A stretch of DNA of 64,000 bases from Desulfuromonadaceae bacterium (GTDB taxonomy: Bacteria > Desulfobacterota > Desulfuromonadia > Geobacterales > Pseudopelobacteraceae). Shown one piece after another: positions 1 through 64,000 of this stretch. Both the position numbers and the translations under genes were made by a program. Under the pieces are notes generated by a model. The model saw only the letters and a list, made by a program, of their open reading frames with translations, searched no databases and was not told where the DNA came from. Positions within the stretch are counted from its first letter, which is position 1. Every line of letters starts with the position of its first letter. The DNA is taken from NCBI GenBank assembly GCA_028712075.1, contig JAQTQX010000001.1:186001-250000 (forward strand). The letters run 5' to 3'.

Positions 1-666
1 AGCGTGCTGGGTCGGGTGGAGTTCAACCCCCACACGCTTTAGATGCGCCGCTAGCTCCGGTGTTGATGGTTCGTCCGCCTCTTCGGCAAATTCCCCATTT
101 TTCAAGGTGACATACACTTCCTTCAAACCGTCTGACGCCATGACAACCCGATGGGTCGGCAATGCATCGATCAGTTCGTTGGAATAGAGGCAGCCGCTGA
201 AGGTAAAACGGCCCGATGCAAATTCATCGGGAGAAAGCCAGACAAGCCGGTCGCTATGACCAGCAAGCATTTCACGTTGCGCAGCCTCAAGTGACGGTTC
301 CTGCTCCACAAGCACCAGGCGCACCCCATGGTACATGTCCGGTTCGCGCTCCACAAGAAAATCCATGATATCGCACGCCAGCCGACCGTTGCCGGCGCCG
401 CATTCAACCAGAGTGAACTCACCCGGATTCCCCATGGTTCGCCACATCTGGGCAATTTCACGGGCGATGACCCGACCGAAGGCGGCATGCACGGTGATAC
501 TGGTATAAAAATCCCCCTCGGCGCCGACTTTACGCCCCGCCGAGGTATAATAACCGATACCCGGTTCGTACAGGCATGCTGCCATGAAGTCAACAAAGGT
601 GATGCGCCCTTGATCAGCAATGCGGGCCGCAATGATGCTGCTGAGCGGAGTGGTTTCGATTGTCAT
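1..666 (-). CDS. MidA-family SAM-dependent methyltransferase (DUF185), 3' part cut by window edge
   Basis: The gene runs off the left edge; 222 codons are visible. The start is the ATG at 664-666, preceded on the minus strand by AAAGGGAG. Visible motifs are GDFYTS near residues 51-56, a glycine-rich SAM-binding motif (VECGAGNGRL) near 87-96, and SNELIDALPTHR further on. These are characteristic of the MidA/NDUFAF7 family, whose mitochondrial member is an arginine methyltransferase acting on a complex I subunit; the bacterial substrate is not established. The family is usually 350-390 aa, so about 40% is missing here. Family assignment is firm and the substrate is unknown. Confidence 0.85.
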   Translation of the reverse strand, partial: MTIETTPLSSIIAARIADQGRITFVDFMAACLYEPGIGYYTSAGRKVGAEGDFYTSITVHAAFGRVIAREIAQMWRTMGNPGEFTLVECGAGNGRLACDIMDFLVEREPDMYHGVRLVLVEQEPSLEAAQREMLAGHSDRLVWLSPDEFASGRFTFSGCLYSNELIDALPTHRVVMASDGLKEVYVTLKNGEFAEEADEPSTPELAAHLKRVGVELHPTQHA

Positions 667-724
667 GTACTTACGTGCTCCCTTTGAAGGCGATTCCAGC
701 AAGTTACAAGGAAGTAAATATTCC

Positions 725-1756
725 TCAAACCCATGCACCCTTTTCTGAACTGTCCTTTTTCTTTCCGCGATACATCTCACGCATCTCTTTGACCTGGCGT
801 TTGACCTCTTTGCGCAGTTCCACCGGCTCAAGCACCTCAGCGTGAATGCCGTAGGAAAGTATCCACGATACCAGTTCCATCTCGCCCGCCGCCTTGAAGT
901 CAACCGTCACTCTTCCCGCAGCATCGGTGGTCATGTGCTGGCCAGGCATCCAGATCCTGCCGGTGACGGCATGGGCAATGTCAGAGGAAAAGCGTACCTG
1001 CACACGCATCATCGTGTCGCTCACCAGGCCAAAAGCGCTGCTGAAATGGGCCTCCGGCTGGTAGTTGTCCGGAATGTCAAAACGTATGCGGGTGAGTTCG
1101 ATCCCCCGGATGCGCTCAAGGGCAAAAAGTCGCATACCGGGACGGTTATGGGCCTTGCCGAGTAGATAGATGCCCCCCTTGTGGAAGACCATGGTATAGG
1201 GATCAACCTCGTATGTATCTGCTGAACCGACACCTTTTTTGGCATATGCAAGACGAATCCGGTACTGCAGCAGAAGCGCTTTCTGCAGATCAGGGATATA
1301 GCCTGCAACCGGAGTGTAATCACGCGCTCCGTTGAAAAGCGGCAGTGAACAGCGGGCAATTCGCTCCAGATGGGCGGCATACCGGTCCGGAAGCACCGAA
1401 TGGATGCTCTTGAACAGGTCATCAATTTCCCCCTGGAACGGAGTGCCGACCAGATGTGCTCCGAGAGAGCGCAACATGTAGAGCGACATCAGCTGCGGAA
1501 GAGTAAAGGTGATCGGTTGAAGGTTGCGTGATCTCGTTAGAAAGCTATAGACCTTTTTCCCATCGCGCCACTCCGTTGTCAAAGAATATCCTGCCTGTTC
1601 AACCGCGTTTAAATCGCGGTGAATGGTACGCCGGTCAACGTCGAACGCCTCGGCAAGCTCGTCAAGTGTCAGTCCGCTCCTGGTTTCCAGCAGCCTGATA
1701 ATGGAGTGCAGTCGCCCCGCCTGGGAATATTTTTTTGCCGGTTTTCCCTTCAGCAT
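725..1756 (-). CDS. WYL-domain transcriptional regulator (DeoR-type HTH + WYL)
   Basis: This is a 343-aa DNA-binding regulator. An N-terminal winged helix of the HTH_11/DeoR type (about residues 12-65, including DRRTIHRDLNAVE) is followed by a WYL ligand-sensing domain (about 150-235, with GGIYLLG and a downstream RLFALERIRG segment) and a C-terminal WCX extension to the end. An upstream in-frame ATG at 1867 exists, but the ATG at 1756 has GGGAG eight bases upstream and begins just before the HTH, so it is preferred. The gene is divergent from the yqaA-like gene. WYL proteins bind nucleic-acid-like or nucleotide ligands in known cases; the ligand and targets here are not known. Confidence 0.85.
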   Translation of the reverse strand: MLKGKPAKKYSQAGRLHSIIRLLETRSGLTLDELAEAFDVDRRTIHRDLNAVEQAGYSLTTEWRDGKKVYSFLTRSRNLQPITFTLPQLMSLYMLRSLGAHLVGTPFQGEIDDLFKSIHSVLPDRYAAHLERIARCSLPLFNGARDYTPVAGYIPDLQKALLLQYRIRLAYAKKGVGSADTYEVDPYTMVFHKGGIYLLGKAHNRPGMRLFALERIRGIELTRIRFDIPDNYQPEAHFSSAFGLVSDTMMRVQVRFSSDIAHAVTGRIWMPGQHMTTDAAGRVTVDFKAAGEMELVSWILSYGIHAEVLEPVELRKEVKRQVKEMREMYRGKKKDSSEKGAWV

Positions 1757-1861
1757 CGCTTCTCCCTTGCCGAATCCTGATTTATCGATACAATGTTGCA
1801 GATACGTCACAGCGACAGCGGGGGCATTGTAGCGGTTTGAGCCATTTTGACAACCAATTTC

Positions 1862-1876
1862 TGACATATATTGTCA
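1862..1876. promoter_or_regulatory. Possible operator: TGACA-N5-TGTCA palindrome
   Basis: A perfect inverted repeat (TGACA, TATAT centre, TGTCA) lies in the divergent gap between the WYL regulator and the yqaA-like gene and touches the latter's start codon. A further TTGACA lies at 1847-1852. It could be an autoregulatory binding site for the WYL protein. This is position-based inference only, since five-base arms occur by chance. Confidence 0.3.
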
Positions 1877-2325
1877 TGCTGCATGACTGGCTTAATCAGC
1901 CCGGTTATCTGGCGCTTTTCTGCATGAGCTTACTCGCGTCAACGTTGCTGCCTCTTGGATCGGAATGGCTGCTGGTGACCATGCTGGTCGCCGGGTATGA
2001 CCCGGTTCCAACCGTCATCACCGCAACAATCGGCAATTACCTGGGCGCTGTCGTAACCTACCTGATCGGAGTGTGCGGAGGAACATGGCTGGTGGAGAAG
2101 GTTTTGCGGGTGTCGGCAGAGCAGCAGGAGCGGGCCCGCAGCTATTACCGGCGTTATGGAGTATATTCGCTGCTCTTCTCCTGGCTGCCGGTAGTTGGAG
2201 ATCCGCTCTGCCTGGTCGCCGGGCTCCTGAACGTACATTTCGGCCTGTTTTCTTTGTTAGTCGCTGTTGGAAAGTGTGCCCGCTACATTATCACCGCTGT
2301 TATTACCGTAACTGCGCTCAGATAG
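1876..2325 (+). CDS. YqaA-family inner membrane protein (DedA/VTT-like)
   Basis: This is a 149-aa hydrophobic protein with about four membrane segments. The stretch ASTLLPLGSE near the N-terminus and the segment YGVYSLLFSWLPVVGDPLCLVAGLL match the pattern of E. coli YqaA (SATLLPGNSE and WMPVVGDLLCLLAGW), a small relative of the DedA/SNARE-associated VTT family. These proteins are thought to act in membrane lipid or ion homeostasis; the YqaA function itself is not established. The ATG at 1876 places the start where E. coli YqaA begins. No good ribosome binding site is visible. The gene is divergent from the WYL regulator and convergent with pcrA. Confidence 0.85.
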   Translation: MLHDWLNQPGYLALFCMSLLASTLLPLGSEWLLVTMLVAGYDPVPTVITATIGNYLGAVVTYLIGVCGGTWLVEKVLRVSAEQQERARSYYRRYGVYSLLFSWLPVVGDPLCLVAGLLNVHFGLFSLLVAVGKCARYIITAVITVTALR

Positions 2326-2339
2326 AGGCCGTCATATTC

Positions 2340-4565
2340 CTACGCCCGTTCCAGTCCGGCAAAACGGAGCATGAGTTTTTTTGCACCGACCGAGTTGAAC
2401 CAGACAATAACTTTCTGCCCGTCCCCCTCACCTTCAACCTTTCTGATCGTGCCGACACCGAACTTGCTGTGCCGAACCCGCATGCCGAGGTAGACCCCGT
2501 CAGTTTCCTCGGCAGGTTCCGGAATGATTTCAATATCGCCAGAGAAGGCTGCCGCCGTCGCAAGATTATGCAACGAGTGAGACACAGATGCCGCTTCAAC
2601 CCATGTGCCTTGATTTAATTCTCTTGGCCCTTGTCCCTGACCAGAGTCGTCAAGCAACTCCCCCGGTATATCCTTCAAAAACCGTGACGGAGGATTTTCC
2701 TGCTTTTGCCCAAACAGGTAGCGATAGCGGGCGTTCAGCAGATAGAGCCGTTCACGGGCACGGGTCATGCCAACGTAGCAGAGGCGCCGCTCCTCCTCCA
2801 TGCCGTCGAGATCATCCAGCGACCGGACATGCGGAAAAAGCCGTTCTTCCATACCGATCATGAAAACCGCTTTGAACTCAAGCCCTTTGGCAGCATGGAG
2901 GGTCATCAGGGTGACTGACTGTTTGCCTTTCTCCCCCTGTTCAAGATCGGAAACCAGTGACACCTGCTCCAGAAATTCCGACAGCCCTGCGTCAGGCTGT
3001 TTTTCGCTGAACTCTTCGATGGCAGCCAGCAGCTGCTGGAGATTTTCCAGCCGTTCGGCGTCCTCCGGATCCCGGCTGTTCTTCAGTCGTTCCAGATAGC
3101 CGCTTTCCCGCATGACCGAACGGGTCAGCTCCAGAAGGCTGCAGCTAGCGGCATATTCGCGGAAGCCTTCCATGAGCGCGACAAACAGGGCAATTTTGCC
3201 CCGTGGCCCAGCGCTAAATGAACTGCTCCCCACTGCATCATGAAGCGCATCAAAAAAGCTGTTTCCGCTCCGCAGCGCCTCCAGAGATACTTTATCTACT
3301 GTACTGCTGCCGATCCCTCGGGCCGGCACATTGATGATCCGTTTCAGGGAAATCTCGTCGGCAGGATTGTCCAGCACCCGCAGATACGCGAGAATATCTT
3401 TTACCTCCATACGTGAGTAGAAGCGCACCCCCCCGACAATGTGATACGGAAGCGCACTCGCAACCAGTGCTTCCTCGATCAAACGCGACTGGGCATTGGT
3501 GCGGTAAAACACCGCCATCTCTTCCAGTGGCAGACCGCCGCCTCTCAGCCGCGCAATTTCCCTGCTGACGAAACGCGCCTCTTCCCGGTCCGATTCGACC
3601 CGTTCGTAGCGAATCGGCTCCCCTATGGGATTTTCCGTCCAGAGTGTCTTTCCCTTGCGACCATAATTCTGTTTGACCACTTCACCTGCCGCCGTCAGGA
3701 TTGTCGAGGTGGAGCGATAGTTCTGCTCCAGACGAATGATCGTAACACCCGGAAAGTCTCTCTCGAACTCTAGAATATTGCGGATGTCAGCGCCGCGCCA
3801 TGAATAAATCGACTGATCATCATCACCCACCACGCAGAGATTGCGGCGTTCTCCTGCGAGCAGCCGTATCAGCTGATACTGAACCGGATTGGTATCCTGG
3901 TATTCGTCCACCAGCAGCCACTGAAACCGCTCACGGTAGTAGCCGCACACCTCGGGGAAACCGCTGAGCAGTCGTACCGTCTGGATCATCAGGTCGCCGA
4001 AATCGAGTGCGTTGCACTTTTTGAGACGTTCCTGATACACCGCGTATATATCAACAACCTTCCGGTTATAGACATCACCAGGTGGAATATGCCCGATATC
4101 CTCCGGAAACAGCCCCCGGTTTTTGAAATCATCGATACGTCCTGCTACCGCCTTGATAGCAAACCGTTTTTCATCGAGGTTCATCTCGGCTATAACGTCC
4201 TTTAATAGCCGTTCACTGTCGCGATCGTCATAAATGGCAAAGGATGCCTGAAAACCGAGATGGTGGATATCGCGACGCAGAATGCGTCCGCAGGCTGCAT
4301 GGAATGTAGATATCAGCGGCAGATCACCTCCGCCGAGCAGTCTGCCGACCCGCTCGGCCATCTCTTTAGCCGCTTTATTGGTAAACGTAACGGCCATAAT
4401 ATGCCAGGGGCGCACACCCCGCTCGCGAATAAGGTGCGCGATACGATGGGTTATAACGCGGGTTTTGCCCGACCCGGCCCCGGCCAGGATGAGAAGCGCC
4501 CCCTCGCCGTGCAGCACTGCTTCTTTCTGCGGGGGATTAAGATGTGTGAGAAGATTCGTCGGCAT
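2340..4565 (-). CDS. pcrA: ATP-dependent DNA helicase PcrA/UvrD (SF1A)
   Basis: This is a 741-aa 3'-5' helicase for repair and replication-fork processing. Walker A (AGAGSGKT) lies at about residues 28-35, the Walker B region is LLVDEYQDTN, motif III is GDDDQSIYSWRGAD, and motifs V/VI include VTLMTLHAAKGLEFKAVF and RRLCYVGMTRARE. A C-terminal tudor-like tail (GMRVRHSKFGVGTI) is of the type that contacts RNA polymerase in PcrA/UvrD. The chosen ATG at 4563-4565 overlaps the upstream nuclease stop as TAATG with AAAGGG about 12 bases away, which suggests translational coupling. A longer in-frame start at 4625 would run well into the nuclease gene and is rejected. Confidence 0.95.
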   Translation of the reverse strand: MPTNLLTHLNPPQKEAVLHGEGALLILAGAGSGKTRVITHRIAHLIRERGVRPWHIMAVTFTNKAAKEMAERVGRLLGGGDLPLISTFHAACGRILRRDIHHLGFQASFAIYDDRDSERLLKDVIAEMNLDEKRFAIKAVAGRIDDFKNRGLFPEDIGHIPPGDVYNRKVVDIYAVYQERLKKCNALDFGDLMIQTVRLLSGFPEVCGYYRERFQWLLVDEYQDTNPVQYQLIRLLAGERRNLCVVGDDDQSIYSWRGADIRNILEFERDFPGVTIIRLEQNYRSTSTILTAAGEVVKQNYGRKGKTLWTENPIGEPIRYERVESDREEARFVSREIARLRGGGLPLEEMAVFYRTNAQSRLIEEALVASALPYHIVGGVRFYSRMEVKDILAYLRVLDNPADEISLKRIINVPARGIGSSTVDKVSLEALRSGNSFFDALHDAVGSSSFSAGPRGKIALFVALMEGFREYAASCSLLELTRSVMRESGYLERLKNSRDPEDAERLENLQQLLAAIEEFSEKQPDAGLSEFLEQVSLVSDLEQGEKGKQSVTLMTLHAAKGLEFKAVFMIGMEERLFPHVRSLDDLDGMEEERRLCYVGMTRARERLYLLNARYRYLFGQKQENPPSRFLKDIPGELLDDSGQGQGPRELNQGTWVEAASVSHSLHNLATAAAFSGDIEIIPEPAEETDGVYLGMRVRHSKFGVGTIRKVEGEGDGQKVIVWFNSVGAKKLMLRFAGLERA

Positions 4566-5113
4566 TACCAGAGCCATCCCTTTTCGTGCCTGCCGTTTTT
4601 TGTCTGCACCTTGCGGAATTCCCATGGCGGCTGCGGATTTGATTCCCGCCAGAGACCTCTTCGCCCGGAGCGGGCCCTGTTCTCGCTATCGATATAATCC
4701 GACGCGTACGAGCCCTGCAGATAGTGACGATACGCCCACGCCAACCCCTCTGCCACCATTTCGCGATTTATGTCCCGCCCCTCATAGCGGATAACCGCCA
4801 CAGCCCGCTGATGCTGATCAATATCAATCAGTTCAGCGGAAACACGTCGCCCCATAATCTTGTACATCAGCGTACGTTTGGCAATGGCACCGAACTTCTG
4901 ACCCGGATGCTCAGGCTTTTTCGTTTCTGGAGAATCAATGCCGTATAGGCGCACCTTGAGTCGACTTTCCGAACGGGTGGTCAACAGTATCGTGTCACCA
5001 TCGTAGACAGCCTTGACAATACCTTCAACAGTCCTGCCGGCCCATGCGGTACCGACCCAAATTACAATCTGTACAAATATCGCCACAGAGATGCCTACTC
5101 TGCATAACCCCAT
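4565..5113 (-). CDS. Secreted thermonuclease-like (SNase) protein
   Basis: This is a 182-aa protein with a probable signal peptide: a hydrophobic stretch over residues 7-24 and an AWA-type cleavage site near residue 25. A staphylococcal nuclease-like OB fold follows. VYDGDTILL, VRLYGIDSPE and EGLAWAYRHYL are the conserved SNase segments carrying calcium-binding Asp and catalytic Arg/Glu positions. It probably degrades nucleic acid outside the cytoplasm. The ATG at 5113 has AGGAGGGGG directly upstream, supplied by an intergenic palindromic repeat. A longer start at 5218 would translate that repeat (NPTPTLTLPLKGRG) and is rejected. The stop overlaps the pcrA start, so the two genes probably form an operon. 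Confidence 0.88.
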   Translation of the reverse strand: MGLCRVGISVAIFVQIVIWVGTAWAGRTVEGIVKAVYDGDTILLTTRSESRLKVRLYGIDSPETKKPEHPGQKFGAIAKRTLMYKIMGRRVSAELIDIDQHQRAVAVIRYEGRDINREMVAEGLAWAYRHYLQGSYASDYIDSENRARSGRRGLWRESNPQPPWEFRKVQTKNGRHEKGWLW

Positions 5114-5206
5114 CCCCCTCCTGACCTCCCCCTTGAAGGTGGAGGAAGGAGACCAAAATCCCCTCCCTTTCAGGGGGAGGGTTAGGGTGGGGGTGGGGTT
5201 ATGCAG
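5100..5206. repeat. 107-bp imperfect inverted repeat of the TPTLPLKGR-coding type
   Basis: The left arm begins CTGCATAACCCCA at 5100 and the right arm ends TGGGGTTATGCAG at 5206. The arms are complementary over about 45 bases with a few mismatches around a short loop near 5148-5160. Translated, it gives the low-complexity NPTPTLPLKGR string seen in mis-annotated proteins of many Geobacter-like genomes. It lies between the U32 peptidase stop (5219) and the nuclease start (5113). Transcribed, it would fold into a long hairpin, and its G-rich strand contains the nuclease ribosome binding site. Confidence 0.85.
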
Positions 5207-5218
5207 AAAGAGCTTCAT

Positions 5219-7588
5219 TCAGATCAGCTCCGCAGGATAGTTGAATTCGGTTGTCCCGGAAAGCTCTCGGCTTGCTTTGAACGCGGCAATGATCTCGCCC
5301 CATCGTTCGCGCGGCTCTTCGGTAAGATCGATAACGCAAGAGTTGCAACCGCTCTGGCGCAACTCACCATGCCGGGATGTCAGAGAAAATGGCAGCGAAG
5401 AGCTGATTGTCTGCAGGCCGTCATGGGTGGTGATCCGGTAGGTTTCACCACGGTCAGAGCGGAGCGGCGTATTGGCATGCACGTCCTTGATACGAATTTT
5501 TGTCGTCATGACCGGCAAGGGGGAATAAACCATCACCCGGCGCTGGATATCAAGCCCGGCGGAAAGCAGCTCGGCAAGATTGGAACGATCATCTTCAAGG
5601 TACAATGTTGCCGCTTCAGCACCCAATTCCTGCCAGGCCATCAGCGCCTGACTGTTCAGTGAAAAACAACGATGCCATGCCGAGATATGCACCCCGTCAA
5701 GACCCCGCAGCAGCATGAAATGCGAGATGTTGGACGCCTCGAAACGACGGAAGCCGTTCCGGAACAAGGAGCGGATCGTATCGATATAGAGCGGCACATC
5801 ACGGTCAAAGAGCATAAACGGAAGCTGCCAGATAATCTGATCCTCAGCCCCCCGTATGCGGGGAACCGCCGCAGGGATCTGGTGGATGGCGGCTTTTGAG
5901 AGCGGCAGTATGGTTGCATCAGCGCCATTCTGGAGCGGAAAGCGCCACTCCTTCGGTTCAGCCAGGACAACCACAAAAGTGTCGCGCACAGCCGGTTTTT
6001 GCAGTGTGGTGTGTACCGATGCAACATCCCGTAGCGCTCCTGCACGTGCGGAAGCAAGCTGTGCGCGGAAACCGGCTGAATATGATTCGGCCAGCTCTGC
6101 GAAGAACCGGCGGCGCAGTTCCTTGAATAGCGCCGATGGGATCAACACTGAGGGGAAACCGGGCGCCTCCAATGATTCGAGCCGGAACGGCGTATCGCCG
6201 CATTTTACGAACTGGCCGTACAGCACCGCCTGCATGTTACCACTGCGCGCAGCTTCAAGGGCGCCGAGCGGGAAGCTGAACTGATGCTGATATCCGGCCA
6301 CAGATGCAGAGACACAAAACTGCCCCCCGTTTAGCGAAACGACCAGTCGACAGGGCAACTTATCCCCCTGCCCTCCTTCAAGCCGGCGCTGGCAGGCGCT
6401 GTCACTGAGCGTATAGGCCTCTTTTGATGAGACTTTGTAGATCGAATCACCAACCGAAAAACTGAACGGCGTTTCCACCTCAACAGTACTTCCTGCCGGA
6501 GCCTCCATGACCTTTTTCCGGTTGAGGGCCATTTCGCGCACAGTCCAGGCCTGACCGGCCATATCGCTTTTAGGCTGGGCCCTCAAACGGTCGCCAACGT
6601 ACAGGGTGTCCCTGCTCTCAAAAACCAGGCACTTCCCCTTGATGCTTTTTATCTGCCCGATAAAACGCCCGGTGCCACCCTTCTGCCAGGGATTGGCGAT
6701 ATCGTCCGGCTGCTGTGACGCCAGAAATCCTTTGGTCGGAGTCCGGCCAAAGGAATATTTCAATTTTTCTTTGGCCGATTTCAGCACCTCTTTATACGGG
6801 CGTTCCGTTGCATCAAGGACGGTACGATACGCAGCGATAACAGTGGCAACATATTCCGCAGATTTCATCCGCCCTTCAATCTTGAGCGACGTAACCCCTG
6901 CCGAAATCAGATCGGGAAGCAGGTCAATTGCCGACAGATCACTGGTCGAAAAATAGTGTCCCTCCTTGCCGCGATGGCTATACAAGCGGCGACAGGGCTG
7001 GGCACAGCGACCACGGTTGCCGCTATGCCCCCCGAGGAGGGAAGAAAAAAAACATTGCCCCGATATGGAGAAACAGAGTGCGCCATGGACGAAACATTCT
7101 ATTTCGACCGGAGTGGCGGCCGTTATTGCAGCAATTTCGTCCAGTGCCAGCTCACGCGCCAGCACGACTCGTTGGAAGCCGAGCTCCTGCAAAATTTTGA
7201 CACCTGGTGTGTTGTGGATCGTCATCTGGGTTGAGGCATGCAGCGGGATGGTGGGGAAATGAGCACGGATCAGCCGAGCCACCGCCAGATCCTGCACGAT
7301 GACGCCATCAACCCGCATACCCGCCAAAGCTGTCAGCGTGTCCACCAGTTGAGGTAGTTCCTTTTCCTTCACCAGGGTATTCAGTGTGACATAAATTCGC
7401 CGGTTTTGACCATGGGCATACGCGAGCATACGTTCCATCTGGGCCAGTGTGAAGTTTCTGGCGCGGGCGCGGGCGGAAAAATCCTGCAACCCGGCGTAGA
7501 CGGCATCGGCACCATTTTCCAAAGCGGCAAAGAATGATTCCAGCGATCCGGCAGGGGCGAGCAGTTCAGGTTTAGCATGTATTTTCAT
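5219..7588 (-). CDS. U32 family peptidase, RlhA-like (with DUF3656 C-terminal region)
   Basis: This is a 789-aa member of the peptidase U32 family. The N-terminal U32 core has ELLAPAGSLESF, a TIM-barrel-like region, and the cysteine signature HGALCFSISGQCFFSS...GNRGRCAQPCRR around residues 170-210, which is associated with an iron-sulfur site in RlhA/TrhP-type enzymes. DLSAIDLLPDLISAGVTSLKIEGRMKS is also typical. The long C-terminal half matches the DUF3656 layout. E. coli RlhA hydroxylates a 23S rRNA cytidine, so an RNA-hydroxylation role is plausible but inferred. The second in-frame ATG at 7588 starts just before the conserved core and is preferred over 7612. Confidence 0.85.
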   Translation of the reverse strand: MKIHAKPELLAPAGSLESFFAALENGADAVYAGLQDFSARARARNFTLAQMERMLAYAHGQNRRIYVTLNTLVKEKELPQLVDTLTALAGMRVDGVIVQDLAVARLIRAHFPTIPLHASTQMTIHNTPGVKILQELGFQRVVLARELALDEIAAITAATPVEIECFVHGALCFSISGQCFFSSLLGGHSGNRGRCAQPCRRLYSHRGKEGHYFSTSDLSAIDLLPDLISAGVTSLKIEGRMKSAEYVATVIAAYRTVLDATERPYKEVLKSAKEKLKYSFGRTPTKGFLASQQPDDIANPWQKGGTGRFIGQIKSIKGKCLVFESRDTLYVGDRLRAQPKSDMAGQAWTVREMALNRKKVMEAPAGSTVEVETPFSFSVGDSIYKVSSKEAYTLSDSACQRRLEGGQGDKLPCRLVVSLNGGQFCVSASVAGYQHQFSFPLGALEAARSGNMQAVLYGQFVKCGDTPFRLESLEAPGFPSVLIPSALFKELRRRFFAELAESYSAGFRAQLASARAGALRDVASVHTTLQKPAVRDTFVVVLAEPKEWRFPLQNGADATILPLSKAAIHQIPAAVPRIRGAEDQIIWQLPFMLFDRDVPLYIDTIRSLFRNGFRRFEASNISHFMLLRGLDGVHISAWHRCFSLNSQALMAWQELGAEAATLYLEDDRSNLAELLSAGLDIQRRVMVYSPLPVMTTKIRIKDVHANTPLRSDRGETYRITTHDGLQTISSSLPFSLTSRHGELRQSGCNSCVIDLTEEPRERWGEIIAAFKASRELSGTTEFNYPAELI

Positions 7589-7642
7589 AAGCGCTAACCT
7601 ATCACAGAGCAACAGACAGAGAGAGAAAAATCGACGTCAGGG

Positions 7643-7674
7643 GAAAAAGCAAACGCCCCGCAAAGGGGGCGTTT
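7643..7674 (-). terminator. Intrinsic terminator after asd
   Basis: A GC-rich hairpin (AAACGCCCC, short loop, GGGGCGTTT) at 7651-7674 is followed on the minus strand by GCTTTTTCCC. It sits just past the asd stop at 7705 and upstream of the U32 gene, so it should end the leuB-asd transcript. Confidence 0.8.
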
Positions 7675-7704
7675 AGTGAGACATCTTACGGAACAAGGTT
7701 TCCG

Positions 7705-8805
7705 CTACTTCTCCAGCAGGATCCTCAGCATCCTGCGCAGCGGTTCCGCAGCACCCCAGAGAAGCTGGTCACCGCAGGTAAACGCCTGGATATACTGGGG
7801 GCCCATCTTCATCTTGCGAACACGGCCGATCGGCACGGTCAGGGTTCCGGAGACGGCTGCCGGGGTAAGCCCTGCAAGGGTTTCTGCCTTGGTGTTGGGG
7901 ATCAGCTTCACCCACTCATTATCATTGGCAATCAACCGCTCGATTTCGGCAAGCGGCAGATCTTTATTCAATTTAATCGTGATTGCCTGGCTGTGGCAGC
8001 GCATCGCTCCGACCCGGACACAGATGCCGTCAACCGGGATGGGTGTGCTGTTGCCAAGAATCTTGTTGGTTTCCTGGAATCCTTTCAACTCTTCGCGGCT
8101 CTGCCCATCCTCAACTTCGCGATCGATCCAGGGAAGCACATTTCCGGCCAGCGGAAAACCGAATTCCTTGGTCGGCATCGAACCATCGCGAAGAGTGGCG
8201 GTTACTTTCTGATCGATTTCCAGAATTGCCGAGCCCGGATTCTTCAGCTCTTCGGCAACAACACCGTTCAACACGCCCATCTGCGCAAGCAGTTCGCGCA
8301 TATTGGGTGCACCGGCTCCGGAGGCTGCCTGATAGGTCATGGAACTGATCCATTCGACTGCACCGGCACGGAATAATCCACCCAAAGCCATCAGCATCAG
8401 GCTGACCGTACAGTTGCCGCCGATAAAATCCTTCTGGTTGTTTGCCAGTGCCTTGTCGATAACGTTGCGGTTAACCGGATCAAGAATAATGACCGCGTTA
8501 TCTTCCATGCGCAGCGTGCTGGCAGCGTCAATCCAGTAACCGTTCCATCCCTGTTTGCGCAGCTCAGGATGCACCGCCTTGGTGTAATCGCCCCCCTGAC
8601 AGGTGAGGATCACGTCCAGTTTCTTCAGTTCGGCAATATCATCCGCGCTCTTCAGTGTCCCGGCATTCATGGGGGCAGGCTGCCCTGCCTGGGATGTTGA
8701 GAAAAACACCGGTTCAAAACCGAGAGCAAAATCATTCTCCTCCTGCATCCGCTGCATAAGCACCGAACCAACCATTCCGCGCCATCCGATGATTCCAACT
8801 TTCAT
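7705..8805 (-). CDS. asd: Aspartate-semialdehyde dehydrogenase
   Basis: This is a 366-aa enzyme that reduces beta-aspartyl phosphate to aspartate semialdehyde with NADPH, the branch point for lysine/diaminopimelate, threonine and methionine synthesis. The N-terminal NADP motif is [13 protein letters not shown]. The catalytic cysteine lies in [11 protein letters not shown] (Cys132), and a downstream [12 protein letters not shown] holds the active-site histidine. The sequence is of the E. coli-type subgroup, not the shorter Gram-positive type. AGGAAGG lies eight bases before the ATG. leuB is 33 bp upstream on the same strand, a gene order also known in Geobacter, and a terminator follows. Confidence 0.97.
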
Positions 8806-8838
8806 AGTGTGCCTTCCTTTTCTCTCTGTGTTTTGATA

Positions 8839-9927
8839 CTAAAGATTTGCAATGATCGCCGCACCAATTTCCTTGGTATTGACCAGCTTTTCGCCTTCTT
8901 TCTTCTGGTAGATGTCGGCGGTACGGTAGCCTTGATCAAGTACCTTTTCGACAGCGCTATCAATGCAATCAGCCGCTTCATGCATGCCGAAAGAGAATTT
9001 GAGCATCATCGCTGTCGAGAGAATCTGCGCGATCGGATTGGCAATCCCCTGTCCGGCAATATCCGGAGCTGAACCGCCTGAGGGTTCGTACATGCCGAAG
9101 GTGCCTTCCGCGAGGGACGCGGAGGGAAGCATGCCAAGCGACCCGGTCAGCATGGCGGCTTCGTCGGAGAGAATATCACCAAACATGTTCTCGCAGAGAA
9201 TCACGTCAAACTGCTTCGGCCATTTCACAAGTTGCATGGCAGCGTTGTCCACATACATATGGGAAAGATCGACATCCGGATATTCCGTGGCAATGCCGAT
9301 AACGATTTCGCGCCAGAGTACCGATGTAGACAGGACATTGGCCTTATCAATGGAACAAACTTTTTTGCCGCGTTTTCTTGCTGCCTGGAAGGCGACGTGG
9401 GTGATTCGCTCGATCTCCGGAACGCTGTAGCGCATGGTATCAACGCCGACCCGTTCGCGACCGACGCCATCAATCCCCTTCGGCTGGGAGAAATAGATCC
9501 CTCCCGTCAATTCACGGATTACCAGAATATTGAAGCCACCGCCGATAACCTCTTCCTTGAGCGACGAAGCTCCGGTCAATGACGGAAAAATAATAGCCGG
9601 ACGGAGGTTCGCGTACAGGCCGAAAATTTTCCTGAGCGGCAACAAAGCCCCGCGCTCCGGTTGCTCATCCGGCGGTAGCGTTTCCCATTTCGGCCCGCCA
9701 ACCGACCCGAACAGGATAGCATCAGACGCTTTACAAATATCTATGGTACTCTGTGGTAGCGCCTTACCTTCGTTGTCAATTCCGGCGCCGCCGACATTTG
9801 CAGCGCTACGGAGAAAAGAGACACCAAATTTCTTCTCAATGGCATCAAGAACATCAAGCGCAACAGCCATAACCTCCGGCCCTATACCGTCACCAGCAAG
9901 CACCGCAATTTTATACGTTTTCCCCAT
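8839..9927 (-). CDS. leuB: 3-isopropylmalate dehydrogenase
   Basis: This is a 362-aa NAD-dependent decarboxylating dehydrogenase of leucine biosynthesis. Family motifs are [13 protein letters not shown] at the N-terminus, [11 protein letters not shown], the lysine-containing [11 protein letters not shown], the metal-binding [24 protein letters not shown], and [18 protein letters not shown] near the C-terminus. The ATG at 9927 has GGGGGGAAC upstream and fits the family N-terminus; an ATG six codons earlier (9945) is possible but has no clear binding site. It probably shares a transcript with asd. Confidence 0.97.
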
Positions 9928-10029
9928 AGTTCCCCCCACATTCATTTCAACAGTAAATTTTTGTGATAATAATTTTCGCGGTACTGTTTTGTCAAACGAA
10001 AAGCATCAACAGGCGGGACATCATAGCTG

Positions 10030-10058
10030 TTGATTAACGTATTTCCATACCGTACAAT
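10030..10058 (+). promoter_or_regulatory. Sigma-70-type promoter for the receiver-like membrane protein
   Basis: TTGATT at 10030-10035 and TACAAT at 10053-10058 are separated by 17 bases, close to the sigma-70 consensus. The position, about 50-80 bases before the plus-strand gene that begins near 10110, is suitable. It was read by eye. Confidence 0.5.
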
Positions 10059-10109
10059 AGGCGCGTTTTCAGCCACAAACAATTCAGGATGTAAGTGAAG
10101 GGGTTTCCC

Positions 10110-11483
10110 GTGAGTAATCTGTTGATAATCACTGACGTAGCACGTTTGCGCAAGATTTTTGGCCGACTGACTGAAGACAAGAATATTCGCCTGCGCATCG
10201 TCAACAACCTTGAAAAGGGGGGCGAAGAGATCGCGATCGAAAAGCCTGATGTCGTGTTTGTCCAGACACATCTGTCCGGATTGTCAGCCGACATACTGCT
10301 CATGCACCTGAAAAAGCAGCTGGGGCGCAGGCGCTCGCGCTTTGTCCTGCTGGCATCTCCGGGACAGGTTACTGATGCCATCCTGAAACCGTATCACGGG
10401 TGGCTTGACACTTCAGCAGAAGACGGCCAGTTATTGTACAATTTGCAATCGCTGCTTGACACTCTTCTTAATAAGCCAAAGAAAGGTGACGCTACGACCA
10501 CGGCACAATCAATCGCTACCGTTCCCACTCCTGAATCGATCAATATCCACGATACCCCATCCGCTCCGGTGGCACTGTCACAACCGGAGGATCCCGGACA
10601 CGAACTTATGACCACAATTCCGGCGATTCCGGAACCATCGCTGGAGGAACAGGGTGTTACCTATGCTCCCCGCCAACGTCTGAAGGTATACTCCGAATTC
10701 AACAGCTCCTTTGACAATGCCGTCAGTAGAACCCCCGAACCCGAGCCGGTTGAGCAGACGACTCCGTCCCAGATTCACGACTGGAGTTCAGAGCATATTG
10801 ACTCTATCGAAACAACTCCGGTCCGGTCAAAAAACATTACGTTCCTGCTCTGGTTGGCGCCGGTAGTCATCGCTGTCATTGTCATAACATACCTGCAACA
10901 GCACAAGTCTTCTACCAAAGCTAAGCCGACATCAAAGATTGAAACACCTGTAGCCGTTGCAAAACCAGAGGCACAAAAACCGCCACAATCTATACCCGTC
11001 GCCATAACAACGCCACCTCAGACAGTTATTCAGAATCAAGACAACGTAAGTGACAAGGCCGTACTGTCTGCCATTGCCGACAACCGCACCCAAAAGAGCC
11101 CGGTACCAACTGCCTCTTCCGGTGCCAGCCTGACAACCCTGCCGGACTTTATTCCCCGCTACGGCTTTGACAAACAGTTCGGTACCACAAATCCTGGTTG
11201 GGAGCGCTACAAAGGGCAGGTTACCGAATTCAAGATACTGCGCGAGGCCGGGGCAATCAAGGCGATACAGGGCATTGACCGGGGTGGGGAGGGCATACCG
11301 GAATCATTCATGAGAGCCGTGGTGCATCAAACAGCCAAAAAACCGGCCCTCGTTACCGACTCTACCGAAAAAAAAGACGGCTACCAGATCCAGCGCGGTC
11401 GTATTGCAAACAATATCAAGGTGGTATATTACCGGGATGAAGATGGCGGAAAACTACGGGCGTTTGTACTGACGTGGCAGTAA
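10110..11483 (+). CDS. Membrane-anchored protein with pseudo-receiver-like N-terminus, unknown function
   Basis: This is a protein of about 457 aa in three parts. Residues 1-125 look like a CheY-type receiver fold (SNLLIITD at strand 1, VRF/VLLAS pattern later), but the expected phosphoacceptor position reads DVVFVQTHLSG, with Gln where Asp is normal. A Pro/Thr-rich linker follows. A single membrane helix (about residues 243-263, LLWLAPVVIAVIVITYL) is followed by another Pro/Thr-rich stretch and a C-terminal domain of about 110 aa ending KVVYYRDEDGGKLRAFVLTWQ. The cytoplasmic receiver-like part would face the opposite side from the C-terminal domain. The GTG at 10110 has AAGGGG upstream; a GTG at 10095 is the alternative. 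I do not recognise a named family. Confidence 0.65.
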   Translation: MSNLLIITDVARLRKIFGRLTEDKNIRLRIVNNLEKGGEEIAIEKPDVVFVQTHLSGLSADILLMHLKKQLGRRRSRFVLLASPGQVTDAILKPYHGWLDTSAEDGQLLYNLQSLLDTLLNKPKKGDATTTAQSIATVPTPESINIHDTPSAPVALSQPEDPGHELMTTIPAIPEPSLEEQGVTYAPRQRLKVYSEFNSSFDNAVSRTPEPEPVEQTTPSQIHDWSSEHIDSIETTPVRSKNITFLLWLAPVVIAVIVITYLQQHKSSTKAKPTSKIETPVAVAKPEAQKPPQSIPVAITTPPQTVIQNQDNVSDKAVLSAIADNRTQKSPVPTASSGASLTTLPDFIPRYGFDKQFGTTNPGWERYKGQVTEFKILREAGAIKAIQGIDRGGEGIPESFMRAVVHQTAKKPALVTDSTEKKDGYQIQRGRIANNIKVVYYRDEDGGKLRAFVLTWQ

Positions 11484-11558
11484 GAGAGAATTACACTTTT
11501 CAGGCAGGTCGCCAAGTGAGGTTAGACGTCAATAGTAGACACGAAAGAATTTACGCGG

Positions 11559-11898
11559 CTACCAACACTGCTGTTCGTATGCCACTGGCGAAAGATAGCC
11601 CCGTTTTGCCTGAATTCTCTGCCTGTTGTTAAGCACCTTCTATGTACTTCGTGATTTCCTTTGTCGCTTCCTGCCTGGTGGCAAACTGTCTGTGATATAC
11701 CAGCTCGTTTTTCAAGGTTCCCCAGAAGCTTCCCATAGGAGCGTTGTCACAACAGTTACCCTTTTTACTCATTGAGGCGGTCATGCCAAACTGCTCCGGT
11801 AACTTCCGGTATTCTTTTGAGCAATACTGGCTCCCACGATCTGAATGATGCAGTAAACCTTTGCCTGGACGTTTTGCGGTTACAGCACGAGAATCGCA
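11559..11898 (-). pseudogene. IS3-family transposase (OrfB) 3' remnant, frameshifted
   Basis: On the minus strand the DNA encodes RPGKGLLHHSDRGSQYCS, then FGMTASMSKKGNCCDNAPMGSFWGTLKNELVYH, the C-terminal DDE integrase core of IS3/IS150-type OrfB, including its terminal glutamate region, although the usual MESFW reads MGSFW. After KYIE one extra G shifts the frame; ignoring it gives NNRQRIQAKRGYLSPVAYEQQCW and a stop at 11559-11561, the normal family ending. The 5' two-thirds of the element is absent. The right end probably lies near 11518-11543 (TGAGGTTAG...AGACAC). The remnant ends 18 bp before the histidine kinase start. Confidence 0.88.
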
Positions 11899-11915
11899 AA
11901 ATGAGGGAGATCAAG

Positions 11916-13784
11916 ATGCTCGACAGTAACAGATCCGAAAAACTTTCCCATATTGGAGCTGTCTCTGCCGTAACCCTGGCCCTTTACTTCAGCAGTCTCC
12001 ACAGTTATCTGTTGTTTCACAGTCTCATCGAGATCGTCACCATTTCGGTTGCCTTTACTCTTTTCATCCTCACCTGGAACACACGTGGGTACTCGGAAAA
12101 TAGCTATCTCAGACTGCTTGGTATCGGCTATGCCTTCATCGCCCTGATCGATCTGGCTCATACCCTTGCGTACAAGGGGATGAACGTATTTCCCGGATAC
12201 AGCGCAAACCTGCCAACCCAGCTCTGGATAGCAGCGCGCTATCTGCAGGCGATCACTCTTATTACGGCGCCATTCTTCATTGCTCGCAGGTTGAATGATC
12301 GCGCCGTCATCGCCGGTTTTACCATGGCGGTATCGGTGCTTGTGGCTACGATATTCTCCGGTAATTTCCCTGACTGCTTCATCGAAGGCAAAGGGCTCAC
12401 AGCGTTCAAGATCGGCAGTGAATATGTAATATCCGCTCTCCTTCTCGCATCCCTATATTTCTATTACGGAAAGCGGAGATATTTCAGCGACAGGGTCTTC
12501 ATCCTTACGGCCTGTTCAATTGTCTGTACGATCTTCTCAGAAATAGCTTTCACCTCATTCGTGAGCGTGTATGGCTTTGTCAACATGCTGGGCCATTTTT
12601 TCAAACTGGCGGCTTTCTATCTCATCTACAGGGCAATACTGGTCACCGGCCTCAAGGAGCCTTTTACTCTTATTTTCAGAGAGTTGAAACAGGCGGAAGA
12701 AGCCCTTCATAAGTCAAACGACACTTTGGAGGAAAAGGTCAGGGAGCGCACTGAGGAACTGCATATTCAGGCGGTCGAACTTGAAGAGGAGGTGGCCGAA
12801 CGTCAGATGGCGCAGGAGAACCTTCAGGAACAGGCTATCCAGTTGGAAGAAGAAATTGAAAAACGGCAAGAGGCACAGTACGAACTGGAAATACTGAATG
12901 AGAGCCTGGAGCAGCGCGTAGAGGAGCGAACTGCCGAATTAATCGAGAGAAATATCGAGGTTCAGCAGGCCTATGACGACATGAAGAGAGTACAGGCCCA
13001 ACTGCTCCAGCAGGACAAGATGGCCTCTGTCGGCCAGTTGGCGGCCGGGGTGGCCCATGAGATCAACAACCCGATGGGCTTCATCATCAGTAACCTGGGG
13101 AGTCTCGGCAAGTATGTGGAAAAGCTGACCGCGTATCTGGACGCTGATGAAAGAGTGCTTTTCGGATGCGACCCGGCGATACGGCAGATGGCGGCCCAGG
13201 AACGGCAGAAGTATAAAATCGACCATATCTGCAGAGATATGCCGGATCTGATACACGAATCTTCCGATGGTGCGCAGCGTGTCCGTCAGATTGTGCAGGA
13301 CTTGAAGAGTTTCTCCCGTGTGGATGGTGGAGAGTTCGCATCCGCAGATATTAACGAGGGGCTGGAGAGTACTCTTTCAATCGCCTGGAATGAACTGAAG
13401 TATAAGACGACCGTTACCAAGGAATATGGTCAGCTGCCTCATGTCTGGTGCAACATGGGGCAGATCAATCAGGTGTTTTTAAATATTCTGGTAAACGCCG
13501 CCCACGCTATCGTGGATCATGGTGAAATCAGGATAACGACATGGGAAGAGGAGGGTTCGGTTCTGATAGCCATCAGTGATACCGGCGACGGCATTCCACC
13601 GGAGAATCTGAAACGGATATTCGAACCGTTTTTTACTACCAAAGAAGTAGGGAAGGGAACCGGTCTCGGGTTAGCCATTGCTTACGACATTGTCGTCAAC
13701 AAGCATGCTGGTCGGATTAATGTAACGAGCGAGGTCGGTGTTGGGACGACCTTTACCATCATGCTACCGGCCAAACACACGTGA
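11916..13784 (+). CDS. Sensor histidine kinase with MASE3 membrane sensor domain
   Basis: This is a protein of about 622 aa. Residues 15-245 form a multi-pass MASE3-type sensor (hydrophobic helices; [13 protein letters not shown] and [15 protein letters not shown] are recognisable). A long charged coiled coil follows (about 250-355). The dimerisation domain has [11 protein letters not shown] with the phospho-accepting His near 381. The ATPase domain contains an N box ([13 protein letters not shown]), a G1 box (DTGDGIP) and [22 protein letters not shown]. The ATG at 11916 has GAGGGAG six bases upstream; the ATG at 11901 and a TTG at 11772 would start in or beside the transposase remnant. No response regulator is adjacent, so it is an orphan kinase with unknown signal. 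Confidence 0.9.
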
Positions 13785-13955
13785 ACGGAGAATGGAAAGG
13801 GCTAGGAAACGGCAGCTTGGAGCATGAAAAATTATGTTTGCAGTTTGTTGGTGTCAAATAGTGGGGTTTCATTTGCAGTTGATTCGATTTTGAGCATACA
13901 GATGTTGTAGATACTATGGTTGCAAAATAAGTGATGATTGCAGTTTTAATGTCGG

Positions 13956-14243
13956 ATGTTTGCAGCTCGTTTCAATCAGGCTAATTTTACCATTTCGAGG
14001 GGTCGGGTAAAAACAGCCCATTACATCCGGCATGTAAAGCAGCGAGGCGAAGAGATTCGGAAGAAGAAAGACCATCCAGAGTTCAGGTGCCGCCGGTGGA
14101 TTGTCGAGGTTGCTCACTCCCGGTTCAACAGGTTTCGAAAACTGTTGGTGCGATACAAAAAACTTACCAAAACCTATGAAGCACTGTCACACATGGCTGC
14201 TATCATAATCGCCCTCAGAAAAGCAGGCGTCATTTACGGATAA
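13956..14243 (+). pseudogene. IS5-family transposase C-terminal remnant
   Basis: The reading frame ends with RRWIVEVAHSRFNRFRKLL, then a YEALSHMAAIIIALRKAGVIYG-type tail, the normal C-terminus of IS5-group DDE transposases (family pattern RWVVERTHSWFNRFRKLLVRY). Only about 60-95 C-terminal residues survive and no inverted repeats were found. The 170 bp between the kinase stop and this frame show nothing recognisable. The stop lies 5 bp from the flaF stop on the other strand, so the element marks the left border of the flagellin/glycan island. Confidence 0.85.
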
Positions 14244-14247
14244 GCTC

Positions 14248-14631
14248 TTAAGCTACCTCGGGCTTTGTACGTAATCCGGCAGCAATGTTAAAGTCTATAT
14301 CTATGACAATCTTCAATTTTTGTGGCTCGGGATATGCGAGCACGTCAAACAGACGCTTGTCAATGAATATACTCAAATTCAGAATATCTTCGCGGATGTT
14401 TTTTGGCAGGGGGTTTTCAGGGTCAGAAAGCTCCGCCTGAAAAAAACTCCATACCTTCTGATTGAATTTGATTGCTTCCATCAACTTCTCGTCACGATCG
14501 TTACTATGCCAGTTATCCACAACTGACTTAAGCATCAATCCGGCACGGGTAAGAACGGATGCCTCAAGTTCACGTCCGGAGACTGAGTCTTTTTGCATGG
14601 AGCTATAGGAATTATAGGCATTTTGTTGCAT
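14248..14631 (-). CDS. flaF: Flagellar biosynthesis regulator FlaF
   Basis: This is a 127-aa protein. The N-terminal NAYNSYSSMQ, the GRELEASVLTRAGLML segment, and the KLMEAIKFNQKVWSFFQAEL / NPLPKNIREDILNLSIFIDKR blocks match the FlaF family. In Caulobacter FlaF is needed for flagellin synthesis and secretion and opposes FlbT. AAGGAG lies about ten bases before the ATG. It follows a TPR gene on the same strand (74 bp gap) and is 26 kb from flbT and flagellin, although the two regulators usually sit together. It is best known in Alphaproteobacteria, so its presence here is notable. Confidence 0.88.
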   Translation of the reverse strand: MQQNAYNSYSSMQKDSVSGRELEASVLTRAGLMLKSVVDNWHSNDRDEKLMEAIKFNQKVWSFFQAELSDPENPLPKNIREDILNLSIFIDKRLFDVLAYPEPQKLKIVIDIDFNIAAGLRTKPEVA

Positions 14632-14705
14632 GGCGGCAAGACTCCTTAAGGTAATTTACAGGGCTATATTAACGTCTTTATCCAAAAAAGCAAGTGTTCC
14701 TTGTG

Positions 14706-15893
14706 TTAAAACGGCGAGCCCCGATAACCATTATATTGATCTGCGAGTGGGTCCATTGTCTTACCCTTTACATCAGTCCCATTAAATTTGAATACAAGGT
14801 GCGAAGGATCTATCACACCATCACCTGACGAATTCTGGGTAAGAGTGAAGGCAAGCGTCGCTTCACGGGCGACCGGATCGTAGCTTACCCGTTGTGGTAA
14901 CGTTGGTGCTGCAATGTTTAACGGATTATAAAATCCGTTATTGTAAATTCCGGCAGTGCCACCGGATGCCTTGGAAATGGACCAATTAGTAATATTGGTA
15001 ACAGAGGACGCCTCCATATCGCTGTTAAAGACAAATTTTACGGTTACCTCTTTGCTGGCATTGGGTGTAATAAAGGTAGACGAATCGATAGCGAGAAGAG
15101 AAATGGGCCCAAGGTTGAGATTAAAGGAGCTGGTCACAGAATCGGCATAATATATTCCGGGTCTGGTTATCTGATCTGTCAGTTCGGTTGCGGAAATAAC
15201 GGCGTCCGAGGTCCCGATCTTGTTCAGACGTGCAATCTGTTCGTTGGTCTTGTCAAGATCCCCTATACCGGCGTATGCCTTTCCAAGTTCATTGATTGCC
15301 GCAGAGAAATCCTTTTTCAGCGTAGTAGCCTTCTTTAGATAACTAATGGCATCATCATATTTTCCTTGGCCATTCAGGGCCATTCCCAAGGCATAATACC
15401 CGTTGCCATCCTTCGGCTCCAATCTTATTACCTTGCGAAACTGCTTCTCGGCATCCACATACTTGCCACTTTTTGATTCAAGCAGGCCAAGAGTGTAGTA
15501 GGCGAGAGTATTTTGGTCGTTCTGTTTAATGCCGTCTCGTAATGATTTTTCCGCTTCGGCTGGTTTTCCCAGATCCACATAGAGTCCTGCAATATTTGTG
15601 TAGAGAGCATCCTGAGCACGATCCACTTTTAGAGAAAGTTTATACGTATCTATCGCTTCCTTTTTTTTGCCGAGCCTCGTATATGCATCGCCAAGGAATG
15701 TATAGGCCTCCGTTAATTCCGGTTTGTAAATTGAAGCCTGCTTGAAGGCCAAAGCAGCCTGAGAGTATTTTTTTTTCTGCATCAAAGCGATGCCATTGGA
15801 TAGCGCCGTGTTTGCCGAATTTTCTCTCAAAGTTTGCTGCATGGCGATAACGGAGAAAATGTCTGAACTTCCACTCGTAGCATCGATTGCCAT
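14706..15893 (-). CDS. TPR protein with C-terminal beta-rich domain, co-oriented with flaF
   Basis: This is a 395-aa protein. After about 30 residues, TPR units run to about residue 225 (repeated patterns such as AYTFLGDAYTRLGKKKEAIDTYKLSLKVD and YYALGMALNGQGKYDDAISYLKKA). The C-terminal 170 residues are Ser/Thr/Asn-rich and beta-like (VTVKFVFNSDMEASSVTNITNW), with an Ig- or cadherin-like look. No signal peptide is seen. AGGGGG is five bases from the ATG. The minus-strand sequence upstream (15992-15999) contains GCCGATAA, the sigma-28 -10 element, but the matching -35 is weak. Its place directly before flaF suggests a flagellar role such as a chaperone or export partner; this is inference. 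Confidence 0.7.
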   Translation of the reverse strand: MAIDATSGSSDIFSVIAMQQTLRENSANTALSNGIALMQKKKYSQAALAFKQASIYKPELTEAYTFLGDAYTRLGKKKEAIDTYKLSLKVDRAQDALYTNIAGLYVDLGKPAEAEKSLRDGIKQNDQNTLAYYTLGLLESKSGKYVDAEKQFRKVIRLEPKDGNGYYALGMALNGQGKYDDAISYLKKATTLKKDFSAAINELGKAYAGIGDLDKTNEQIARLNKIGTSDAVISATELTDQITRPGIYYADSVTSSFNLNLGPISLLAIDSSTFITPNASKEVTVKFVFNSDMEASSVTNITNWSISKASGGTAGIYNNGFYNPLNIAAPTLPQRVSYDPVAREATLAFTLTQNSSGDGVIDPSHLVFKFNGTDVKGKTMDPLADQYNGYRGSPF

Positions 15894-16014
15894 AACTGCC
15901 CCCTATTCGTTGGGAAACCCATCAAGGGCTAAAAAACGATTTTTGATGTTACCACAACAGAGATGTTGATGGTATAGTTATTCATATAATCTTATCGGCT
16001 ATAAAGGCGTAACA

Positions 16015-19000
16015 TTGAACTGCAATACTAATATTTCACTCTCTACAAATACTATGTCGCCTGACCAGCTTCTTCAAGAGGCTTTGCAGAAACACGAATC
16101 GGGTGATGTTGAGACGGCCGCTGAATTATATCGGATGTTGCTGACGGAATATCCATTTGTCTCGGCAGCATCTTTCAATCTGGGCAACATTCAAATGGAG
16201 CAGGGGCTATACGAAGAAGCTGAAAAGTCTTACCGGAATGCTCTTGAATACGAACCTGGTATAGTCAGGGCAAAACTCAATCTTGCCTTTGTTGTCCAAG
16301 AGCAAGGACGCTACGACGAAGCGATTGCTCTGAATGAAGAATTGATTAAAGATAACGATGAATTGCCTGAAGCCGCATTCAATCTGGCAACATTACGTCT
16401 TTTGACAGGTGATTTTGAAAGTGGGTGGAAAGGCTACGAACAAAGATTCAATACACTCAATCCGGTACCGCGCATGCATGATGATATCCCGGATTGGGAT
16501 GGGGAATCGCGCCAGGGACTCCACCTGCTGGTGTGCCTGGAACAGGGGTACGGAGACGCCATACAGATGAGCCGCTATATTCAGATTCTTGCAAACTCAG
16601 AACTTGCTGTCACTGTGGAAGCTCCGAAATCTTTGCACACGTTGTTCTCTTCAATCCCGGGAGTAAAGGAGTGCGTTGCCAGAGGTACTGATCTTCCTAG
16701 GGTAGATACAAAGATTCACATCATGAGTCTTCCTGGCATCTTGAAAACTTCTCTGGAAACTATTCCTACGGTTTCTCCTTTTATCTCTCAAGATCGACTC
16801 GTACAATTTTTCCGTACGCTACTTGCGAACAATGGCGGCCTCAAGGTCGGGATTTGTCTGTCCGGTCGGCTTGAATTGCCGGTTAACCGGAAGAGAAGAT
16901 GCCCGGAGTCCTTTATTAATACACTTTTGGCGACCGGGGGGGTAACTTTCATAAGCCTTCAGAAAGACCTGCCTATCACTGATGAGCGAGCCGTAGATCT
17001 TACCGGATATCTGACTGATTTCAGCGATACCGCAGCTCTGATAGAAAACCTCGATCTTGTCATAACGATTGATACCGCTATTGCTCATATTGCTGCGACT
17101 ATAGGAAAGCCAACCTGGCTTATGCTTCCATTTGTACCGGATTGGCGCTGGCTTCTCAAGCGCGACGATTCACCATGGTATCCCACTATGAGAATCTTCC
17201 GCCAGCAGGTAAGAGGTGAGTGGGAGCCGCTTATAGTGCGTGTTAAACAAGAGCTGGATATCATGATTTTCAATACCGCTGTGACGCTTATCAATCAGGG
17301 CGTGGCTTTTGATGAACAGGGCAATTTTGAAAAAGCACTTTCCTGTTACCGGTCCGCGATTGCGTACGATAAAGATAGTGCGCTGCTTTACTACAACATG
17401 GGGAACTCTCTGAAAAATATGGGAGAGTCCAAAAAAGCTGAAGAAGCGTATGAAAAGGCACTATCCATTAATTCACAGATAGCCGAAGCATGGCATAACC
17501 TGGCAATTTTATATCAGGAGCGTGGAAAACGGGAGAATGCATACAGGTGTATTGCGAATGCCTTGGCAATTCGCCCAAATTTTGCAGATGCACTTCATAC
17601 ACTTGGAGAGCTTTATCAGGCCGATGAGAGACTTCCCGAAGCGATAGATTCCTTTTTGAAAGCCGTCCGATCCGAGCCAGGCTCTGCTCGTAGCTGGAAC
17701 TCTTTGGGGATCGCCTACCAGAATGCGGAAGAAGACCGAAAAGCGGAAGAGTGCTACAGAAACGCCCTGAAACACGAAAATACACATCTTCATGCCCGTA
17801 ATAATCTGGGAGCGGCCCTTCTTACACTCAGAAAGGCACACGAATCCATCTACGTACTGGAACAGCTTGTAGAAATGGCACCAGACTACTATGACGGGCA
17901 CTGGAACCTCGCCTGTTCGCTACTCGCAGTGGGAAATTTTGAACATGGATGGGCTCAGTTTGAATACCGCTTGTTAAAGCACTCGCCAGTAGAGGAAGAA
18001 CATTGTGACATTCCGCGATGGGACGGTGTTGCTCCATTGTCCGGGAAAACGATCCTCTTGACCGGTGAACAGGCGTTTGGGGACACAATCCAATTTGTCC
18101 GATTTGCTCCGTGCCTCGCAGCATTGGGAACGCACGTGATTCTGGAATGTCAGGCCCCCCCCCTTGTCCCCCTCATGGCCGGAGCCGTAGGAGTTGACCG
18201 CGTAATCTGTCGTGGTGAAACTCTGCCGCACGTTGATTTTCGACTTCCATTATTGTCCCTGCCGTATAAGTTGGGAATCACTCCGGTGAGAATCGCTGAA
18301 AATTACCCCTATATCCATCCTGACCAGGAAAAACTCGGCTTCTGGAAGCAGCTGGTATCTTTGGATCCCGGTCTGCGGGTCGGTATCTGCTGGTGGGGGC
18401 GTCAAACCACGCGGAATCGTCGCAGAAGCTGTTCTCCTGATCTGCTGGTCCCCTTGTCAGAAGTATCCGGAATAACCCTCTATCGTCTGCAGGTTGGAGG
18501 CGAAGCACCATCTCCTCCATTTGAATTGATTGATCACACCGAAAAAATCAAGGATTTTGCCGATACAGCCGCTCTAATCAGCTGTCTTGATCTGGTGATT
18601 ACCATTGACACTGCGGTGGCTCATCTTGCCGGAGCACTGGGAAAACCGGTCTGGCTCATGTTGCCGCCAACCGGTGACTGGCGGTGGTTGTTAGAGGAGA
18701 AGGACTCCCCCTGGTACCCTTCAATGCAAATTTTTCGTCAGTCCAATGAGTTTGGATGGCGCACTGTTATTGATCGAATTGCCAAGAAGCTGAGACACGT
18801 AACCACTCCTTCCGTATATATGTATCGCCCCGGTTATGATTTCCCCGAATTGGATCATTTAGGGAAGCGCTTGATCCCGTTTTTGACTGATAACGACACA
18901 TTGGCTGAAGGTATCAATGCCAAAACAGTTACTGATCCGGAAGATGCCGACCTGTTTCTGTTCCCGTATTATCTGGAGAATCTTACCGAGTGGGTCACCA

Positions 19001-22000
19001 TTGAGGGTATGTGGCAATTGGTGGAAATGCTGCAGATGTTCAAGTCCAAAGAAAATCAGCACATCTTCTTTTCCGACCATGATACTGCTGCTCGCTATCA
19101 CACTACGTCATGGTGGTATCGCACCAGCATTAACATTTTGGATCGGGATCCCGGAGCTCTTCCACTTTGTTACCGTACCGATGACTTGTTTGATTATCTC
19201 CATTTTGACACTGACAGGATACGGTATCATGCCTCTTTTGTCGGTTTTCTTGGGACGAGAAAACAACGGGCACACATATTGGAAAATATCGCAAAGGAAT
19301 CACGACTCACGGTAATGATCGAAGCGACCGATGCTTTTTATGGACATTTGACGGCTGATGAAAAAATTGCGCGACGACAACGCTTCCTTGAAATATCTGC
19401 ACAATCTCTGTGTATCCTTTGTCCCTCTGGTGAGGGCACCAACTCGATTCGCTTCTATGAGGCACTTTCTCTGGGACGCCTGCCGGTGCTGCTTTCAGAT
19501 TGCCCGTTACCGTTTGAAGATGCAATTCCATACCAACGATTTGTCTGCCGCATTGCTCCCGAACATGCTGAAAACGCCGGGGAGATGCTCCTGAATTGGC
19601 TTTCCGGTATGGGGAGCGATAACCCTGTGGATCGCTGCAAGGAAGCCCGAAAAATATGGGAAGAGTGGTTTGCGCCCCCAGTGCTGCCTGATAGGCTTTG
19701 GAACGATTTTATCAGGACGCGTTTCAAGCGGGAAGCCCGGGAGAATGTTACGGAGCCTATTAATACGCCACATGACACCGAGCCACACTCCCCGAGGTCA
19801 CCGATTATTTATCTACAGCAGGGGCGGATTTCTGCAGCCGGGAACAATGTTTCAGAGGCTGAAAAGGCCTTTCTCAAAGCGATCAGATATGACCATCGAT
19901 GTTTTGAAGCCTATTTTGAACTTGGTTGCCTGCTCGCTTCTGCGGGGCGGTACCATGAAGCATCTGAGCGATTTTATGAGGCGTCGCTGCTACAGCCGGA
20001 TAATCCCGACATTTACCGCAGAGCGCTTACCTGCCTTGAGCAACTTGGGCGATTGAATGAGGCGGAATTTTGCAGAACGGAACTTTCCCGCATCGCAGAA
20101 CTACACCAACCCCGGATACTAGTTTCGGGAACTATTGCACCAGAAACGCATATGGATCTGGGCGATATTTTTCGGGAAGAAGAGCGTTGGGAAGAGGCCT
20201 TTGCAAGTTACTCTCAGGTCATTGCCATTGAACCCCGCAACCGGCTGGCGCAATTGCGGGCAGGGGGAGCACTTATTTTTCTTAACAGGCACAATGAAGC
20301 AGAGAGTTACCTCCGGCAGGCAGTGGCGCTTTTTCCGGATGATCCGGATTCTCACGTTAACCTCGCTTTTTGCCATCTTGCGGTCGGTCGCTGGCAAGAC
20401 GGTTGGAGGGAGTTTGAGTGGCGCAGAAAATATATTGCCGAAACTTTGCCCGATATCGCGGAGCTGCCGATACTGTCCGATCAGTCAGAAGTTCGGGGGA
20501 AAACGGTTTTAGTACATACGGAGCAGGGTTATGGCGATATGCTTCAGTTTGTACGATATCTGCACTTGCTGAAAGAATGCGGACCTGAAATTGTGTTGTC
20601 GGCTCCACAAAACCTGTGCAGGCTTTTCAGCTCCAGCAGATGCGCCATCAGGGTCGTTCCACATGGGGAAAAACTTCCAGCCACAGATTTTCAGACGCTG
20701 CTAATGAGCCTCCCCCTGGTTCTGGGTAAACTCCTCACGGCACCATTTGTTACAGATTCGTATGTAACCGCTGACAAGGAACTTGTCGAAATATGGCATA
20801 CCCGTCTTGCGGAACTTGAAGGGATCAAAGTCGGTCTTGCCTGGAAAGGACGTGATTTGGGGAAAAGCGGCTACCGCCGCTCTCTGAACTTTGAACAGCT
20901 TGCCCCCTTGCTTGAGGTCCCGGGATGTTCCTTTGTCAGTCTGCACCCGGAAGCTTTAGGGCCAGAGATATCCGGGGTAACGGATATGTCGCACTGCATA
21001 TCTGATTTTGCCGATACAGCCGCCATCATCAAGAACGTTGATCTGGTGATAACCGTTGACAGCGCGGTCGCCCATCTTGCAGGTGCGTTGGGGTGTCCCT
21101 GTCTGGTCGCTTTGCTGTACAGCCCTGACTGGCGGTGGTTCCCCCTGAATGCAAACAGCAGCCTCTGGTACCCTTCAATCAGAATCTATAGACAACCTGC
21201 ACCGGGTGAATGGCCACCGGTCGTCGAGAGCCTTGCATGTTCTCTTCGCGAAGAAATGCTTACCCGGAAGGGTAACGCCCTGCTAGAACATGGCAATGAA
21301 ATAGAAGCGCTGGCCTGTTATCAGGAGGCAGTAAGCCACAATGGCGCAACGGCTGCCGCATGGCTAAATCTGGGCGTACTGCTTCACAGATCTGGCAGAT
21401 TTACCGAAGGGCGCGATGCCATGCTGAATTCTGTACGCATAGACCCTGCGTATCCTGAGGCATGGCAGAATCTGGGTTTGCTTCAGCAGGCCCTTGGTGA
21501 CGTTACGGATGCCTGGCATTCGTTTCGCCGTGCTCTCGTTTTACGCCCGGACTACCCAACTGCGAAGTGGAATTTATCATTGCTGCAACTGCTTCTCGGC
21601 GATTACCGAGAGGGCTTCCGGAATTTCGAATTCCGTTTCCTGAAATCTCCGCCCACTCCAGTGCGTCACCAGAGTATCAAACGCTGGGAGGGAGAATACG
21701 TAGAGGGAAAGACGATTTTGGTACACGCAGAGCAGGGATACGGGGATACCATCCAGTTTGTCCGCTTCCTACCGTTGCTTGTGTCGAGAGGTGCAGTAAT
21801 CATTTTAGAACTGCAGGATCAGAGCCTGACCGAACTGTTACGGTCCATTGACGCTCCGATTACGGTAATAACCAGAAACGATGAAACGCCTTATGCAGAC
21901 TTTCAGATACCTTTGATGAGCCTTCCGCGTATCTTTGATATCACTCTGGAAACAGTTCAGGCATGCAAACCGTATCTGTGTCCTCCTTCTGATAAGGTTA

Positions 22001-22506
22001 AAGTGTGGGGAAACCACTTGGCCAAAGAGAGTGGGCTCAAAGTCGGTCTTGCCTGGAAAGGGCGGGATGAACATATAAATGATAGATTTCGATCATGTCC
22101 TCTGGAAGTGCTTTTGCCACTGGCAAAACTGAAAGGGGTAAGATACTATTCGCTTCAGGCCGGTGTTGGCAGAGAGCAGATAGAACCGCTCAGACAGCAA
22201 TTTGAGATTGATGATTTTTCAGATCTCATTTGCAGTTTTGACGATACTGCGGCTCTAATGGTAAACCTTGATCTAATAATAACGGTTGATACTGCAATGG
22301 CTCATCTTGCCGGTGCTCTGGGATTACAAACGTGGCTCATGCTTCCTTATTCGCCTGACTGGAGATGGGGGCTAAATAGTGCAACAACAGCATGGTATCC
22401 AACTATAACCTTATTTAGACAAGACTCGCCTGATGATTGGCACGGGGTTGTATCGAGGGTTGTAAACGAACTTTCCTGCCAACTATATAAAATTATTTCC
22501 AAGTAG
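16015..22506 (+). CDS. Giant modular TPR / GT9-like glycosyltransferase (four modules) with internal exostosin-like domain
   Basis: This is a 2163-aa cytoplasmic-looking protein. Four modules each carry TPRs followed by a GT9 (heptosyltransferase)-like domain. The N-terminal GT motif EQGYGDxxQ(F)xR occurs near residues 174, 684 (as EQAFGDTIQFVRF), 1502 and 1905. The C-terminal motif DT(S)AxAHxAGA occurs near 352, 865, 1682 and 2092, each followed by a DWRW...WYP signature. Between modules 2 and 3 (about 930-1245) is an exostosin/GT47-like domain with VYMYRPGYD, FPYYL and GTNSIRFYEALSLGRLPVLLSD. Modules 3 and 4 keep LAWKGRD; modules 1 and 2 diverge there (CLSGRLE, CWWGRQT), so some modules may be inactive. 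A TTG start at 16015 with AAGGCG upstream is used; ATG 16054 is the alternative. The substrate is unknown. Confidence 0.8.
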   Translation: MNCNTNISLSTNTMSPDQLLQEALQKHESGDVETAAELYRMLLTEYPFVSAASFNLGNIQMEQGLYEEAEKSYRNALEYEPGIVRAKLNLAFVVQEQGRYDEAIALNEELIKDNDELPEAAFNLATLRLLTGDFESGWKGYEQRFNTLNPVPRMHDDIPDWDGESRQGLHLLVCLEQGYGDAIQMSRYIQILANSELAVTVEAPKSLHTLFSSIPGVKECVARGTDLPRVDTKIHIMSLPGILKTSLETIPTVSPFISQDRLVQFFRTLLANNGGLKVGICLSGRLELPVNRKRRCPESFINTLLATGGVTFISLQKDLPITDERAVDLTGYLTDFSDTAALIENLDLVITIDTAIAHIAATIGKPTWLMLPFVPDWRWLLKRDDSPWYPTMRIFRQQVRGEWEPLIVRVKQELDIMIFNTAVTLINQGVAFDEQGNFEKALSCYRSAIAYDKDSALLYYNMGNSLKNMGESKKAEEAYEKALSINSQIAEAWHNLAILYQERGKRENAYRCIANALAIRPNFADALHTLGELYQADERLPEAIDSFLKAVRSEPGSARSWNSLGIAYQNAEEDRKAEECYRNALKHENTHLHARNNLGAALLTLRKAHESIYVLEQLVEMAPDYYDGHWNLACSLLAVGNFEHGWAQFEYRLLKHSPVEEEHCDIPRWDGVAPLSGKTILLTGEQAFGDTIQFVRFAPCLAALGTHVILECQAPPLVPLMAGAVGVDRVICRGETLPHVDFRLPLLSLPYKLGITPVRIAENYPYIHPDQEKLGFWKQLVSLDPGLRVGICWWGRQTTRNRRRSCSPDLLVPLSEVSGITLYRLQVGGEAPSPPFELIDHTEKIKDFADTAALISCLDLVITIDTAVAHLAGALGKPVWLMLPPTGDWRWLLEEKDSPWYPSMQIFRQSNEFGWRTVIDRIAKKLRHVTTPSVYMYRPGYDFPELDHLGKRLIPFLTDNDTLAEGINAKTVTDPEDADLFLFPYYLENLTEWVTIEGMWQLVEMLQMFKSKENQHIFFSDHDTAARYHTTSWWYRTSINILDRDPGALPLCYRTDDLFDYLHFDTDRIRYHASFVGFLGTRKQRAHILENIAKESRLTVMIEATDAFYGHLTADEKIARRQRFLEISAQSLCILCPSGEGTNSIRFYEALSLGRLPVLLSDCPLPFEDAIPYQRFVCRIAPEHAENAGEMLLNWLSGMGSDNPVDRCKEARKIWEEWFAPPVLPDRLWNDFIRTRFKREARENVTEPINTPHDTEPHSPRSPIIYLQQGRISAAGNNVSEAEKAFLKAIRYDHRCFEAYFELGCLLASAGRYHEASERFYEASLLQPDNPDIYRRALTCLEQLGRLNEAEFCRTELSRIAELHQPRILVSGTIAPETHMDLGDIFREEERWEEAFASYSQVIAIEPRNRLAQLRAGGALIFLNRHNEAESYLRQAVALFPDDPDSHVNLAFCHLAVGRWQDGWREFEWRRKYIAETLPDIAELPILSDQSEVRGKTVLVHTEQGYGDMLQFVRYLHLLKECGPEIVLSAPQNLCRLFSSSRCAIRVVPHGEKLPATDFQTLLMSLPLVLGKLLTAPFVTDSYVTADKELVEIWHTRLAELEGIKVGLAWKGRDLGKSGYRRSLNFEQLAPLLEVPGCSFVSLHPEALGPEISGVTDMSHCISDFADTAAIIKNVDLVITVDSAVAHLAGALGCPCLVALLYSPDWRWFPLNANSSLWYPSIRIYRQPAPGEWPPVVESLACSLREEMLTRKGNALLEHGNEIEALACYQEAVSHNGATAAAWLNLGVLLHRSGRFTEGRDAMLNSVRIDPAYPEAWQNLGLLQQALGDVTDAWHSFRRALVLRPDYPTAKWNLSLLQLLLGDYREGFRNFEFRFLKSPPTPVRHQSIKRWEGEYVEGKTILVHAEQGYGDTIQFVRFLPLLVSRGAVIILELQDQSLTELLRSIDAPITVITRNDETPYADFQIPLMSLPRIFDITLETVQACKPYLCPPSDKVKVWGNHLAKESGLKVGLAWKGRDEHINDRFRSCPLEVLLPLAKLKGVRYYSLQAGVGREQIEPLRQQFEIDDFSDLICSFDDTAALMVNLDLIITVDTAMAHLAGALGLQTWLMLPYSPDWRWGLNSATTAWYPTITLFRQDSPDDWHGVVSRVVNELSCQLYKIISK

Positions 22507-22514
22507 AGGATCGT

Positions 22515-22754
22515 ATGTATACTTCACCACGATCAATAGCTAGATTTTTTGAATTTATGGAAAACATTTCCTTCGAAACCTATCCTGAAACTCCATCAGA
22601 AATCCATAATACGGCAACGGAACAAGCAATTGCTAACCTGTTCAATAACTTTGATCTCCCGTATTCATCCCGCATTTTGGATGTTCCACTGGATGTATCT
22701 ACCGACACAGGATACAGCGGGAATTATGAAAATATTTCAATCGCTACGATTTGA
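22515..22754 (+). pseudogene. Small ORF, probable remnant of a methyltransferase gene
   Basis: This is 79 codons beginning 8 bp after the giant gene. ATEQAIANLFNNFDLPYSSRILDV resembles the helix and first SAM-binding strand that open many class I methyltransferases, but the glycine loop is missing. The sequence then jumps to DTGYSGNYEN, a motif resembling one near 27480. The frame closes shortly after, and a +1 frame continues as FQSLRFDY. A deleted and fused relic is the best explanation; an expressed small protein cannot be excluded. Confidence 0.4.
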
Positions 22755-22778
22755 TTACTAAATTGAACGGTGGATAAG

Positions 22779-23444
22779 ATGAAAATACTTGATGACATTT
22801 TCTGCTCATACGGCACAGATAAGAGTTCGAAAGTCCACAATTTTTCGGACGTCTATCATGTCGCACTCAATCCTGGACGCCACGAAGTGAAAGCTGTTCT
22901 AGAGATCGGTATATTCGGTTCAACACCTGACAATGCCGGAGCAAGTCTGAAATCGTGGGCAGAATATTTTCCCAATGCAGTTATTTACGGCGTGGACTTG
23001 TTTAATTATTCATTTCTTAATACGGACAGGATCAAAACCATCGTCGCCGATCAGGGACTGATTCCAGGCAATCTCGATCATATTATTGAGGAAATTGGTG
23101 GTGAAATCGATCTGATTATTGATGATGGCAGTCACATGATGCATCACCAGCAGACTTCTTTTGGTTATCTGTTTAAGTATCTTAAGTCAGGAGGTTATTA
23201 TATCATTGAGGATCTTCAGACCTCCTACCATGAGATCTGCAATCCAACCAAAACTGAGTACAATACTGTGCTTATGCTTGAGATACTCAGACATTCCGGG
23301 ATTGTGCTCAGTGACTATATTACTGATGCTGATAAACAGTATATACAACGTTTTGTAGACTCCTGCGAAATTCACAAAATAACTCCATTTGCATCTGAAA
23401 CTTCGCTGATCAGGAAACGATCGGTCTTGCCTCGCAATGGATAA
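22779..23444 (+). CDS. Class I SAM-dependent methyltransferase (sugar O-methyltransferase-like)
   Basis: The protein is 221 aa. VLEIGIFGSTPDNAGASLKSWAEYFPNAVIYGVDLF is a SAM-binding region of the type found in MycE/rhamnosyl O-methyltransferase-like and CmcI-like enzymes. IDLIIDDGSHMMHHQQTSF carries the acidic pair and histidine typical of metal-dependent sugar O-methyltransferases, and YYIIEDLQTSY follows. It probably methylates a sugar hydroxyl in the local glycan. The ATG at 22779 has GGTGGA five bases upstream; a GTG at 22770 is the alternative. The 3' end overlaps the next gene by 8 bp, so the two are co-translated. Confidence 0.75.
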   Translation: MKILDDIFCSYGTDKSSKVHNFSDVYHVALNPGRHEVKAVLEIGIFGSTPDNAGASLKSWAEYFPNAVIYGVDLFNYSFLNTDRIKTIVADQGLIPGNLDHIIEEIGGEIDLIIDDGSHMMHHQQTSFGYLFKYLKSGGYYIIEDLQTSYHEICNPTKTEYNTVLMLEILRHSGIVLSDYITDADKQYIQRFVDSCEIHKITPFASETSLIRKRSVLPRNG

Positions 23445-25626
23445 CGAATTTTCTGAAGCCATTCAGTTTTACCACAACGGTCAGCTGTCAGCGGCTGAAT
23501 CTGTATGCCGCCGAATAATTGCCCGGAATCCGTCAGATGCCGAAGCAATGCATTTATTGGGTTTACTTGCGTATCAGCAAGGACAATTTCAGGATGCCTT
23601 AGAATTGATTGGTCGTGCCATCGATCTTTCCCCTGCCGTTCCAGGGCCATACCTTTGTTTGGGCGAAATATTCAGATCTATTGGACGGCCTGAACAGGCC
23701 GAGGCAGTCCTTTGTCAGGCTTTAAAGGTAAATCCGGACTTTTCAGAAGCATTTGTCAATCTTTCTAACCTATTGAATGAGCAAGGCCGTTGTGTCGAAG
23801 CTGAAAATATTTGCCGTAAAGCTTTGGAGATAAATCCTGACAATATCGAGGTTCTCTGTAACCTCGGCAATTCTCTGCATGACCAGGGTAAATTTCAGGA
23901 TGCCGAAACAGCTTATCGAGTGGCGTTAACTCGAAATCCGGAATACGCTTCAACATATAACAATCTTGCAGTTACCCTGAACAGTGCCGGTCGTTATGGA
24001 GAGGCTTTACTAGCCTGTGAGCAGGCACTGGCACGTTCTCACAATTCAGCCGAAGCATGTGTCAATAAGGGAATTGCGCTGAAAGGATTGGGGCGTTTTC
24101 AAGAAGCTGAACATGCATATCGACAGTCGTTGGAGATTCGCCCTGATCAGGCATCAACATATAGCAGCCTCGGAACAGTGCTTTCCGGGCTTGGTCGTCA
24201 TGATGAAGCGATTGCCGCATACCAGCAGGCATTGATTCTGAAACCGAACCTGCATGAATGCCGTCTTAAGCTGACCATGATGATGGCAACACTACAAAAT
24301 GAAACGAGATCGTTATCAACTCCGGACGCGAAATTTGAACAGGCGCTTGATGAATTAGAACAGGTAATGTCTCAAGAGACATGGCCTTCACTGGGAGCTG
24401 CCATAGGGGTTGCACAACCATTTGCCATTGCCTATCATCCCGGTGATCATACAGCTTCCCTGTCACACTATGGTTCCATTGCCTGTCACGCGCGATCCTT
24501 ATGGTTTGCAAGTCGTTCTTTTCCGGTGCCTGTTGTTAGCCATACTCGGGAACGATTGCGATTATTGATCGTTTCCGGGCAGATCAGCAACCATTCGGTC
24601 TGGAATGTAATCCTGCATGGACTCCTGAAGCATCTTGACCGTACCCGATTTGAAGTCATTTTATACAACACCACTCCGCATCATACATCCGAAGCCGATC
24701 TGGCAAAGAAGATGGTGGATTGCTATCGTCATGGGCGGGCAGACTGGTTACAACTGCTACTCGCTGACCAACCGGACGCAATATTCTATCCAGAAATAGC
24801 GATGGATCCAGTTACTGTTCAGCTTGCGACCCTCCGTCTGGCCCCTTTGCAGATCGCCGGCTGGGGGCATCCGATCACTACCGGTTTACCAACGATGGAC
24901 CTGTTCGTTTCAGGAGAATTGCTGGAGCGTTCTAACGCAGAGGTAGATTATTGCGAACAATTGGTACGGCTACCGGGTACCGGTGCCTGTAGCGTACTTC
25001 CACTGATAGAGCCATCACCTCCTGATCCGATATTTTTGGATCTCCCTCTGGATCTGGATTTAACCCGTTTTTTCATCTGCCAGCAGGCAGCAAAATTTGC
25101 ACCAGAGTTCGATGATATCTACCCCCGTATAGCCCGTGCATCATCTCCCTGCAGATTCTGGTTTGTGTGCGATGCAAAGGCTTCCGATGTAGCAGTGTTG
25201 CAGAATAGAATATGTCATTCCTTTGTTTCTTGGGGCCTTGATCCAGCGATATATGTTCGCTTCATCGACTGGATGCCCGGTGAGCAGTTTCTCGGGACAC
25301 TCGATGTTATGGACATCTTCCTTGATACTCCGGCATTTTCAGGATATACCACTGCGTGGCAGGCTTTGCACAGGGGTCTGCCAATAGTGACGCTTGAAGG
25401 GCGCTACATGCGGCAGAGACTTGCGGCCGGATTGCTCCGGCGTATAGGAATTACCGGCACTATTGCAACGGATGAACATGATTATGTGCATAAAGCTGCT
25501 GCTCTCACCCGTAATCGAGAATTGAGAATTAAACTTCGCACCTGCCAATTGCAAAATGCTCAGAGAGCCGATGAAGATATTAATGTAGTCAGGGCCTTTG
25601 AGTCGGCCATCTCAAATTTCCAATGA
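23437..25626 (+). CDS. TPR protein with GT41 (O-GlcNAc transferase/SPINDLY)-like domain
   Basis: The protein is 729 aa. Eight or so TPRs fill residues 1-290 (AFVNLSNLLNEQGRCVEAE, VLCNLGNSLHDQGKFQDAE and so on). The catalytic region (about 365-725) has RLRLLIVSGQISNHSVWN, the GT41-like LAPLQIAGWGHPITTGLPTMDLFVSG, and a donor-binding stretch DIFLDTPAFSGYTTAWQALHRGLPIVTLEGRYMRQRLAAGLLRRIG. This is the OGT architecture, but it is more diverged than the two GT41 proteins at 36.5-40.1 kb (TPAFSGYTTAW against TFPYHGTTTTC). TPRs in OGT-like enzymes bind protein acceptors. The acceptor here is unknown; flagellin is a candidate by context. Confidence 0.82.
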   Translation: MDNEFSEAIQFYHNGQLSAAESVCRRIIARNPSDAEAMHLLGLLAYQQGQFQDALELIGRAIDLSPAVPGPYLCLGEIFRSIGRPEQAEAVLCQALKVNPDFSEAFVNLSNLLNEQGRCVEAENICRKALEINPDNIEVLCNLGNSLHDQGKFQDAETAYRVALTRNPEYASTYNNLAVTLNSAGRYGEALLACEQALARSHNSAEACVNKGIALKGLGRFQEAEHAYRQSLEIRPDQASTYSSLGTVLSGLGRHDEAIAAYQQALILKPNLHECRLKLTMMMATLQNETRSLSTPDAKFEQALDELEQVMSQETWPSLGAAIGVAQPFAIAYHPGDHTASLSHYGSIACHARSLWFASRSFPVPVVSHTRERLRLLIVSGQISNHSVWNVILHGLLKHLDRTRFEVILYNTTPHHTSEADLAKKMVDCYRHGRADWLQLLLADQPDAIFYPEIAMDPVTVQLATLRLAPLQIAGWGHPITTGLPTMDLFVSGELLERSNAEVDYCEQLVRLPGTGACSVLPLIEPSPPDPIFLDLPLDLDLTRFFICQQAAKFAPEFDDIYPRIARASSPCRFWFVCDAKASDVAVLQNRICHSFVSWGLDPAIYVRFIDWMPGEQFLGTLDVMDIFLDTPAFSGYTTAWQALHRGLPIVTLEGRYMRQRLAAGLLRRIGITGTIATDEHDYVHKAAALTRNRELRIKLRTCQLQNAQRADEDINVVRAFESAISNFQ

Positions 25627-25665
25627 GAATGCTGTCTCGTGACACCTTTATGGAAGGTTCGCCAT

Positions 25666-26622
25666 ATGTATCCTGGCCGTATTCTCTACCTTAATCATGA
25701 CAATCCAAACCCATCCGGTGGGGTTCGGGTTGTCTATGATCATGTCCGTCATTTGATGAAAAATGGATACCGTGCATATGTCGTCCATCAAAATGACGGC
25801 TTCAGGCCAGCCTGGTTTGAGGAAGATGTGCCGGTATTGTACTGCAATCATCAGTTCCGTCTTCAGCCTGATGATCTGGTCATACTACCTGAGGACCATT
25901 CCCTGTTTCTGGAACTTTTCCGATCCGCGCCGGTGCGGAAAATTGTATTTTGCCAGAACCATTTCTACATTTTTGAGGGACTTCACTCTCACTGCTCCTG
26001 GGAATCACTCAGCATTTCAGGAGTAATGGCCTGTTCAAATCCGGTTACTGACTTTATCCGCACTTCTCTTTATTTCAGGAATGTCGAGACGGTCCATAAT
26101 GCCATCTCTCCGCTATTCACTGAAACTTCGCCAAAAACATTCCAAGTGGCTTACATGCCACGTAAACGTCCGCTTGAAGCACAATTTATAAGAAATCTAT
26201 GTGACCGCCTTCTCGAGCCAGAGTATAAAATTGCATGGGTAGCTATAGACGGAATGAACCAGCATGCTGTTGCGAAAACCTTGGGAGAATCCGCCCTGTT
26301 TCTTTCTCTGGGACGACTTGAGGGGTTTGGCTTGCCACCTCTCGAAGCAATGGCAAGCGGTTGTCTTGTTGTCGGTTTTACCGGTTTTGGCGGACGGGAA
26401 TATGCCCAAGCAGATAACGGACTCTGGTGTGCAGAAGATGACCTAGTGGGTTGCAGCAACGCTCTGGCGGGAGCTGTTCGCATGATACGCGACCAATCCC
26501 CTGAGGGGACACGTTTAATCTCGAATGCACTCAAAACCGCCGCAGAATACTCGCCCAAGCGGCAGGAAAAAGAACTACTTAAAGCAATTCGGCATTTTCT
26601 GGGAGTTCCCCGTGAAGATTGA
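25666..26622 (+). CDS. Glycosyltransferase, GT4/GT1-like
   Basis: This is about 318 aa. The N-terminal RILYLNHDNPNPSGGVRVVYDHVRHLM is a GT-B acceptor-side start, and the C-terminal ALFLSLGRLEGFGLPPLEAMASGCLVVGFTGFGGREY is the E-x7-E donor-nucleotide motif of GT4. It transfers a sugar from a nucleotide donor to an unknown acceptor, and no membrane segment is seen. The ATG at 25666 has GGAAGG about nine bases upstream; a GTG at 25639 is possible. The end overlaps the next gene by 11 bp, consistent with a single plus-strand operon from about 16 to 32 kb. Confidence 0.82.
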   Translation: MYPGRILYLNHDNPNPSGGVRVVYDHVRHLMKNGYRAYVVHQNDGFRPAWFEEDVPVLYCNHQFRLQPDDLVILPEDHSLFLELFRSAPVRKIVFCQNHFYIFEGLHSHCSWESLSISGVMACSNPVTDFIRTSLYFRNVETVHNAISPLFTETSPKTFQVAYMPRKRPLEAQFIRNLCDRLLEPEYKIAWVAIDGMNQHAVAKTLGESALFLSLGRLEGFGLPPLEAMASGCLVVGFTGFGGREYAQADNGLWCAEDDLVGCSNALAGAVRMIRDQSPEGTRLISNALKTAAEYSPKRQEKELLKAIRHFLGVPRED

Positions 26623-27757
26623 ACTGATTACCATGTGGTACAACGAGGAATTTCTTGCGCCGTTTTTTTTGAATCACTATAGCTGGGTAGATAAGATTCA
26701 CATACTGCTTGATGCAGATACCGATGACAATACCGAAAAAATTGCCGCACGCTATCCTAATGTTTCAGTTGAATATTTTAAATTCCCGAACATGATGGAT
26801 GATCTGATCAAATCGAGAAAAATAAATGAAAAATACCGGTCTATTACTGATGCGGATTACATAATCGTTGTGGATTCGGATGAATTCATTTTATGCAACA
26901 GGCTAACCGATGTGGTAAAAGATCACATTATTTTAAAAGATAAAAGCATCTATTTTGCCGTATTATGGCAGATTTACCAACATGAGCATGATATCAGACC
27001 TGATCCGTCAAAACCGGTTTACCCTCAGCGCCGCCATGGTGATCCGACCATCGCCAATTGTAATATCAAGCCTGTGGTCGTAAAAGCGGGATTAAATCTT
27101 GTGTGGGGTGTTGGCAATCATTCGGTTGTGCTTGATGGTAAACATATGAGTTGGCTTACGCCACATGTCGATGTTATGTCTGAACATGGTGTGAGCGTCC
27201 GACCTGTCGATATGATGCAAGGAGCCCATTGGAGACTGTTTGACCTGAATGAAACCATCAACAGAAGAATAAGAAATAGAGCAAACAGGCAATCTCAGGT
27301 TAACTTATCTACCAATTTATCATCCCATCTGCATAAGACATCTGTTAATGAGATTACTGCTGAATTTAACCGGATGAAAGGGTGTCCTGTTGTGCTACAA
27401 GATCGAATATGTTCATCTGACTGTGGAGTGGAGCATACCAGTATATTTGAAGCCCTGCTGGCGGACAATTCCTATTCGGGGAATTACGAAGCCAATCAAT
27501 ATCCCTATGGTGTCAGCCATATGTTTGAGTGTAGTGAAGTACCGGATTGGTATATTTCGGTTAGACCGCAGTCATCATTTGAAGCATTGGTTGATGAAAC
27601 GTTTTTGCTTGCCTGCGAATATCATAAGAACGGCAATCGAGACAAGGCGATCACGCTACTGAAAAAAGCGCTATTGTCGTCACCTGATTCTGAACATTAC
27701 AACTTTTATTTGCTACAGTGGCAAAATGAGGTGCGTGAACCTGGAAAGTGTTTCTGA
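26612..27757 (+). CDS. Glycosyltransferase, GT2/GT92-like, with short TPR-like tail
   Basis: This is about 381 aa. It begins VKIELITMWYNEEFLAPFFLNHY with a GTG start (26612) preceded by GGGAG. IIVVDSDEFIL supplies the DxD-type metal site near residue 90. The pattern of conserved residues resembles GT2_4/GT92-like enzymes. Residues 295-320 contain SYSGNYEANQYPYGV, and the end (AITLLKKALLSSPDSEHYNFYLL) resembles one TPR. A longer upstream frame exists but would overlap the previous gene extensively. Donor and acceptor are unknown. Confidence 0.72.
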   Translation: MKIELITMWYNEEFLAPFFLNHYSWVDKIHILLDADTDDNTEKIAARYPNVSVEYFKFPNMMDDLIKSRKINEKYRSITDADYIIVVDSDEFILCNRLTDVVKDHIILKDKSIYFAVLWQIYQHEHDIRPDPSKPVYPQRRHGDPTIANCNIKPVVVKAGLNLVWGVGNHSVVLDGKHMSWLTPHVDVMSEHGVSVRPVDMMQGAHWRLFDLNETINRRIRNRANRQSQVNLSTNLSSHLHKTSVNEITAEFNRMKGCPVVLQDRICSSDCGVEHTSIFEALLADNSYSGNYEANQYPYGVSHMFECSEVPDWYISVRPQSSFEALVDETFLLACEYHKNGNRDKAITLLKKALLSSPDSEHYNFYLLQWQNEVREPGKCF

Positions 27758-27774
27758 CTGAGGAGGATAATGTC

Positions 27775-28440
27775 TTGAAAATTGAGTACCCAGACTCTCA
27801 GAATAGTTTTTTAGCAGAAAAAACCATGTTAGCAGCTGTTGAAGCATCCGGCGGAATACAGACGGAAACTGAGGCGCGAGCTCTCTACCGGATCGCATTC
27901 AGTTTGCCAGAAGGTGCCCAGATTCTCGAAATAGGCTCCTATCTTGGAGCATCAACAACGGCTCTCGGCCATGGGATTATGTTGCGAAGGAGTGCTTTGT
28001 ACTCACTCTATTGTCTTGACAGTTGGCAAGACTATGAGAAACAGGGCTTTTATGCCAAAGGTATTGCACCACCAGAAGCGTCTGATATTGACATTCTATC
28101 GAGTTTTATTCACACAACAAGTTTTATGGGGGAACAGCTTAGAATCCTGAAAGGAACATCCTCTCAGTTTGCACCGCTACTCCCAAGCGAATTCTTTGAT
28201 ATGGTTTTTGTGGATGGAGCCCATGATTATGAGAATGTTTTTTTTGATATTAACCTGGCGCTTCGGATAATTAAGCCGTCAGGTCTGATATGCGGGCATG
28301 ACTATCACAGTGATGGGTTGGATGTAGTTCGGGCCGTTGATGAGCTTATCTATAAAGATGCCGGAATAACTACCAAAGGGATTTTTCCAGGAACGAGCAT
28401 CTGGTATGCCATTGCTCCCGGTCAGATTGATACAAAATGA
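27775..28440 (+). CDS. Class I SAM-dependent methyltransferase (Methyltransf_24 type)
   Basis: This is about 221 aa. ILEIGSYLGASTTALGHG is the SAM-binding motif I, YCLDSW motif II, and DMVFVDGAHDYENVFFDINLALRIIKPSGLICGHDY the catalytic metal-site region common to TylF/Methyltransf_24 O-methyltransferases. The TTG at 27775 is chosen because AGGAGG lies eight bases upstream; a GTG at 27748 has no such site. The stop overlaps the next start as ATGA. It probably methylates a sugar or glycan intermediate. Confidence 0.72.
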   Translation: MKIEYPDSQNSFLAEKTMLAAVEASGGIQTETEARALYRIAFSLPEGAQILEIGSYLGASTTALGHGIMLRRSALYSLYCLDSWQDYEKQGFYAKGIAPPEASDIDILSSFIHTTSFMGEQLRILKGTSSQFAPLLPSEFFDMVFVDGAHDYENVFFDINLALRIIKPSGLICGHDYHSDGLDVVRAVDELIYKDAGITTKGIFPGTSIWYAIAPGQIDTK

Positions 28441-29183
28441 CGACCTCCTGCGTACAAGAAAAGGTCATCATCTGCATCGCGACATCCGAAGCAACCTGGC
28501 CCAACCTGTTACGTTACTGTTTTAATCACCATTTCAAAGCGAATCGCGAACGATTCGATCTTGCCATTGTTTGCAACGGATCTTCATCTGCTTTCAGCGG
28601 ATTTATCGAGTCGATTCGTCCGGACTATTTTCTTGGCCGCCTGAACTTGGGTTTTGATCTGGCAGCTTTCGACGCCCTGCTGAAATATATCCCTGTTGAT
28701 CGATATGACCGGTACATCCTGCTGCACGACGATCATTGGTTTGATGACGTTGATTGGTTTGATACCCTGCTCAATCTCTCGAATAAAAATCCGAATATCG
28801 ATATTTTTGGTAACTTGCTGGATTGTTCTGAAGGAAAACTGGTGGAACATTTTGAGATCGCCAGCAGAATTCTCGGCTTTGGGCGTTTACTCGATCCGAT
28901 CCCTCCAGTCTTTGTACAGGGGGTTGCAGGACTCTTTACCCGAAAGGCGATCACAGCTTGGCAGCAGGCAGACGGCATTCCTCATATTCATAATAACCTG
29001 AAGAATATGGCTGAAGTTTGCGAACGGCTTGCCAGCTATGTCCTGTATGATGCCGGTTGCTGGTTTATGCAGATACCTCCCGGATTCCAGCGGTATCTGC
29101 GACATCGTGACTGTGTATCAAGTGTGTTGGAAGCACCATACACTATCTATGGTAAAGGCCTTCATCCTGCCGGAGGCTTTTGA
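28437..29183 (+). CDS. GT-A-fold glycosyltransferase-like protein
   Basis: The protein is 248 aa. VIICIATSEATWPNLLRYCFNHH at the N-terminus and the ILLHDDHWFDDVDWFD block (acidic, DxD-like) near residue 100 suggest a GT2-related GT-A fold. RLNLGFDLAAFDALLKY precedes it, where GT2 proteins often have a similar N-x-G-F pattern. The match is weaker than for other transferases here. It starts with ATGA overlap to the methyltransferase upstream, so translation is probably coupled. Confidence 0.6.
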   Translation: MTTSCVQEKVIICIATSEATWPNLLRYCFNHHFKANRERFDLAIVCNGSSSAFSGFIESIRPDYFLGRLNLGFDLAAFDALLKYIPVDRYDRYILLHDDHWFDDVDWFDTLLNLSNKNPNIDIFGNLLDCSEGKLVEHFEIASRILGFGRLLDPIPPVFVQGVAGLFTRKAITAWQQADGIPHIHNNLKNMAEVCERLASYVLYDAGCWFMQIPPGFQRYLRHRDCVSSVLEAPYTIYGKGLHPAGGF

Positions 29184-29207
29184 CTGCATTCATCCGGTGC
29201 GTTCCCC

Positions 29208-31070
29208 ATGCCCAAATATACTGAGGTAGCAGTGAGATTTAAGCGGCTTGAACCACAACAGATCATCCCTCCCTTTGTGAAGCGCCTTCTATGCGTGGGA
29301 GATATACCTCCATCCATTCGGAAGTTAGGTAGTCATAAGCCGGGAATGACCTGTTTTTTGAGTGATGGTGAATTGCCGTCTGGCCCGGAGTCGGCACTAG
29401 AAAAGGTGGATTGGATTCTGCTTGCGCCTACAGCCCGGGATATCACCCGGCTGCGATATCCTCTTGAACAATATATGATGCTTATAAATGCGCATGGTCG
29501 TATTCTTGTTGTTTTTGAGGGTATTGATCATTTATCTACAGCTGAAACCGAGTTGGATCTTTTTCTGTCCGATACCGGCTGGATTCGGTATCTTGACGGG
29601 GCAATTCATCTGGACGTCGATTCTTCAACTGCCAGGGGAATCATTATCGTACCCAAAACGTACAACCCCGTCCTTCACGCGAGGGAGCTATCCGGTAATG
29701 GACATCCTGACTGGGCTATTACCATTCTAAAAGAGATTCCCGAAGTTCTGATTGCCTCTGAAGAGACTTTGGCAATGCTCGCCGTGGAGAAGCAGCGTCA
29801 TTACCTCTACTGGCAAGAATTACGAACTGAACAGGCAGAGGCGCACGCACTGTTCAGCAAGGAGAGACGCGAATTTGCCCAAGCAACGGCAATTAAGCCT
29901 GAATTAGCAGAGAGTTACCGTATCCACAGCCGTTTCTGGTCTCAGGTTGGCCGTAACGATATGGCGGAAAGAACTTTAAGGTCAATAGAATATGTCCGGC
30001 CTGATTCCGGGACACGATCCTTGTTACACTCTTTGCAGAATAGTGGGCACAGACTGCCAACAGATAGAGGGATAATAGCGGATTTCCCAAACTGGCAAAA
30101 TGGCTGGCCAGTTCCCAGAATATTGTTTATTACGCATGGCACCAGCGATTATGGTCAGGATACGTTTTTCCATGGGCTGTGTACCATTCTGGGGCAGGAG
30201 AATGTTGTTGAATACCCTTGGAAGCCGACATTGCACAACCGAGAGATTGATACGGCAAACAATTATCCCTGTGTCTTTGATTATCCCGGAAATCCGATAT
30301 CTGTCGATGATCTGGTGGATCAGTTGAGTAATGGCCTGTTTGATGTCATTGTTTATGCAGATGTTATTGGAATGGAAAACAGGGAAGTGGTGCAACGCTT
30401 GGTCAATGCTGATCCTAAACTGCCTGTTGTGCTTTATGATTCGTGGGACGACTGCTATACACCAATACATTCTTTACTGAAATATATCGACCGCGAAAGG
30501 ATTGATCTGGTTTTCAAACGCGAGATGATTGACTGCGTGGATTATTATAATTCATGTACGTATCCTTTCCCGTTCGGTTATCCAGAGAGTTTAAGCAGTA
30601 TGGGCGCTCCGTTCTCCGAACGCAGTACAGAACCGTTCTGGGCGGGCAGAAATGAATTCGGGTTAAGACCGCTGTATCTTCGCTGCCTGGAAAAGATGGT
30701 CGGCCATTCTCTGGATACCCGCTTTGATCAGGCAGTGTATCGCCGAAAACTACGTTCGAGCCGAATTGGTCTCAGTTTCTTCGGCTGTGGATTTGATACG
30801 GTTCGTTATTGGGAATTGCCTGCTAATGGTGTCATGCTTCTAGCTGAACGACCACCCATATGTATTCCCCACAACTTTGTAGACGATGTGTCCGCAGTGT
30901 TTTTTGATGATGTAGCAGAGATGGAAACCAAACTTGATTATTATATGAACCGTCCTGAAGAGGCGGCACGGATCGCCGCCAATGGTTATAACCACTATCT
31001 TCGCCACCATACGACAACATCCAGAGCCCGTCAATTCTTGAGTGTTCTGTATGCCAACCTTTCGATATGA
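29208..31070 (+). CDS. Fusion: unassigned N-terminal domain plus CgeB-like glycosyltransferase
   Basis: The protein is 620 aa. Residues 1-190 resemble the C-terminal half of a methyltransferase-like fold (PLEQYMMLINAHGRILVVFEGIDHL), without a clear SAM motif. Residues 195-280 are helical and TPR-like. Residues 290-620 form a CgeB/GT-B type transferase: RILFITHGTSDYGQDTF, an acidic DSWDDCYTP stretch, RRKLRSSRIGLSFFGCGFDTVRYWELPANGVMLLAERP, and the C-terminal YYMNRPEEAARIAANGYNHYLRHHTT typical of Glyco_trans_1_2. It overlaps the next gene by 4 bp (ATGA). The sugar is unknown. Confidence 0.7.
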   Translation: MPKYTEVAVRFKRLEPQQIIPPFVKRLLCVGDIPPSIRKLGSHKPGMTCFLSDGELPSGPESALEKVDWILLAPTARDITRLRYPLEQYMMLINAHGRILVVFEGIDHLSTAETELDLFLSDTGWIRYLDGAIHLDVDSSTARGIIIVPKTYNPVLHARELSGNGHPDWAITILKEIPEVLIASEETLAMLAVEKQRHYLYWQELRTEQAEAHALFSKERREFAQATAIKPELAESYRIHSRFWSQVGRNDMAERTLRSIEYVRPDSGTRSLLHSLQNSGHRLPTDRGIIADFPNWQNGWPVPRILFITHGTSDYGQDTFFHGLCTILGQENVVEYPWKPTLHNREIDTANNYPCVFDYPGNPISVDDLVDQLSNGLFDVIVYADVIGMENREVVQRLVNADPKLPVVLYDSWDDCYTPIHSLLKYIDRERIDLVFKREMIDCVDYYNSCTYPFPFGYPESLSSMGAPFSERSTEPFWAGRNEFGLRPLYLRCLEKMVGHSLDTRFDQAVYRRKLRSSRIGLSFFGCGFDTVRYWELPANGVMLLAERPPICIPHNFVDDVSAVFFDDVAEMETKLDYYMNRPEEAARIAANGYNHYLRHHTTTSRARQFLSVLYANLSI

Positions 31071-31954
31071 AGGGTTTCCACGCAATGTCCAATAAATTCC
31101 ATGTAACCATTCCTGACAACGATACCGTCCATACTTTATCGGGTTACCAGGAGGTGATAGATACCTTACTGTGGGGCCTGAGGGAAATTGGATATGAGGT
31201 CAGTTTTTCATGTAACTATCTACTTCCTGATGCCCGGAACATAGTTCTTCGAGCCGATTCAGCATCTTCTGCGCTATTGGAAACCTTTCCCATAGGGACA
31301 ATCATCTATTCTCTTGAACAGTCCTTTGAAATGTTTCTTACTCCTGAAAAACCCAAAGATGCACCATTCGCAAGAATTTGGGAATCCTACAGATATATCC
31401 GGCAGAACTTTGAAGTTTGGGATTATAGCAAAAAAAATATCGATGCAATGCTAACAATAGAATCAAAAATGCCAGTAAAGCATGTACAGATTGCATATGC
31501 CCCAATCTTGCAACGCATTGTGCGACCTCAATACCAGGATATTGATGTGCTGATTTACGGTATGCCGAATGACTACCGCTTTGACATATTCAGAAAACTG
31601 AGTTTGATGTCCATACGCTGCATGTTTATCTGCGGTTTTTATGGGAGTGCCCGCGATGAGATGATCGGCAGAGCAAAAATCATTCTTAATCTGAGCGGAG
31701 AAGGAATATTCACCATCGTTCGCGCATCTTATCTGCTGGCAAACCGTAAACTGGTTATTGCCGATATGCACCCCGATCTTCATTATGAATTTGATATGCT
31801 TGAAGCTGTGAAATTCTGTCCAACAGAACATATTCCGTTTTATGTCCAGCACTGGTTATCCAATGACAATGCACGACTTTGCGCTGAGAATAATGGCTTT
31901 GATGTAATATCACGGCGTGACATTCGTACCATCCTTCAAACAGCATTGGCGTAA
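31067..31954 (+). CDS. CgeB-like glycosyltransferase-related protein
   Basis: The protein is 295 aa. The central DVLIYGMPNDYRFDIFRKLS and the GRAKIILNLSGEGIFTIVRASYLLANRKLVIADMHPD segment correspond to the donor-side half of CgeB-type GT-B proteins, where mid-length proteins carry N-x-S...R...L.N. The N-terminal half (VTIPDNDTVHTLSGYQEVIDTLLWGL) is unlike typical family members. ATGA overlap with the preceding gene gives the start; an ATG six codons later is possible. It is followed by a 100-bp gap, so this may be the last gene of the operon segment. Confidence 0.58.
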   Translation: MKGFHAMSNKFHVTIPDNDTVHTLSGYQEVIDTLLWGLREIGYEVSFSCNYLLPDARNIVLRADSASSALLETFPIGTIIYSLEQSFEMFLTPEKPKDAPFARIWESYRYIRQNFEVWDYSKKNIDAMLTIESKMPVKHVQIAYAPILQRIVRPQYQDIDVLIYGMPNDYRFDIFRKLSLMSIRCMFICGFYGSARDEMIGRAKIILNLSGEGIFTIVRASYLLANRKLVIADMHPDLHYEFDMLEAVKFCPTEHIPFYVQHWLSNDNARLCAENNGFDVISRRDIRTILQTALA

Positions 31955-32054
31955 TAATAAATATTGTGTGTGGCTACAGTCAGCATCTCGTTCGGAAAAG
32001 AGAGGTATAATGACTCCAAGAACAAGCCGTAGCAAGTAAAGAGGCCGAAATAAC

Positions 32055-33197
32055 ATGATAAAGTACTCTGATAAAGTGGCTTGCTGTAGTTACTCCTCCG
32101 CAACTCATCGAACCACCATTTTGGTAACCTGTTCTGATTTCAATAAGAAAATGACACAGAAATGCCTTGCGTTAATCAAGCAACATACCTCGAACTATGA
32201 GCTACTTATCATGGACAACGGAAATGATCCCAACTTCAGTCATCCTGCTGAAATGAACAGTGCACTCAGAGCTGTTAATACTGATTTTATGGTGTTTATG
32301 GATGATGATGTCTTTGTTGAGGCTGGTTGGCTTGACGGCCTGCTTGCCTGCATTGACGACAAATCTGCTGTGGTAGTACCTGTCCATCAGGGCAAAGCCC
32401 ATTTCTCGGGGATATACATGGCTGACGATGGTGAAATGTTTCATGTTGATCCGTCCGAAATCCCATCGTATCCATGGCCAGTTCAACGATACAGTAGCGC
32501 ATTAATGCTGCTTGACGTGCGGAAAATAGGTTCGCTTTATATGCAGCAACAGTATAAAAAGTTCTATTTCGATTGCGTGCATGCGTTTGAAGTATGGGAA
32601 GCCGGATACAGTGCTATATGTACACCGCTCGTTTCAATTACTCACCTTTGTGGTGCGACGACTAATGTTGCAGTATCGAATGCACAAGCCATTATTGAAC
32701 AGGACAGATCACTTTTTATCAAGAATTGGATTGAATCCGGGCGGCTAGCAAAGTTAGAACAATCCGTATGGAGACATGACATCCATCTTGGAAAATACGT
32801 TGAGATAGTGACACTTGCCAGGCAGATGCAGCATTTGTGCGGCGAGGAGCTATTAAATGAATTGCGGAATCTCTCAGGTCAGTTGACAGACAGCGTATGC
32901 ATAAAAGATATTTCAAAGTATATTGTGGCAAGAAATAGCAACATACTTACAGGCACTGAACCGGGCGATTGGGAAAAACTGTCTGCTAACGGTAAAATTC
33001 TCTATGATCTTGGTGCCTACCTGCCTGCCCTATTCAGCTTCAGACGAGCTTTGGAATTGAAGCAGAATGACGTTGATGGCTGGGTATGGATAAGCCTCAC
33101 AGCAACAAGGATAGGTGATTTTAAATTGGCAGCCATGGCAAGGGACGGAGCTTTTGCCATGGCCCCAAGTCATCCCGCACTGAACTTGTTAGCCTAG
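32055..33197 (+). CDS. GT2-family glycosyltransferase with C-terminal TPR-like tail
   Basis: The protein is 380 aa. TTILVTCSDFNKKMTQKCLALIKQH opens a GT-A domain, NTDFMVFMDDDVFVEAGWLDGLL supplies the DxD metal site near residue 85, and YKKFYFDCVHAFEVWEAGYSAICTP is the acceptor-side region of GT2 enzymes. Residues 315-378 (ILYDLGAYLPALFSFRRALELKQNDVDGWVWISLTATRIGDF) form about two TPR units. AGAGG is nine bases upstream of the ATG. It stands alone, with gaps of 100 bp before and 265 bp after. Confidence 0.78.
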   Translation: MIKYSDKVACCSYSSATHRTTILVTCSDFNKKMTQKCLALIKQHTSNYELLIMDNGNDPNFSHPAEMNSALRAVNTDFMVFMDDDVFVEAGWLDGLLACIDDKSAVVVPVHQGKAHFSGIYMADDGEMFHVDPSEIPSYPWPVQRYSSALMLLDVRKIGSLYMQQQYKKFYFDCVHAFEVWEAGYSAICTPLVSITHLCGATTNVAVSNAQAIIEQDRSLFIKNWIESGRLAKLEQSVWRHDIHLGKYVEIVTLARQMQHLCGEELLNELRNLSGQLTDSVCIKDISKYIVARNSNILTGTEPGDWEKLSANGKILYDLGAYLPALFSFRRALELKQNDVDGWVWISLTATRIGDFKLAAMARDGAFAMAPSHPALNLLA

Positions 33198-33234
33198 CAA
33201 CTTGTAACGCTTATTTATTCGGTGGTTTTATTTT

Positions 33235-33297
33235 GTAGGTTGAGTTATGCAGATGTTTACCTAATGGGTTAAGCGATAATATCGCTAACCAACCTAC
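33235..33297. repeat. Interspersed palindromic repeat (GTAGGTTG...CAACCTAC)
   Basis: Outer arms GTAGGTTGAGTTA (33235-) and TAACCAACCTAC (-33297) are nearly complementary. An inner palindrome, GGTTAAGCGAT / ATCGCTAACC, spans 33267-33290. This resembles the REP-like GTAGGTTGGGTTA...TAACCCAACCTAC elements scattered in many bacterial genomes. It lies in the 265-bp gap between two glycosyltransferase genes; the rest of that gap shows nothing recognisable. Confidence 0.6.
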
Positions 33298-33462
33298 GAA
33301 ATACATGATGTTACATGATACTAGCCATATCAGACTCTTTGGATACGAGATAACAAATGGGGATAACTTGCGTGTTTTTTCGGAGACCGCAATAGTGACT
33401 ACGGTTGCATTTTAAACATAACATCCCGATAGTGTAGAATTTTATTTATTAATTTCACGAAA

Positions 33463-35505
33463 ATGGATTTTACCATGAACATTATGCTTTCCTATGTCGC
33501 ATATCCGGTTACAACAGCAGTTTATCTTGAACGGGCTCTTCGCAAACTGGGTAATGTTACGACAATAGGCCCTCGTTTCCCTGCAGAGCTGATTGAAAAG
33601 TGGAGTCTTCAGAATATGAAGCTCCCTTTGTATGATCAGATGATCTCCACTGACTTCACCCCGGATATGGAAACAGTACTTGCCGCTTTGCCCCCTGCCA
33701 ATCAACCAGATTTATACATCTGGGTCGAATCGGTTGGCGGGCACGAGCCAATCAATCTTTCTGCACTCCGCTGCCCGAAGATCTGCTATCTCATCGACAG
33801 TCATCTGAATCTTGAACACCAGCTTCTCTGGTCTAGACAATTCGATTACATTTTTATCGCCCAGCGTGAATATCTGAGCAGTTTTCGACAAATTAACCAA
33901 CGTTCCTACTGGCTGCCGCTTGGCTGTGACCCTGAAATTCATGGGTCTAAATCCATAGAAAAACTTTATGATGTCGGCTTTGTCGGAGCCCTTGCATTCA
34001 ATCCAAGGCGTCAGCAGTTGTTGGATAAGTTGGGAGAGGGGGTAAATCTGTATCGCGCCAGATGTTTCTGGACTGAAATGACGGGGGTCTTCGCAGCCTC
34101 CAAAATAGTCTTCAATACCTTTGCGCGGAATGATCTCAATATGCGCTTTTTTGAAGCACTTTGTTCTGGATCAATGCTGCTGTCCGACAGGGCTGTCGGG
34201 AGTGGACAGGAAGAACTGTTCCATGACGGTGAGGATTATGCCTGCTATTCAGATGCAACCCTTATTGAAACGGCGCGTTTTTATCTCGAAAATGATGAGC
34301 TTCGCGAAATGATTGCTGATCGAGGGCGCGCGGTAGTTCTTAATGCCCACACATACCTGCATCGCATGGAAGATATGTTTTCGATTGTCTGTGGTGACAA
34401 ACAGGACACGTTTTCAGCCGCTGAACTCAGGGAGCGGTCTCTTAAAGGGGTAGAACCACTTTTCAAGCAGAAGATTGCATCACACGTTGAGGTAGGAGGA
34501 GAGAGCCGTAGCTTTGTCATTCCTGTTCTTGATTACTCTCCGGCGAGTGAGTTCAATATTGCTACGCTTCTTCAGGCTCTTGAGAATATCTCCGGTGATG
34601 TCCTGATAGTTTTTAACTGTCAAAGCGTGGCTGATGAACTCAAGGGCCATCCAAGAATCAAGCGCTCCGCCATTATGACTGAAAACGTCGGGGTCTCCAG
34701 GGGTTGGAATATTGGTGTCAACATGGCGATAACCCCAAATGTATTTATCCTTAATGCAGATTTACACGTAGGGTTATCAACAGTTGCTGCGATGGAAGCT
34801 GCCTTGGCCGGTTTGCCCAAGGCAGCGTGTGTCGGACCGCAAGGCTCATTTGTCAACTACCCCCTTACAAAGGATTATCTCTATTTTGACAAAGGCACTT
34901 TCTGCGAACCGATTGTTGTAGATGCGGTTTCGGGATTCCTTTTTGCGGTAAAGAGAGAGCTGTTTTCGCCCGGCGGCCTTAAATTCGAAGATGCTTACTC
35001 TCCATGCTATTTCGAAGAGTGGGATCTCGGACTCCAGATCAAACAGGCAGGGCTCAGGAGTTATGTAATACCCACCACCGACTACACTCATCACTGGAGC
35101 GGGACTATTGCGGCACGGTCGGAAATCCCATTTATGGGAAGAAGCGAGACACCACAGAATATTTTAATGCGTAACAGGGTGCTTTTTTTGGCAAAATGGC
35201 GAGAAATTGCCTATCGGAAAGAGAACAACCCATTATTTGACAGCAACATCGGAACGTTTGCTTCAACTCGATTGCTGAGTATGTTGAAGACCGAAGACCC
35301 GGCAATTGTGGATGCCGCCCATCAGGTAGCAGCACTGGCTCCTGATCGTCCTGATCTGCAGATTCTCGCAGCCTTTGTGCTTTCACGCACAGGGAATCCT
35401 GAAGAAGCTCGCCCCTACTTGAGCATGGTAAAAGCATTCTTCCCCGGATTTCACTCGGATAAATATCTTGCAGAACTAACTTCAACTTATTTGGCAAGAC
35501 CCTAA
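33463..35505 (+). CDS. Two-domain glycosyltransferase: CgeB-like GT-B plus GT2 GT-A
   Basis: The protein is 680 aa. Residues 1-325 form a CgeB-like unit: MLSYVAYPVTTAVYLERAL, LYDVGFVGALAFNPRRQQLLDKLG, and NDLNMRFFEALCSGSMLLSDRAVGSGQEELFHDGEDYACY. Residues 345-600 form a GT2 unit: FVIPVLDYSPASEFNIATLLQAL, ENVGVSRGWNIGVNMAITPNVFILNADLHVG (acidic site), and SGFLFAVKRELF...YFEEWDLGLQIKQAGLR. The tail is helical, TPR-like. The first ATG (33463) or the one at 33475 could be used; the latter has GGA seven bases upstream. The two domains could add successive sugars. Confidence 0.8.
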   Translation: MDFTMNIMLSYVAYPVTTAVYLERALRKLGNVTTIGPRFPAELIEKWSLQNMKLPLYDQMISTDFTPDMETVLAALPPANQPDLYIWVESVGGHEPINLSALRCPKICYLIDSHLNLEHQLLWSRQFDYIFIAQREYLSSFRQINQRSYWLPLGCDPEIHGSKSIEKLYDVGFVGALAFNPRRQQLLDKLGEGVNLYRARCFWTEMTGVFAASKIVFNTFARNDLNMRFFEALCSGSMLLSDRAVGSGQEELFHDGEDYACYSDATLIETARFYLENDELREMIADRGRAVVLNAHTYLHRMEDMFSIVCGDKQDTFSAAELRERSLKGVEPLFKQKIASHVEVGGESRSFVIPVLDYSPASEFNIATLLQALENISGDVLIVFNCQSVADELKGHPRIKRSAIMTENVGVSRGWNIGVNMAITPNVFILNADLHVGLSTVAAMEAALAGLPKAACVGPQGSFVNYPLTKDYLYFDKGTFCEPIVVDAVSGFLFAVKRELFSPGGLKFEDAYSPCYFEEWDLGLQIKQAGLRSYVIPTTDYTHHWSGTIAARSEIPFMGRSETPQNILMRNRVLFLAKWREIAYRKENNPLFDSNIGTFASTRLLSMLKTEDPAIVDAAHQVAALAPDRPDLQILAAFVLSRTGNPEEARPYLSMVKAFFPGFHSDKYLAELTSTYLARP

Positions 35506-35528
35506 AAATTAGTAAGGAGTCCGGACGA

Positions 35529-36584
35529 ATGAAGGTTTCAATGCCTCTGGGAAGAGCCCACGGATGGGGGATAGCTGGAGAATATCTCAGCCGGGAGATT
35601 GCCAGGTTCCCTTTCCTTGAAGACGTGACGCTTCATTGTATCAAAGGGAACGACCTTCAACCGTTTGACCCAGGTCAGTGGGGCCGGATAAATATCGGGT
35701 ACTGTTTTTTTGAAGATGCCATCTCGGTTCAACAGTATGCCAGGGAAGCGGGGCGAAGATGGGATATAATCGTTGCAGGCTCACATTGGTGCGAATATAT
35801 ATTAAGAATGTGTGGTGTCCACAATTGTACCACGATACTTCAGGGAGTTGATCAGAACATCTTTTATCCCGGCCCCAAACAGGGACATCCAGATCTATTT
35901 ACGGTTTTTTCGGGGGGGAAGTTTGAAATTCGCAAAGGGCAGGATCTCGTAATTGCTGCGATGAAAATTTTTATGGAACGGCACGATGATGTGCTACTGT
36001 CCTGCGCTTGGCATAATCAGTGGCCGTTCTCAATGGCAACCATGGAGATTTCCGACACTATCCGGTATCGCCACAGAGAGGAAAACTGCGAAAAGCTGTT
36101 GGCGGAAACCCTTGATGGAAACGGAATTCCCCTCGACAGGGTTGTGCTGCATCCCCCACAGGATAACAGCCTGATGCGAACCGTGTACCTTTCATCGGAT
36201 ATTGGAATTTTCCCGAATCGGTGCGAGGGGGGGAATAACATGGTGATGTGCGAGTACATGGCGTGCGGTAAAACTGTCATTGCTTCCGATATGTCGGGGC
36301 ATGCAGATGTCATAACTGCTGAAAATGCCTTCCCGCTCAAAAAATATATACCGAAGCATTATCGCCACTACGCTGAAGGCTTCTGGTATGATGCGAACGC
36401 AGACGAGATTATTGATCTGCTGGAATATGCATATCTAAACAGGCGTGAATTACGTTTGAAAGGGTTGAAAGCGGCGACAGATATGGCTCGTCTTTCGTGG
36501 CATGATGCGGCTCGACGCTTCCACGCTATCGGATCGGCGCTTGTGCGGAATCACAGAGATTTTGATAAATTTCCATATACTTGA
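35529..36584 (+). CDS. Glycosyltransferase, GT4-like
   Basis: The protein is 351 aa. GRAHGWGIAGEYLSREIARF opens a GT-B acceptor domain; ILQGVDQNIFYPGPKQG, FTVFSGGKFEIRKGQDLVIAAMKIF and SDIGIFPNRCEGGNNMVMCEYMACGKTVIASDMSGHADV are the GT4 hallmarks (E-G-x-N...E in the donor site). AAGGAG lies nine bases before the ATG. Its 3' end overlaps the convergent GT41 gene by 59 bp (36526-36584). Confidence 0.85.
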   Translation: MKVSMPLGRAHGWGIAGEYLSREIARFPFLEDVTLHCIKGNDLQPFDPGQWGRINIGYCFFEDAISVQQYAREAGRRWDIIVAGSHWCEYILRMCGVHNCTTILQGVDQNIFYPGPKQGHPDLFTVFSGGKFEIRKGQDLVIAAMKIFMERHDDVLLSCAWHNQWPFSMATMEISDTIRYRHREENCEKLLAETLDGNGIPLDRVVLHPPQDNSLMRTVYLSSDIGIFPNRCEGGNNMVMCEYMACGKTVIASDMSGHADVITAENAFPLKKYIPKHYRHYAEGFWYDANADEIIDLLEYAYLNRRELRLKGLKAATDMARLSWHDAARRFHAIGSALVRNHRDFDKFPYT

Positions 36585-38190
36585 CTTCAAGTGAAGCAGT
36601 AAAACCCTTTTCATCGGTCAGACGAGAAGACATCAATTCGTCAGGGAGCGAATAGTGCAAACTGTTTAATCGATCAGGCTCGTTCGCCAAATCGATCGCA
36701 ATCTTGACATACTCCTCGGCAGTTTCTGCAATCAGTTCCTTTCGCCCAATCGACGTCAATAGAGAAACTCCGACTCTCGCTGCATGATGTTCCCCCACCA
36801 TGGTTACGACCGGCACCCCCATTGACAGAGCTTCGCAGGTTGTTGTGGTACCATGATACGGGAACGTGTCCAGAGCAATATCAACCTGGTTATAAAACGC
36901 CAGATGTGAGCCGCGATCCGGGGTTGAGGCAACAGTCACGACTCGGTTTGGATCAAGTCCCATTCGCTCTAACGTCATAGCTGTCGCTTCAGGATCAGCA
37001 AAGATCTCTGCTTTCAGAATAAGCCTTGAATTCGGCAGCGCTTGGAGGATTTGTATCCAGCAACCAACGATTGTCGGACTTGCTTTAGCCAGATTGTTGA
37101 ACGAGGCAAAAGTAATACTTCCATTATTGTTGGAAGACGGGGCGAATCGACGCGCCGGGCACGACTCATACCTTTTGAAACAGAGAAACGGGCCCGGAAG
37201 TCGCAGAAGCTGTTCGGTGTGGAAGCGTTCGGTAAGGCCCGGGGGGTCGGCAATAAAGTCGGAAATTCTGTAGTCTATTGCATTCATGCCGGTCGAGTGA
37301 GGATAGCCGAGCCAGGTCACCTGCAGTGGTGCGGGTCTGATAGCAAAGAGAGCGAGGCGATTCCAGGCCGTATATCCGGCAAGGTCGACTAATATCTGAA
37401 TACCGTCGTTTCGTATCAGTTTTAAGGCTTCAGAGTCCTCCACATTAGAAATATCCCTCCAATTAACCGGGATGCTCTTGATTCGATCGGTGACCTCATC
37501 CTGCTCTGGGTGAGTATGGTAACAAAACACTTCAAATCGGCTTCGATCATGGGAACGAATTACCGGCTCAATAAATGATGCCACAGAATGTTCCCTGAAG
37601 TCAGGCGAGACATAGCCGATGCGAATTTTTTTATGTGCCCTGAGTTGGCTATTACAAGTGGTGATCCGGTTATAATCGGTACTCCGGGCAAGATGGGCCT
37701 TGAATATTTCTTCAGGGCTCATTTTGTCGCTGAAGAGCAGTGTAAAAACAAGATTGTCATGTGCGGTGGATGAATTAGGGGCAATAAAAATTGCATCCTG
37801 CAAAAAACGGATGGAGTCGTCTATGCTGCCGAATCTCTTGTGCAGACGCGAGAGTTCAATCAACGTATTTACATGGCATGGATTACGCGGAAGAGATTGC
37901 TCGAGATAAGAGAGCGCTTTGGCAAATCGTTTTTGGTGAAAACAGACGCTTGCCAATCCGCAGAGTGCTTCTCCATCGTTAGGAACATATGAAAGACGGA
38001 TACGGGAAAACTGGTCAAGTTCGTCCCACTTCCTGTAATGCCGGCATAGATTAGACAGCGCGAGGTAATTGGCTGAATTGGCCGGGTCAGCCAGGAACAT
38101 TTTTGCAAGGAGCAACATTGCTTCATTACTGCGCCCGTTGGCTAAGGCTTCGTATGCCGATTCTCTCAATATTTCAAACAATCGGTTCAT
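36526..38190 (-). CDS. TPR protein with GT41 (SPINDLY/OGT-like) catalytic domain, copy A
   Basis: The protein is 554 aa. TPRs cover about 1-150. The catalytic part (about 190-545) has KKIRIGYVSPDFREHSVASFIEPV, LVDLAGYTAWNRLALFAIRPAPLQVTWLGYPHSTGM, DYRISDFIADPPG, FASFNNLAKASP, and DIALDTFPYHGTTTTCEALSMGVPVVT, the canonical bacterial SPINDLY/OGT donor site. It starts with ATGA overlap to the related copy B upstream. Together they lie divergent from flagellin. GT41 enzymes with TPRs modify Ser/Thr of proteins, and in Caulobacter a TPR-glycosyltransferase (FlmG) modifies flagellin. Flagellin is therefore the leading acceptor candidate, by inference. Confidence 0.88.
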   Translation of the reverse strand: MNRLFEILRESAYEALANGRSNEAMLLLAKMFLADPANSANYLALSNLCRHYRKWDELDQFSRIRLSYVPNDGEALCGLASVCFHQKRFAKALSYLEQSLPRNPCHVNTLIELSRLHKRFGSIDDSIRFLQDAIFIAPNSSTAHDNLVFTLLFSDKMSPEEIFKAHLARSTDYNRITTCNSQLRAHKKIRIGYVSPDFREHSVASFIEPVIRSHDRSRFEVFCYHTHPEQDEVTDRIKSIPVNWRDISNVEDSEALKLIRNDGIQILVDLAGYTAWNRLALFAIRPAPLQVTWLGYPHSTGMNAIDYRISDFIADPPGLTERFHTEQLLRLPGPFLCFKRYESCPARRFAPSSNNNGSITFASFNNLAKASPTIVGCWIQILQALPNSRLILKAEIFADPEATAMTLERMGLDPNRVVTVASTPDRGSHLAFYNQVDIALDTFPYHGTTTTCEALSMGVPVVTMVGEHHAARVGVSLLTSIGRKELIAETAEEYVKIAIDLANEPDRLNSLHYSLPDELMSSRLTDEKGFTASLEVKYMEIYQNLCDSAQAPIR

Positions 38191-40121
38191 CTGAAGTAGC
38201 GCTCATTATTCTTAAGATTATTGCACCATTGAATCCAGATGGATCTATACGCTTCTTCTAGGCGTGCGGTAAAGCTGACATTATCGCAGAGGGGACTGTT
38301 GAGCAATATGGTGCGCAAGTTGCGACGTAATGTTGTAAGTAGCGGAAGATTCGAAGCAAGGGCGACCGCTTTTTCAATATATTCTCCCGGATCGTTGGCT
38401 ATAAAATCCTGTAGGCCGACCGTTTCAAGCAGGCTCACTCCTACTCGGGAAAGATGGCTTCTCCCGGCAAGAGTAATAACCGGCACCCCCATGTATAAAG
38501 CTTCACAGGTGGTTGTGGTTCCATGATACGGGAACGTGTCGAGAGCGATATCAATACTGCGGTAAGCCTCCATCTGCTCAACAACTGAACGTGCATGGCC
38601 AAGGACGACAAGTCTGGATGCAGATTCGCTATTTAGTTCAAGTCTGTCACACAATTTATTTTTGATGCGGTCAGACTCCTGCCCTCTATAGCGAAGTACA
38701 AGCTGAGAGTCAGGAACACTCGCAAGTATGTGGCACCAGATATCAAGCAATGGTTCGTTGATTTTGCTGAAATTGCTCATAGAGCCGAAGGTGACATAGC
38801 CGTTTCGTGTAACCGGCGCTTCTCCTTCACGCGGAAAATCTCTGCCGGGATTGTAGCACAGAAAAGAAATGGGTAGCCTGAGGAGCTTTTCAGTGTGAAG
38901 ATGTTCGGTAAGCCCGGGAGGATCAGCTTTAAAATCAGTAATCCGGTAGTCCATTCCTGGCAATCCGGTAGTGTCTGGGTATCCTATCCATGTCGCCTGT
39001 ATCGGGGCGGGGCGGAGTGCAAACAATGAAAGCCGATGCTCTCCGGAATGTCCGGAAAGATCAATAAGTATATCTATTTCATCATTTCTTATCATCGCAC
39101 AAGCTTCAGTATCTGTAATGCCGGCGATTTCTCTCCAGATGATTTTATGATGCTGAATAAGTTGTTTGGTAACAATATCCTTCTTTAGCACATTCGAGTA
39201 GCAGTATATTTTGATTTTCTTTGGATCATGAGCAGCCAGCACCGGTTGAATAAAAAAAGACACAGCGTTCATCCTGAAATCACCGGATACATAGCCTATT
39301 TTGATTATGCGATCCGGCTCAGGTGAGTTTAAAAATGGCGGAATAGTCTCTTTCGAAAAATATGATTTCCCCCAGAGGTAATGTTGTCGAGAGATTTCTT
39401 CGGGAGTGATGTGAGGTAAATAGTGCAGATGGAATAATCTGTTTGATGCAAAGTGTCTCGCCTGTTCATAAATCGAAGAGCAATCCACTGACTTTCTAAA
39501 ATACTCAACTGAGTTATCTATTTCGCCTGTGTAGCAATAAAGAGCTGCAATTCGGTTAAAAACTTCGGACGGTGATGTGGGGCTCAAGTCAAGTAAATGC
39601 AGATAGCACTTAATGGCTTCATCATAATTAAATGAAATGGAATACAAGGTACCCAGTTGCATCCAAACATCGGGATTTCGTGGTTCTAAACGGAGTGCTA
39701 TATGGTAGTAACTGGCTGCATCATCAAAGCTTCCCAACTCTTTATAGGTAAGGCCGAGATTTATCAGGGCTGAAAAGTAGTTGGGATCCAACTCTGTAGC
39801 TCTTTCAAAAACCTGGACGGCTCTGCTTAGTGATTCCGCTTCGTCGCCATTATTGTTACGAGCCACCTCCAGCAGCGCAAGTCCATAATTGTTTAAAACA
39901 ACACCATTATCAGGGGCCAGTTTTGCCGCACGCCTAAAATAGTCCGCAGCCTCATGCCATCTGGATCTATAGAATGCAATATTACCTGATAAAAACAAGG
40001 CATCTAAATAGTTCGGGTCCTTACTGACAAGATATTGGCATAACGTATCTGCCTCGTTAAGTTTACCGATATTTGCTAGATGCTCCGCCTGGCAGAGCAA
40101 TTGCGTATAATGTTCGCGCAT
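38187..40121 (-). CDS. TPR protein with GT41 (SPINDLY/OGT-like) catalytic domain, copy B
   Basis: The protein is 644 aa. TPRs cover about 1-230 (ALFLSGNIAFYRSRWHEAADYFRRAAKLAPDN, ALINLGLTYKELGSFDDAASYY and others). The catalytic part (about 270-635) has IIKIGYVSGDFRMNAVSFFIQPV, LIDLSGHSGEHRLSLFALRPAPIQATWIGYPDTTGL, DYRITDFKADPPG, FGSMSNFSKINEP, and DIALDTFPYHGTTTTCEALYMGVPVIT. It is clearly paralogous to copy A; even the nucleotide sequence around the DTFPYHGTTTT motif (36837-36887 and 38508-38558) is almost the same. It begins 213 bp from the flagellin start on the opposite strand. A role in flagellin glycosylation is inferred. Confidence 0.88.
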   Translation of the reverse strand: MREHYTQLLCQAEHLANIGKLNEADTLCQYLVSKDPNYLDALFLSGNIAFYRSRWHEAADYFRRAAKLAPDNGVVLNNYGLALLEVARNNNGDEAESLSRAVQVFERATELDPNYFSALINLGLTYKELGSFDDAASYYHIALRLEPRNPDVWMQLGTLYSISFNYDEAIKCYLHLLDLSPTSPSEVFNRIAALYCYTGEIDNSVEYFRKSVDCSSIYEQARHFASNRLFHLHYLPHITPEEISRQHYLWGKSYFSKETIPPFLNSPEPDRIIKIGYVSGDFRMNAVSFFIQPVLAAHDPKKIKIYCYSNVLKKDIVTKQLIQHHKIIWREIAGITDTEACAMIRNDEIDILIDLSGHSGEHRLSLFALRPAPIQATWIGYPDTTGLPGMDYRITDFKADPPGLTEHLHTEKLLRLPISFLCYNPGRDFPREGEAPVTRNGYVTFGSMSNFSKINEPLLDIWCHILASVPDSQLVLRYRGQESDRIKNKLCDRLELNSESASRLVVLGHARSVVEQMEAYRSIDIALDTFPYHGTTTTCEALYMGVPVITLAGRSHLSRVGVSLLETVGLQDFIANDPGEYIEKAVALASNLPLLTTLRRNLRTILLNSPLCDNVSFTARLEEAYRSIWIQWCNNLKNNERYFR

Positions 40122-40240
40122 ATTAGATTAGTCCCAAATATTGTATACCAATACCTATCGTTCAAGCCAAGGTAATAGGTGTATAACAACTATCTATAAA
40201 GTTTCTACAAATTAATTCCGCGAGGAATAACATTTTTTTC

Positions 40241-40267
40241 TAAAGTTTATTGATAATCTGGCGATAA
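40241..40267 (+). promoter_or_regulatory. Sigma-28 (FliA) promoter of flagellin
   Basis: TAAAGTTT at 40241-40248 and GGCGATAA at 40260-40267 are separated by 11 bases. This matches the sigma-28 consensus TAAAGTTT-N11-GCCGATAA in all but one position. Transcription would begin near 40274-40276, giving a 5' UTR of about 60 nt. Confidence 0.9.
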
Positions 40268-40289
40268 TGATAGGTAGCGTAATAATTAC

Positions 40290-40307
40290 CGTGGCAAGAA
40301 TGCCGCG
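40290..40307 (+). promoter_or_regulatory. Stem-loop in flagellin 5' UTR, candidate FlbT target
   Basis: CGTGGCA (40290-40296) pairs with TGCCGCG (40301-40307) with one G-T wobble around an AGAA loop, 27 nt before the flagellin ATG and between the predicted transcription start and AAAGGAG. In Caulobacter FlbT binds the fljK 5' UTR to control translation and stability. A comparable role here is a hypothesis. Confidence 0.5.
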
Positions 40308-40334
40308 AGTAACAACCCAGAAAGGAGCACTACC

Positions 40335-41156
40335 ATGGCAATCAGCGATATCTCCCTAACCGCAGGAATGAGGAACAATCTTCTCTCTCTTCAGGAGACC
40401 AACAAGCAGACATCAGTTACACAAAACAGGCTGGCAACAGGCAAAAAGGTTAATACCCCTCTGGATAATCCGACAAACTACTTTGCGGCCCAAGGTCACA
40501 TGCAGAGAGCTGGGGACTTGACCATACGTAAAGATGGCATGAGTGAAGCTGTTCAGATGCTGAAAGCTGCAGATGCAGGCCTTAAAGGTCTTCAAACATT
40601 GATTCAGTCCGCTCAGGGTGTCGCTTCTTCAGCTCTGTCGACAGCCAATACTCTTGAGCAGTCCGCATACGCTCACACCTTTAACACCCTGCTTTCGCAG
40701 ATTAACCAACTTGCCAGTGATTCAGGTTACCGAGGCACCAACTTCCTGACCAATGGTTCGCAGACTGTTGAGTTTGGTCAGCGCACTGGTGCTGCGACTC
40801 TTGGAATTTTCGGTTTCAATGCGACTGCTACAGGGTTGAGCTTGACAACTGTTGCAAGTGCAAACTGGAGTGCTGCCGCCCAGGTAACTACTGAGGCGGG
40901 AAAACTTGAATCTGCGCTCAGTACCCTGCGTACAAATTCAGCAGCTCTTTCGGCAAGTCTCAGCGTTGTAACAACCCGTCAGGAGTTTACAGACAGCCTG
41001 ATCAATACCCTTCAGGTTGGAGCAGACAATTTGACTCTGGCTGATACAAACGAAGAAGGCGCCAATATGCTGATGCTGCAGACACGGCAGAATCTTGGGA
41101 TTTCAGCATTAAGTATGTCATCGCAGGCAGCTCAGGCAGTATTAAGACTCTTCTAG
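40335..41156 (+). CDS. fliC: Flagellin, alphaproteobacterial-like type
   Basis: This 273-aa filament subunit has the two conserved flagellin ends. N-terminal D0/D1: ISLTAGMRNNLLSLQ, QNRLATGKKVNTPLDNPTNYFAAQ, AVQMLKAADAGLKGLQTLIQSAQ. C-terminal D1/D0: TTRQEFTDSLINTLQVGADNLTLADTNEEGANMLMLQTRQNLG...AQAVLRLF. The middle is short and Ser/Thr/Ala-rich (about 150-210), so outer domains are absent and O-glycosylation sites are plausible. The LATG-K-V-x-xx-LDNP-xx-(Y/F)F wording resembles flagellins of Rhodospirillales-type Alphaproteobacteria. It has a strong sigma-28 promoter and AAAGGAG eight bases before the ATG. Confidence 0.95.
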   Translation: MAISDISLTAGMRNNLLSLQETNKQTSVTQNRLATGKKVNTPLDNPTNYFAAQGHMQRAGDLTIRKDGMSEAVQMLKAADAGLKGLQTLIQSAQGVASSALSTANTLEQSAYAHTFNTLLSQINQLASDSGYRGTNFLTNGSQTVEFGQRTGAATLGIFGFNATATGLSLTTVASANWSAAAQVTTEAGKLESALSTLRTNSAALSASLSVVTTRQEFTDSLINTLQVGADNLTLADTNEEGANMLMLQTRQNLGISALSMSSQAAQAVLRLF

Positions 41157-41202
41157 AATTTGAGTAGTAGCTGATTTTTCTTCATGCGTTATAGAGAAAC
41201 AG

Positions 41203-41232
41203 GGGGAAGGAGCAATCTTTCCCCTTCTCTTT
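41203..41232 (+). terminator. Hairpin terminator after flagellin
   Basis: GGGGAAGGA (41203-41211) pairs with TCTTTCCCC (41216-41224) around a GCAA loop and is followed by the U-rich TTCTCTTT. It lies between flagellin and the unknown gene/flbT pair, so it should end or attenuate the flagellin message and lower expression of the downstream genes. Confidence 0.65.
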
Positions 41233-41257
41233 ATCGTACTCTTAAGGGGGTATTCAG

Positions 41258-41902
41258 ATGAAAGTTGATATGAATTCACCGATTGCAGCCAATATTTCTA
41301 TAAACAGTATTGATGCTGGGAATCCGCTTATGAACAAGATGAAGTCAACTCTCCAGAAAGAGAAATCTTCTACGGGTAACGGCAACCAGATTCCGACAGC
41401 AAACGTAGATCCGGTGACCGTAAATCTGAGCCTTCCCAAGCAGACCGTTGCCGCATTGGAGCGCCTAGGAAACCTTAATGATTTCCTCAAACATGTCGCA
41501 ACTAACTTGACTAAAACAGACGATGGCTTGAAAACAGCCAACATCTCTGTCGAACAGATGAAGGAACAACTTGAAAAGATAGTTAAAAATTTCCCCCCCT
41601 TCGGCATCGAGAGTCAGGAGCGCAAGGAAATTCTTATGAGTTATAGTGCGATCCAGAAAGAAATTATCAAGATGACGATTCCTTCGCCTCCGCAACCTTT
41701 ATTGGATAAAGTAGAACATCTCTGGAATGATCTTTTTAGCGGCGTTGGCGGGCAGAGCTTGTCAACACCTATGGTTCCGCTGGATGCGCCTGATTCTCAT
41801 GTCAACTCCGCACTTCAGCGGCTTGATGGCACTCAAGCCCAGATTGAAGCCGTTCGCTCCGAGCTGGGTAATTCGCTGCTACTAAAGAAAGAGAGTAATT
41901 GA
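41258..41902 (+). CDS. Unknown protein between flagellin and flbT
   Basis: This is a 214-aa soluble protein not assigned to a named family. The N-terminal 60 residues are low-complexity and polar. The middle (about 65-150) is helical, with ISVEQMKEQLEKIVKNFPPFGIESQERKEILMSYSAIQKEIIKMTIP, a helical segment, PPF turn and second helix that recall a coiled coil in flagellar and filament-associated proteins. The end is again helical (LQRLDGTQAQIEAVRSELGNSLLL). AAGGGGG precedes the ATG. It lies 3 bp upstream of flbT, so a flagellin-linked role (chaperone, secretion or filament component) is likely by context only. Confidence 0.6.
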   Translation: MKVDMNSPIAANISINSIDAGNPLMNKMKSTLQKEKSSTGNGNQIPTANVDPVTVNLSLPKQTVAALERLGNLNDFLKHVATNLTKTDDGLKTANISVEQMKEQLEKIVKNFPPFGIESQERKEILMSYSAIQKEIIKMTIPSPPQPLLDKVEHLWNDLFSGVGGQSLSTPMVPLDAPDSHVNSALQRLDGTQAQIEAVRSELGNSLLLKKESN

Positions 41903-41905
41903 GAA

Positions 41906-42307
41906 GTGTCACTAAAGATTCGCCTGAAACCACATGAAAAAATACTTGTTGGACAGGCGGTTATCAATAGCGGTGAGAAGGCGGTTGAGTTCCTGATTGA
42001 AAACAGGGTCCCGATTCTGAGGGAGAAGGACATCATGAAGGAGGAGTCGGCAGATACTCCTTCGAAGCGCCTGTATTTTCTCGTGCAACTCATGTATGTG
42101 GATGGGGAAAACCTGCTACATTACCACGACATTTATTGGCAAAATGCGCGAGAAATAATTACTGCCGCACCAAGCACAAAAACATATATCGCAGAGGTAA
42201 GCGCCCGTTTATTAGCTCAGGATTTCTATCACGCACTTAAAGCAGCAAAGCAGCTTATCGATTATGAAGCCAAACTTGTTGCCAAAGCAGATAAATTACT
42301 ACTTTAA
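41906..42307 (+). CDS. flbT: Flagellar biosynthesis repressor FlbT
   Basis: The protein is 133 aa. SLKIRLKPHEKILVGQAVI, EFLIENRVPILREKDIM, RLYFLVQLMYVD and AAKQLIDYEAKLV match the FlbT family. In Caulobacter FlbT binds flagellin mRNA leader sequence and limits flagellin translation until the hook is complete. The GTG start lies 3 bp after the previous stop with no strong binding site, suggesting coupled translation. The stop overlaps the convergent 1170-aa transferase gene by 4 bp. Its partner FlaF is encoded 26 kb away. Confidence 0.9.
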   Translation: MSLKIRLKPHEKILVGQAVINSGEKAVEFLIENRVPILREKDIMKEESADTPSKRLYFLVQLMYVDGENLLHYHDIYWQNAREIITAAPSTKTYIAEVSARLLAQDFYHALKAAKQLIDYEAKLVAKADKLLL

Positions 42308-45300
42308 GCCATAAGATCCGCCAGTGCCTTGATTATTTGAGATTCACCGCTCCGGTTTACGCTGTCCAGCAAGGTTGCCGTTTCCTCTAAATACACGCTC
42401 ACGTCGTATCCTTCTGTAACCAGCCTGCGTATCCCTTCAATAGATTTTCCCAGTTGCCCCGTCAAGCAATACGCTAATAGCTCCAGTATTTTTGTTCCGT
42501 GGTGGAATGGTAACATATGTCGTGCTTTTTGTATGATTTGAGTTGAATGCTCTATCGGGAACAGTATGAAGCAACAAAGTGCATAATTTGCAACTGCTGC
42601 CGGATAATCACGTTGAAAACTCAGAGCTTTTTCTGTCACAGCAAGAGCATCTCTGACTCGTTTCATTTTTAAATACGTATAGCCCAGGTTGAACCAGGCA
42701 ACGGCATGCTCAGGTTCAATAACAAGAAATTCATGCCACAATTCTTCCGATTCGCTATACCGCTTCAGCTCTGCCGCCTGAACAGCAAGCTCATACAGTG
42801 CCTTTGCTGAATTGACATCTGCGCCAGTCGTTGCTTTTTCTTTGCCAAGAATGTAGTACACCTCCTGTTTTCTGAGTGCCCGCTCCGTATCCAGGCATCC
42901 ATAATGATGCACTGGTGTGGGATGGTGGTGTATTGAAAATCCGGAAATACGAACACTATCTTCCACGGTTTCATGGACCATGCCCTCAAAAAATATTCCC
43001 GGATGATTCGGAAATAACCTGATTTTGCTGCTTGAAGTCCATCCGCTCCCTGCATGAGTTTCAGGATAAGAATTATCCAGAGGGTTAAATCCATCAAGGG
43101 CGTTATTCTTTGTGTAGTTTCGTGTAACCATCGAGAAAGCTTCTGTACACCTTGATTCATTTAAAATTGCGTAGAAGGTTTCATAATCCCTGGTTGATAT
43201 TTTCTCATCAGCATCAAGCACCAGTATCCAGTCCCCCGTGGCAAGCGAAAGAGAATAATTCCTGGCTTTGCCAAAGTCATTGTCCCAGACGTACGGATAT
43301 ACCTTGGCTCCCAATATCTCCGCAATCTGAGCAGTCGCATCATCAGAACCGGTATCAACAACAATTATCTCATGCACAAGCGGACGGCACGATAAAATGC
43401 ATTGTGCCAAATACCGCTCTTCATTTTTCACAATCATGCAGAGTGTCACTGACTTACCGGAAGGAGCACAAGATTTCCATGGACCTGCCATTCTGCGGGC
43501 ACCGAGACCATGTGCAACAACTTTTTCATCAATGGCAAAATTGGCAATAAATTGTTCTGCTGAATTTAGTGTCACGTTGAGGTCTTGCTGAAATGATAGC
43601 TGCTCGACCAGCAAGCGCGCAATACGGCGGGATCGTGGATTCAAATGGAGAGATTCTGATAAAATGGCAGCAAGTATTGGAGAGCTGTTTGGTCTGTTCA
43701 AAAGAGGTAGTAGGTAACCAATCCTGCTTGAAGTCGGATCAAGTAGAATTCCTTTTATAATGTATGCCGAACCGTATTCAATTTCTCCCTTTCTGATGAG
43801 ACAGTGTCCGAGCTCAATGTATGCCGAGCCGAATCCGCGGTCCAAAGCAATTGCTGATTTCAATATTTGTTCTGCTGCATCGAATTTTCCCACTGCGTTA
43901 AGAAGATATGCCTGCAGTGTCTTCTGCAGGGGCGGGCTAAACGCAGAGAGGTCCAACGCCCCGGAATAATTACCTGTGGCACAATACGCGTGACAGAGGA
44001 GAATCTGTATTACACGGTTTCCCGGATGCCTGCTTGCAGCATCTCGGATTAGCGAAATGGCCTTTTCAGCCTTTTCTTCCAACAGCAACAATTCTACATC
44101 TTCACGAATGCGGCATAATGCTATCTGCTCGGCTTGCGTGCGGTCATTAACAGAATTACTCCATTTTTCGTGAAATATCTGATTGTTGCTAAATATCATT
44201 GACGAGTAATCTATTCCGGCGGCGGCAAATGACGCACTGCCATGGTGATGAATAAATACATCGCCGGCAACGACATTGGAGAAACCTGCAATGGCAGACC
44301 TTAAACAGAAGTCGTCATCCTCAAAATTCCCCGTTCCGTATCTTTCATCGAGACCTCCTATCAATTCATACAGAGAGCGATGAAAAAACATGCAAAAACC
44401 GACAAGTCTGCGAGATCGGATTCTCCGATAGCGATTTTGTGTACGGTAATTAAGAGCAAAGCTGTTGAGTGAATCAATACTTGAATATAACTGAGGTCCC
44501 AAACCCTGAATGCCGCTTGAGTTGTTAGTGAGAGGTCCTGTAATTCCCGCATGCGGTTCACTATGGTGACATTCCAGTAGACCGTTGAGCCAATCAGGAG
44601 TGACAATGACATCATTATTCAGCAACACAAGAAACTCACCTTTTGCAACTGATAAACCTTGATTGCAGCCAGCGGAAAAGCCCCGATTGTCATTATTTAG
44701 AATTATCCGATAATGTTTATATGTGGATGCCACGTCCGTAAGCCATTGCCGGGTCCCATCCGTAGAACAATTATCAACCAGTATCACTTCATGTGGCTCC
44801 GGCGTACAATCAGCTATCGAGCGGAGGCAGGACTCCGTATGCGCACGCTGATTAAAAGTCAGAATGATAATAGACACCAAAGGGTGTGTATCAGCAGTTG
44901 GTTTTTTAGCCGGAATAGGCAGAGTCAGTACCTGGTTAATCGCTACGTGCGTATTGAACACAGGAGTACTCGGAGTAAACCAGTCGATTCCCCATAACTC
45001 TACGGGAGTCGGCACCCGGTCAATACCATAATGTTCCTGCAGTATCCGGTACAGGGCATCAGTGCTTTGTTGCACCTTGACAGATGTTGCACCAGTCGGC
45101 TCGGACGCAAAACTGTGTTGACCTTCATGGTACACAAAAACATCCGTAGCAATTTTCAGGTTAAATCCATGTACTCGAAGTCTCCAGGAAAGCTCCAGAT
45201 CGTCGTTGCCGAGAATCAGACGTTCATCAAGGTTACCGAATAATTTGAGCACATCACGCCGTACGGCAAAGCAAAAACCTATAAGGAGTTTTGTATATTC

Positions 45301-45816
45301 AGATCTCGATATATTGTGTGCGCAAAGAATACTGACAGCATCGTCAGGAGATATTGATTCTGGTAATGCACCGTTCCAGTGGCAGGCAACGGACTGCCGC
45401 CCGGCAGCAAAGTTGGATAGCGGGCCAACGGCAGCAGTTGAATCATCTGAAAAATGAAGCAACATATTCTCAAGCCAGCCAGTAGTTACGATGGTGTCCG
45501 GATTTAATAAAATTACATATGGCGCTGATGTGACGAATATCCCTTGATTGGTAGCGATGGAGAAACCGACATTGTCACGGTTTTCAATAATTGTGAGGTT
45601 AAAGTTGCAAAATTGTGGTTTAAGAGAGTGGATTATAGCAAGTGTGTCATCTGAAGAGTGGTTATCAATTACAGCAACTTCGTCCCCTTGTTCAAGAGTA
45701 CCAAGCAGCGAGAGGAGGCAATTATAGATAGTTGATGCGGAGTTGTAGGTCACCACAACAATTGAAACAACCGATCTTGATGCACCGCCACAAACAACAT
45801 GATTGGCATTCTTCAT
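42304..45816 (-). CDS. Three-GT2-domain glycosyltransferase with two TPR regions
   Basis: The protein is 1170 aa. GT2 domain 1 (about 16-250) has SIVVVTYNSASTIYNCL and an NPD metal motif in YVILLNPDTIV. Domain 2 (about 315-545) has SIIILTFNQRAHTESCL and LLNNDVIVTPDW. TPRs follow (about 575-760). Domain 3 (about 790-1010) is of the SunS/WsaE type, with LCMIVKNEERYLAQCIL and ILVLDADEKI, then more TPRs (about 1020-1150). Each GT2 unit keeps its metal-binding Asp, so three transfers by one chain are possible. GGTGA lies six bases upstream of the ATG and directly downstream of a terminator hairpin. Acceptor and donors are unknown. Confidence 0.85.
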   Translation of the reverse strand: MKNANHVVCGGASRSVVSIVVVTYNSASTIYNCLLSLLGTLEQGDEVAVIDNHSSDDTLAIIHSLKPQFCNFNLTIIENRDNVGFSIATNQGIFVTSAPYVILLNPDTIVTTGWLENMLLHFSDDSTAAVGPLSNFAAGRQSVACHWNGALPESISPDDAVSILCAHNISRSEYTKLLIGFCFAVRRDVLKLFGNLDERLILGNDDLELSWRLRVHGFNLKIATDVFVYHEGQHSFASEPTGATSVKVQQSTDALYRILQEHYGIDRVPTPVELWGIDWFTPSTPVFNTHVAINQVLTLPIPAKKPTADTHPLVSIIILTFNQRAHTESCLRSIADCTPEPHEVILVDNCSTDGTRQWLTDVASTYKHYRIILNNDNRGFSAGCNQGLSVAKGEFLVLLNNDVIVTPDWLNGLLECHHSEPHAGITGPLTNNSSGIQGLGPQLYSSIDSLNSFALNYRTQNRYRRIRSRRLVGFCMFFHRSLYELIGGLDERYGTGNFEDDDFCLRSAIAGFSNVVAGDVFIHHHGSASFAAAGIDYSSMIFSNNQIFHEKWSNSVNDRTQAEQIALCRIREDVELLLLEEKAEKAISLIRDAASRHPGNRVIQILLCHAYCATGNYSGALDLSAFSPPLQKTLQAYLLNAVGKFDAAEQILKSAIALDRGFGSAYIELGHCLIRKGEIEYGSAYIIKGILLDPTSSRIGYLLPLLNRPNSSPILAAILSESLHLNPRSRRIARLLVEQLSFQQDLNVTLNSAEQFIANFAIDEKVVAHGLGARRMAGPWKSCAPSGKSVTLCMIVKNEERYLAQCILSCRPLVHEIIVVDTGSDDATAQIAEILGAKVYPYVWDNDFGKARNYSLSLATGDWILVLDADEKISTRDYETFYAILNESRCTEAFSMVTRNYTKNNALDGFNPLDNSYPETHAGSGWTSSSKIRLFPNHPGIFFEGMVHETVEDSVRISGFSIHHHPTPVHHYGCLDTERALRKQEVYYILGKEKATTGADVNSAKALYELAVQAAELKRYSESEELWHEFLVIEPEHAVAWFNLGYTYLKMKRVRDALAVTEKALSFQRDYPAAVANYALCCFILFPIEHSTQIIQKARHMLPFHHGTKILELLAYCLTGQLGKSIEGIRRLVTEGYDVSVYLEETATLLDSVNRSGESQIIKALADLMA

Positions 45817-45827
45817 GTAACATCACC

Positions 45828-45855
45828 AAAAAGAAAAGGGGGAATTGCTTCCCCC
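45828..45855 (-). terminator. Intrinsic terminator after TPR gene, abutting the next start
   Basis: On the minus strand GGGGGAAGCAATTCCCCC (45838-45855) is followed by TTTTCTTTTT. It ends the TPR gene whose stop is at 45884. The U-tract stops 11 bases before the start codon of the 1170-aa gene at 45816. Confidence 0.85.
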
Positions 45856-45883
45856 ACTAGTAAAACAGAGTGGCACAATAAGT

Positions 45884-46837
45884 TTATAGCCCTGACAGAA
45901 ACTCTCTTGCTTCAATATTCCATGGTTCCAGTTCTATCACCTTGCGAATAAACGTGCGGGCCTGCTCTTTCAAGTTGTTTGCCTTGGAAACGATAGCAAG
46001 TGATGTAAGGAGTTCGGTGTCTTTTGGCGAGGATTTAAGAAGTGACGTGTATATATCTATCGCATCGTCAGTGCGGCCCAAGTGAGCATAATAAAGGTCG
46101 GCAAGATTCTTTTTATAAAGGTTGTTAGCAGGATCTACCGCAGATGCCTGTTCGTACAATGATGCCGCTTGAGTGAAATTTTCAGCGCGATATTTTGCCA
46201 GTGCAAGATTATTTAATGCAACGGCGTTCCTTGGATTTTGAGCAATCATGCGTTGAAGCTCAAGCTCCGCTTTCTCTTCATCCGTTTTGCCAAAAGCGTT
46301 CTGAAGGGGAGCAGGTTCATGTGCAGGAGACCGATACTCGGCTGCTGAAACCGGGCTGGAAATCTGCGCCAGCAACTCACGAAGCTCCATGTTGGAAGAA
46401 TCTATTTCGAGTGCTTTTTTGTAGAAGATCCGCGCTTCATCAGGTCTTCCGACTTTGATGCTTATCGCGCCAAGCGCAGTAAGAACTTCAAAATCATCCG
46501 GATAGGATTTCAGCAGATCGGTGAGCATCTCAATAGCATCATCAGTCCAACCAAGAACTGCGAAATAAAATTCCGCAATGTTTTTTATTGTCGACGGGTT
46601 GTTTGGATTCAGTCTGTTGGCTTTTTCATAATAGGCAAGCGCCCGGAGGTTATCGCCGGTTTTTTGGTAAAGAACACCCAGATCGTTGTACGCAATAGAA
46701 ATACCAGGAAACATTTTCAAAAAAGTTCTGATTTCAGGAATTGCGGATTCAGGATCATTCTTATCGAGAGATGCACTCAAGCGAAGATACGCATTCTGAG
46801 CTTCATACGCATTGTAAGGAATTAACGAGCTGTTCAT
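45884..46837 (-). CDS. TPR protein with internal duplication
   Basis: This 317-aa protein consists of two similar halves. Residues 35-150 and 190-310 share the order NDLGVLYQK / NNLALAKYR, then KNIAEFYFAVLGWTDDAIEML / KNLADLYYAHLGRTDDAIDIY, then LLKSYPDDFEVLTALGAIS / LLKSSPKDTELLTSLAIVS, then ARIFYKKALEID / ARTFIRKVIELE. It is a cytoplasmic protein-interaction module without a catalytic domain. AGGAG is seven bases from the ATG. It has its own terminator and probably its own promoter in the 71-bp gap upstream. It may act as a scaffold for the surrounding transferases; this is a guess. Confidence 0.75.
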   Translation of the reverse strand: MNSSLIPYNAYEAQNAYLRLSASLDKNDPESAIPEIRTFLKMFPGISIAYNDLGVLYQKTGDNLRALAYYEKANRLNPNNPSTIKNIAEFYFAVLGWTDDAIEMLTDLLKSYPDDFEVLTALGAISIKVGRPDEARIFYKKALEIDSSNMELRELLAQISSPVSAAEYRSPAHEPAPLQNAFGKTDEEKAELELQRMIAQNPRNAVALNNLALAKYRAENFTQAASLYEQASAVDPANNLYKKNLADLYYAHLGRTDDAIDIYTSLLKSSPKDTELLTSLAIVSKANNLKEQARTFIRKVIELEPWNIEAREFLSGL

Positions 46838-46908
46838 TTCAAACTCCTAGCCGAATATTTTCGTAGATTCTACCTATCCACGCTAAAGATGCAATCATTT
46901 TATTCACG

Positions 46909-47664
46909 TTATACCTGTTTCATCTGTGATATTTGTGCAATTCTTTGTAAACGTTGATCGTGCCTGCACAGATAATGGCCCCGAATCCTTTCTATCTCCG
47001 GATCGGCGATATCACGTTTGTTACCGATGCCATCTTCTGAATACCAATAGAGCCCGGTATATTCAGGAATGTGATGCATTTGATAGCGTTCAGCAATCCT
47101 AAGCCACATATCCTGATCCCCTATGGCAATGAAGGTTTCATCAAAATATCCAATAGTACCATGTACGATGCGGCGCCACATCGGATGGGGTCCGACACAA
47201 CAGTTGTTCAATATGAAATCGAAAGAGTAGTCAGGCCAATCAAAAGCACCGCATTGAATATGAGCTTCAAAGGTCTGGTGCGGAGTAAGGGTCAACCAGG
47301 TGTTGCCATAGACCAGCATGACATCCGGATGTTCATCTAACGCTGTTTTCAATAATTCGCAGGCGTTGCTGGCCAGTCGGTCATTGGTACTGAATGTAAT
47401 AATATACGGCGCGGAAGAGCATTGAATAGCAAGATTCCACGCAGCATAAATGCCGATTCTTGTTTCGGCCCTGATATAGCTAATATTGGGATGCAGCTTT
47501 TGATATTGTTCCACAACAGCTCGTTCGTTTTGCGGGGAGGAGGCATCAACAACAACAATTTCGAGCTGGTCTGCAATAGTTTGTGCAACCAGATCAGACA
47601 GGCACTCGGCTATAAAGGCCTCGGAGGCATAACTGGAAATAATGACGGAGACAGTTGGGATCAT
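46909..47664 (-). CDS. GT2-family glycosyltransferase
   Basis: This is a 251-aa single-domain GT-A enzyme. VSVIISSYASEAFIAECLSDLVAQT opens the fold, and LEIVVVDASSPQ is the usual second strand. YIITFSTNDRL takes the DxD place (Thr-Asn-Asp, a weaker metal site). IGYFDETFIAIGDQDMWLRIAERY is the acceptor-side D-Q-D-x-W-R motif common in this family. The stop-to-start spacing of 6 bp to the upstream gene (47671) suggests an operon. Sugar specificity is not predictable. Confidence 0.82.
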   Translation of the reverse strand: MIPTVSVIISSYASEAFIAECLSDLVAQTIADQLEIVVVDASSPQNERAVVEQYQKLHPNISYIRAETRIGIYAAWNLAIQCSSAPYIITFSTNDRLASNACELLKTALDEHPDVMLVYGNTWLTLTPHQTFEAHIQCGAFDWPDYSFDFILNNCCVGPHPMWRRIVHGTIGYFDETFIAIGDQDMWLRIAERYQMHHIPEYTGLYWYSEDGIGNKRDIADPEIERIRGHYLCRHDQRLQRIAQISQMKQV

Positions 47665-47670
47665 GGCAAG

Positions 47671-49011
47671 TTATCGCGGTTCCAAAGAAATTGACATGGA
47701 TTGAATTACTTCGTCATGGGGATTTGACATCAGATATTCCGAGCATACACCACGAGCCAGGTCAATCGCCCCACATCTAGTCAGGATAAGTACAGCTGCT
47801 TGTACAACACCGGAATCATGTGCGTGAACAGCCAAGATCGATGAAAGCATCCTGAGACACTCCTCCCGATTCCCGGATTTTTCAAGACAAAGAACCAGCG
47901 CCTTTGCAGGCTGTGCCGAAAAAGGCGCTATGTCAAGCGCTTGGCGATAGCATCCAAGAGCTTCAGAGTAATTATCACAGGCTGCAAACTTTTGCCCCAT
48001 CGTAAGAAGGGGATCCAATTGATCGTACGACTGTACCATTTTGTTTATCGTATCACCGAGAAGCCATGCTGCCCTCGGCTTAACCAATGAAAACAGAGAA
48101 ATCTCGTTTTGCCAAAAAGGAGTACCCTCAATTCTACGCTCATGTAGCATTGTGTTCGTAATTGCTATCAGATCTTCGGTATACTCACACCAACAACCGG
48201 TTCGATTAGGGGCGAATGAGATAATGTCATTCTGACCAATATATGCGGCTAAGCGCTCTCTGGTTACTGAAAGGCTGGCTGGAGGTGAGGAGAGTAAGTC
48301 GAGCGGGCAGTTGCAGAGGTGCCGCTCTCGCTTTATGTATTCGGTACATTCCTTTAAATACTCTTCTGCATAAACAGATGCACGTTGCCCGTCGTGGAAG
48401 CGGTATCCCCCGAGCATGGTATCAACTGTATATAGAGAAGTATGACGGAAGAATCGGCACCATAATTCAAGATCCCCGGCCAACAGAGCGGTGCCATCAA
48501 GCGAAGCGCCCGAAAGCCCCCACAGTGAACGACGCCAGAATGTGCTCTCCTGCTGGATATATGGTTTATCAAAGTGACCTTTCAAAAATTTCATTTGAGT
48601 CGAGATTCTCAAAGCACAATCGACCCAGTCTAAATTTCCTGAGGCATCCCAAAACGTTGCTCTTCCAGTGAGCCAGCCAACTTCCGGATGGTCTTCAAAT
48701 ACAGATGCCACTTTGGCAAAAGCTAGCGGGTGGTATTTATCATCGGAATTAAGCCATGCCATGATTTCTCCACTAGTGTGTTGAAATCCTTCATTTATTG
48801 CCTTGTATTGTCCGCCATCTGGGCGTGATTGCCAGTAAGTTAGATGCTTTTCATACTTTTTTATTATTTCGACAGATCCGTCGGTACTGCCTCCGTCCAT
48901 AATGACATATTCAAGCAGAGGGTAGCCTTGTCCCAGAACGGATTCGATGCATTCCTCGAGATACTCGGCCTGATTGAGAGAAGGAGTGACTATTGAGATC
49001 TGGGGAAGCAT
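47671..49011 (-). CDS. GT2-family glycosyltransferase with C-terminal TPR region
   Basis: The protein is 446 aa. ISIVTPSLNQAEYLEECIESVLGQ, EYVIMDGGSTDGSVEII and GEIMAWLNSDDKYHP form a standard GT2 domain (metal site about residues 93-97). FWRRSLWGLSGASLDGTALLAGDLELWCRFF is the acceptor-side ED-x-W-like motif. Residues 335-440 contain TPR-like helices (GQKFAACDNYSEALGCYRQALDIAP). The protein lies 6 bp from genes on both sides, inside a tightly packed minus-strand operon. Confidence 0.85.
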   Translation of the reverse strand: MLPQISIVTPSLNQAEYLEECIESVLGQGYPLLEYVIMDGGSTDGSVEIIKKYEKHLTYWQSRPDGGQYKAINEGFQHTSGEIMAWLNSDDKYHPLAFAKVASVFEDHPEVGWLTGRATFWDASGNLDWVDCALRISTQMKFLKGHFDKPYIQQESTFWRRSLWGLSGASLDGTALLAGDLELWCRFFRHTSLYTVDTMLGGYRFHDGQRASVYAEEYLKECTEYIKRERHLCNCPLDLLSSPPASLSVTRERLAAYIGQNDIISFAPNRTGCWCEYTEDLIAITNTMLHERRIEGTPFWQNEISLFSLVKPRAAWLLGDTINKMVQSYDQLDPLLTMGQKFAACDNYSEALGCYRQALDIAPFSAQPAKALVLCLEKSGNREECLRMLSSILAVHAHDSGVVQAAVLILTRCGAIDLARGVCSEYLMSNPHDEVIQSMSISLEPR

Positions 49012-49017
49012 TGGTTT

Positions 49018-51912
49018 TTATTCCTCCACAATCTCTACAGAGCCCAAATCCAAGAGCTTTCCTAACTCATTGTAGTAGAGAAGGGGCGGACAATCAGAGT
49101 AGAATGACTGTGTCTGCAGACATACTCTTGGAAGCACGCTTTTGCGTGTCAATGCGTGCTTAATGGCATTTATCACCAGATCCGGTCTGATATCCTGTAC
49201 ACAGTGGCAGCGGTCATATTTGCACTGCCAGTTGCAATTATGGCATTCGAGCAGATAACTGACCACCGTCGTCAGTGGCGAGTATGGTAAAAACCTGCCA
49301 AAATGGCCGCCACCCAAAATTACAACATTGGGCAATCCGACCGCACAAGCGATGTGCGCACCAGATGTATCAACTCCGATATAAAGGCGAGCTCTTCGCA
49401 TTATGGCAGCCAGTTGCGGCAAAGTTGTCATCCCTGCCAAATTATAGGCACGGCCAGAAAACCCATGGAATAGCTCATCGAAATAATCAGACGTTTGGGC
49501 ATCACCAAGCAAAATTAAATCGTAATTCGATAAACTCTGTATTACCCGCTTAAAATGGGGATAAATTTTAAAATCCATTTGCGCACCGGGAAAGAGAACA
49601 ATTGTGTTTTCTTGGACGATTCCGAGGCGGTGGAATAACTCTTCTGCAAGGCATTCATCATTTTTCGAAATCCAGACTTGGGGCATAAGTTCTGGAGCGA
49701 AAATACCAAGTTGTTGCAACAAATGGCGATGCTTTGACAGTTCCGTTTTGTTCTTTGGATCATTTGGGATAAGATGAGAAAAGTTTTTGTCAAATTCAAC
49801 TTTAGATTCGGGGGAAATATTGCTCGTGTCGCCTTCGCAGGCAATTCTTACGGGAGCATTGCAATTCAGGGAAAGATAATAATTTTGATTGTCACGAGAA
49901 AATACCGTGTTTATCAATAAAGTCGGATTTATATCGTTGATCTTTGCGACAGTACTATTTCGGCACTCCTCACTATTGAATAACTGCCATAAATTATAGT
50001 CGATAATGTTGTCGACATACGGGCACTCTATATATAAAGGTGCAACTCGGTCCTGACATACTATTGTGAGTGTTGCATCAGGATATTTGCTTTTAATGTG
50101 CGGTAGCATCGAAGATGCCAGGACATTGTCACCAATTGCGTCGGTACGCAAAAACAGAATTTGCTCATTACGTTTTTTTCTGCCAACCACAAACATATCA
50201 TCAATAAAATAGCCCGGGAGGATGGTTGTTATTTCAAGTCCGGCCCGGCTAAACAGATCTTTCACATTATATTCATTGTATAAATAAAGGTGCTCAATTG
50301 GCTTGAATTGCTGCCAAGCACTATTCTCCCCTCTATAGCACGGAGTTTGAAAAATAAAGCTGCCATCTATTGAAAGGAGTTGGCAAACTGCCTGTAAGTC
50401 TTCGACGGGATTTGCAAAATGTTCGATTACATCAAATCCGGTAATAAGATCGAAAACTGAAAACGGAAGCTCCACATCAGGAAACAGACCGCTCACTACA
50501 TGAGGCAGATTGAAATGGTTTTTTGCAAAACGGCACGTATCTTCATCAACCTCAACACCAACAATATTTTGAATACCGTGTTGTTGACAGTACGATAAAA
50601 ATCCTCCATGAGAGCATCCAATTTCGAGCATTGAATTTGGATTACCACCATATTTTTCTACTAATCCGTACCAGAAAGGGATCCGGTCTGAAAAGTCAGT
50701 TACGGCTCTGACATGTATTGGCGGGTAACCAGCCAGTTGTTCCTGATATTCGCGCCAATAGCCGTCAAAACTGTAAAATTTTGAAAGTTCTTCTGGTGTT
50801 GTAGATACTACCGACACAAATGATCCGCAGCCGGAACAGACATTGTATTGAGGATGTACTGACGGGACTAATGCAGCCTTGCACCAGCACTGACGAATAT
50901 TCGTGGGGTGTTGCCTGGTTTTTCTATGGTTCTCGACTAATGGGAGTATTGCTTCAAAAGCGTATCCGATTATTGATTTGTGCGTCATGCGTTCAAGCAC
51001 ATGTTTCTGCCCTGCTAACGCAATAGCTGTGCGTTCATCTTCGTGCGCCAGATAATATCTGATTTTCCTGATTAGATCTTGTTCGTCATCGAACAACACC
51101 AGATGTTTTCCGTCTTCAAAAAGAGACTCCATGCCATTATTGTGAATTCTATCCGTAATCAATAAAGCACCGCATGCTAATGTTTCAAAAACCCTTAAAT
51201 TAATATCGTTGTTCAGGCTGATGTTAAGCATGATTTTCATCCGGCTTACCAACTTCGCCTTGTCAGCCAGAAAAACATTGCTATGCCACTGAAACTCCGG
51301 GAATTCCGTTTGGACTCTCTCAAGAATCCTTATCCGTCTATCATGCAGTCCAGGATAACAGTTGCCAATGAAGCCAACATCAATTGTCCGCTCAAGTTTA
51401 TAATCAACTTCATGTATTGATGCACCAACAGGCAGCCAGCGGGCATGATCACCCAGAACCTCCACTGCGTTTTTCATTGCAGAAAAAACCAGATCAAAAT
51501 GCCCTGCTTTTTCTTTCTGATGACCCAGAAACTGGTGGGTGTCGATTGCCCAATAAACCCTAGGCACCGTCACCAGGTCTGGATAGCGTTTAAACATAAA
51601 ATCTTCTGAAAGAACCCAACCGTCAATATCCCAGACGACATCAACTTTATGCTGCTGAACAACATTTTCAACCTGCAGGTAAAAATCGTGCGAGTCCTGA
51701 ATGTCAATTTCGTTGTTCGGGCCACATGCATAAACATCAACAGTTTCAAAGTAATGCTCTCTTAGCGCTTCTTTAATCCATTCGGGAATGGTGATCCTGC
51801 CAAATAGCGGCCGCATTGCATAAACAAGCAGTATCCTGATCTTGTTCTCTGCGTGTATAGTGCCGGTAATGTTACTTGACATAACCTGTTTTCCTGACGT
51901 TTCAAATGTCAT
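49018..51912 (-). CDS. Triple fusion: CgeB-like GT, zinc-binding class I methyltransferase, GT9
   Basis: The protein is 964 aa. Domain 1 (about 25-335) is CgeB-like: RTIDVGFIGNCYPGLHDRRIRILE and NDINLRVFETLACGALLITDR. A Cys cluster (CxC near 346, CSGCGSF near 362) leads into domain 2 (about 370-580), a class I methyltransferase with MLEIGCSHGGFLSYC near 426 and DLITGFDVIEHFANP. Domain 3 (about 584-900) is GT9/heptosyltransferase-like: LFLRTDAIGDNVLASSMLPHI, IVLFPGAQMDFKIYP, YIGVDTSGAHIACAVGLPNVVILGG. A Cys-rich patch (CHNCNWQCKYDRCHC) follows near 894-908, as in some GT9 proteins. It overlaps the upstream gene by 4 bp (ATGA). Confidence 0.87.
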   Translation of the reverse strand: MTFETSGKQVMSSNITGTIHAENKIRILLVYAMRPLFGRITIPEWIKEALREHYFETVDVYACGPNNEIDIQDSHDFYLQVENVVQQHKVDVVWDIDGWVLSEDFMFKRYPDLVTVPRVYWAIDTHQFLGHQKEKAGHFDLVFSAMKNAVEVLGDHARWLPVGASIHEVDYKLERTIDVGFIGNCYPGLHDRRIRILERVQTEFPEFQWHSNVFLADKAKLVSRMKIMLNISLNNDINLRVFETLACGALLITDRIHNNGMESLFEDGKHLVLFDDEQDLIRKIRYYLAHEDERTAIALAGQKHVLERMTHKSIIGYAFEAILPLVENHRKTRQHPTNIRQCWCKAALVPSVHPQYNVCSGCGSFVSVVSTTPEELSKFYSFDGYWREYQEQLAGYPPIHVRAVTDFSDRIPFWYGLVEKYGGNPNSMLEIGCSHGGFLSYCQQHGIQNIVGVEVDEDTCRFAKNHFNLPHVVSGLFPDVELPFSVFDLITGFDVIEHFANPVEDLQAVCQLLSIDGSFIFQTPCYRGENSAWQQFKPIEHLYLYNEYNVKDLFSRAGLEITTILPGYFIDDMFVVGRKKRNEQILFLRTDAIGDNVLASSMLPHIKSKYPDATLTIVCQDRVAPLYIECPYVDNIIDYNLWQLFNSEECRNSTVAKINDINPTLLINTVFSRDNQNYYLSLNCNAPVRIACEGDTSNISPESKVEFDKNFSHLIPNDPKNKTELSKHRHLLQQLGIFAPELMPQVWISKNDECLAEELFHRLGIVQENTIVLFPGAQMDFKIYPHFKRVIQSLSNYDLILLGDAQTSDYFDELFHGFSGRAYNLAGMTTLPQLAAIMRRARLYIGVDTSGAHIACAVGLPNVVILGGGHFGRFLPYSPLTTVVSYLLECHNCNWQCKYDRCHCVQDIRPDLVINAIKHALTRKSVLPRVCLQTQSFYSDCPPLLYYNELGKLLDLGSVEIVEE

Positions 51913-53789
51913 TTATGGTCAACCATTCTGTATATTGCGTACCCACATCGTGATTCGATATTGCCGTCGATCAGGCAGTAATCAGGATCCTTGTTCAGCC
52001 TGATAATATTTGCATAATTTTTTATTGACCTTACACTATTCAGAACTATGTATTTGGATCCATAGACAGCATTCAAATCTGCTTCGCCCGTAAACATGGA
52101 CCCATCTAGAATTGCAAAATCAAAAGCAGATAATGAAAATGAAGCTTTAATTTCGTCTATTGCAGAGTCTGTCAGGTTATTCGATAGTAGATTATTCAAT
52201 TCTGCCTGTCTTTGTTGAAGCACCGTATCAAGAGAGTAATAATTGGTTATTGTAGGAATATGTTTATAGAAAAGAGAGGTGGCCTTTAATGTCATATAAT
52301 CATTAATCGCAACAGAAGAGCCTTTATAACAGGTAGCGTTCACATATAAACGTTTCTTAAGCTCATCGAACTTCTTTACATCAGCTTCAATGCAAAATAC
52401 TCGCACATCTTGCTTATTTTTGATTGCTGTTATTACAGCATCAGTGGTCCCAGACCCGTCTCCTGCTCCGACATCAAGTATTGTACGGATTGAATCGTCA
52501 AAGTACAAAATTCTTTGGATGGTGAAATATAATTCATGGTCCGCCTTATCCGGAAATAGAATAATTTCGGCATTATCAACGGTAATCCATGCCGGCAAAC
52601 GGAGACACGAAAGAGATTTTTCGTAGGACCCCGCCAGCAAATCGGTTTTCTTAATTAATTGCGACGCCAAATCAATCGTTTTGCGTTCGGGTTCAGTCCC
52701 AGCAATTTCTTTTTGCAAGGCAATCAGTGCATCTGAATGAAATCCGAGGTTATCCAGACTCTTTGCTTCCAGATAAGAAGTGTCAGGTAAATAAAATACT
52801 GACTTGTTCAGAGCCTTGGTTAGCTCAATGATATCAGTATGGTTGCCAGCTGAAATTTCAGAGTTCAGCATCTCGAACAGGTCTTCAATCGCATATAATT
52901 CTGAACGAATATAGTTGATAATTTGTGATCCCTGCAGCGTGGCATTATAATCTCTGTAAAGCTCTTCTGATAATTTCAGCTCCGAATCGTTATATAAATA
53001 ACTCTTATGCATAAGCTCCGCAGCAACCTGCATAGCTTGAAGATGCGCCCGATCAAATGCGGCTTTATCATCCTTGTATATGGCAGAGAGGATCTTGCTT
53101 GCATCGTGAAAGCGCTCTTTCAAGGTGTTTGAAAAGTAGGCACACCAGAAGGGGAGATTCCTCATTCGCGGAGTTTTACCTTTTCCGCCCGGAACATCCA
53201 ATACGATCGGGATCATTACTTTGCGATTTACCATGTTGGCAATTTCATCAAGCCACATATCGTCAAACCAGTAATAAAAGCGGTTTGTGATAAAATACCC
53301 AAGGATGTTAAGCCATTTTGCACTCGGGATTGCAAAAGTGACCTGATAGGGCTTTGCTGTTGGATCCGGGAGAAATCCCAACATAATACCATCACTGTGT
53401 CTGCTGAAACTGTCACGTAACATTGCGTCCCAGTTGGGTGTCGCGATTAGGTAGTCGTCCGGGAAGGGGAAATAGATTCCAGGGTTAGTGGCGCAGTTTT
53501 GCCACAACTTGTTGAACATCTCCCCCATTGAGCCAGTACATCTGTCAATATTCCAGTTGATGGACAAATCATACTTTTTCCACTTGTCTGATTTGATGTA
53601 ATCCAAAGTGACAGCGTCATCATCATCAACATACAGCCAGACATCAAGAAGTGACTTTCTTTCTATTGTAGCCTGAAAATTCTCAAAAACCTTTTGCAGG
53701 GCTTCCGGATGGCCTCGAGTAGGGATCAGGACACTGATATTGTCCGGTCGTTCAACTGGCTTAGGAGGATGGTAATAGCTGGGTCGCAT
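51909..53789 (-). CDS. Fusion: GT2-like domain plus C-terminal methyltransferase-like domain
   Basis: This is about 626 aa. Residues 18-250 resemble a GT2 GT-A fold (ISVLIPTRGHPEALQKVFENF, LYVDDDDAVTLDYI with an acidic cluster, YFPFPDDYLIATPNWDAML). Residues 280-420 are helical. Residues 425-620 resemble a class I methyltransferase (RTILDVGAGDGSGTTDAV, VFCIEADVKKFDELKKRL, FDFAILDGSMFTGEADL). The ATG at 53789 has GGAAAG upstream and lies 31 bp after the previous stop; an in-frame start at 53882 would overlap the radical-SAM gene by 62 bp and is not favoured. Confidence 0.68.
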   Translation of the reverse strand: MRPSYYHPPKPVERPDNISVLIPTRGHPEALQKVFENFQATIERKSLLDVWLYVDDDDAVTLDYIKSDKWKKYDLSINWNIDRCTGSMGEMFNKLWQNCATNPGIYFPFPDDYLIATPNWDAMLRDSFSRHSDGIMLGFLPDPTAKPYQVTFAIPSAKWLNILGYFITNRFYYWFDDMWLDEIANMVNRKVMIPIVLDVPGGKGKTPRMRNLPFWCAYFSNTLKERFHDASKILSAIYKDDKAAFDRAHLQAMQVAAELMHKSYLYNDSELKLSEELYRDYNATLQGSQIINYIRSELYAIEDLFEMLNSEISAGNHTDIIELTKALNKSVFYLPDTSYLEAKSLDNLGFHSDALIALQKEIAGTEPERKTIDLASQLIKKTDLLAGSYEKSLSCLRLPAWITVDNAEIILFPDKADHELYFTIQRILYFDDSIRTILDVGAGDGSGTTDAVITAIKNKQDVRVFCIEADVKKFDELKKRLYVNATCYKGSSVAINDYMTLKATSLFYKHIPTITNYYSLDTVLQQRQAELNNLLSNNLTDSAIDEIKASFSLSAFDFAILDGSMFTGEADLNAVYGSKYIVLNSVRSIKNYANIIRLNKDPDYCLIDGNIESRCGYAIYRMVDHK

Positions 53790-53820
53790 TTCAAGCTTTC
53801 CGGACTTTGATTGAAGTGAA

Positions 53821-54984
53821 TTAATTGTTACTATACTTGATAGATTTAAATGTTTCCCAAAGAAGTTCTCGAGCCTGCTCAATATCAGTTTCGCTCATCA
53901 TTGAAGTTGATACTGTACTTCTGTATTCATCGGCCCTTCCTTTATACCAACCGGCCTCTTTGAATGTAATATCATATTTTTCCGGATGGTTGTGGATATC
54001 AGTGCCCTTGTATACAGAAAGAATAGTTATATCAAGAGTGTCTGGCTCAGTATCCAAAAGAAAATTTCTTGACTGTTCAATCGTTTCCCACGACTCCCCA
54101 GGCAAACCAACCATCATTAGTGATTTGACTCTTATTCCCTGGCGCTTTGCCCATATTATGGCATTTCGCTGTTGTTCGACTGTCTCCTGCTTGTTTATTG
54201 CATCTAACAGTCTCTGACTACCACTTTCAACGCCAATAAGCACTTCATGACAGCCTGCCTGAGCCATGCGGGCGAACAGTTCTTCGTCAACCTGATCCGC
54301 CCTGACAAAACAGCGAAAACGCAAACCGGTTTTTTCGAGTCCCGCACAGATCAGCTCAATTCTCTTGCGGTTGATGGCTATAGTATCGTCGTAAAACATC
54401 ACAGCGCCATACCCAAGAGTTTTGATCTCATTAATTTCCTGTAAAATATTTTCCGGAGACCTTAGGTAAATGCCCTTATCCATCACAGCCTTGCAGCAAA
54501 ATGAGCATTTGCCGTTACAACCCCGCGATGTAATCATCGTCGTTGCGCGTTTGCCGTCAATTTCATAATGATAACGATCAGCGTTTGTTCTATCCGGGAA
54601 CGGCAGCAAATCAAGATTTCTGATCCGTTTTGCGTGGATAACCCCGGAAGGCCTTGACTTGATGACCTCCTCGATCAACTCTTCACCTTCACCTGTAATC
54701 ACAAGATTGAAATCATTTTCAAGTGAAGAGGGATCAATCGAGGCGTGAGGACCTCCAACCGCAGTATAAGCATTTCGCTTAAGTTTCCGTATTTCCGGTA
54801 GCTGTGGAGTTGTTCCGGTTATAAAAAGATCTCCATCGGGAACCTTATCGCCAATCCCCATATCTATGACCTGAGCTTTGATCCCCTTTAAATTAAGCAT
54901 TGCGGAGAGATACATGATGCCTAAAGGCGGCATCACTGCTTCATCTTGCAAAAAAGGGCTGCGTGGATTGACCAAACTTATCAT
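53821..54984 (-). CDS. Radical SAM protein with cobalamin-binding-like N-terminal domain
   Basis: The protein is 387 aa. Residues 1-120 have the layout of a B12-binding-like domain (PPLGIMYLSAMLNLKGIKAQVIDMG, AVGGPHASIDPSSLENDFNLVITGEGEELIEEVI), but no DxHxxG cobalt-ligand motif is seen. The radical SAM signature SRGCNGKCSFCCK (Cx3Cx2C) is near residue 155, and later IGVESGSQRLL and VKSLMMVGLPGESWETI are typical. Such enzymes methylate or rearrange unactivated carbons; here a nucleotide-sugar or glycan substrate is inferred. It overlaps the NUDIX gene by 4 bp. Confidence 0.85.
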   Translation of the reverse strand: MISLVNPRSPFLQDEAVMPPLGIMYLSAMLNLKGIKAQVIDMGIGDKVPDGDLFITGTTPQLPEIRKLKRNAYTAVGGPHASIDPSSLENDFNLVITGEGEELIEEVIKSRPSGVIHAKRIRNLDLLPFPDRTNADRYHYEIDGKRATTMITSRGCNGKCSFCCKAVMDKGIYLRSPENILQEINEIKTLGYGAVMFYDDTIAINRKRIELICAGLEKTGLRFRCFVRADQVDEELFARMAQAGCHEVLIGVESGSQRLLDAINKQETVEQQRNAIIWAKRQGIRVKSLMMVGLPGESWETIEQSRNFLLDTEPDTLDITILSVYKGTDIHNHPEKYDITFKEAGWYKGRADEYRSTVSTSMMSETDIEQARELLWETFKSIKYSNN

Positions 54985-55553
54985 GATTTTTCCTGATTGT
55001 TATTGAGGAACACATTGCCAAAGCTCATTGACAGGAGTGCAATATCAGGGAGAAGCGGGATATCGCCTTGCCGCACAGCATGCTGAATTTCCGCAGGACT
55101 CATAAACAAGAGTTCCAATTCTTCCATGTCATTTGACACGGGCACCGAGACTTTACGGAGCAGTTCAGCAGAAAAGAGGTGGGCTGTACATATCCCACGG
55201 GTACCATCCACCACAAAAGAACCCAAAGATGACCAATTATCAGCCTCAAATCCGGTTTCTTCAAGCAATTCCCTTTTTGCTGCTTGAATGGGGAGTTCAC
55301 CTTCATCAACCCCACCGGCCGGTGAGGTCAGGATAATTTTCCTGAGGCACTGCTTATAGTGCCGTTCCATTAAAACAGAGCCGTCATCGCGCCGGGCCGA
55401 TATAAGAACATAATCCGGTGTTTCAATACGATAATAATCATTAACGATTCTGCCACTTGGGAGCTTTATGGTGTCTTCGATGACTGAGAGCCATGGTTTT
55501 AGACTAAGAATAGTTCGTGAGGCTTCAGTATACCATGGAGCAAGTGCCGACAA
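54981..55553 (-). CDS. NUDIX hydrolase
   Basis: The protein is 190 aa. The Nudix box G-x5-E-x7-REL-x-EE-x-G-F is complete (GGVDEGELPIQAAKRELLEETGF). It is preceded by a strand-rich N-terminus (DYYRIETPDYVLISARR) of the ADP-sugar pyrophosphatase type. It would hydrolyse a nucleoside diphosphate linked to another group, plausibly a nucleotide sugar. It lies between a radical-SAM gene (4-bp overlap) and a sugar-kinase gene (2-bp gap), so it belongs to the same operon. The substrate is not predictable. Confidence 0.88.
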   Translation of the reverse strand: MSALAPWYTEASRTILSLKPWLSVIEDTIKLPSGRIVNDYYRIETPDYVLISARRDDGSVLMERHYKQCLRKIILTSPAGGVDEGELPIQAAKRELLEETGFEADNWSSLGSFVVDGTRGICTAHLFSAELLRKVSVPVSNDMEELELLFMSPAEIQHAVRQGDIPLLPDIALLSMSFGNVFLNNNQEKS

Positions 55554-55555
55554 AA

Positions 55556-56548
55556 TTACTCCTCTGTAAAATATATTACCTGACTGCCCAGAGTTTCAAA
55601 ACGGAATGGCACGTGTAGCAACGGAGACAGTCCATTCCTGAGACGTTCGCGGTCTTCTGGGCGGACAAAAAAAAGCATGAAACCACCTCCACCAGCCCCC
55701 AGAATTTTACCTCCTAGTGCACCGTTATTCATTGCCTTAACATAAATATCATCAATAACGCTGGTTGAGACTTTTGAAGAAAGCCGCTTCTTGAGCATCC
55801 AACTTTCATGTAGGAGTGCGCCGAAATCAAGAAATCCAGACAGATCCCCGTTTAGTATTCCGGTCGCTGCATCAACAATGGAATGCATAAGCGACAGCTC
55901 ATGCTTCTTTTTGTCCAAATGAAGCAGTTTGTCCCGTTCTATCTCCACAGCAAATCTGGCAAATCCAGTAAAAAAGAGCATCAAACAGCTTTGCAGATAT
56001 GATGATTTTTCTGTAGATATTAAAAATGGCTTAACTTCAATGTTATCCTGTGCTGAAAATATTATCTTGTTCAGACCGCCAAATGCCGATGCCAACTGAT
56101 CCTGTGATCCAACTGCTTCACTGATCATATTTTGTTCGATATGTATTGCTTCCATAGCAAGACGTTTCTTGGTCACCATTTTGCCGTTATATGCATACAA
56201 GGCATGTAACAGACCAACGGTAAATGCCGAACTTGAGCCTAGGCCCGAATGTGATGGGAGATCACCATCATGCTGCATTACCAGACCATCTTGAACATCC
56301 AAGAATCGGTAAGTCTCACGTACTGCTGGATGTTCTATCTCGTCAAATTCGTTAAATGCTTCCTGCTTTGAAAAGAATACAATCTTGTGCTTATAGTCAA
56401 AAAACGGAGGGAGTTTCCGAAGACTGACATAGCAAAATTTATCTATTGATGTTGAAAGTACAGCACCTCCGTTTTCCCGGTACCACGCCGGGAAGTCTGT
56501 GCCGCCTCCGAAAAAAGATATTCTAAAGGGTGTACGGGTGATTATCAT
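55556..56548 (-). CDS. GHMP kinase, D-glycero-D-manno-heptose 7-phosphate kinase-like
   Basis: The protein is 330 aa. RTPFRISFFGGGTDFPAWY is the characteristic HddA/GHMP N-terminus, GDLPSHSGLGSSSAFTVGLLHAL the ATP-binding motif 2, and KILGAGGGGFMLFFV motif 3. HddA makes heptose 1,7-bisphosphate in the GDP-D-glycero-alpha-D-manno-heptose pathway; related kinases act on other sugars. The partner genes gmhA, gmhB and hddC are not visible in the window. The start is the ATG at 56546-56548, close to the cupin gene upstream (13 bp). Confidence 0.88.
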   Translation of the reverse strand: MIITRTPFRISFFGGGTDFPAWYRENGGAVLSTSIDKFCYVSLRKLPPFFDYKHKIVFFSKQEAFNEFDEIEHPAVRETYRFLDVQDGLVMQHDGDLPSHSGLGSSSAFTVGLLHALYAYNGKMVTKKRLAMEAIHIEQNMISEAVGSQDQLASAFGGLNKIIFSAQDNIEVKPFLISTEKSSYLQSCLMLFFTGFARFAVEIERDKLLHLDKKKHELSLMHSIVDAATGILNGDLSGFLDFGALLHESWMLKKRLSSKVSTSVIDDIYVKAMNNGALGGKILGAGGGGFMLFFVRPEDRERLRNGLSPLLHVPFRFETLGSQVIYFTEE

Positions 56549-56561
56549 GGTGTTTTGCGAT

Positions 56562-57074
56562 TCATACGAACCGCCCCTCCTCGTCCCTGCGGGAAATTAT
56601 CGGATTTTTTGTCGGCCACCAGATTTTGAGTTTGGGATCGTTCCAAACATAAGTAAACTGACCTTTGGGATTATAGTATGTTGTTTGCTTATAGTGAAAA
56701 ATCGTTGTCTCACTCATGACAAAATGGCCGTTGCCATGCTTGGGTGGGACTAGTACCTGCCAGCGGTTTTTGTCTGACAGGGTGAATGACTGCCATTTGC
56801 CAAAGTTTGGAGAGTCCGTATCACAGTTTACGACCACAAAATAAAACTTACCATACATGCAGGAAATCAGCTTCCATGTTTCTCCATCACCGTGAATGCC
56901 ACGGAGCACTCCTCGAGAGGAGACCGAGATATCATCTTGGATAAATTTACAGGCAATGCCATTATTGAAATACTCTTCTTCATTGTATGTTTCTACATAT
57001 TCGCCACGGAAATCTTCAAAGGTACCTGGTTTAATAAGTAGAACACCGTCCAAATCGGTTGTGGCTATTTCCAT
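56562..57074 (-). CDS. RmlC-like dTDP-sugar 3,5-epimerase family protein (cupin)
   Basis: The protein is 170 aa. FEDFRGEYVETYNEEEYF, FIQDDISVSSRGVLRGIHGDGETWKLISCMYGKFYFVVVN and PPKHGNGHFVMSE match the RmlC cupin. The catalytic His is in GIHGDG, where RmlC has GLH. The C-terminal WNDPKLKIWWP is also typical. It probably epimerises a nucleotide-linked keto-sugar, although non-dTDP relatives exist. No rmlA, rmlB or rmlD homologue is seen nearby, so the substrate may differ from dTDP-4-keto-6-deoxyglucose. Confidence 0.85.
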   Translation of the reverse strand: MEIATTDLDGVLLIKPGTFEDFRGEYVETYNEEEYFNNGIACKFIQDDISVSSRGVLRGIHGDGETWKLISCMYGKFYFVVVNCDTDSPNFGKWQSFTLSDKNRWQVLVPPKHGNGHFVMSETTIFHYKQTTYYNPKGQFTYVWNDPKLKIWWPTKNPIISRRDEEGRFV

Positions 57075-57094
57075 AAATATTTCTCCTGAATGGA

Positions 57095-58798
57095 CTAACT
57101 ACGCAAATCCGTTCCTATTCTGAAAAATGAACTGTTCCAGTTTTGAGCAAATTCCCGAAAAACCTTTGCATCGATCTTTCGGTCCAATGGCGGCGAATAG
57201 ATGCCCGTGTGTCGTTTCAACCGGACATTAAATCGTTTGCTACATGCAGGACATGCCGTTACAAACGTAGCAGTTTCCTGCTCTACATCGCTGTCATAAA
57301 TCAGTTCACGGCAAAATATTGCTTTGGCACAGTGTGGGCAAGGGAAATATACCTTCCAGATTGCTTTTGACCTTCCTGGTTCTATCTGTATTTCCTTAGG
57401 CTCCCTATAGTATGAAACAGCATATACTGATTTAAGAAAGGGAATGTCGGTTGCCGGATAAACAACTCCAAAAAACATCAGCCATTTTGTCCAGACATCG
57501 TCTGACATGGTGGTCAAATTATTCTGCAAGATAGTCTCATAATAGGTAAGTTTATCCGGGAGCATCTTATTATCAAGACAGTGTTCGTATAATTTACTCC
57601 CCGGATAGGTACAGACCACCAAGAGACTCACGAAAAAATCCATACAATGTTCAATAAAGAACTCGAGTGACTCCATGATTGTTTCCGAGTTTTCTGCAAC
57701 ATCCCCAAAGATAAAATTACCGCCAAAACCTATTCCTACCTCTTCAGCCAGGGAAATCGCCTCAGCAATCTGGGTCGGTCGGATCTTTTTGTTCATACTC
57801 GCCAATACTTTCGGGCTGGCACTTTCTATGCCATAGCTGAAGAAAGAGCATCCAGCGTCACGAGCCATCTGCAAATCATCACGATTAAACGCTGCACTGG
57901 CATGAGTATTAAAGACCCAATCAAAATCCCATCCAAAGTTTTCACGACCATATGTTATCCCGTTGCAGAACTCCCTTAGCCGGTTTCTGTCAGCAGCGAA
58001 CAACTCGTCTACAATAAACAGGACATTAAACTTGTACTCTTCGTAATTAAGCTTGATCTCATTCAATATGTTTTCCATTGACCGTGCACGGTATTTGGGC
58101 CCTTGGGTATGTACGCAGAATGTACATTTGAAAGGGCAACTGCGCGCAGCAACTATCGGCATAACTTTTGGGTAAGGTCTCTTGTAACGGATTGGATAGA
58201 ACTGCGCCAGTGTATATTCCTCGATAATTGTCCTCATGCCGAAAGGTTCGTAATCAGGAAATGCACGGGAGTTAAGGTCTGGGTAGTCGTAATTCAGAAA
58301 AGAAAAGGATGCGGAGCTGTTTTTCCAATACCAAAGGTTAGGTATAGTCTCAAAGCAATCATTGTCGTTTTCGAGAAGTCTTACAAGTTGGCACAGGACC
58401 TCCTCACCTTCTCCCATTACTGCAAAGTCCGGTTGTAGCTGGTTAAAGATGAATTCAGCATCATGAGTAATCATTCCGCCACCGCACACAATCGGAATGC
58501 CTGGTGCAATTGAACGGATAAACCCGATGGCATCTTTAATGAAATGATAGTCAGTACACAATCCACTGAGACCGATAAGTTGGGGGCGTTCACTTTCAAT
58601 CATCAGTCTCAATCGGTAATAAAGCATTGCCGGGGCGGATGGATTATCGAAATCATTGTTCGGGTTCAGGCCAATAACATTATGGCCGGCGTGCTTCAGA
58701 GCACCGGCAAGATATGCCAACCCATTGGGGAAATGGAGAACTGTCATGCACATATAATTTGGGTAGCCAATAGCTGGTGCTACGAGTGCCACTCTCAT
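57095..58798 (-). CDS. Radical SAM protein, B12-binding-like N-terminus and C-terminal zinc ribbon
   Basis: The protein is 567 aa. Residues 1-150 have a B12-binding-like fold (PNGLAYLAGALKHAGHNVIGLNP, IGLSGLCTDYHFIKDAI, IPIVCGGGMITHDAEFIFNQLQPDFAVMGEGEEVL), without a strict DxHxxG motif. The Cx3Cx2C signature ARSCPFKCTFCV lies near 216-226. FFSYGIESASPKVLASMN and FGGNFIFGDVAENSETI follow. The C-terminus (about 483-530) has CPHC and CPAC pairs forming a zinc ribbon, which is unusual for the class. A glycan-carbon modification role is inferred from neighbours. Confidence 0.85.
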   Translation of the reverse strand: MRVALVAPAIGYPNYMCMTVLHFPNGLAYLAGALKHAGHNVIGLNPNNDFDNPSAPAMLYYRLRLMIESERPQLIGLSGLCTDYHFIKDAIGFIRSIAPGIPIVCGGGMITHDAEFIFNQLQPDFAVMGEGEEVLCQLVRLLENDNDCFETIPNLWYWKNSSASFSFLNYDYPDLNSRAFPDYEPFGMRTIIEEYTLAQFYPIRYKRPYPKVMPIVAARSCPFKCTFCVHTQGPKYRARSMENILNEIKLNYEEYKFNVLFIVDELFAADRNRLREFCNGITYGRENFGWDFDWVFNTHASAAFNRDDLQMARDAGCSFFSYGIESASPKVLASMNKKIRPTQIAEAISLAEEVGIGFGGNFIFGDVAENSETIMESLEFFIEHCMDFFVSLLVVCTYPGSKLYEHCLDNKMLPDKLTYYETILQNNLTTMSDDVWTKWLMFFGVVYPATDIPFLKSVYAVSYYREPKEIQIEPGRSKAIWKVYFPCPHCAKAIFCRELIYDSDVEQETATFVTACPACSKRFNVRLKRHTGIYSPPLDRKIDAKVFREFAQNWNSSFFRIGTDLRS

Positions 58799-58856
58799 TG
58801 ATCATTCCTGTATTGAAAAAGAAGGTGTCGTCAGGATATCTGCGTGCGGTCTATCT

Positions 58857-59813
58857 CTAAAGGTTCGATTTGTACCATTCTATGGTTTTACGCATTCCTT
58901 CCGTTACATCGGTCTGCGCCTTGAAGCCAAGCTGTCGCTCTGCCTTGCTGACGTCAATCAATCGGATAGGAATCATCGATGGTTTGCCGGTATCATACTC
59001 AACCTTCAGATCAGTGCACTCTTCCATCTCCAGCAATAGCCTTAACAGTTGCTTGATACTGTATCCTTTACCCAATCCGATATTCACCGGATCATATGTG
59101 TCGATCTTTTCAGTCGCAAGCACCATTGCATCTATGAAATCATCAATGTAAATCAGGTCACGGATATCCTCTCCAGTACCCCATACCTTGAGGGGGTTCT
59201 GGCGCTCAATTACTTTTCGGATGGTAGCCGCCATTACATGTGAGGTTGCAGGGTCAAAATCATCGTACGGGCCATAGATATTGGACGGCCTGACCACAAT
59301 GGCAGGCATGGTTGATTTGAGCTTTTGAGAGTACATCCGGCATAGAATTTCAGTATAACGTTTCATCCAGGCCACACCAAAATAGATGTCGTATGGGTCG
59401 GCATCGAACATCTCTTCCTCTTGGACATATCGGTCATCACTGGGAGGATAAGCCGCATTGCTGCTTAAGAAAACGAACTTGCCCACTTTAGCTGCATATG
59501 CTGCTTCAAGCAGCTGTGCGTTCATTATTATATTGGGAGTAACATGAACCAGTGGTGTAGCTGCTATGACTGCAGCGCCAGACGTATTGGCTGCGCACAT
59601 GAAGACTAAATCCATGTCCGTAACCACCTTTCTGCAATCTTCCATGCAGAGAAGATCGGCTGAAACATACTCGATTCGTTTGTCAACTATAACCGGCCCT
59701 TTACGGTGGATTGTAGCCCTGACGTTAGCCCCCAGGGACAACAGTCTGTTTATCAGGTTTATGCCGACAAAACCTGTCCCCCCCGCAATTAATACATTTT
59801 TACCATTGAACAT
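58857..59813 (-). CDS. NAD-dependent sugar epimerase/dehydratase (extended SDR)
   Basis: The protein is 318 aa. KNVLIAGGTGFVGINLINRL is the NAD-binding GxxGxxG motif, VFLSSNAAYPPSDD the catalytic Ser/Thr region, IVVRPSNIYGPYDDFDPATSHVM and WGTGEDIRDLIYIDDFIDAM the extended-SDR substrate region. The usual YxxxK pair is not evident: the segment reads YFGVAWMKRY. The ATG at 59813 has GAGGAA six bases upstream and is preferred over GTG 59831. The nearest relatives I recall are GDP-L-fucose synthase- or UDP-glucose epimerase-like, but the product is not determinable. Confidence 0.85.
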   Translation of the reverse strand: MFNGKNVLIAGGTGFVGINLINRLLSLGANVRATIHRKGPVIVDKRIEYVSADLLCMEDCRKVVTDMDLVFMCAANTSGAAVIAATPLVHVTPNIIMNAQLLEAAYAAKVGKFVFLSSNAAYPPSDDRYVQEEEMFDADPYDIYFGVAWMKRYTEILCRMYSQKLKSTMPAIVVRPSNIYGPYDDFDPATSHVMAATIRKVIERQNPLKVWGTGEDIRDLIYIDDFIDAMVLATEKIDTYDPVNIGLGKGYSIKQLLRLLLEMEECTDLKVEYDTGKPSMIPIRLIDVSKAERQLGFKAQTDVTEGMRKTIEWYKSNL

Positions 59814-59870
59814 ATGATTCCTCGATTCCACATGAAATAGTTACGTCCGGGCCGACCAGAAAACAAGGGG

Positions 59871-60824
59871 TTATATTAATTGCGGCAAGTTGCTGAACAT
59901 CTTGCGGTAGTCTTCAAGTGAAACATCTCTGTTAAACACTTTGGGCACCAGTAGATCGATTACTCCGCGAAACTCCTGAGGAATGAGGCAATTTGTCAAA
60001 GCGTATTCGAGCAACTCTATTGCACAGTCCTGCAACCCGAATATTTCGAATAAGCATACCGATTTGAGAAGTTTTACCGGGTTAATGTCTGCAGTAAATT
60101 CTGGAACTCCTACCAGATCGCGCATGTATAAGGCATCTCCACCAAGAATCTGGCCGTAATTTGACGCCTCTGCCACATACGTATTCAGCGGCGGCAAGGA
60201 GGAACGCGCAAGCCGAACTGTTTCCATATCATACAGATTGAACCCTTTTCCCCGTAAAAATACGTCAATATCTGAAAAAAGCGGCCTTCCGGTGTGGTAT
60301 GGATAGAATGCAACCTCCACAAAAACTGCAAGCACTCCTGAGTCAAGCATTTTATTGCTTCCCTCGAGTATTTCCAGCTCTGAACCTTCTGTATCAATTT
60401 TCAAGAAATCGAAATTCCCAATATTGTTCTCGGCGCAGAATGAATCAAAATCGGTTGTTTCAAAGCGCTCAGTTTTGACCGGTTCAAACATATATGCATT
60501 GGGGAAACGGTTCCAGAATTCCATGTTAAAGGGGACTGTGGAAGAACTGTATGGCCAGCGTGTGACGGTTAATGTTTTCGTTTCTTTGCGCTTTCCGAGG
60601 GCAACAGGATATACTGTACTAATGGGAGTCAGGTTACACTTGAGATATTCCTCTGGGTTGGGCTCAAAACCAATAACCCGAAGCTGATCACAGAAATGAT
60701 TCCAGTACGCAGCATATCCGCCCGAAGCGCCTATATCCACAACAGTCATTGGATTATCTCTAAAGCACCCGGCTTGAACGAGCGCCATTGTAAATTTTGG
60801 ATTTTCATTGATTTTGGGAGACAT
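59871..60824 (-). CDS. FkbM-family methyltransferase
   Basis: The protein is 317 aa. TVVDIGASGGYAAYWNHFCDQLRVIGFEPNPEEY is the SAM-binding region, FLKIDTEGSELEILEG the hallmark FkbM motif (DxEGxE), and VFVEVAFYPYHTGRPLFSDIDVFLRGKGFNLYDM the downstream block. It methylates a hydroxyl, probably of a sugar. The ATG at 60824 has AGGAA five bases upstream; an in-frame start at 60929 would overlap the neighbouring GT61-like gene. The C-terminal 70 residues (LLKSVCLFEIFGLQDCAIELL) are an unassigned helical extension. Confidence 0.85.
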   Translation of the reverse strand: MSPKINENPKFTMALVQAGCFRDNPMTVVDIGASGGYAAYWNHFCDQLRVIGFEPNPEEYLKCNLTPISTVYPVALGKRKETKTLTVTRWPYSSSTVPFNMEFWNRFPNAYMFEPVKTERFETTDFDSFCAENNIGNFDFLKIDTEGSELEILEGSNKMLDSGVLAVFVEVAFYPYHTGRPLFSDIDVFLRGKGFNLYDMETVRLARSSLPPLNTYVAEASNYGQILGGDALYMRDLVGVPEFTADINPVKLLKSVCLFEIFGLQDCAIELLEYALTNCLIPQEFRGVIDLLVPKVFNRDVSLEDYRKMFSNLPQLI

Positions 60825-60850
60825 ATAGTTCCTGTTTTGTAAGGCAAATG

Positions 60851-62593
60851 TTACCGTAATGGCGAAGCCATCCGGAATTGCAGATTTAATATAAACTCGG
60901 CGAGCCTCGCTACTTCCTGTGGATCGCATCTGTAAGGGACTGAAGCGACATGAAGCGTCCTTTCGCCTTCAGGGGATCTATAGACCACTTCAGTTGCTCC
61001 GAAAGTCCCTTCCTCTGTTTCAAACAACGACTTGTAAATCAACCGAAAATACGTCTGTCCAAGACACGCGGAAACCTGTTGGTAGCCTATAGTTTCTCGC
61101 AAAGCATATTTATAGTTTTCCTCACTCATCAAAACAATGATTGCTGCATCCCGTGGAGCCCATACCTGGCTGAACATGCCGGAACCGGCTGCTCCCACGA
61201 TAATACTTGCTTCCGAAAATAAACGTATCTGCTCGTCAATCGGCAGCAGTTCCGGTGCTACAGTCTCAAAGCCAATATGTTCGAGAGCAGTGCTCAGTTC
61301 CGATTCATTTTCAATGCGGCATTCAAAGTTACTGCTTGATTTTCTGGAAATGAATATTTTTCTCCCGCTACCGTCTGAGTGTTTATCAGGAGCACATTTG
61401 AAAGCACTTCTAACCACTTCGATTACAACAGGCAGCGGCAGATGAAGCGGGAAATAAGCGCTTTCGATCCGAATAGAGCCACTGAATCCATAGGCTGCCG
61501 CCATTTCCGGCCAGGTGATTATTTTTTCACGCGGGATATTCAGGTACTGCAAAAAACGTTCTTCAGTCCCATTAATCGATGGAACAAGAATTCTGCAGTT
61601 TCTTGTCTCCTCGTGAGAGTGGGCAAGAAGAATATAGGGTAAATAATCGTGCATGAAATGCGCAAAACATTGCAGGCACGAGTCAATAACTACAAGCGGT
61701 TCCTCTATGGTAAGGTCGGGTATATTTTCACTAAAAAGTGCATAGGAGCGGTCTTCAGAGACAAAAGGGTTCTCTCTTGTCGGTGTAATTGCAGGCAAAT
61801 AGCTCGTAGGAATTTGACTGCCCTCTTCATGGAAGATTGTTAGTTGATGGGATGTTTTTTGAATAACTGCGTTGCGTGTTTTATAAAATAGCGGATATGA
61901 TCGACGGTTGTTAGCTGCAGGTCCCCATGGACTCACAATACTGAATACAGGTGGTTTCAGTTTGCTTTCTGACAAGTAAACCGTTTGTTTCGAGTGCGTA
62001 TTCTCATCAAACGAAAAAATCTTGTGCAAACGGTATGTTCTGTTGTCTGATTCAAATCTGGAAAGCGGCAGTGTCAAAAGTTCGGATATTTTGCCGGATT
62101 TAGCATATGTGCTTATTATTTCTGAAAGTACTTTGCCCAGATTGGCATATCCTTCAACATTTGCGCTGTCATACTCAATGCTGTTAAGAAGTGAGTCGGC
62201 CGCCTCTTTTAGCCTGTTCCGGCCTCGTAATTCAAGAGCGTTTCTGGAATGGATCCTGCTGAGAGTAATACTGAGAATTTCACTGAGTTTGGTAATATTG
62301 AAATAAAGGTCATTACTGGCTTTAACTGCTGATAATTGCTGAAACATATTTCTGCAATCAATTGATTCCTGCAAATTGCATAACGTCTTGTGCATAAGCT
62401 CTGTCAACAACCTGATATTGTCGATGGAAATGCAATATAGGCCAATTAATCGCAGCGCTCTGATATTGTCAGGTTGTTGTGCGAGTACAGATTCGCAAAC
62501 ATTCAGTAGCAGAAGTGGCGAATTCTTGTATTTGAATTCTGCATAATCTAATACACTGTCTATGTTGGTGGCCTCAGATTGTGGAGATGTCAT
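60851..62593 (-). CDS. GT61-like glycosyltransferase (DUF563) with N-terminal TPR-like region
   Basis: The protein is 580 aa. Residues 1-180 are helical and TPR-like (DNIRALRLIGLYCISIDN; SRNALELRGRNRLKEAADSL). The GT61 part (about 285-565) has CLQCFAHFMHDYLPYILLAHSH, ILVPSINGTEERFLQYLNIPREKIITW, GRKIFISRKSSSNFECRIENESELSTALEHIGFETVAPELLPIDEQIRLFSEA and IIVGAAGSGMFSQVWAP, which match plant/bacterial GT61 transferases. The acceptor and donor are unknown. Confidence 0.82.
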   Translation of the reverse strand: MTSPQSEATNIDSVLDYAEFKYKNSPLLLLNVCESVLAQQPDNIRALRLIGLYCISIDNIRLLTELMHKTLCNLQESIDCRNMFQQLSAVKASNDLYFNITKLSEILSITLSRIHSRNALELRGRNRLKEAADSLLNSIEYDSANVEGYANLGKVLSEIISTYAKSGKISELLTLPLSRFESDNRTYRLHKIFSFDENTHSKQTVYLSESKLKPPVFSIVSPWGPAANNRRSYPLFYKTRNAVIQKTSHQLTIFHEEGSQIPTSYLPAITPTRENPFVSEDRSYALFSENIPDLTIEEPLVVIDSCLQCFAHFMHDYLPYILLAHSHEETRNCRILVPSINGTEERFLQYLNIPREKIITWPEMAAAYGFSGSIRIESAYFPLHLPLPVVIEVVRSAFKCAPDKHSDGSGRKIFISRKSSSNFECRIENESELSTALEHIGFETVAPELLPIDEQIRLFSEASIIVGAAGSGMFSQVWAPRDAAIIVLMSEENYKYALRETIGYQQVSACLGQTYFRLIYKSLFETEEGTFGATEVVYRSPEGERTLHVASVPYRCDPQEVARLAEFILNLQFRMASPLR

Positions 62594-62623
62594 AATCTAT
62601 CCGACTGGAGTATAAGAATATAA

Positions 62624-63382
62624 TTATCTTGTTATCGCAAAATATTTGCTTCTTTTCCGTGGAATAACTGTATATGCAGCAGGAGCATATGTTGATGGTA
62701 TCGAATAAAGCGGGAGGTCGTATTTACTTACAAATTCATCTACTGCATCCGTTTCGCCGGGGAACAGAGGGAAACCGTACTCGTCAAAAGCAATGATTCC
62801 CCCAGGCACCATGAGTTCGTATAAATTGTCCAGAACAGTCTTGGTCGGGACGTACATGTCAAAATCCATGAGGCAGAAACTGAATCGGGCAAATGAATTG
62901 GTTTTCAAAAACTCCGGGAAGGTTTCGACAATATCCCCTTCAATGATATGCATCCTGTTTGCTATGGAAGAATCTTTCCTGTAACATTCAAGCAGGTCGA
63001 AAAATGTCTCGCGGTTCCCGGTCAATCCACCTTTCTTCTTGAACGCAGGCTCATCCTTGCCGGTCATGTCTTTTTCAGTAATTGAAGTGAACCCCTGGAA
63101 GGTATCAAATCCAAATAGATGTCTGGACGCCGCATGATAATGCTCCAACTCAGGGGCATTAAACATTTCGATAAGTCGGGCCAGGTAAAAGTATGTTGAC
63201 CCGTTGTATACCCCGAACTCTGCCACTGAACCCGGAAGATTTATGGTCTTCTTGTAGAGTTCGTAGATGGCAAGATGTCTCGTCAGATGAGAAGGGCGCA
63301 AATATCCGGCATATTTGCTCATCTCGTTGAAGAAGTCCAGTTCCCTGCCTTTTTTATCATACATCGTGTAGTTCATAGTCAT
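62624..63382 (-). CDS. TylF/MycF-family O-methyltransferase
   Basis: The protein is 252 aa. GSVAEFGVYNGSTYFYLARLIE is SAM motif I, HLFGFDTFQGFTSITEKD the following region, IIEGDIVETFPEFLKTNSFARFSFCLMDFDMYVPTKTVLDNLYELMVPGGIIAFDEYG the metal-binding and catalytic block (DxD-type Asp, as in TylF/MycF). These enzymes O-methylate sugars. The first ATG (63382) or the one two codons later may be used. It is 42 bp downstream of the radical-SAM gene at the right edge. Confidence 0.88.
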   Translation of the reverse strand: MTMNYTMYDKKGRELDFFNEMSKYAGYLRPSHLTRHLAIYELYKKTINLPGSVAEFGVYNGSTYFYLARLIEMFNAPELEHYHAASRHLFGFDTFQGFTSITEKDMTGKDEPAFKKKGGLTGNRETFFDLLECYRKDSSIANRMHIIEGDIVETFPEFLKTNSFARFSFCLMDFDMYVPTKTVLDNLYELMVPGGIIAFDEYGFPLFPGETDAVDEFVSKYDLPLYSIPSTYAPAAYTVIPRKRSKYFAITR

Positions 63383-63424
63383 TGCCTGTATGCCAATCTA
63401 ATAGTGATTTTGTCCCTATTGAAT

Positions 63425-64000
63425 TTATTTTGTGGGCTTTCGGTGAAGAGCAAAAATCTGATTTTCAATCGAGTATTCATAATATAATTTATGAATCATT
63501 GAAAAAATGGAATTAGAAGGAAAATTCTTAATGGCCATCTTGCCTAACCAGTCGAGTGGAAAAGGGAGCCTTGATGCGATAGGACCAAGCAAAAAAATGT
63601 TAAACCTGATGTTCCGCTCTCGCTTGTTGAAACATTTCAGAGTCGTCGGCTGGGTACACCCTGTCATGTCACTGATATGCTTTTCAGGATCAATAAGACC
63701 GTTATCAACACAATAGGTATACAGAACCGTCCCCATCATCGGGACGGTTGTGCTGTAGTTGGTATAAGTGACATTCCCTTTTTTGCTCAACGAGATGGTT
63801 TCCAGGTCATCCTCAAGTGTTGACTCTGGAGCGGCTAACATGAAATTTACCCATGTTTTGATTCCGTAACTGTGAATCAACCTGAGCACTTTGACAATTT
63901 CAATTTTTCGCATCTTGCGCCCGAGTATTTTCTCCCGTACATGTTCAGACGCACTATCAACTGAAAGATGTACGGAATGACACCCGGCACGCTTTAATAA
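63425..64000 (-). CDS. Radical SAM protein, C-terminal part, cut by window edge
   Basis: The frame stays open through the right edge, so the gene is 5'-truncated by the window. Visible residues include KRAGCHSVHLSVDSASEHVREKILGRKM, then IVKVLRLIHSYGIKTWVNFMLAAPESTLEDDLETI. These are the C-terminal half of a radical SAM barrel, where LSVDSASE and VNFMLAAPES correspond to the usual IGVES and FMxGxPGE blocks. The Cx3Cx2C cluster would lie upstream, outside the window. It is the third such protein in the right-hand operon. Confidence 0.78.
   Translation of the reverse strand, partial: LLKRAGCHSVHLSVDSASEHVREKILGRKMRKIEIVKVLRLIHSYGIKTWVNFMLAAPESTLEDDLETISLSKKGNVTYTNYSTTVPMMGTVLYTYCVDNGLIDPEKHISDMTGCTQPTTLKCFNKRERNIRFNIFLLGPIASRLPFPLDWLGKMAIKNFPSNSIFSMIHKLYYEYSIENQIFALHRKPTK

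Follow-up and report, generated by a model that had tools for sequence, protein, structure and literature searches.

A flagellin locus with a distant flaF

The window, a 64-kb stretch of a Desulfuromonadaceae genome (order Geobacterales; G000 below), carries on its forward strand genes for a 273-residue flagellin (40335..41156; PF00669, E 4e-10), a 214-residue protein that we call u214 (41258..41902) and FlbT (41906..42307; PF07378, E 1.7e-40, far above chance). The gene for FlaF, a predicted flagellin secretion chaperone or regulator of 127 residues (14248..14631, reverse strand; PF07309, E 1.8e-32), lies 25.7 kb from flagellin, in the other orientation and preceded by a TPR gene. These Pfam matches confirm the placement of all three genes in an earlier note, including that of FlaF some 26 kb away beyond a run of transferase genes: 10 of the 14 ORFs between the TPR gene and flagellin match glycosyltransferase families. 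The deltaproteobacterial core genes it named nearby, leuB (8839-9945, Iso_dh) and asd (7705-8805), are likewise present. FlbT does not directly follow flagellin, as the note had it, because u214 sits between them, ending 4 bases before flbT.

FlaF scores 112.1 bits against PF07309 (cut-off 23.6) and 134.1 bits against NCBIfam PRK12794 (cut-off 91). FlbT reaches 138.4 bits for PF07378 (cut-off 27) and stays below the cut-offs of the NCBIfam equivalogs PRK12791 (129 versus 153) and PRK00794. The flagellin exceeds the PF00669 cut-off, which marks it as a bacterial flagellin, and its C-terminal region scores 17.6 bits against PF00700, under the cut-off of 23. It is 84-85% identical to the flagellins of G131 and G140 and 57-78% identical to those of the remaining relatives with a split flaF. 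As to the likeness to alphaproteobacterial flagellins proposed earlier, matches to PRK12688 and PRK14708, which we take to be alphaproteobacterial flagellin subfamily models, all score far below the respective cut-offs. Genome-wide profile searches found one FlaF, one FlbT and no match to FliS, FliW or FliD, hence no FliD/FliS/FliW module. Three places match Flagellin_N, namely the window flagellin, an unlinked short flagellin on contig C36 and C41:99338, which we read as FlgL; the suggested check for other flagellin or fliS genes thus yields the former and not the latter.

The gene immediately preceding flaF, in the same orientation (14706..15893, reverse strand; Pfam TPR), encodes a 395-residue protein, aligned with relatives, that consists of a TPR superhelix and a conserved C-terminal beta domain. 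Its structure model finds TPR proteins in Foldseek, no Pfam family matches the C-terminus, and the profile of that region also matches genes near flagellin outside Geobacterales. We refer to it as TPR-Ig, 'Ig' being a working name.

The glycan island between the two loci begins with a 2163-residue protein combining TPR, GT9 repeats and GT47 (16015..22506, forward; Pfam). A gene run at 22770..36584 (forward; Pfam) follows, with TPR-GT41 (23437-25626), GT1, GT2 and Glyco_trans_1_2 members, methyltransferases (one over and one under cut-off) and two family-less ORFs. Next come two TPR-GT41, O-GlcNAc-transferase-like genes (36526..40121, reverse; PF13844, 1.1e-60 and 3.6e-49), which are candidate flagellin glycosyltransferases. 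An N-terminal TPR with a C-terminal GT-B domain, the FlmG-type architecture, is found as TPR plus PF13844 in 23437-25626, 36526-38190 and 38187-40121, GT41 presumably having the GT-B fold. TPR-GT41 homologues adjoin flagellin in several relatives, and a triple GT2-TPR glycosyltransferase just beyond flbT (42304..45816, reverse; Pfam and synteny) has a homologue beyond flbT in the nine other split-type relatives. The island may travel with the flagellin module.

The separation of flaF was attributed in the earlier note to later insertion of glycan genes. It is not an event of this genome: a split flaF is common to ten genomes, with FlaF-FlbT spacings of 3 to 34 kb, and one of these (G089) has no glycan gene in the interval. 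G124 has two flaF copies, one adjoining flbT and one adjoining TPR-Ig.

Two sigma-28-like sites, each with one mismatch in a pattern scan, lie 67 nt upstream of flagellin (40241..40267, forward) and 98 nt upstream of TPR-Ig-flaF (15992..16018, reverse). Two such sites in the 64-kb window compare with 0.23 expected, for the sigma-28 consensus with a spacer changed after a first scan had shown no excess. Among 29 scanned upstream regions, 11 had a best site no better than 4 mismatches. As the two best sites of the window precede precisely the flagellin and TPR-flaF operons, flaF may remain co-regulated with flagellin despite the split. Both sites are putative promoters.

A flagellin-like protein beside FlbT

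The u214 gene is conserved between flagellin and flbT and encodes a degenerate flagellin paralogue. Aligned with hhalign to a flagellin alignment, u214 gave a probability of 96.3 and a score of 69.6, whereas 20 column shuffles gave at most 11.1 and 28.7, respectively. This alignment, a predicted model and a fold comparison indicate a flagellin D1-like profile and fold. The window copy matches neither Flagellin_N nor Flagellin_C in Pfam and lacks recognisable flagellin end (D0) segments; Flagellin_N is found in 3 of 40 homologues. Its first 39 residues are modelled with pLDDT below 50, the last helix stops at residue 213, and by length alone it is not a full-length flagellin.

u214 adjoins FlbT in 38 of the 41 loci from Geobacterales and in none of 26 from Alphaproteobacteria. 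From this adjacency it may be a flagellin-like FlbT partner, with the part that FljJ has in Caulobacter. A somewhat unlikely alternative is that u214 is a structural protein, a minor filament, junction or cap-like component replacing FliD. The D1-like profile and fold would suit such a part, as would conservation next to flagellin in genomes without FliD, but the missing D0 ends and low-confidence N-terminus would not, and u214 is absent beside FlbT in the 26 alphaproteobacterial and 3 Syntrophia loci examined.

Two filament kits replace each other

Over 141 Geobacterales genomes, many of the genomes compared being draft MAGs, FliS, FliW and FliD exceed cut-off in 13, 13 and 12, respectively. 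FlbT co-occurs with FliS and FliD in G085 only, and with FliW over cut-off in none. The exclusion of FlbT and FliS is strong among the 114 genomes with FlhA (Fisher p 3.5e-8, kinship ignored), of which 15 have neither, 6 of these being at least 90% complete. A phylum-wide sample of 257 genomes agrees: FlbT exceeds cut-off in 18 (6 from the window's order), FliS and FliD in 134 each, and in none of the 18 does FliS or FliD exceed its cut-off. The exclusion may not hold beyond the phylum; for Brucella, which has FlaF and FlbT, a review gives a FliD gene from KEGG in the part consulted here (PMC8781033).

The division extends to the hook-filament junction. Trees of FlgL and FlgK from 22 genomes divide cleanly by kit type (support 100/100 and 96/97). 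In two same-genus pairs, matched genes on the flhA side are 68-94% and 63-96% identical, identity falls to 47/40% and 42/37% in FlgK/FlgL, and the filament genes beyond have no match in either pair. One kit is exchanged for the other even inside genera, FlgK and FlgL of the matching type changing with it, while FlhA goes with the host. The FlgL-like gene of G000 is some 127 kb away from the module (C41:99338 versus 226374), so the evidence for a swap in situ is confined to genera g21 and g22.

The FlaF/FlbT module itself has also moved. In the flagellin+u214+FlbT tree the host genus falls apart (AU p 0.000128), whereas RpoB and FlhA trees both keep it together; in trees with flagellin, split genomes are mixed with five joined ones, and the FlaF-only tree has little resolution and no clear agreement with the remaining module. 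Module transfer, as suggested earlier, is real, but between Geobacterales lineages; a source in Alphaproteobacteria is not supported. Differential loss without transfer, from an ancestor equipped with the two kits and with flaF loci of the joined as well as the split kind, could explain the two flaF copies kept in G124, as well as G085, with two FlbT operons and, on a 3.2-kb contig, FliS and FliD. Both kits would, however, have to last through several genera, yet only one of 101 genomes with FlbT or FliS has both; FliS/FlbT states change 7 times on the RpoB tree (37 genomes) and 6 times on the FlhA tree (40 genomes), and G011 and G012, near-identical in FlhA, bear modules from different clades, provided that the short contig of G012 was binned correctly. 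We consider loss alone unlikely.

It is more improbable still that FliS, FliW and FliD are present in FlaF/FlbT genomes as diverged homologues missed by detection. FliD is a variable family, and G122, G125, G134 and G138 have FlbT and sub-cut-off FliD_N matches, but the same models recover FliS and FliD over cut-off in 134 genomes each of the phylum sample and in congeners of FlbT genomes, and the genes at the corresponding place in the same-genus pairs are without match.

A module probably inherited in Geobacterales

Among the 141 Geobacterales genomes, FlbT occurs in 89, FlaF in 90 and both in 88; 28 of 39 genomes of the window's genus have FlbT. In the FlbT+FlaF tree the 41 rows from Geobacterales fall into a single starred group, with one Nitrospirota row inside, and alphaproteobacterial rows stand apart from them in the flagellin tree. 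The module also occurs in loci named Desulfobacterales, Syntrophales, Nitrospirota and Hydrogenophilales. The flagellin-FlaF-FlbT set is ordinary for its order and probably inherited there. Routine occurrence in close relatives, which the earlier note named as evidence against its own proposal, is therefore largely what we find, locus identity excepted: the flanks differ from those of the one congener compared (G097).

Direct transfer of the whole module from Alphaproteobacteria to this genome, with glycan genes splitting it later, is scarcely credible and already contradicted: FlaF/FlbT are best known from Alphaproteobacteria, Caulobacter gave the only FlbT match among 14 control genomes and the flagellin has its far-below-cut-off matches, but the module is widespread in and beyond the order, neither tree nests Geobacterales within Alphaproteobacteria, and the u214 neighbourhood is absent from the 26 alphaproteobacterial loci examined.

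Discussion

We think it likely that this is a Geobacterales distal-flagellum module, inherited in the order, exchanged between its lineages and in some species replaced by a FliD/FliS/FliW module, with FlgK and FlgL occurring as two kit-matching types. Observed in its favour are gene content, mutual exclusion, conflicts between trees and, in two pairs of congeners, a fall in identity at flgK-flgL. In the proposed mechanism, sigma-28-type promoters would drive flagellin-u214-flbT and, from the second site, TPR-Ig-flaF. On the model of Caulobacter, the source of the functions assigned here to FlaF, FlbT and the glycosyltransferases, FlaF would bind flagellin and direct its export, standing in for FliS, and FlbT would repress translation of flagellin mRNA, standing in for FliW; the TPR-GT41-type enzymes of the island probably glycosylate flagellin. 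A bolder version is possible, if doubtful: the distal flagellum (FlgK, FlgL, filament, cap or none, chaperone and translational regulator) may be exchanged as a unit on a vertically inherited motor, with u214 a dedicated truncated flagellin mimic, either FlbT co-repressor or FliD substitute.

Congeners with the same motor and alternative filament kits provide a natural experiment on the compatibility required among hook-junction, chaperone and cap parts. They also open a way to study filament growth in the absence of FliD and possible control of flagellin translation via an exported flagellin mimic. The view of FlaF/FlbT as a marker of alphaproteobacterial ancestry is corrected.

The closest known system is that of Caulobacter crescentus, where FlaF is a secretion chaperone and FlbT represses together with FljJ, according to the sections of PMC7591256 drawn on here. 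As in that account, FlaF and FlbT (by Pfam) occur here with TPR-glycosyltransferase fusions near flagellin and a flagellin paralogue linked to FlbT. The gene order with u214 between flagellin and flbT, however, is seen in none of 26 alphaproteobacterial loci; u214 is truncated and flagellin-like, whereas FljJ is described in those sections as exported into the filament (PMC7591256); and the glycosyltransferases here match GT41, being likened to FlmG by domain architecture alone. The fla1-type cluster of Phaeobacter inhibens and its relatives similarly links fliC, flaF and flbT, and FliD is reported absent from P. inhibens in the relevant part of PMC12363192; unlike the module here, the cluster is alphaproteobacterial and, in Cereibacter sphaeroides, clustered with CP1 according to the same part. 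The FliC-FliD-FliS-FliW module, which adjoins flgL in congeners of FlaF/FlbT species, does the same job of chaperone, translational control and filament, whereas genomes of the FlaF/FlbT type (G085 apart) lack FliD, FliS and FliW over cut-off and place their FlgK and FlgL in a separate clade.

Distribution and origin of the flagellin module

The FlaF/FlbT module is ordinary for the order Geobacterales: among 141 genomes, 89 encode FlbT, 90 FlaF and 88 both, and FlbT is present in 28 of the 39 genomes of the window's genus. The operon of flagellin, u214 (a 214-residue degenerate flagellin relative), flbT and flaF is also met in loci named Geobacterales, Desulfobacterales, Nitrospirota and Hydrogenophilales. 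u214 lies immediately ahead of FlbT in 38/41 Geobacterales, 7/7 Nitrospirota, 3/3 Hydrogenophilales, 6/10 Desulfobacteria, 10/14 unspecified 'delta' and 3/4 other loci, and in none of 3 Syntrophia or 26 alphaproteobacterial loci; these shares are not frequencies in nature, as the set combines the 80 top-scoring out of at least 566 relatives with loci from plasmids and from the order, and a few genomes are counted twice.

The earlier note had suggested an alphaproteobacterial source for the module, which our trees speak against. With FlbT and FlaF combined (100 rows), all 41 Geobacterales rows form one starred group with one Nitrospirota row within it (SH-aLRT 97); with flagellin (101 rows), a branch (98) separates Alphaproteobacteria from the remaining rows, and 39 of 40 Geobacterales rows group with one Nitrospirota row at 80, unstarred. 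Both trees were built by a quick method, contain some long branches in Alphaproteobacteria and do not resolve the deep order. The FlbT-FlaF of L114, a locus of Nitrospirae bacterium GWC2_56_14, falls within Geobacterales, which suggests either that the genes were passed on from the order or that the contig was wrongly binned. Elsewhere, a 22.6-kb plasmid of Methylorubrum extorquens (pCMU02; L080, 4133-6405) carries a flagellin gene flanked by two flbT genes, possibly a small mobile filament cassette.

Exchange within the order

Within the order, the module has been exchanged, and for the window's genus this is clear. The genus forms one group in trees of the host markers RpoB (37 genomes; 100) and FlhA (40 genomes; 99), whereas in the tree of flagellin, u214 and FlbT (35 rows, with G085 entered twice) the genus takes six changes and its unity is rejected (AU p 0.000128). 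There, the nearest modules to the window's are those of G131 and G140, then that of G011, from another family. The exact history is less clear, since the genomes in which flaF is split from flbT group variously: the ten form one group with FlbT and FlaF (93, unstarred), hold together weakly when FlbT is used by itself (74), and in trees with flagellin fall with five joined genomes into one starred group of 15; FlaF alone resolves poorly. G011 and G012 have nearly identical FlhA and filament modules from different clades, a candidate recent swap if the 11.6-kb G012 contig is rightly binned.

Two filament kits that replace one another

FliS, and FliW and FliD over the cut-off, occur in 13, 13 and 12 of the 141 genomes, and no genome combines FlbT with FliW over the cut-off. 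FlbT is found together with FliS and FliD only in G085 (L182, L183, L184), which has two FlbT-FlaF operons and, on a contig of 3.2 kb, FliS and a partial FliD; either both kits share this genome or it is contaminated. Among the 114 genomes with FlhA, 87 have FlbT, 12 have FliS alone and 15 have neither; of these 15, nine are less than 90% complete, two have FlaF and one has FliW. In an even sample of the phylum (257 genomes), none of the 18 FlbT genomes, six of them from the window's order, has FliS or FliD over the cut-off. Because Fisher tests of this exclusion (p = 3.5e-8 and 8.6e-7) ignore kinship, it is better measured by changes between FliS and FlbT states on host trees, which number seven with RpoB and six with FlhA.

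In two same-genus pairs, gene-by-gene comparison shows identity dropping at flgK-flgL. In genus g22, which holds a Geotalea, seven matched flhA-side genes of G047 (FlbT type) and G051 (FliS type) share 68-94% identity, which falls to 47% at FlgK and 40% at FlgL, and the G047 filament genes beyond FlgL have no match in G051. Three genes beside flgL in G047 (62-94%) sit beyond the FliS module in G051, in reversed orientation. In g21, which holds a Geomonas, four matched flhA-side genes of G031 and G040 are 63-96% identical, several ORFs lack a match, and FlgK and FlgL stand at 42% and 37%. Trees of FlgL and of FlgK, each from 22 genomes, separate 10 FliS-type from 12 FlbT-type rows without exception (100/100 and 96/97), cutting across g21, g22 and g28, while FlhA follows the host; in G047 and G051 its gene lies about 9 kb from flgK. 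In the window's genome (G000), an FlgL-like gene lies about 127 kb from the filament module, and the window's 20-kb flanks share almost no synteny with the congener G097 outside the module and its glycan neighbours.

The window locus and the split of flaF

G000 (4.15 Mb, 53 contigs; window at G000:C41:186001-250000) has one FlbT and one FlaF. On the forward strand, flagellin (40335-41156) is followed by u214 (41258-41902), whose stop lies 4 bases ahead of flbT (41906-42307); flbT is thus not directly downstream of flagellin, as had been claimed. On the reverse strand, flaF (14248-14631) comes 3' of a gene we call TPR-Ig (14706-15893), encoding a TPR protein with a conserved C-terminal beta domain. 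Between TPR-Ig and flagellin lie 14 ORFs. A family search assigned ten of them to glycosyltransferase families over the cut-off, three of them TPR-GT41 fusions, and matched methyltransferases once over and once under the cut-off; two ORFs had no family match. A 2163-residue protein of TPRs, repeated GT9 domains and a GT47 domain (16015-22506) has homologues adjoining TPR-Ig in relatives. A DDE transposase fragment (PF13586; 13956-14243) adjoins the flaF 3' end, and a short second flagellin gene (L003; G000:C36:88906-89274) lacks linkage to FlbT or FlaF.

By match coordinates, flbT and flaF are adjacent in most of the 88 genomes with both. The split is an architecture common to ten (G000, G089, G097, G011, G116, G117, G121, G125, G131 and G140), which by their taxon codes come from six genera in two families. 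In each, flaF lies 3' of TPR-Ig on the opposite strand, separated from flbT by 3 to 34 kb, and a GT2-TPR gene follows flbT; the interval holds no glycan genes (G089), one or two (G116, G117) or up to islands of tens of kilobases. G116 and G117 each have a second FlbT distant from the module. In G072 and G074 flaF adjoins TPR-Ig, yet no FlbT was found in either genome; G086 and G093 have flaF on the opposite strand without TPR-Ig, and G124 has two flaF, one joined and one TPR-Ig-linked. Outside Geobacterales, too, TPR-Ig homologues occur upstream of flagellin in divergent orientation (L095, L098, L104, L108 and L117, at about 1.8-3.9 kb in these loci), so TPR-Ig may be an old component of such modules.

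Both operons are preceded by putative sigma-28 promoters. Two sites in the 64 kb differ from TAAA-N15-GCCGATAA, which we take to be the sigma-28 consensus, at one position at most (0.23 expected; reached in 1 of 100 shuffles); they lie 67 nt ahead of flagellin and 98 nt ahead of TPR-Ig-flaF. Such sites occur in 7 of 29 upstream regions from the window and relatives, compared with 11 of 2000 random 350-bp window stretches; in 11 of those 29 regions the best site has at least four mismatches. With an assumed consensus and a spacer corrected after a first scan showed no excess, this evidence is suggestive; a putative site at both operons would give a reason why the split of flaF does no harm.

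Relation to known systems

Our literature search, mostly of open-access papers, found no work that treats FlaF/FlbT in Geobacterales or describes a kit swap of this kind. FliD is reported absent in Phaeobacter (PMC12363192), and a Brucella review lists a FliD gene alongside FlaF and FlbT (PMC8781033), which speaks against a universal exclusion rule. FlaF/FlbT has also been termed a possible analogue of CsrA-FliW (PMC4894983).
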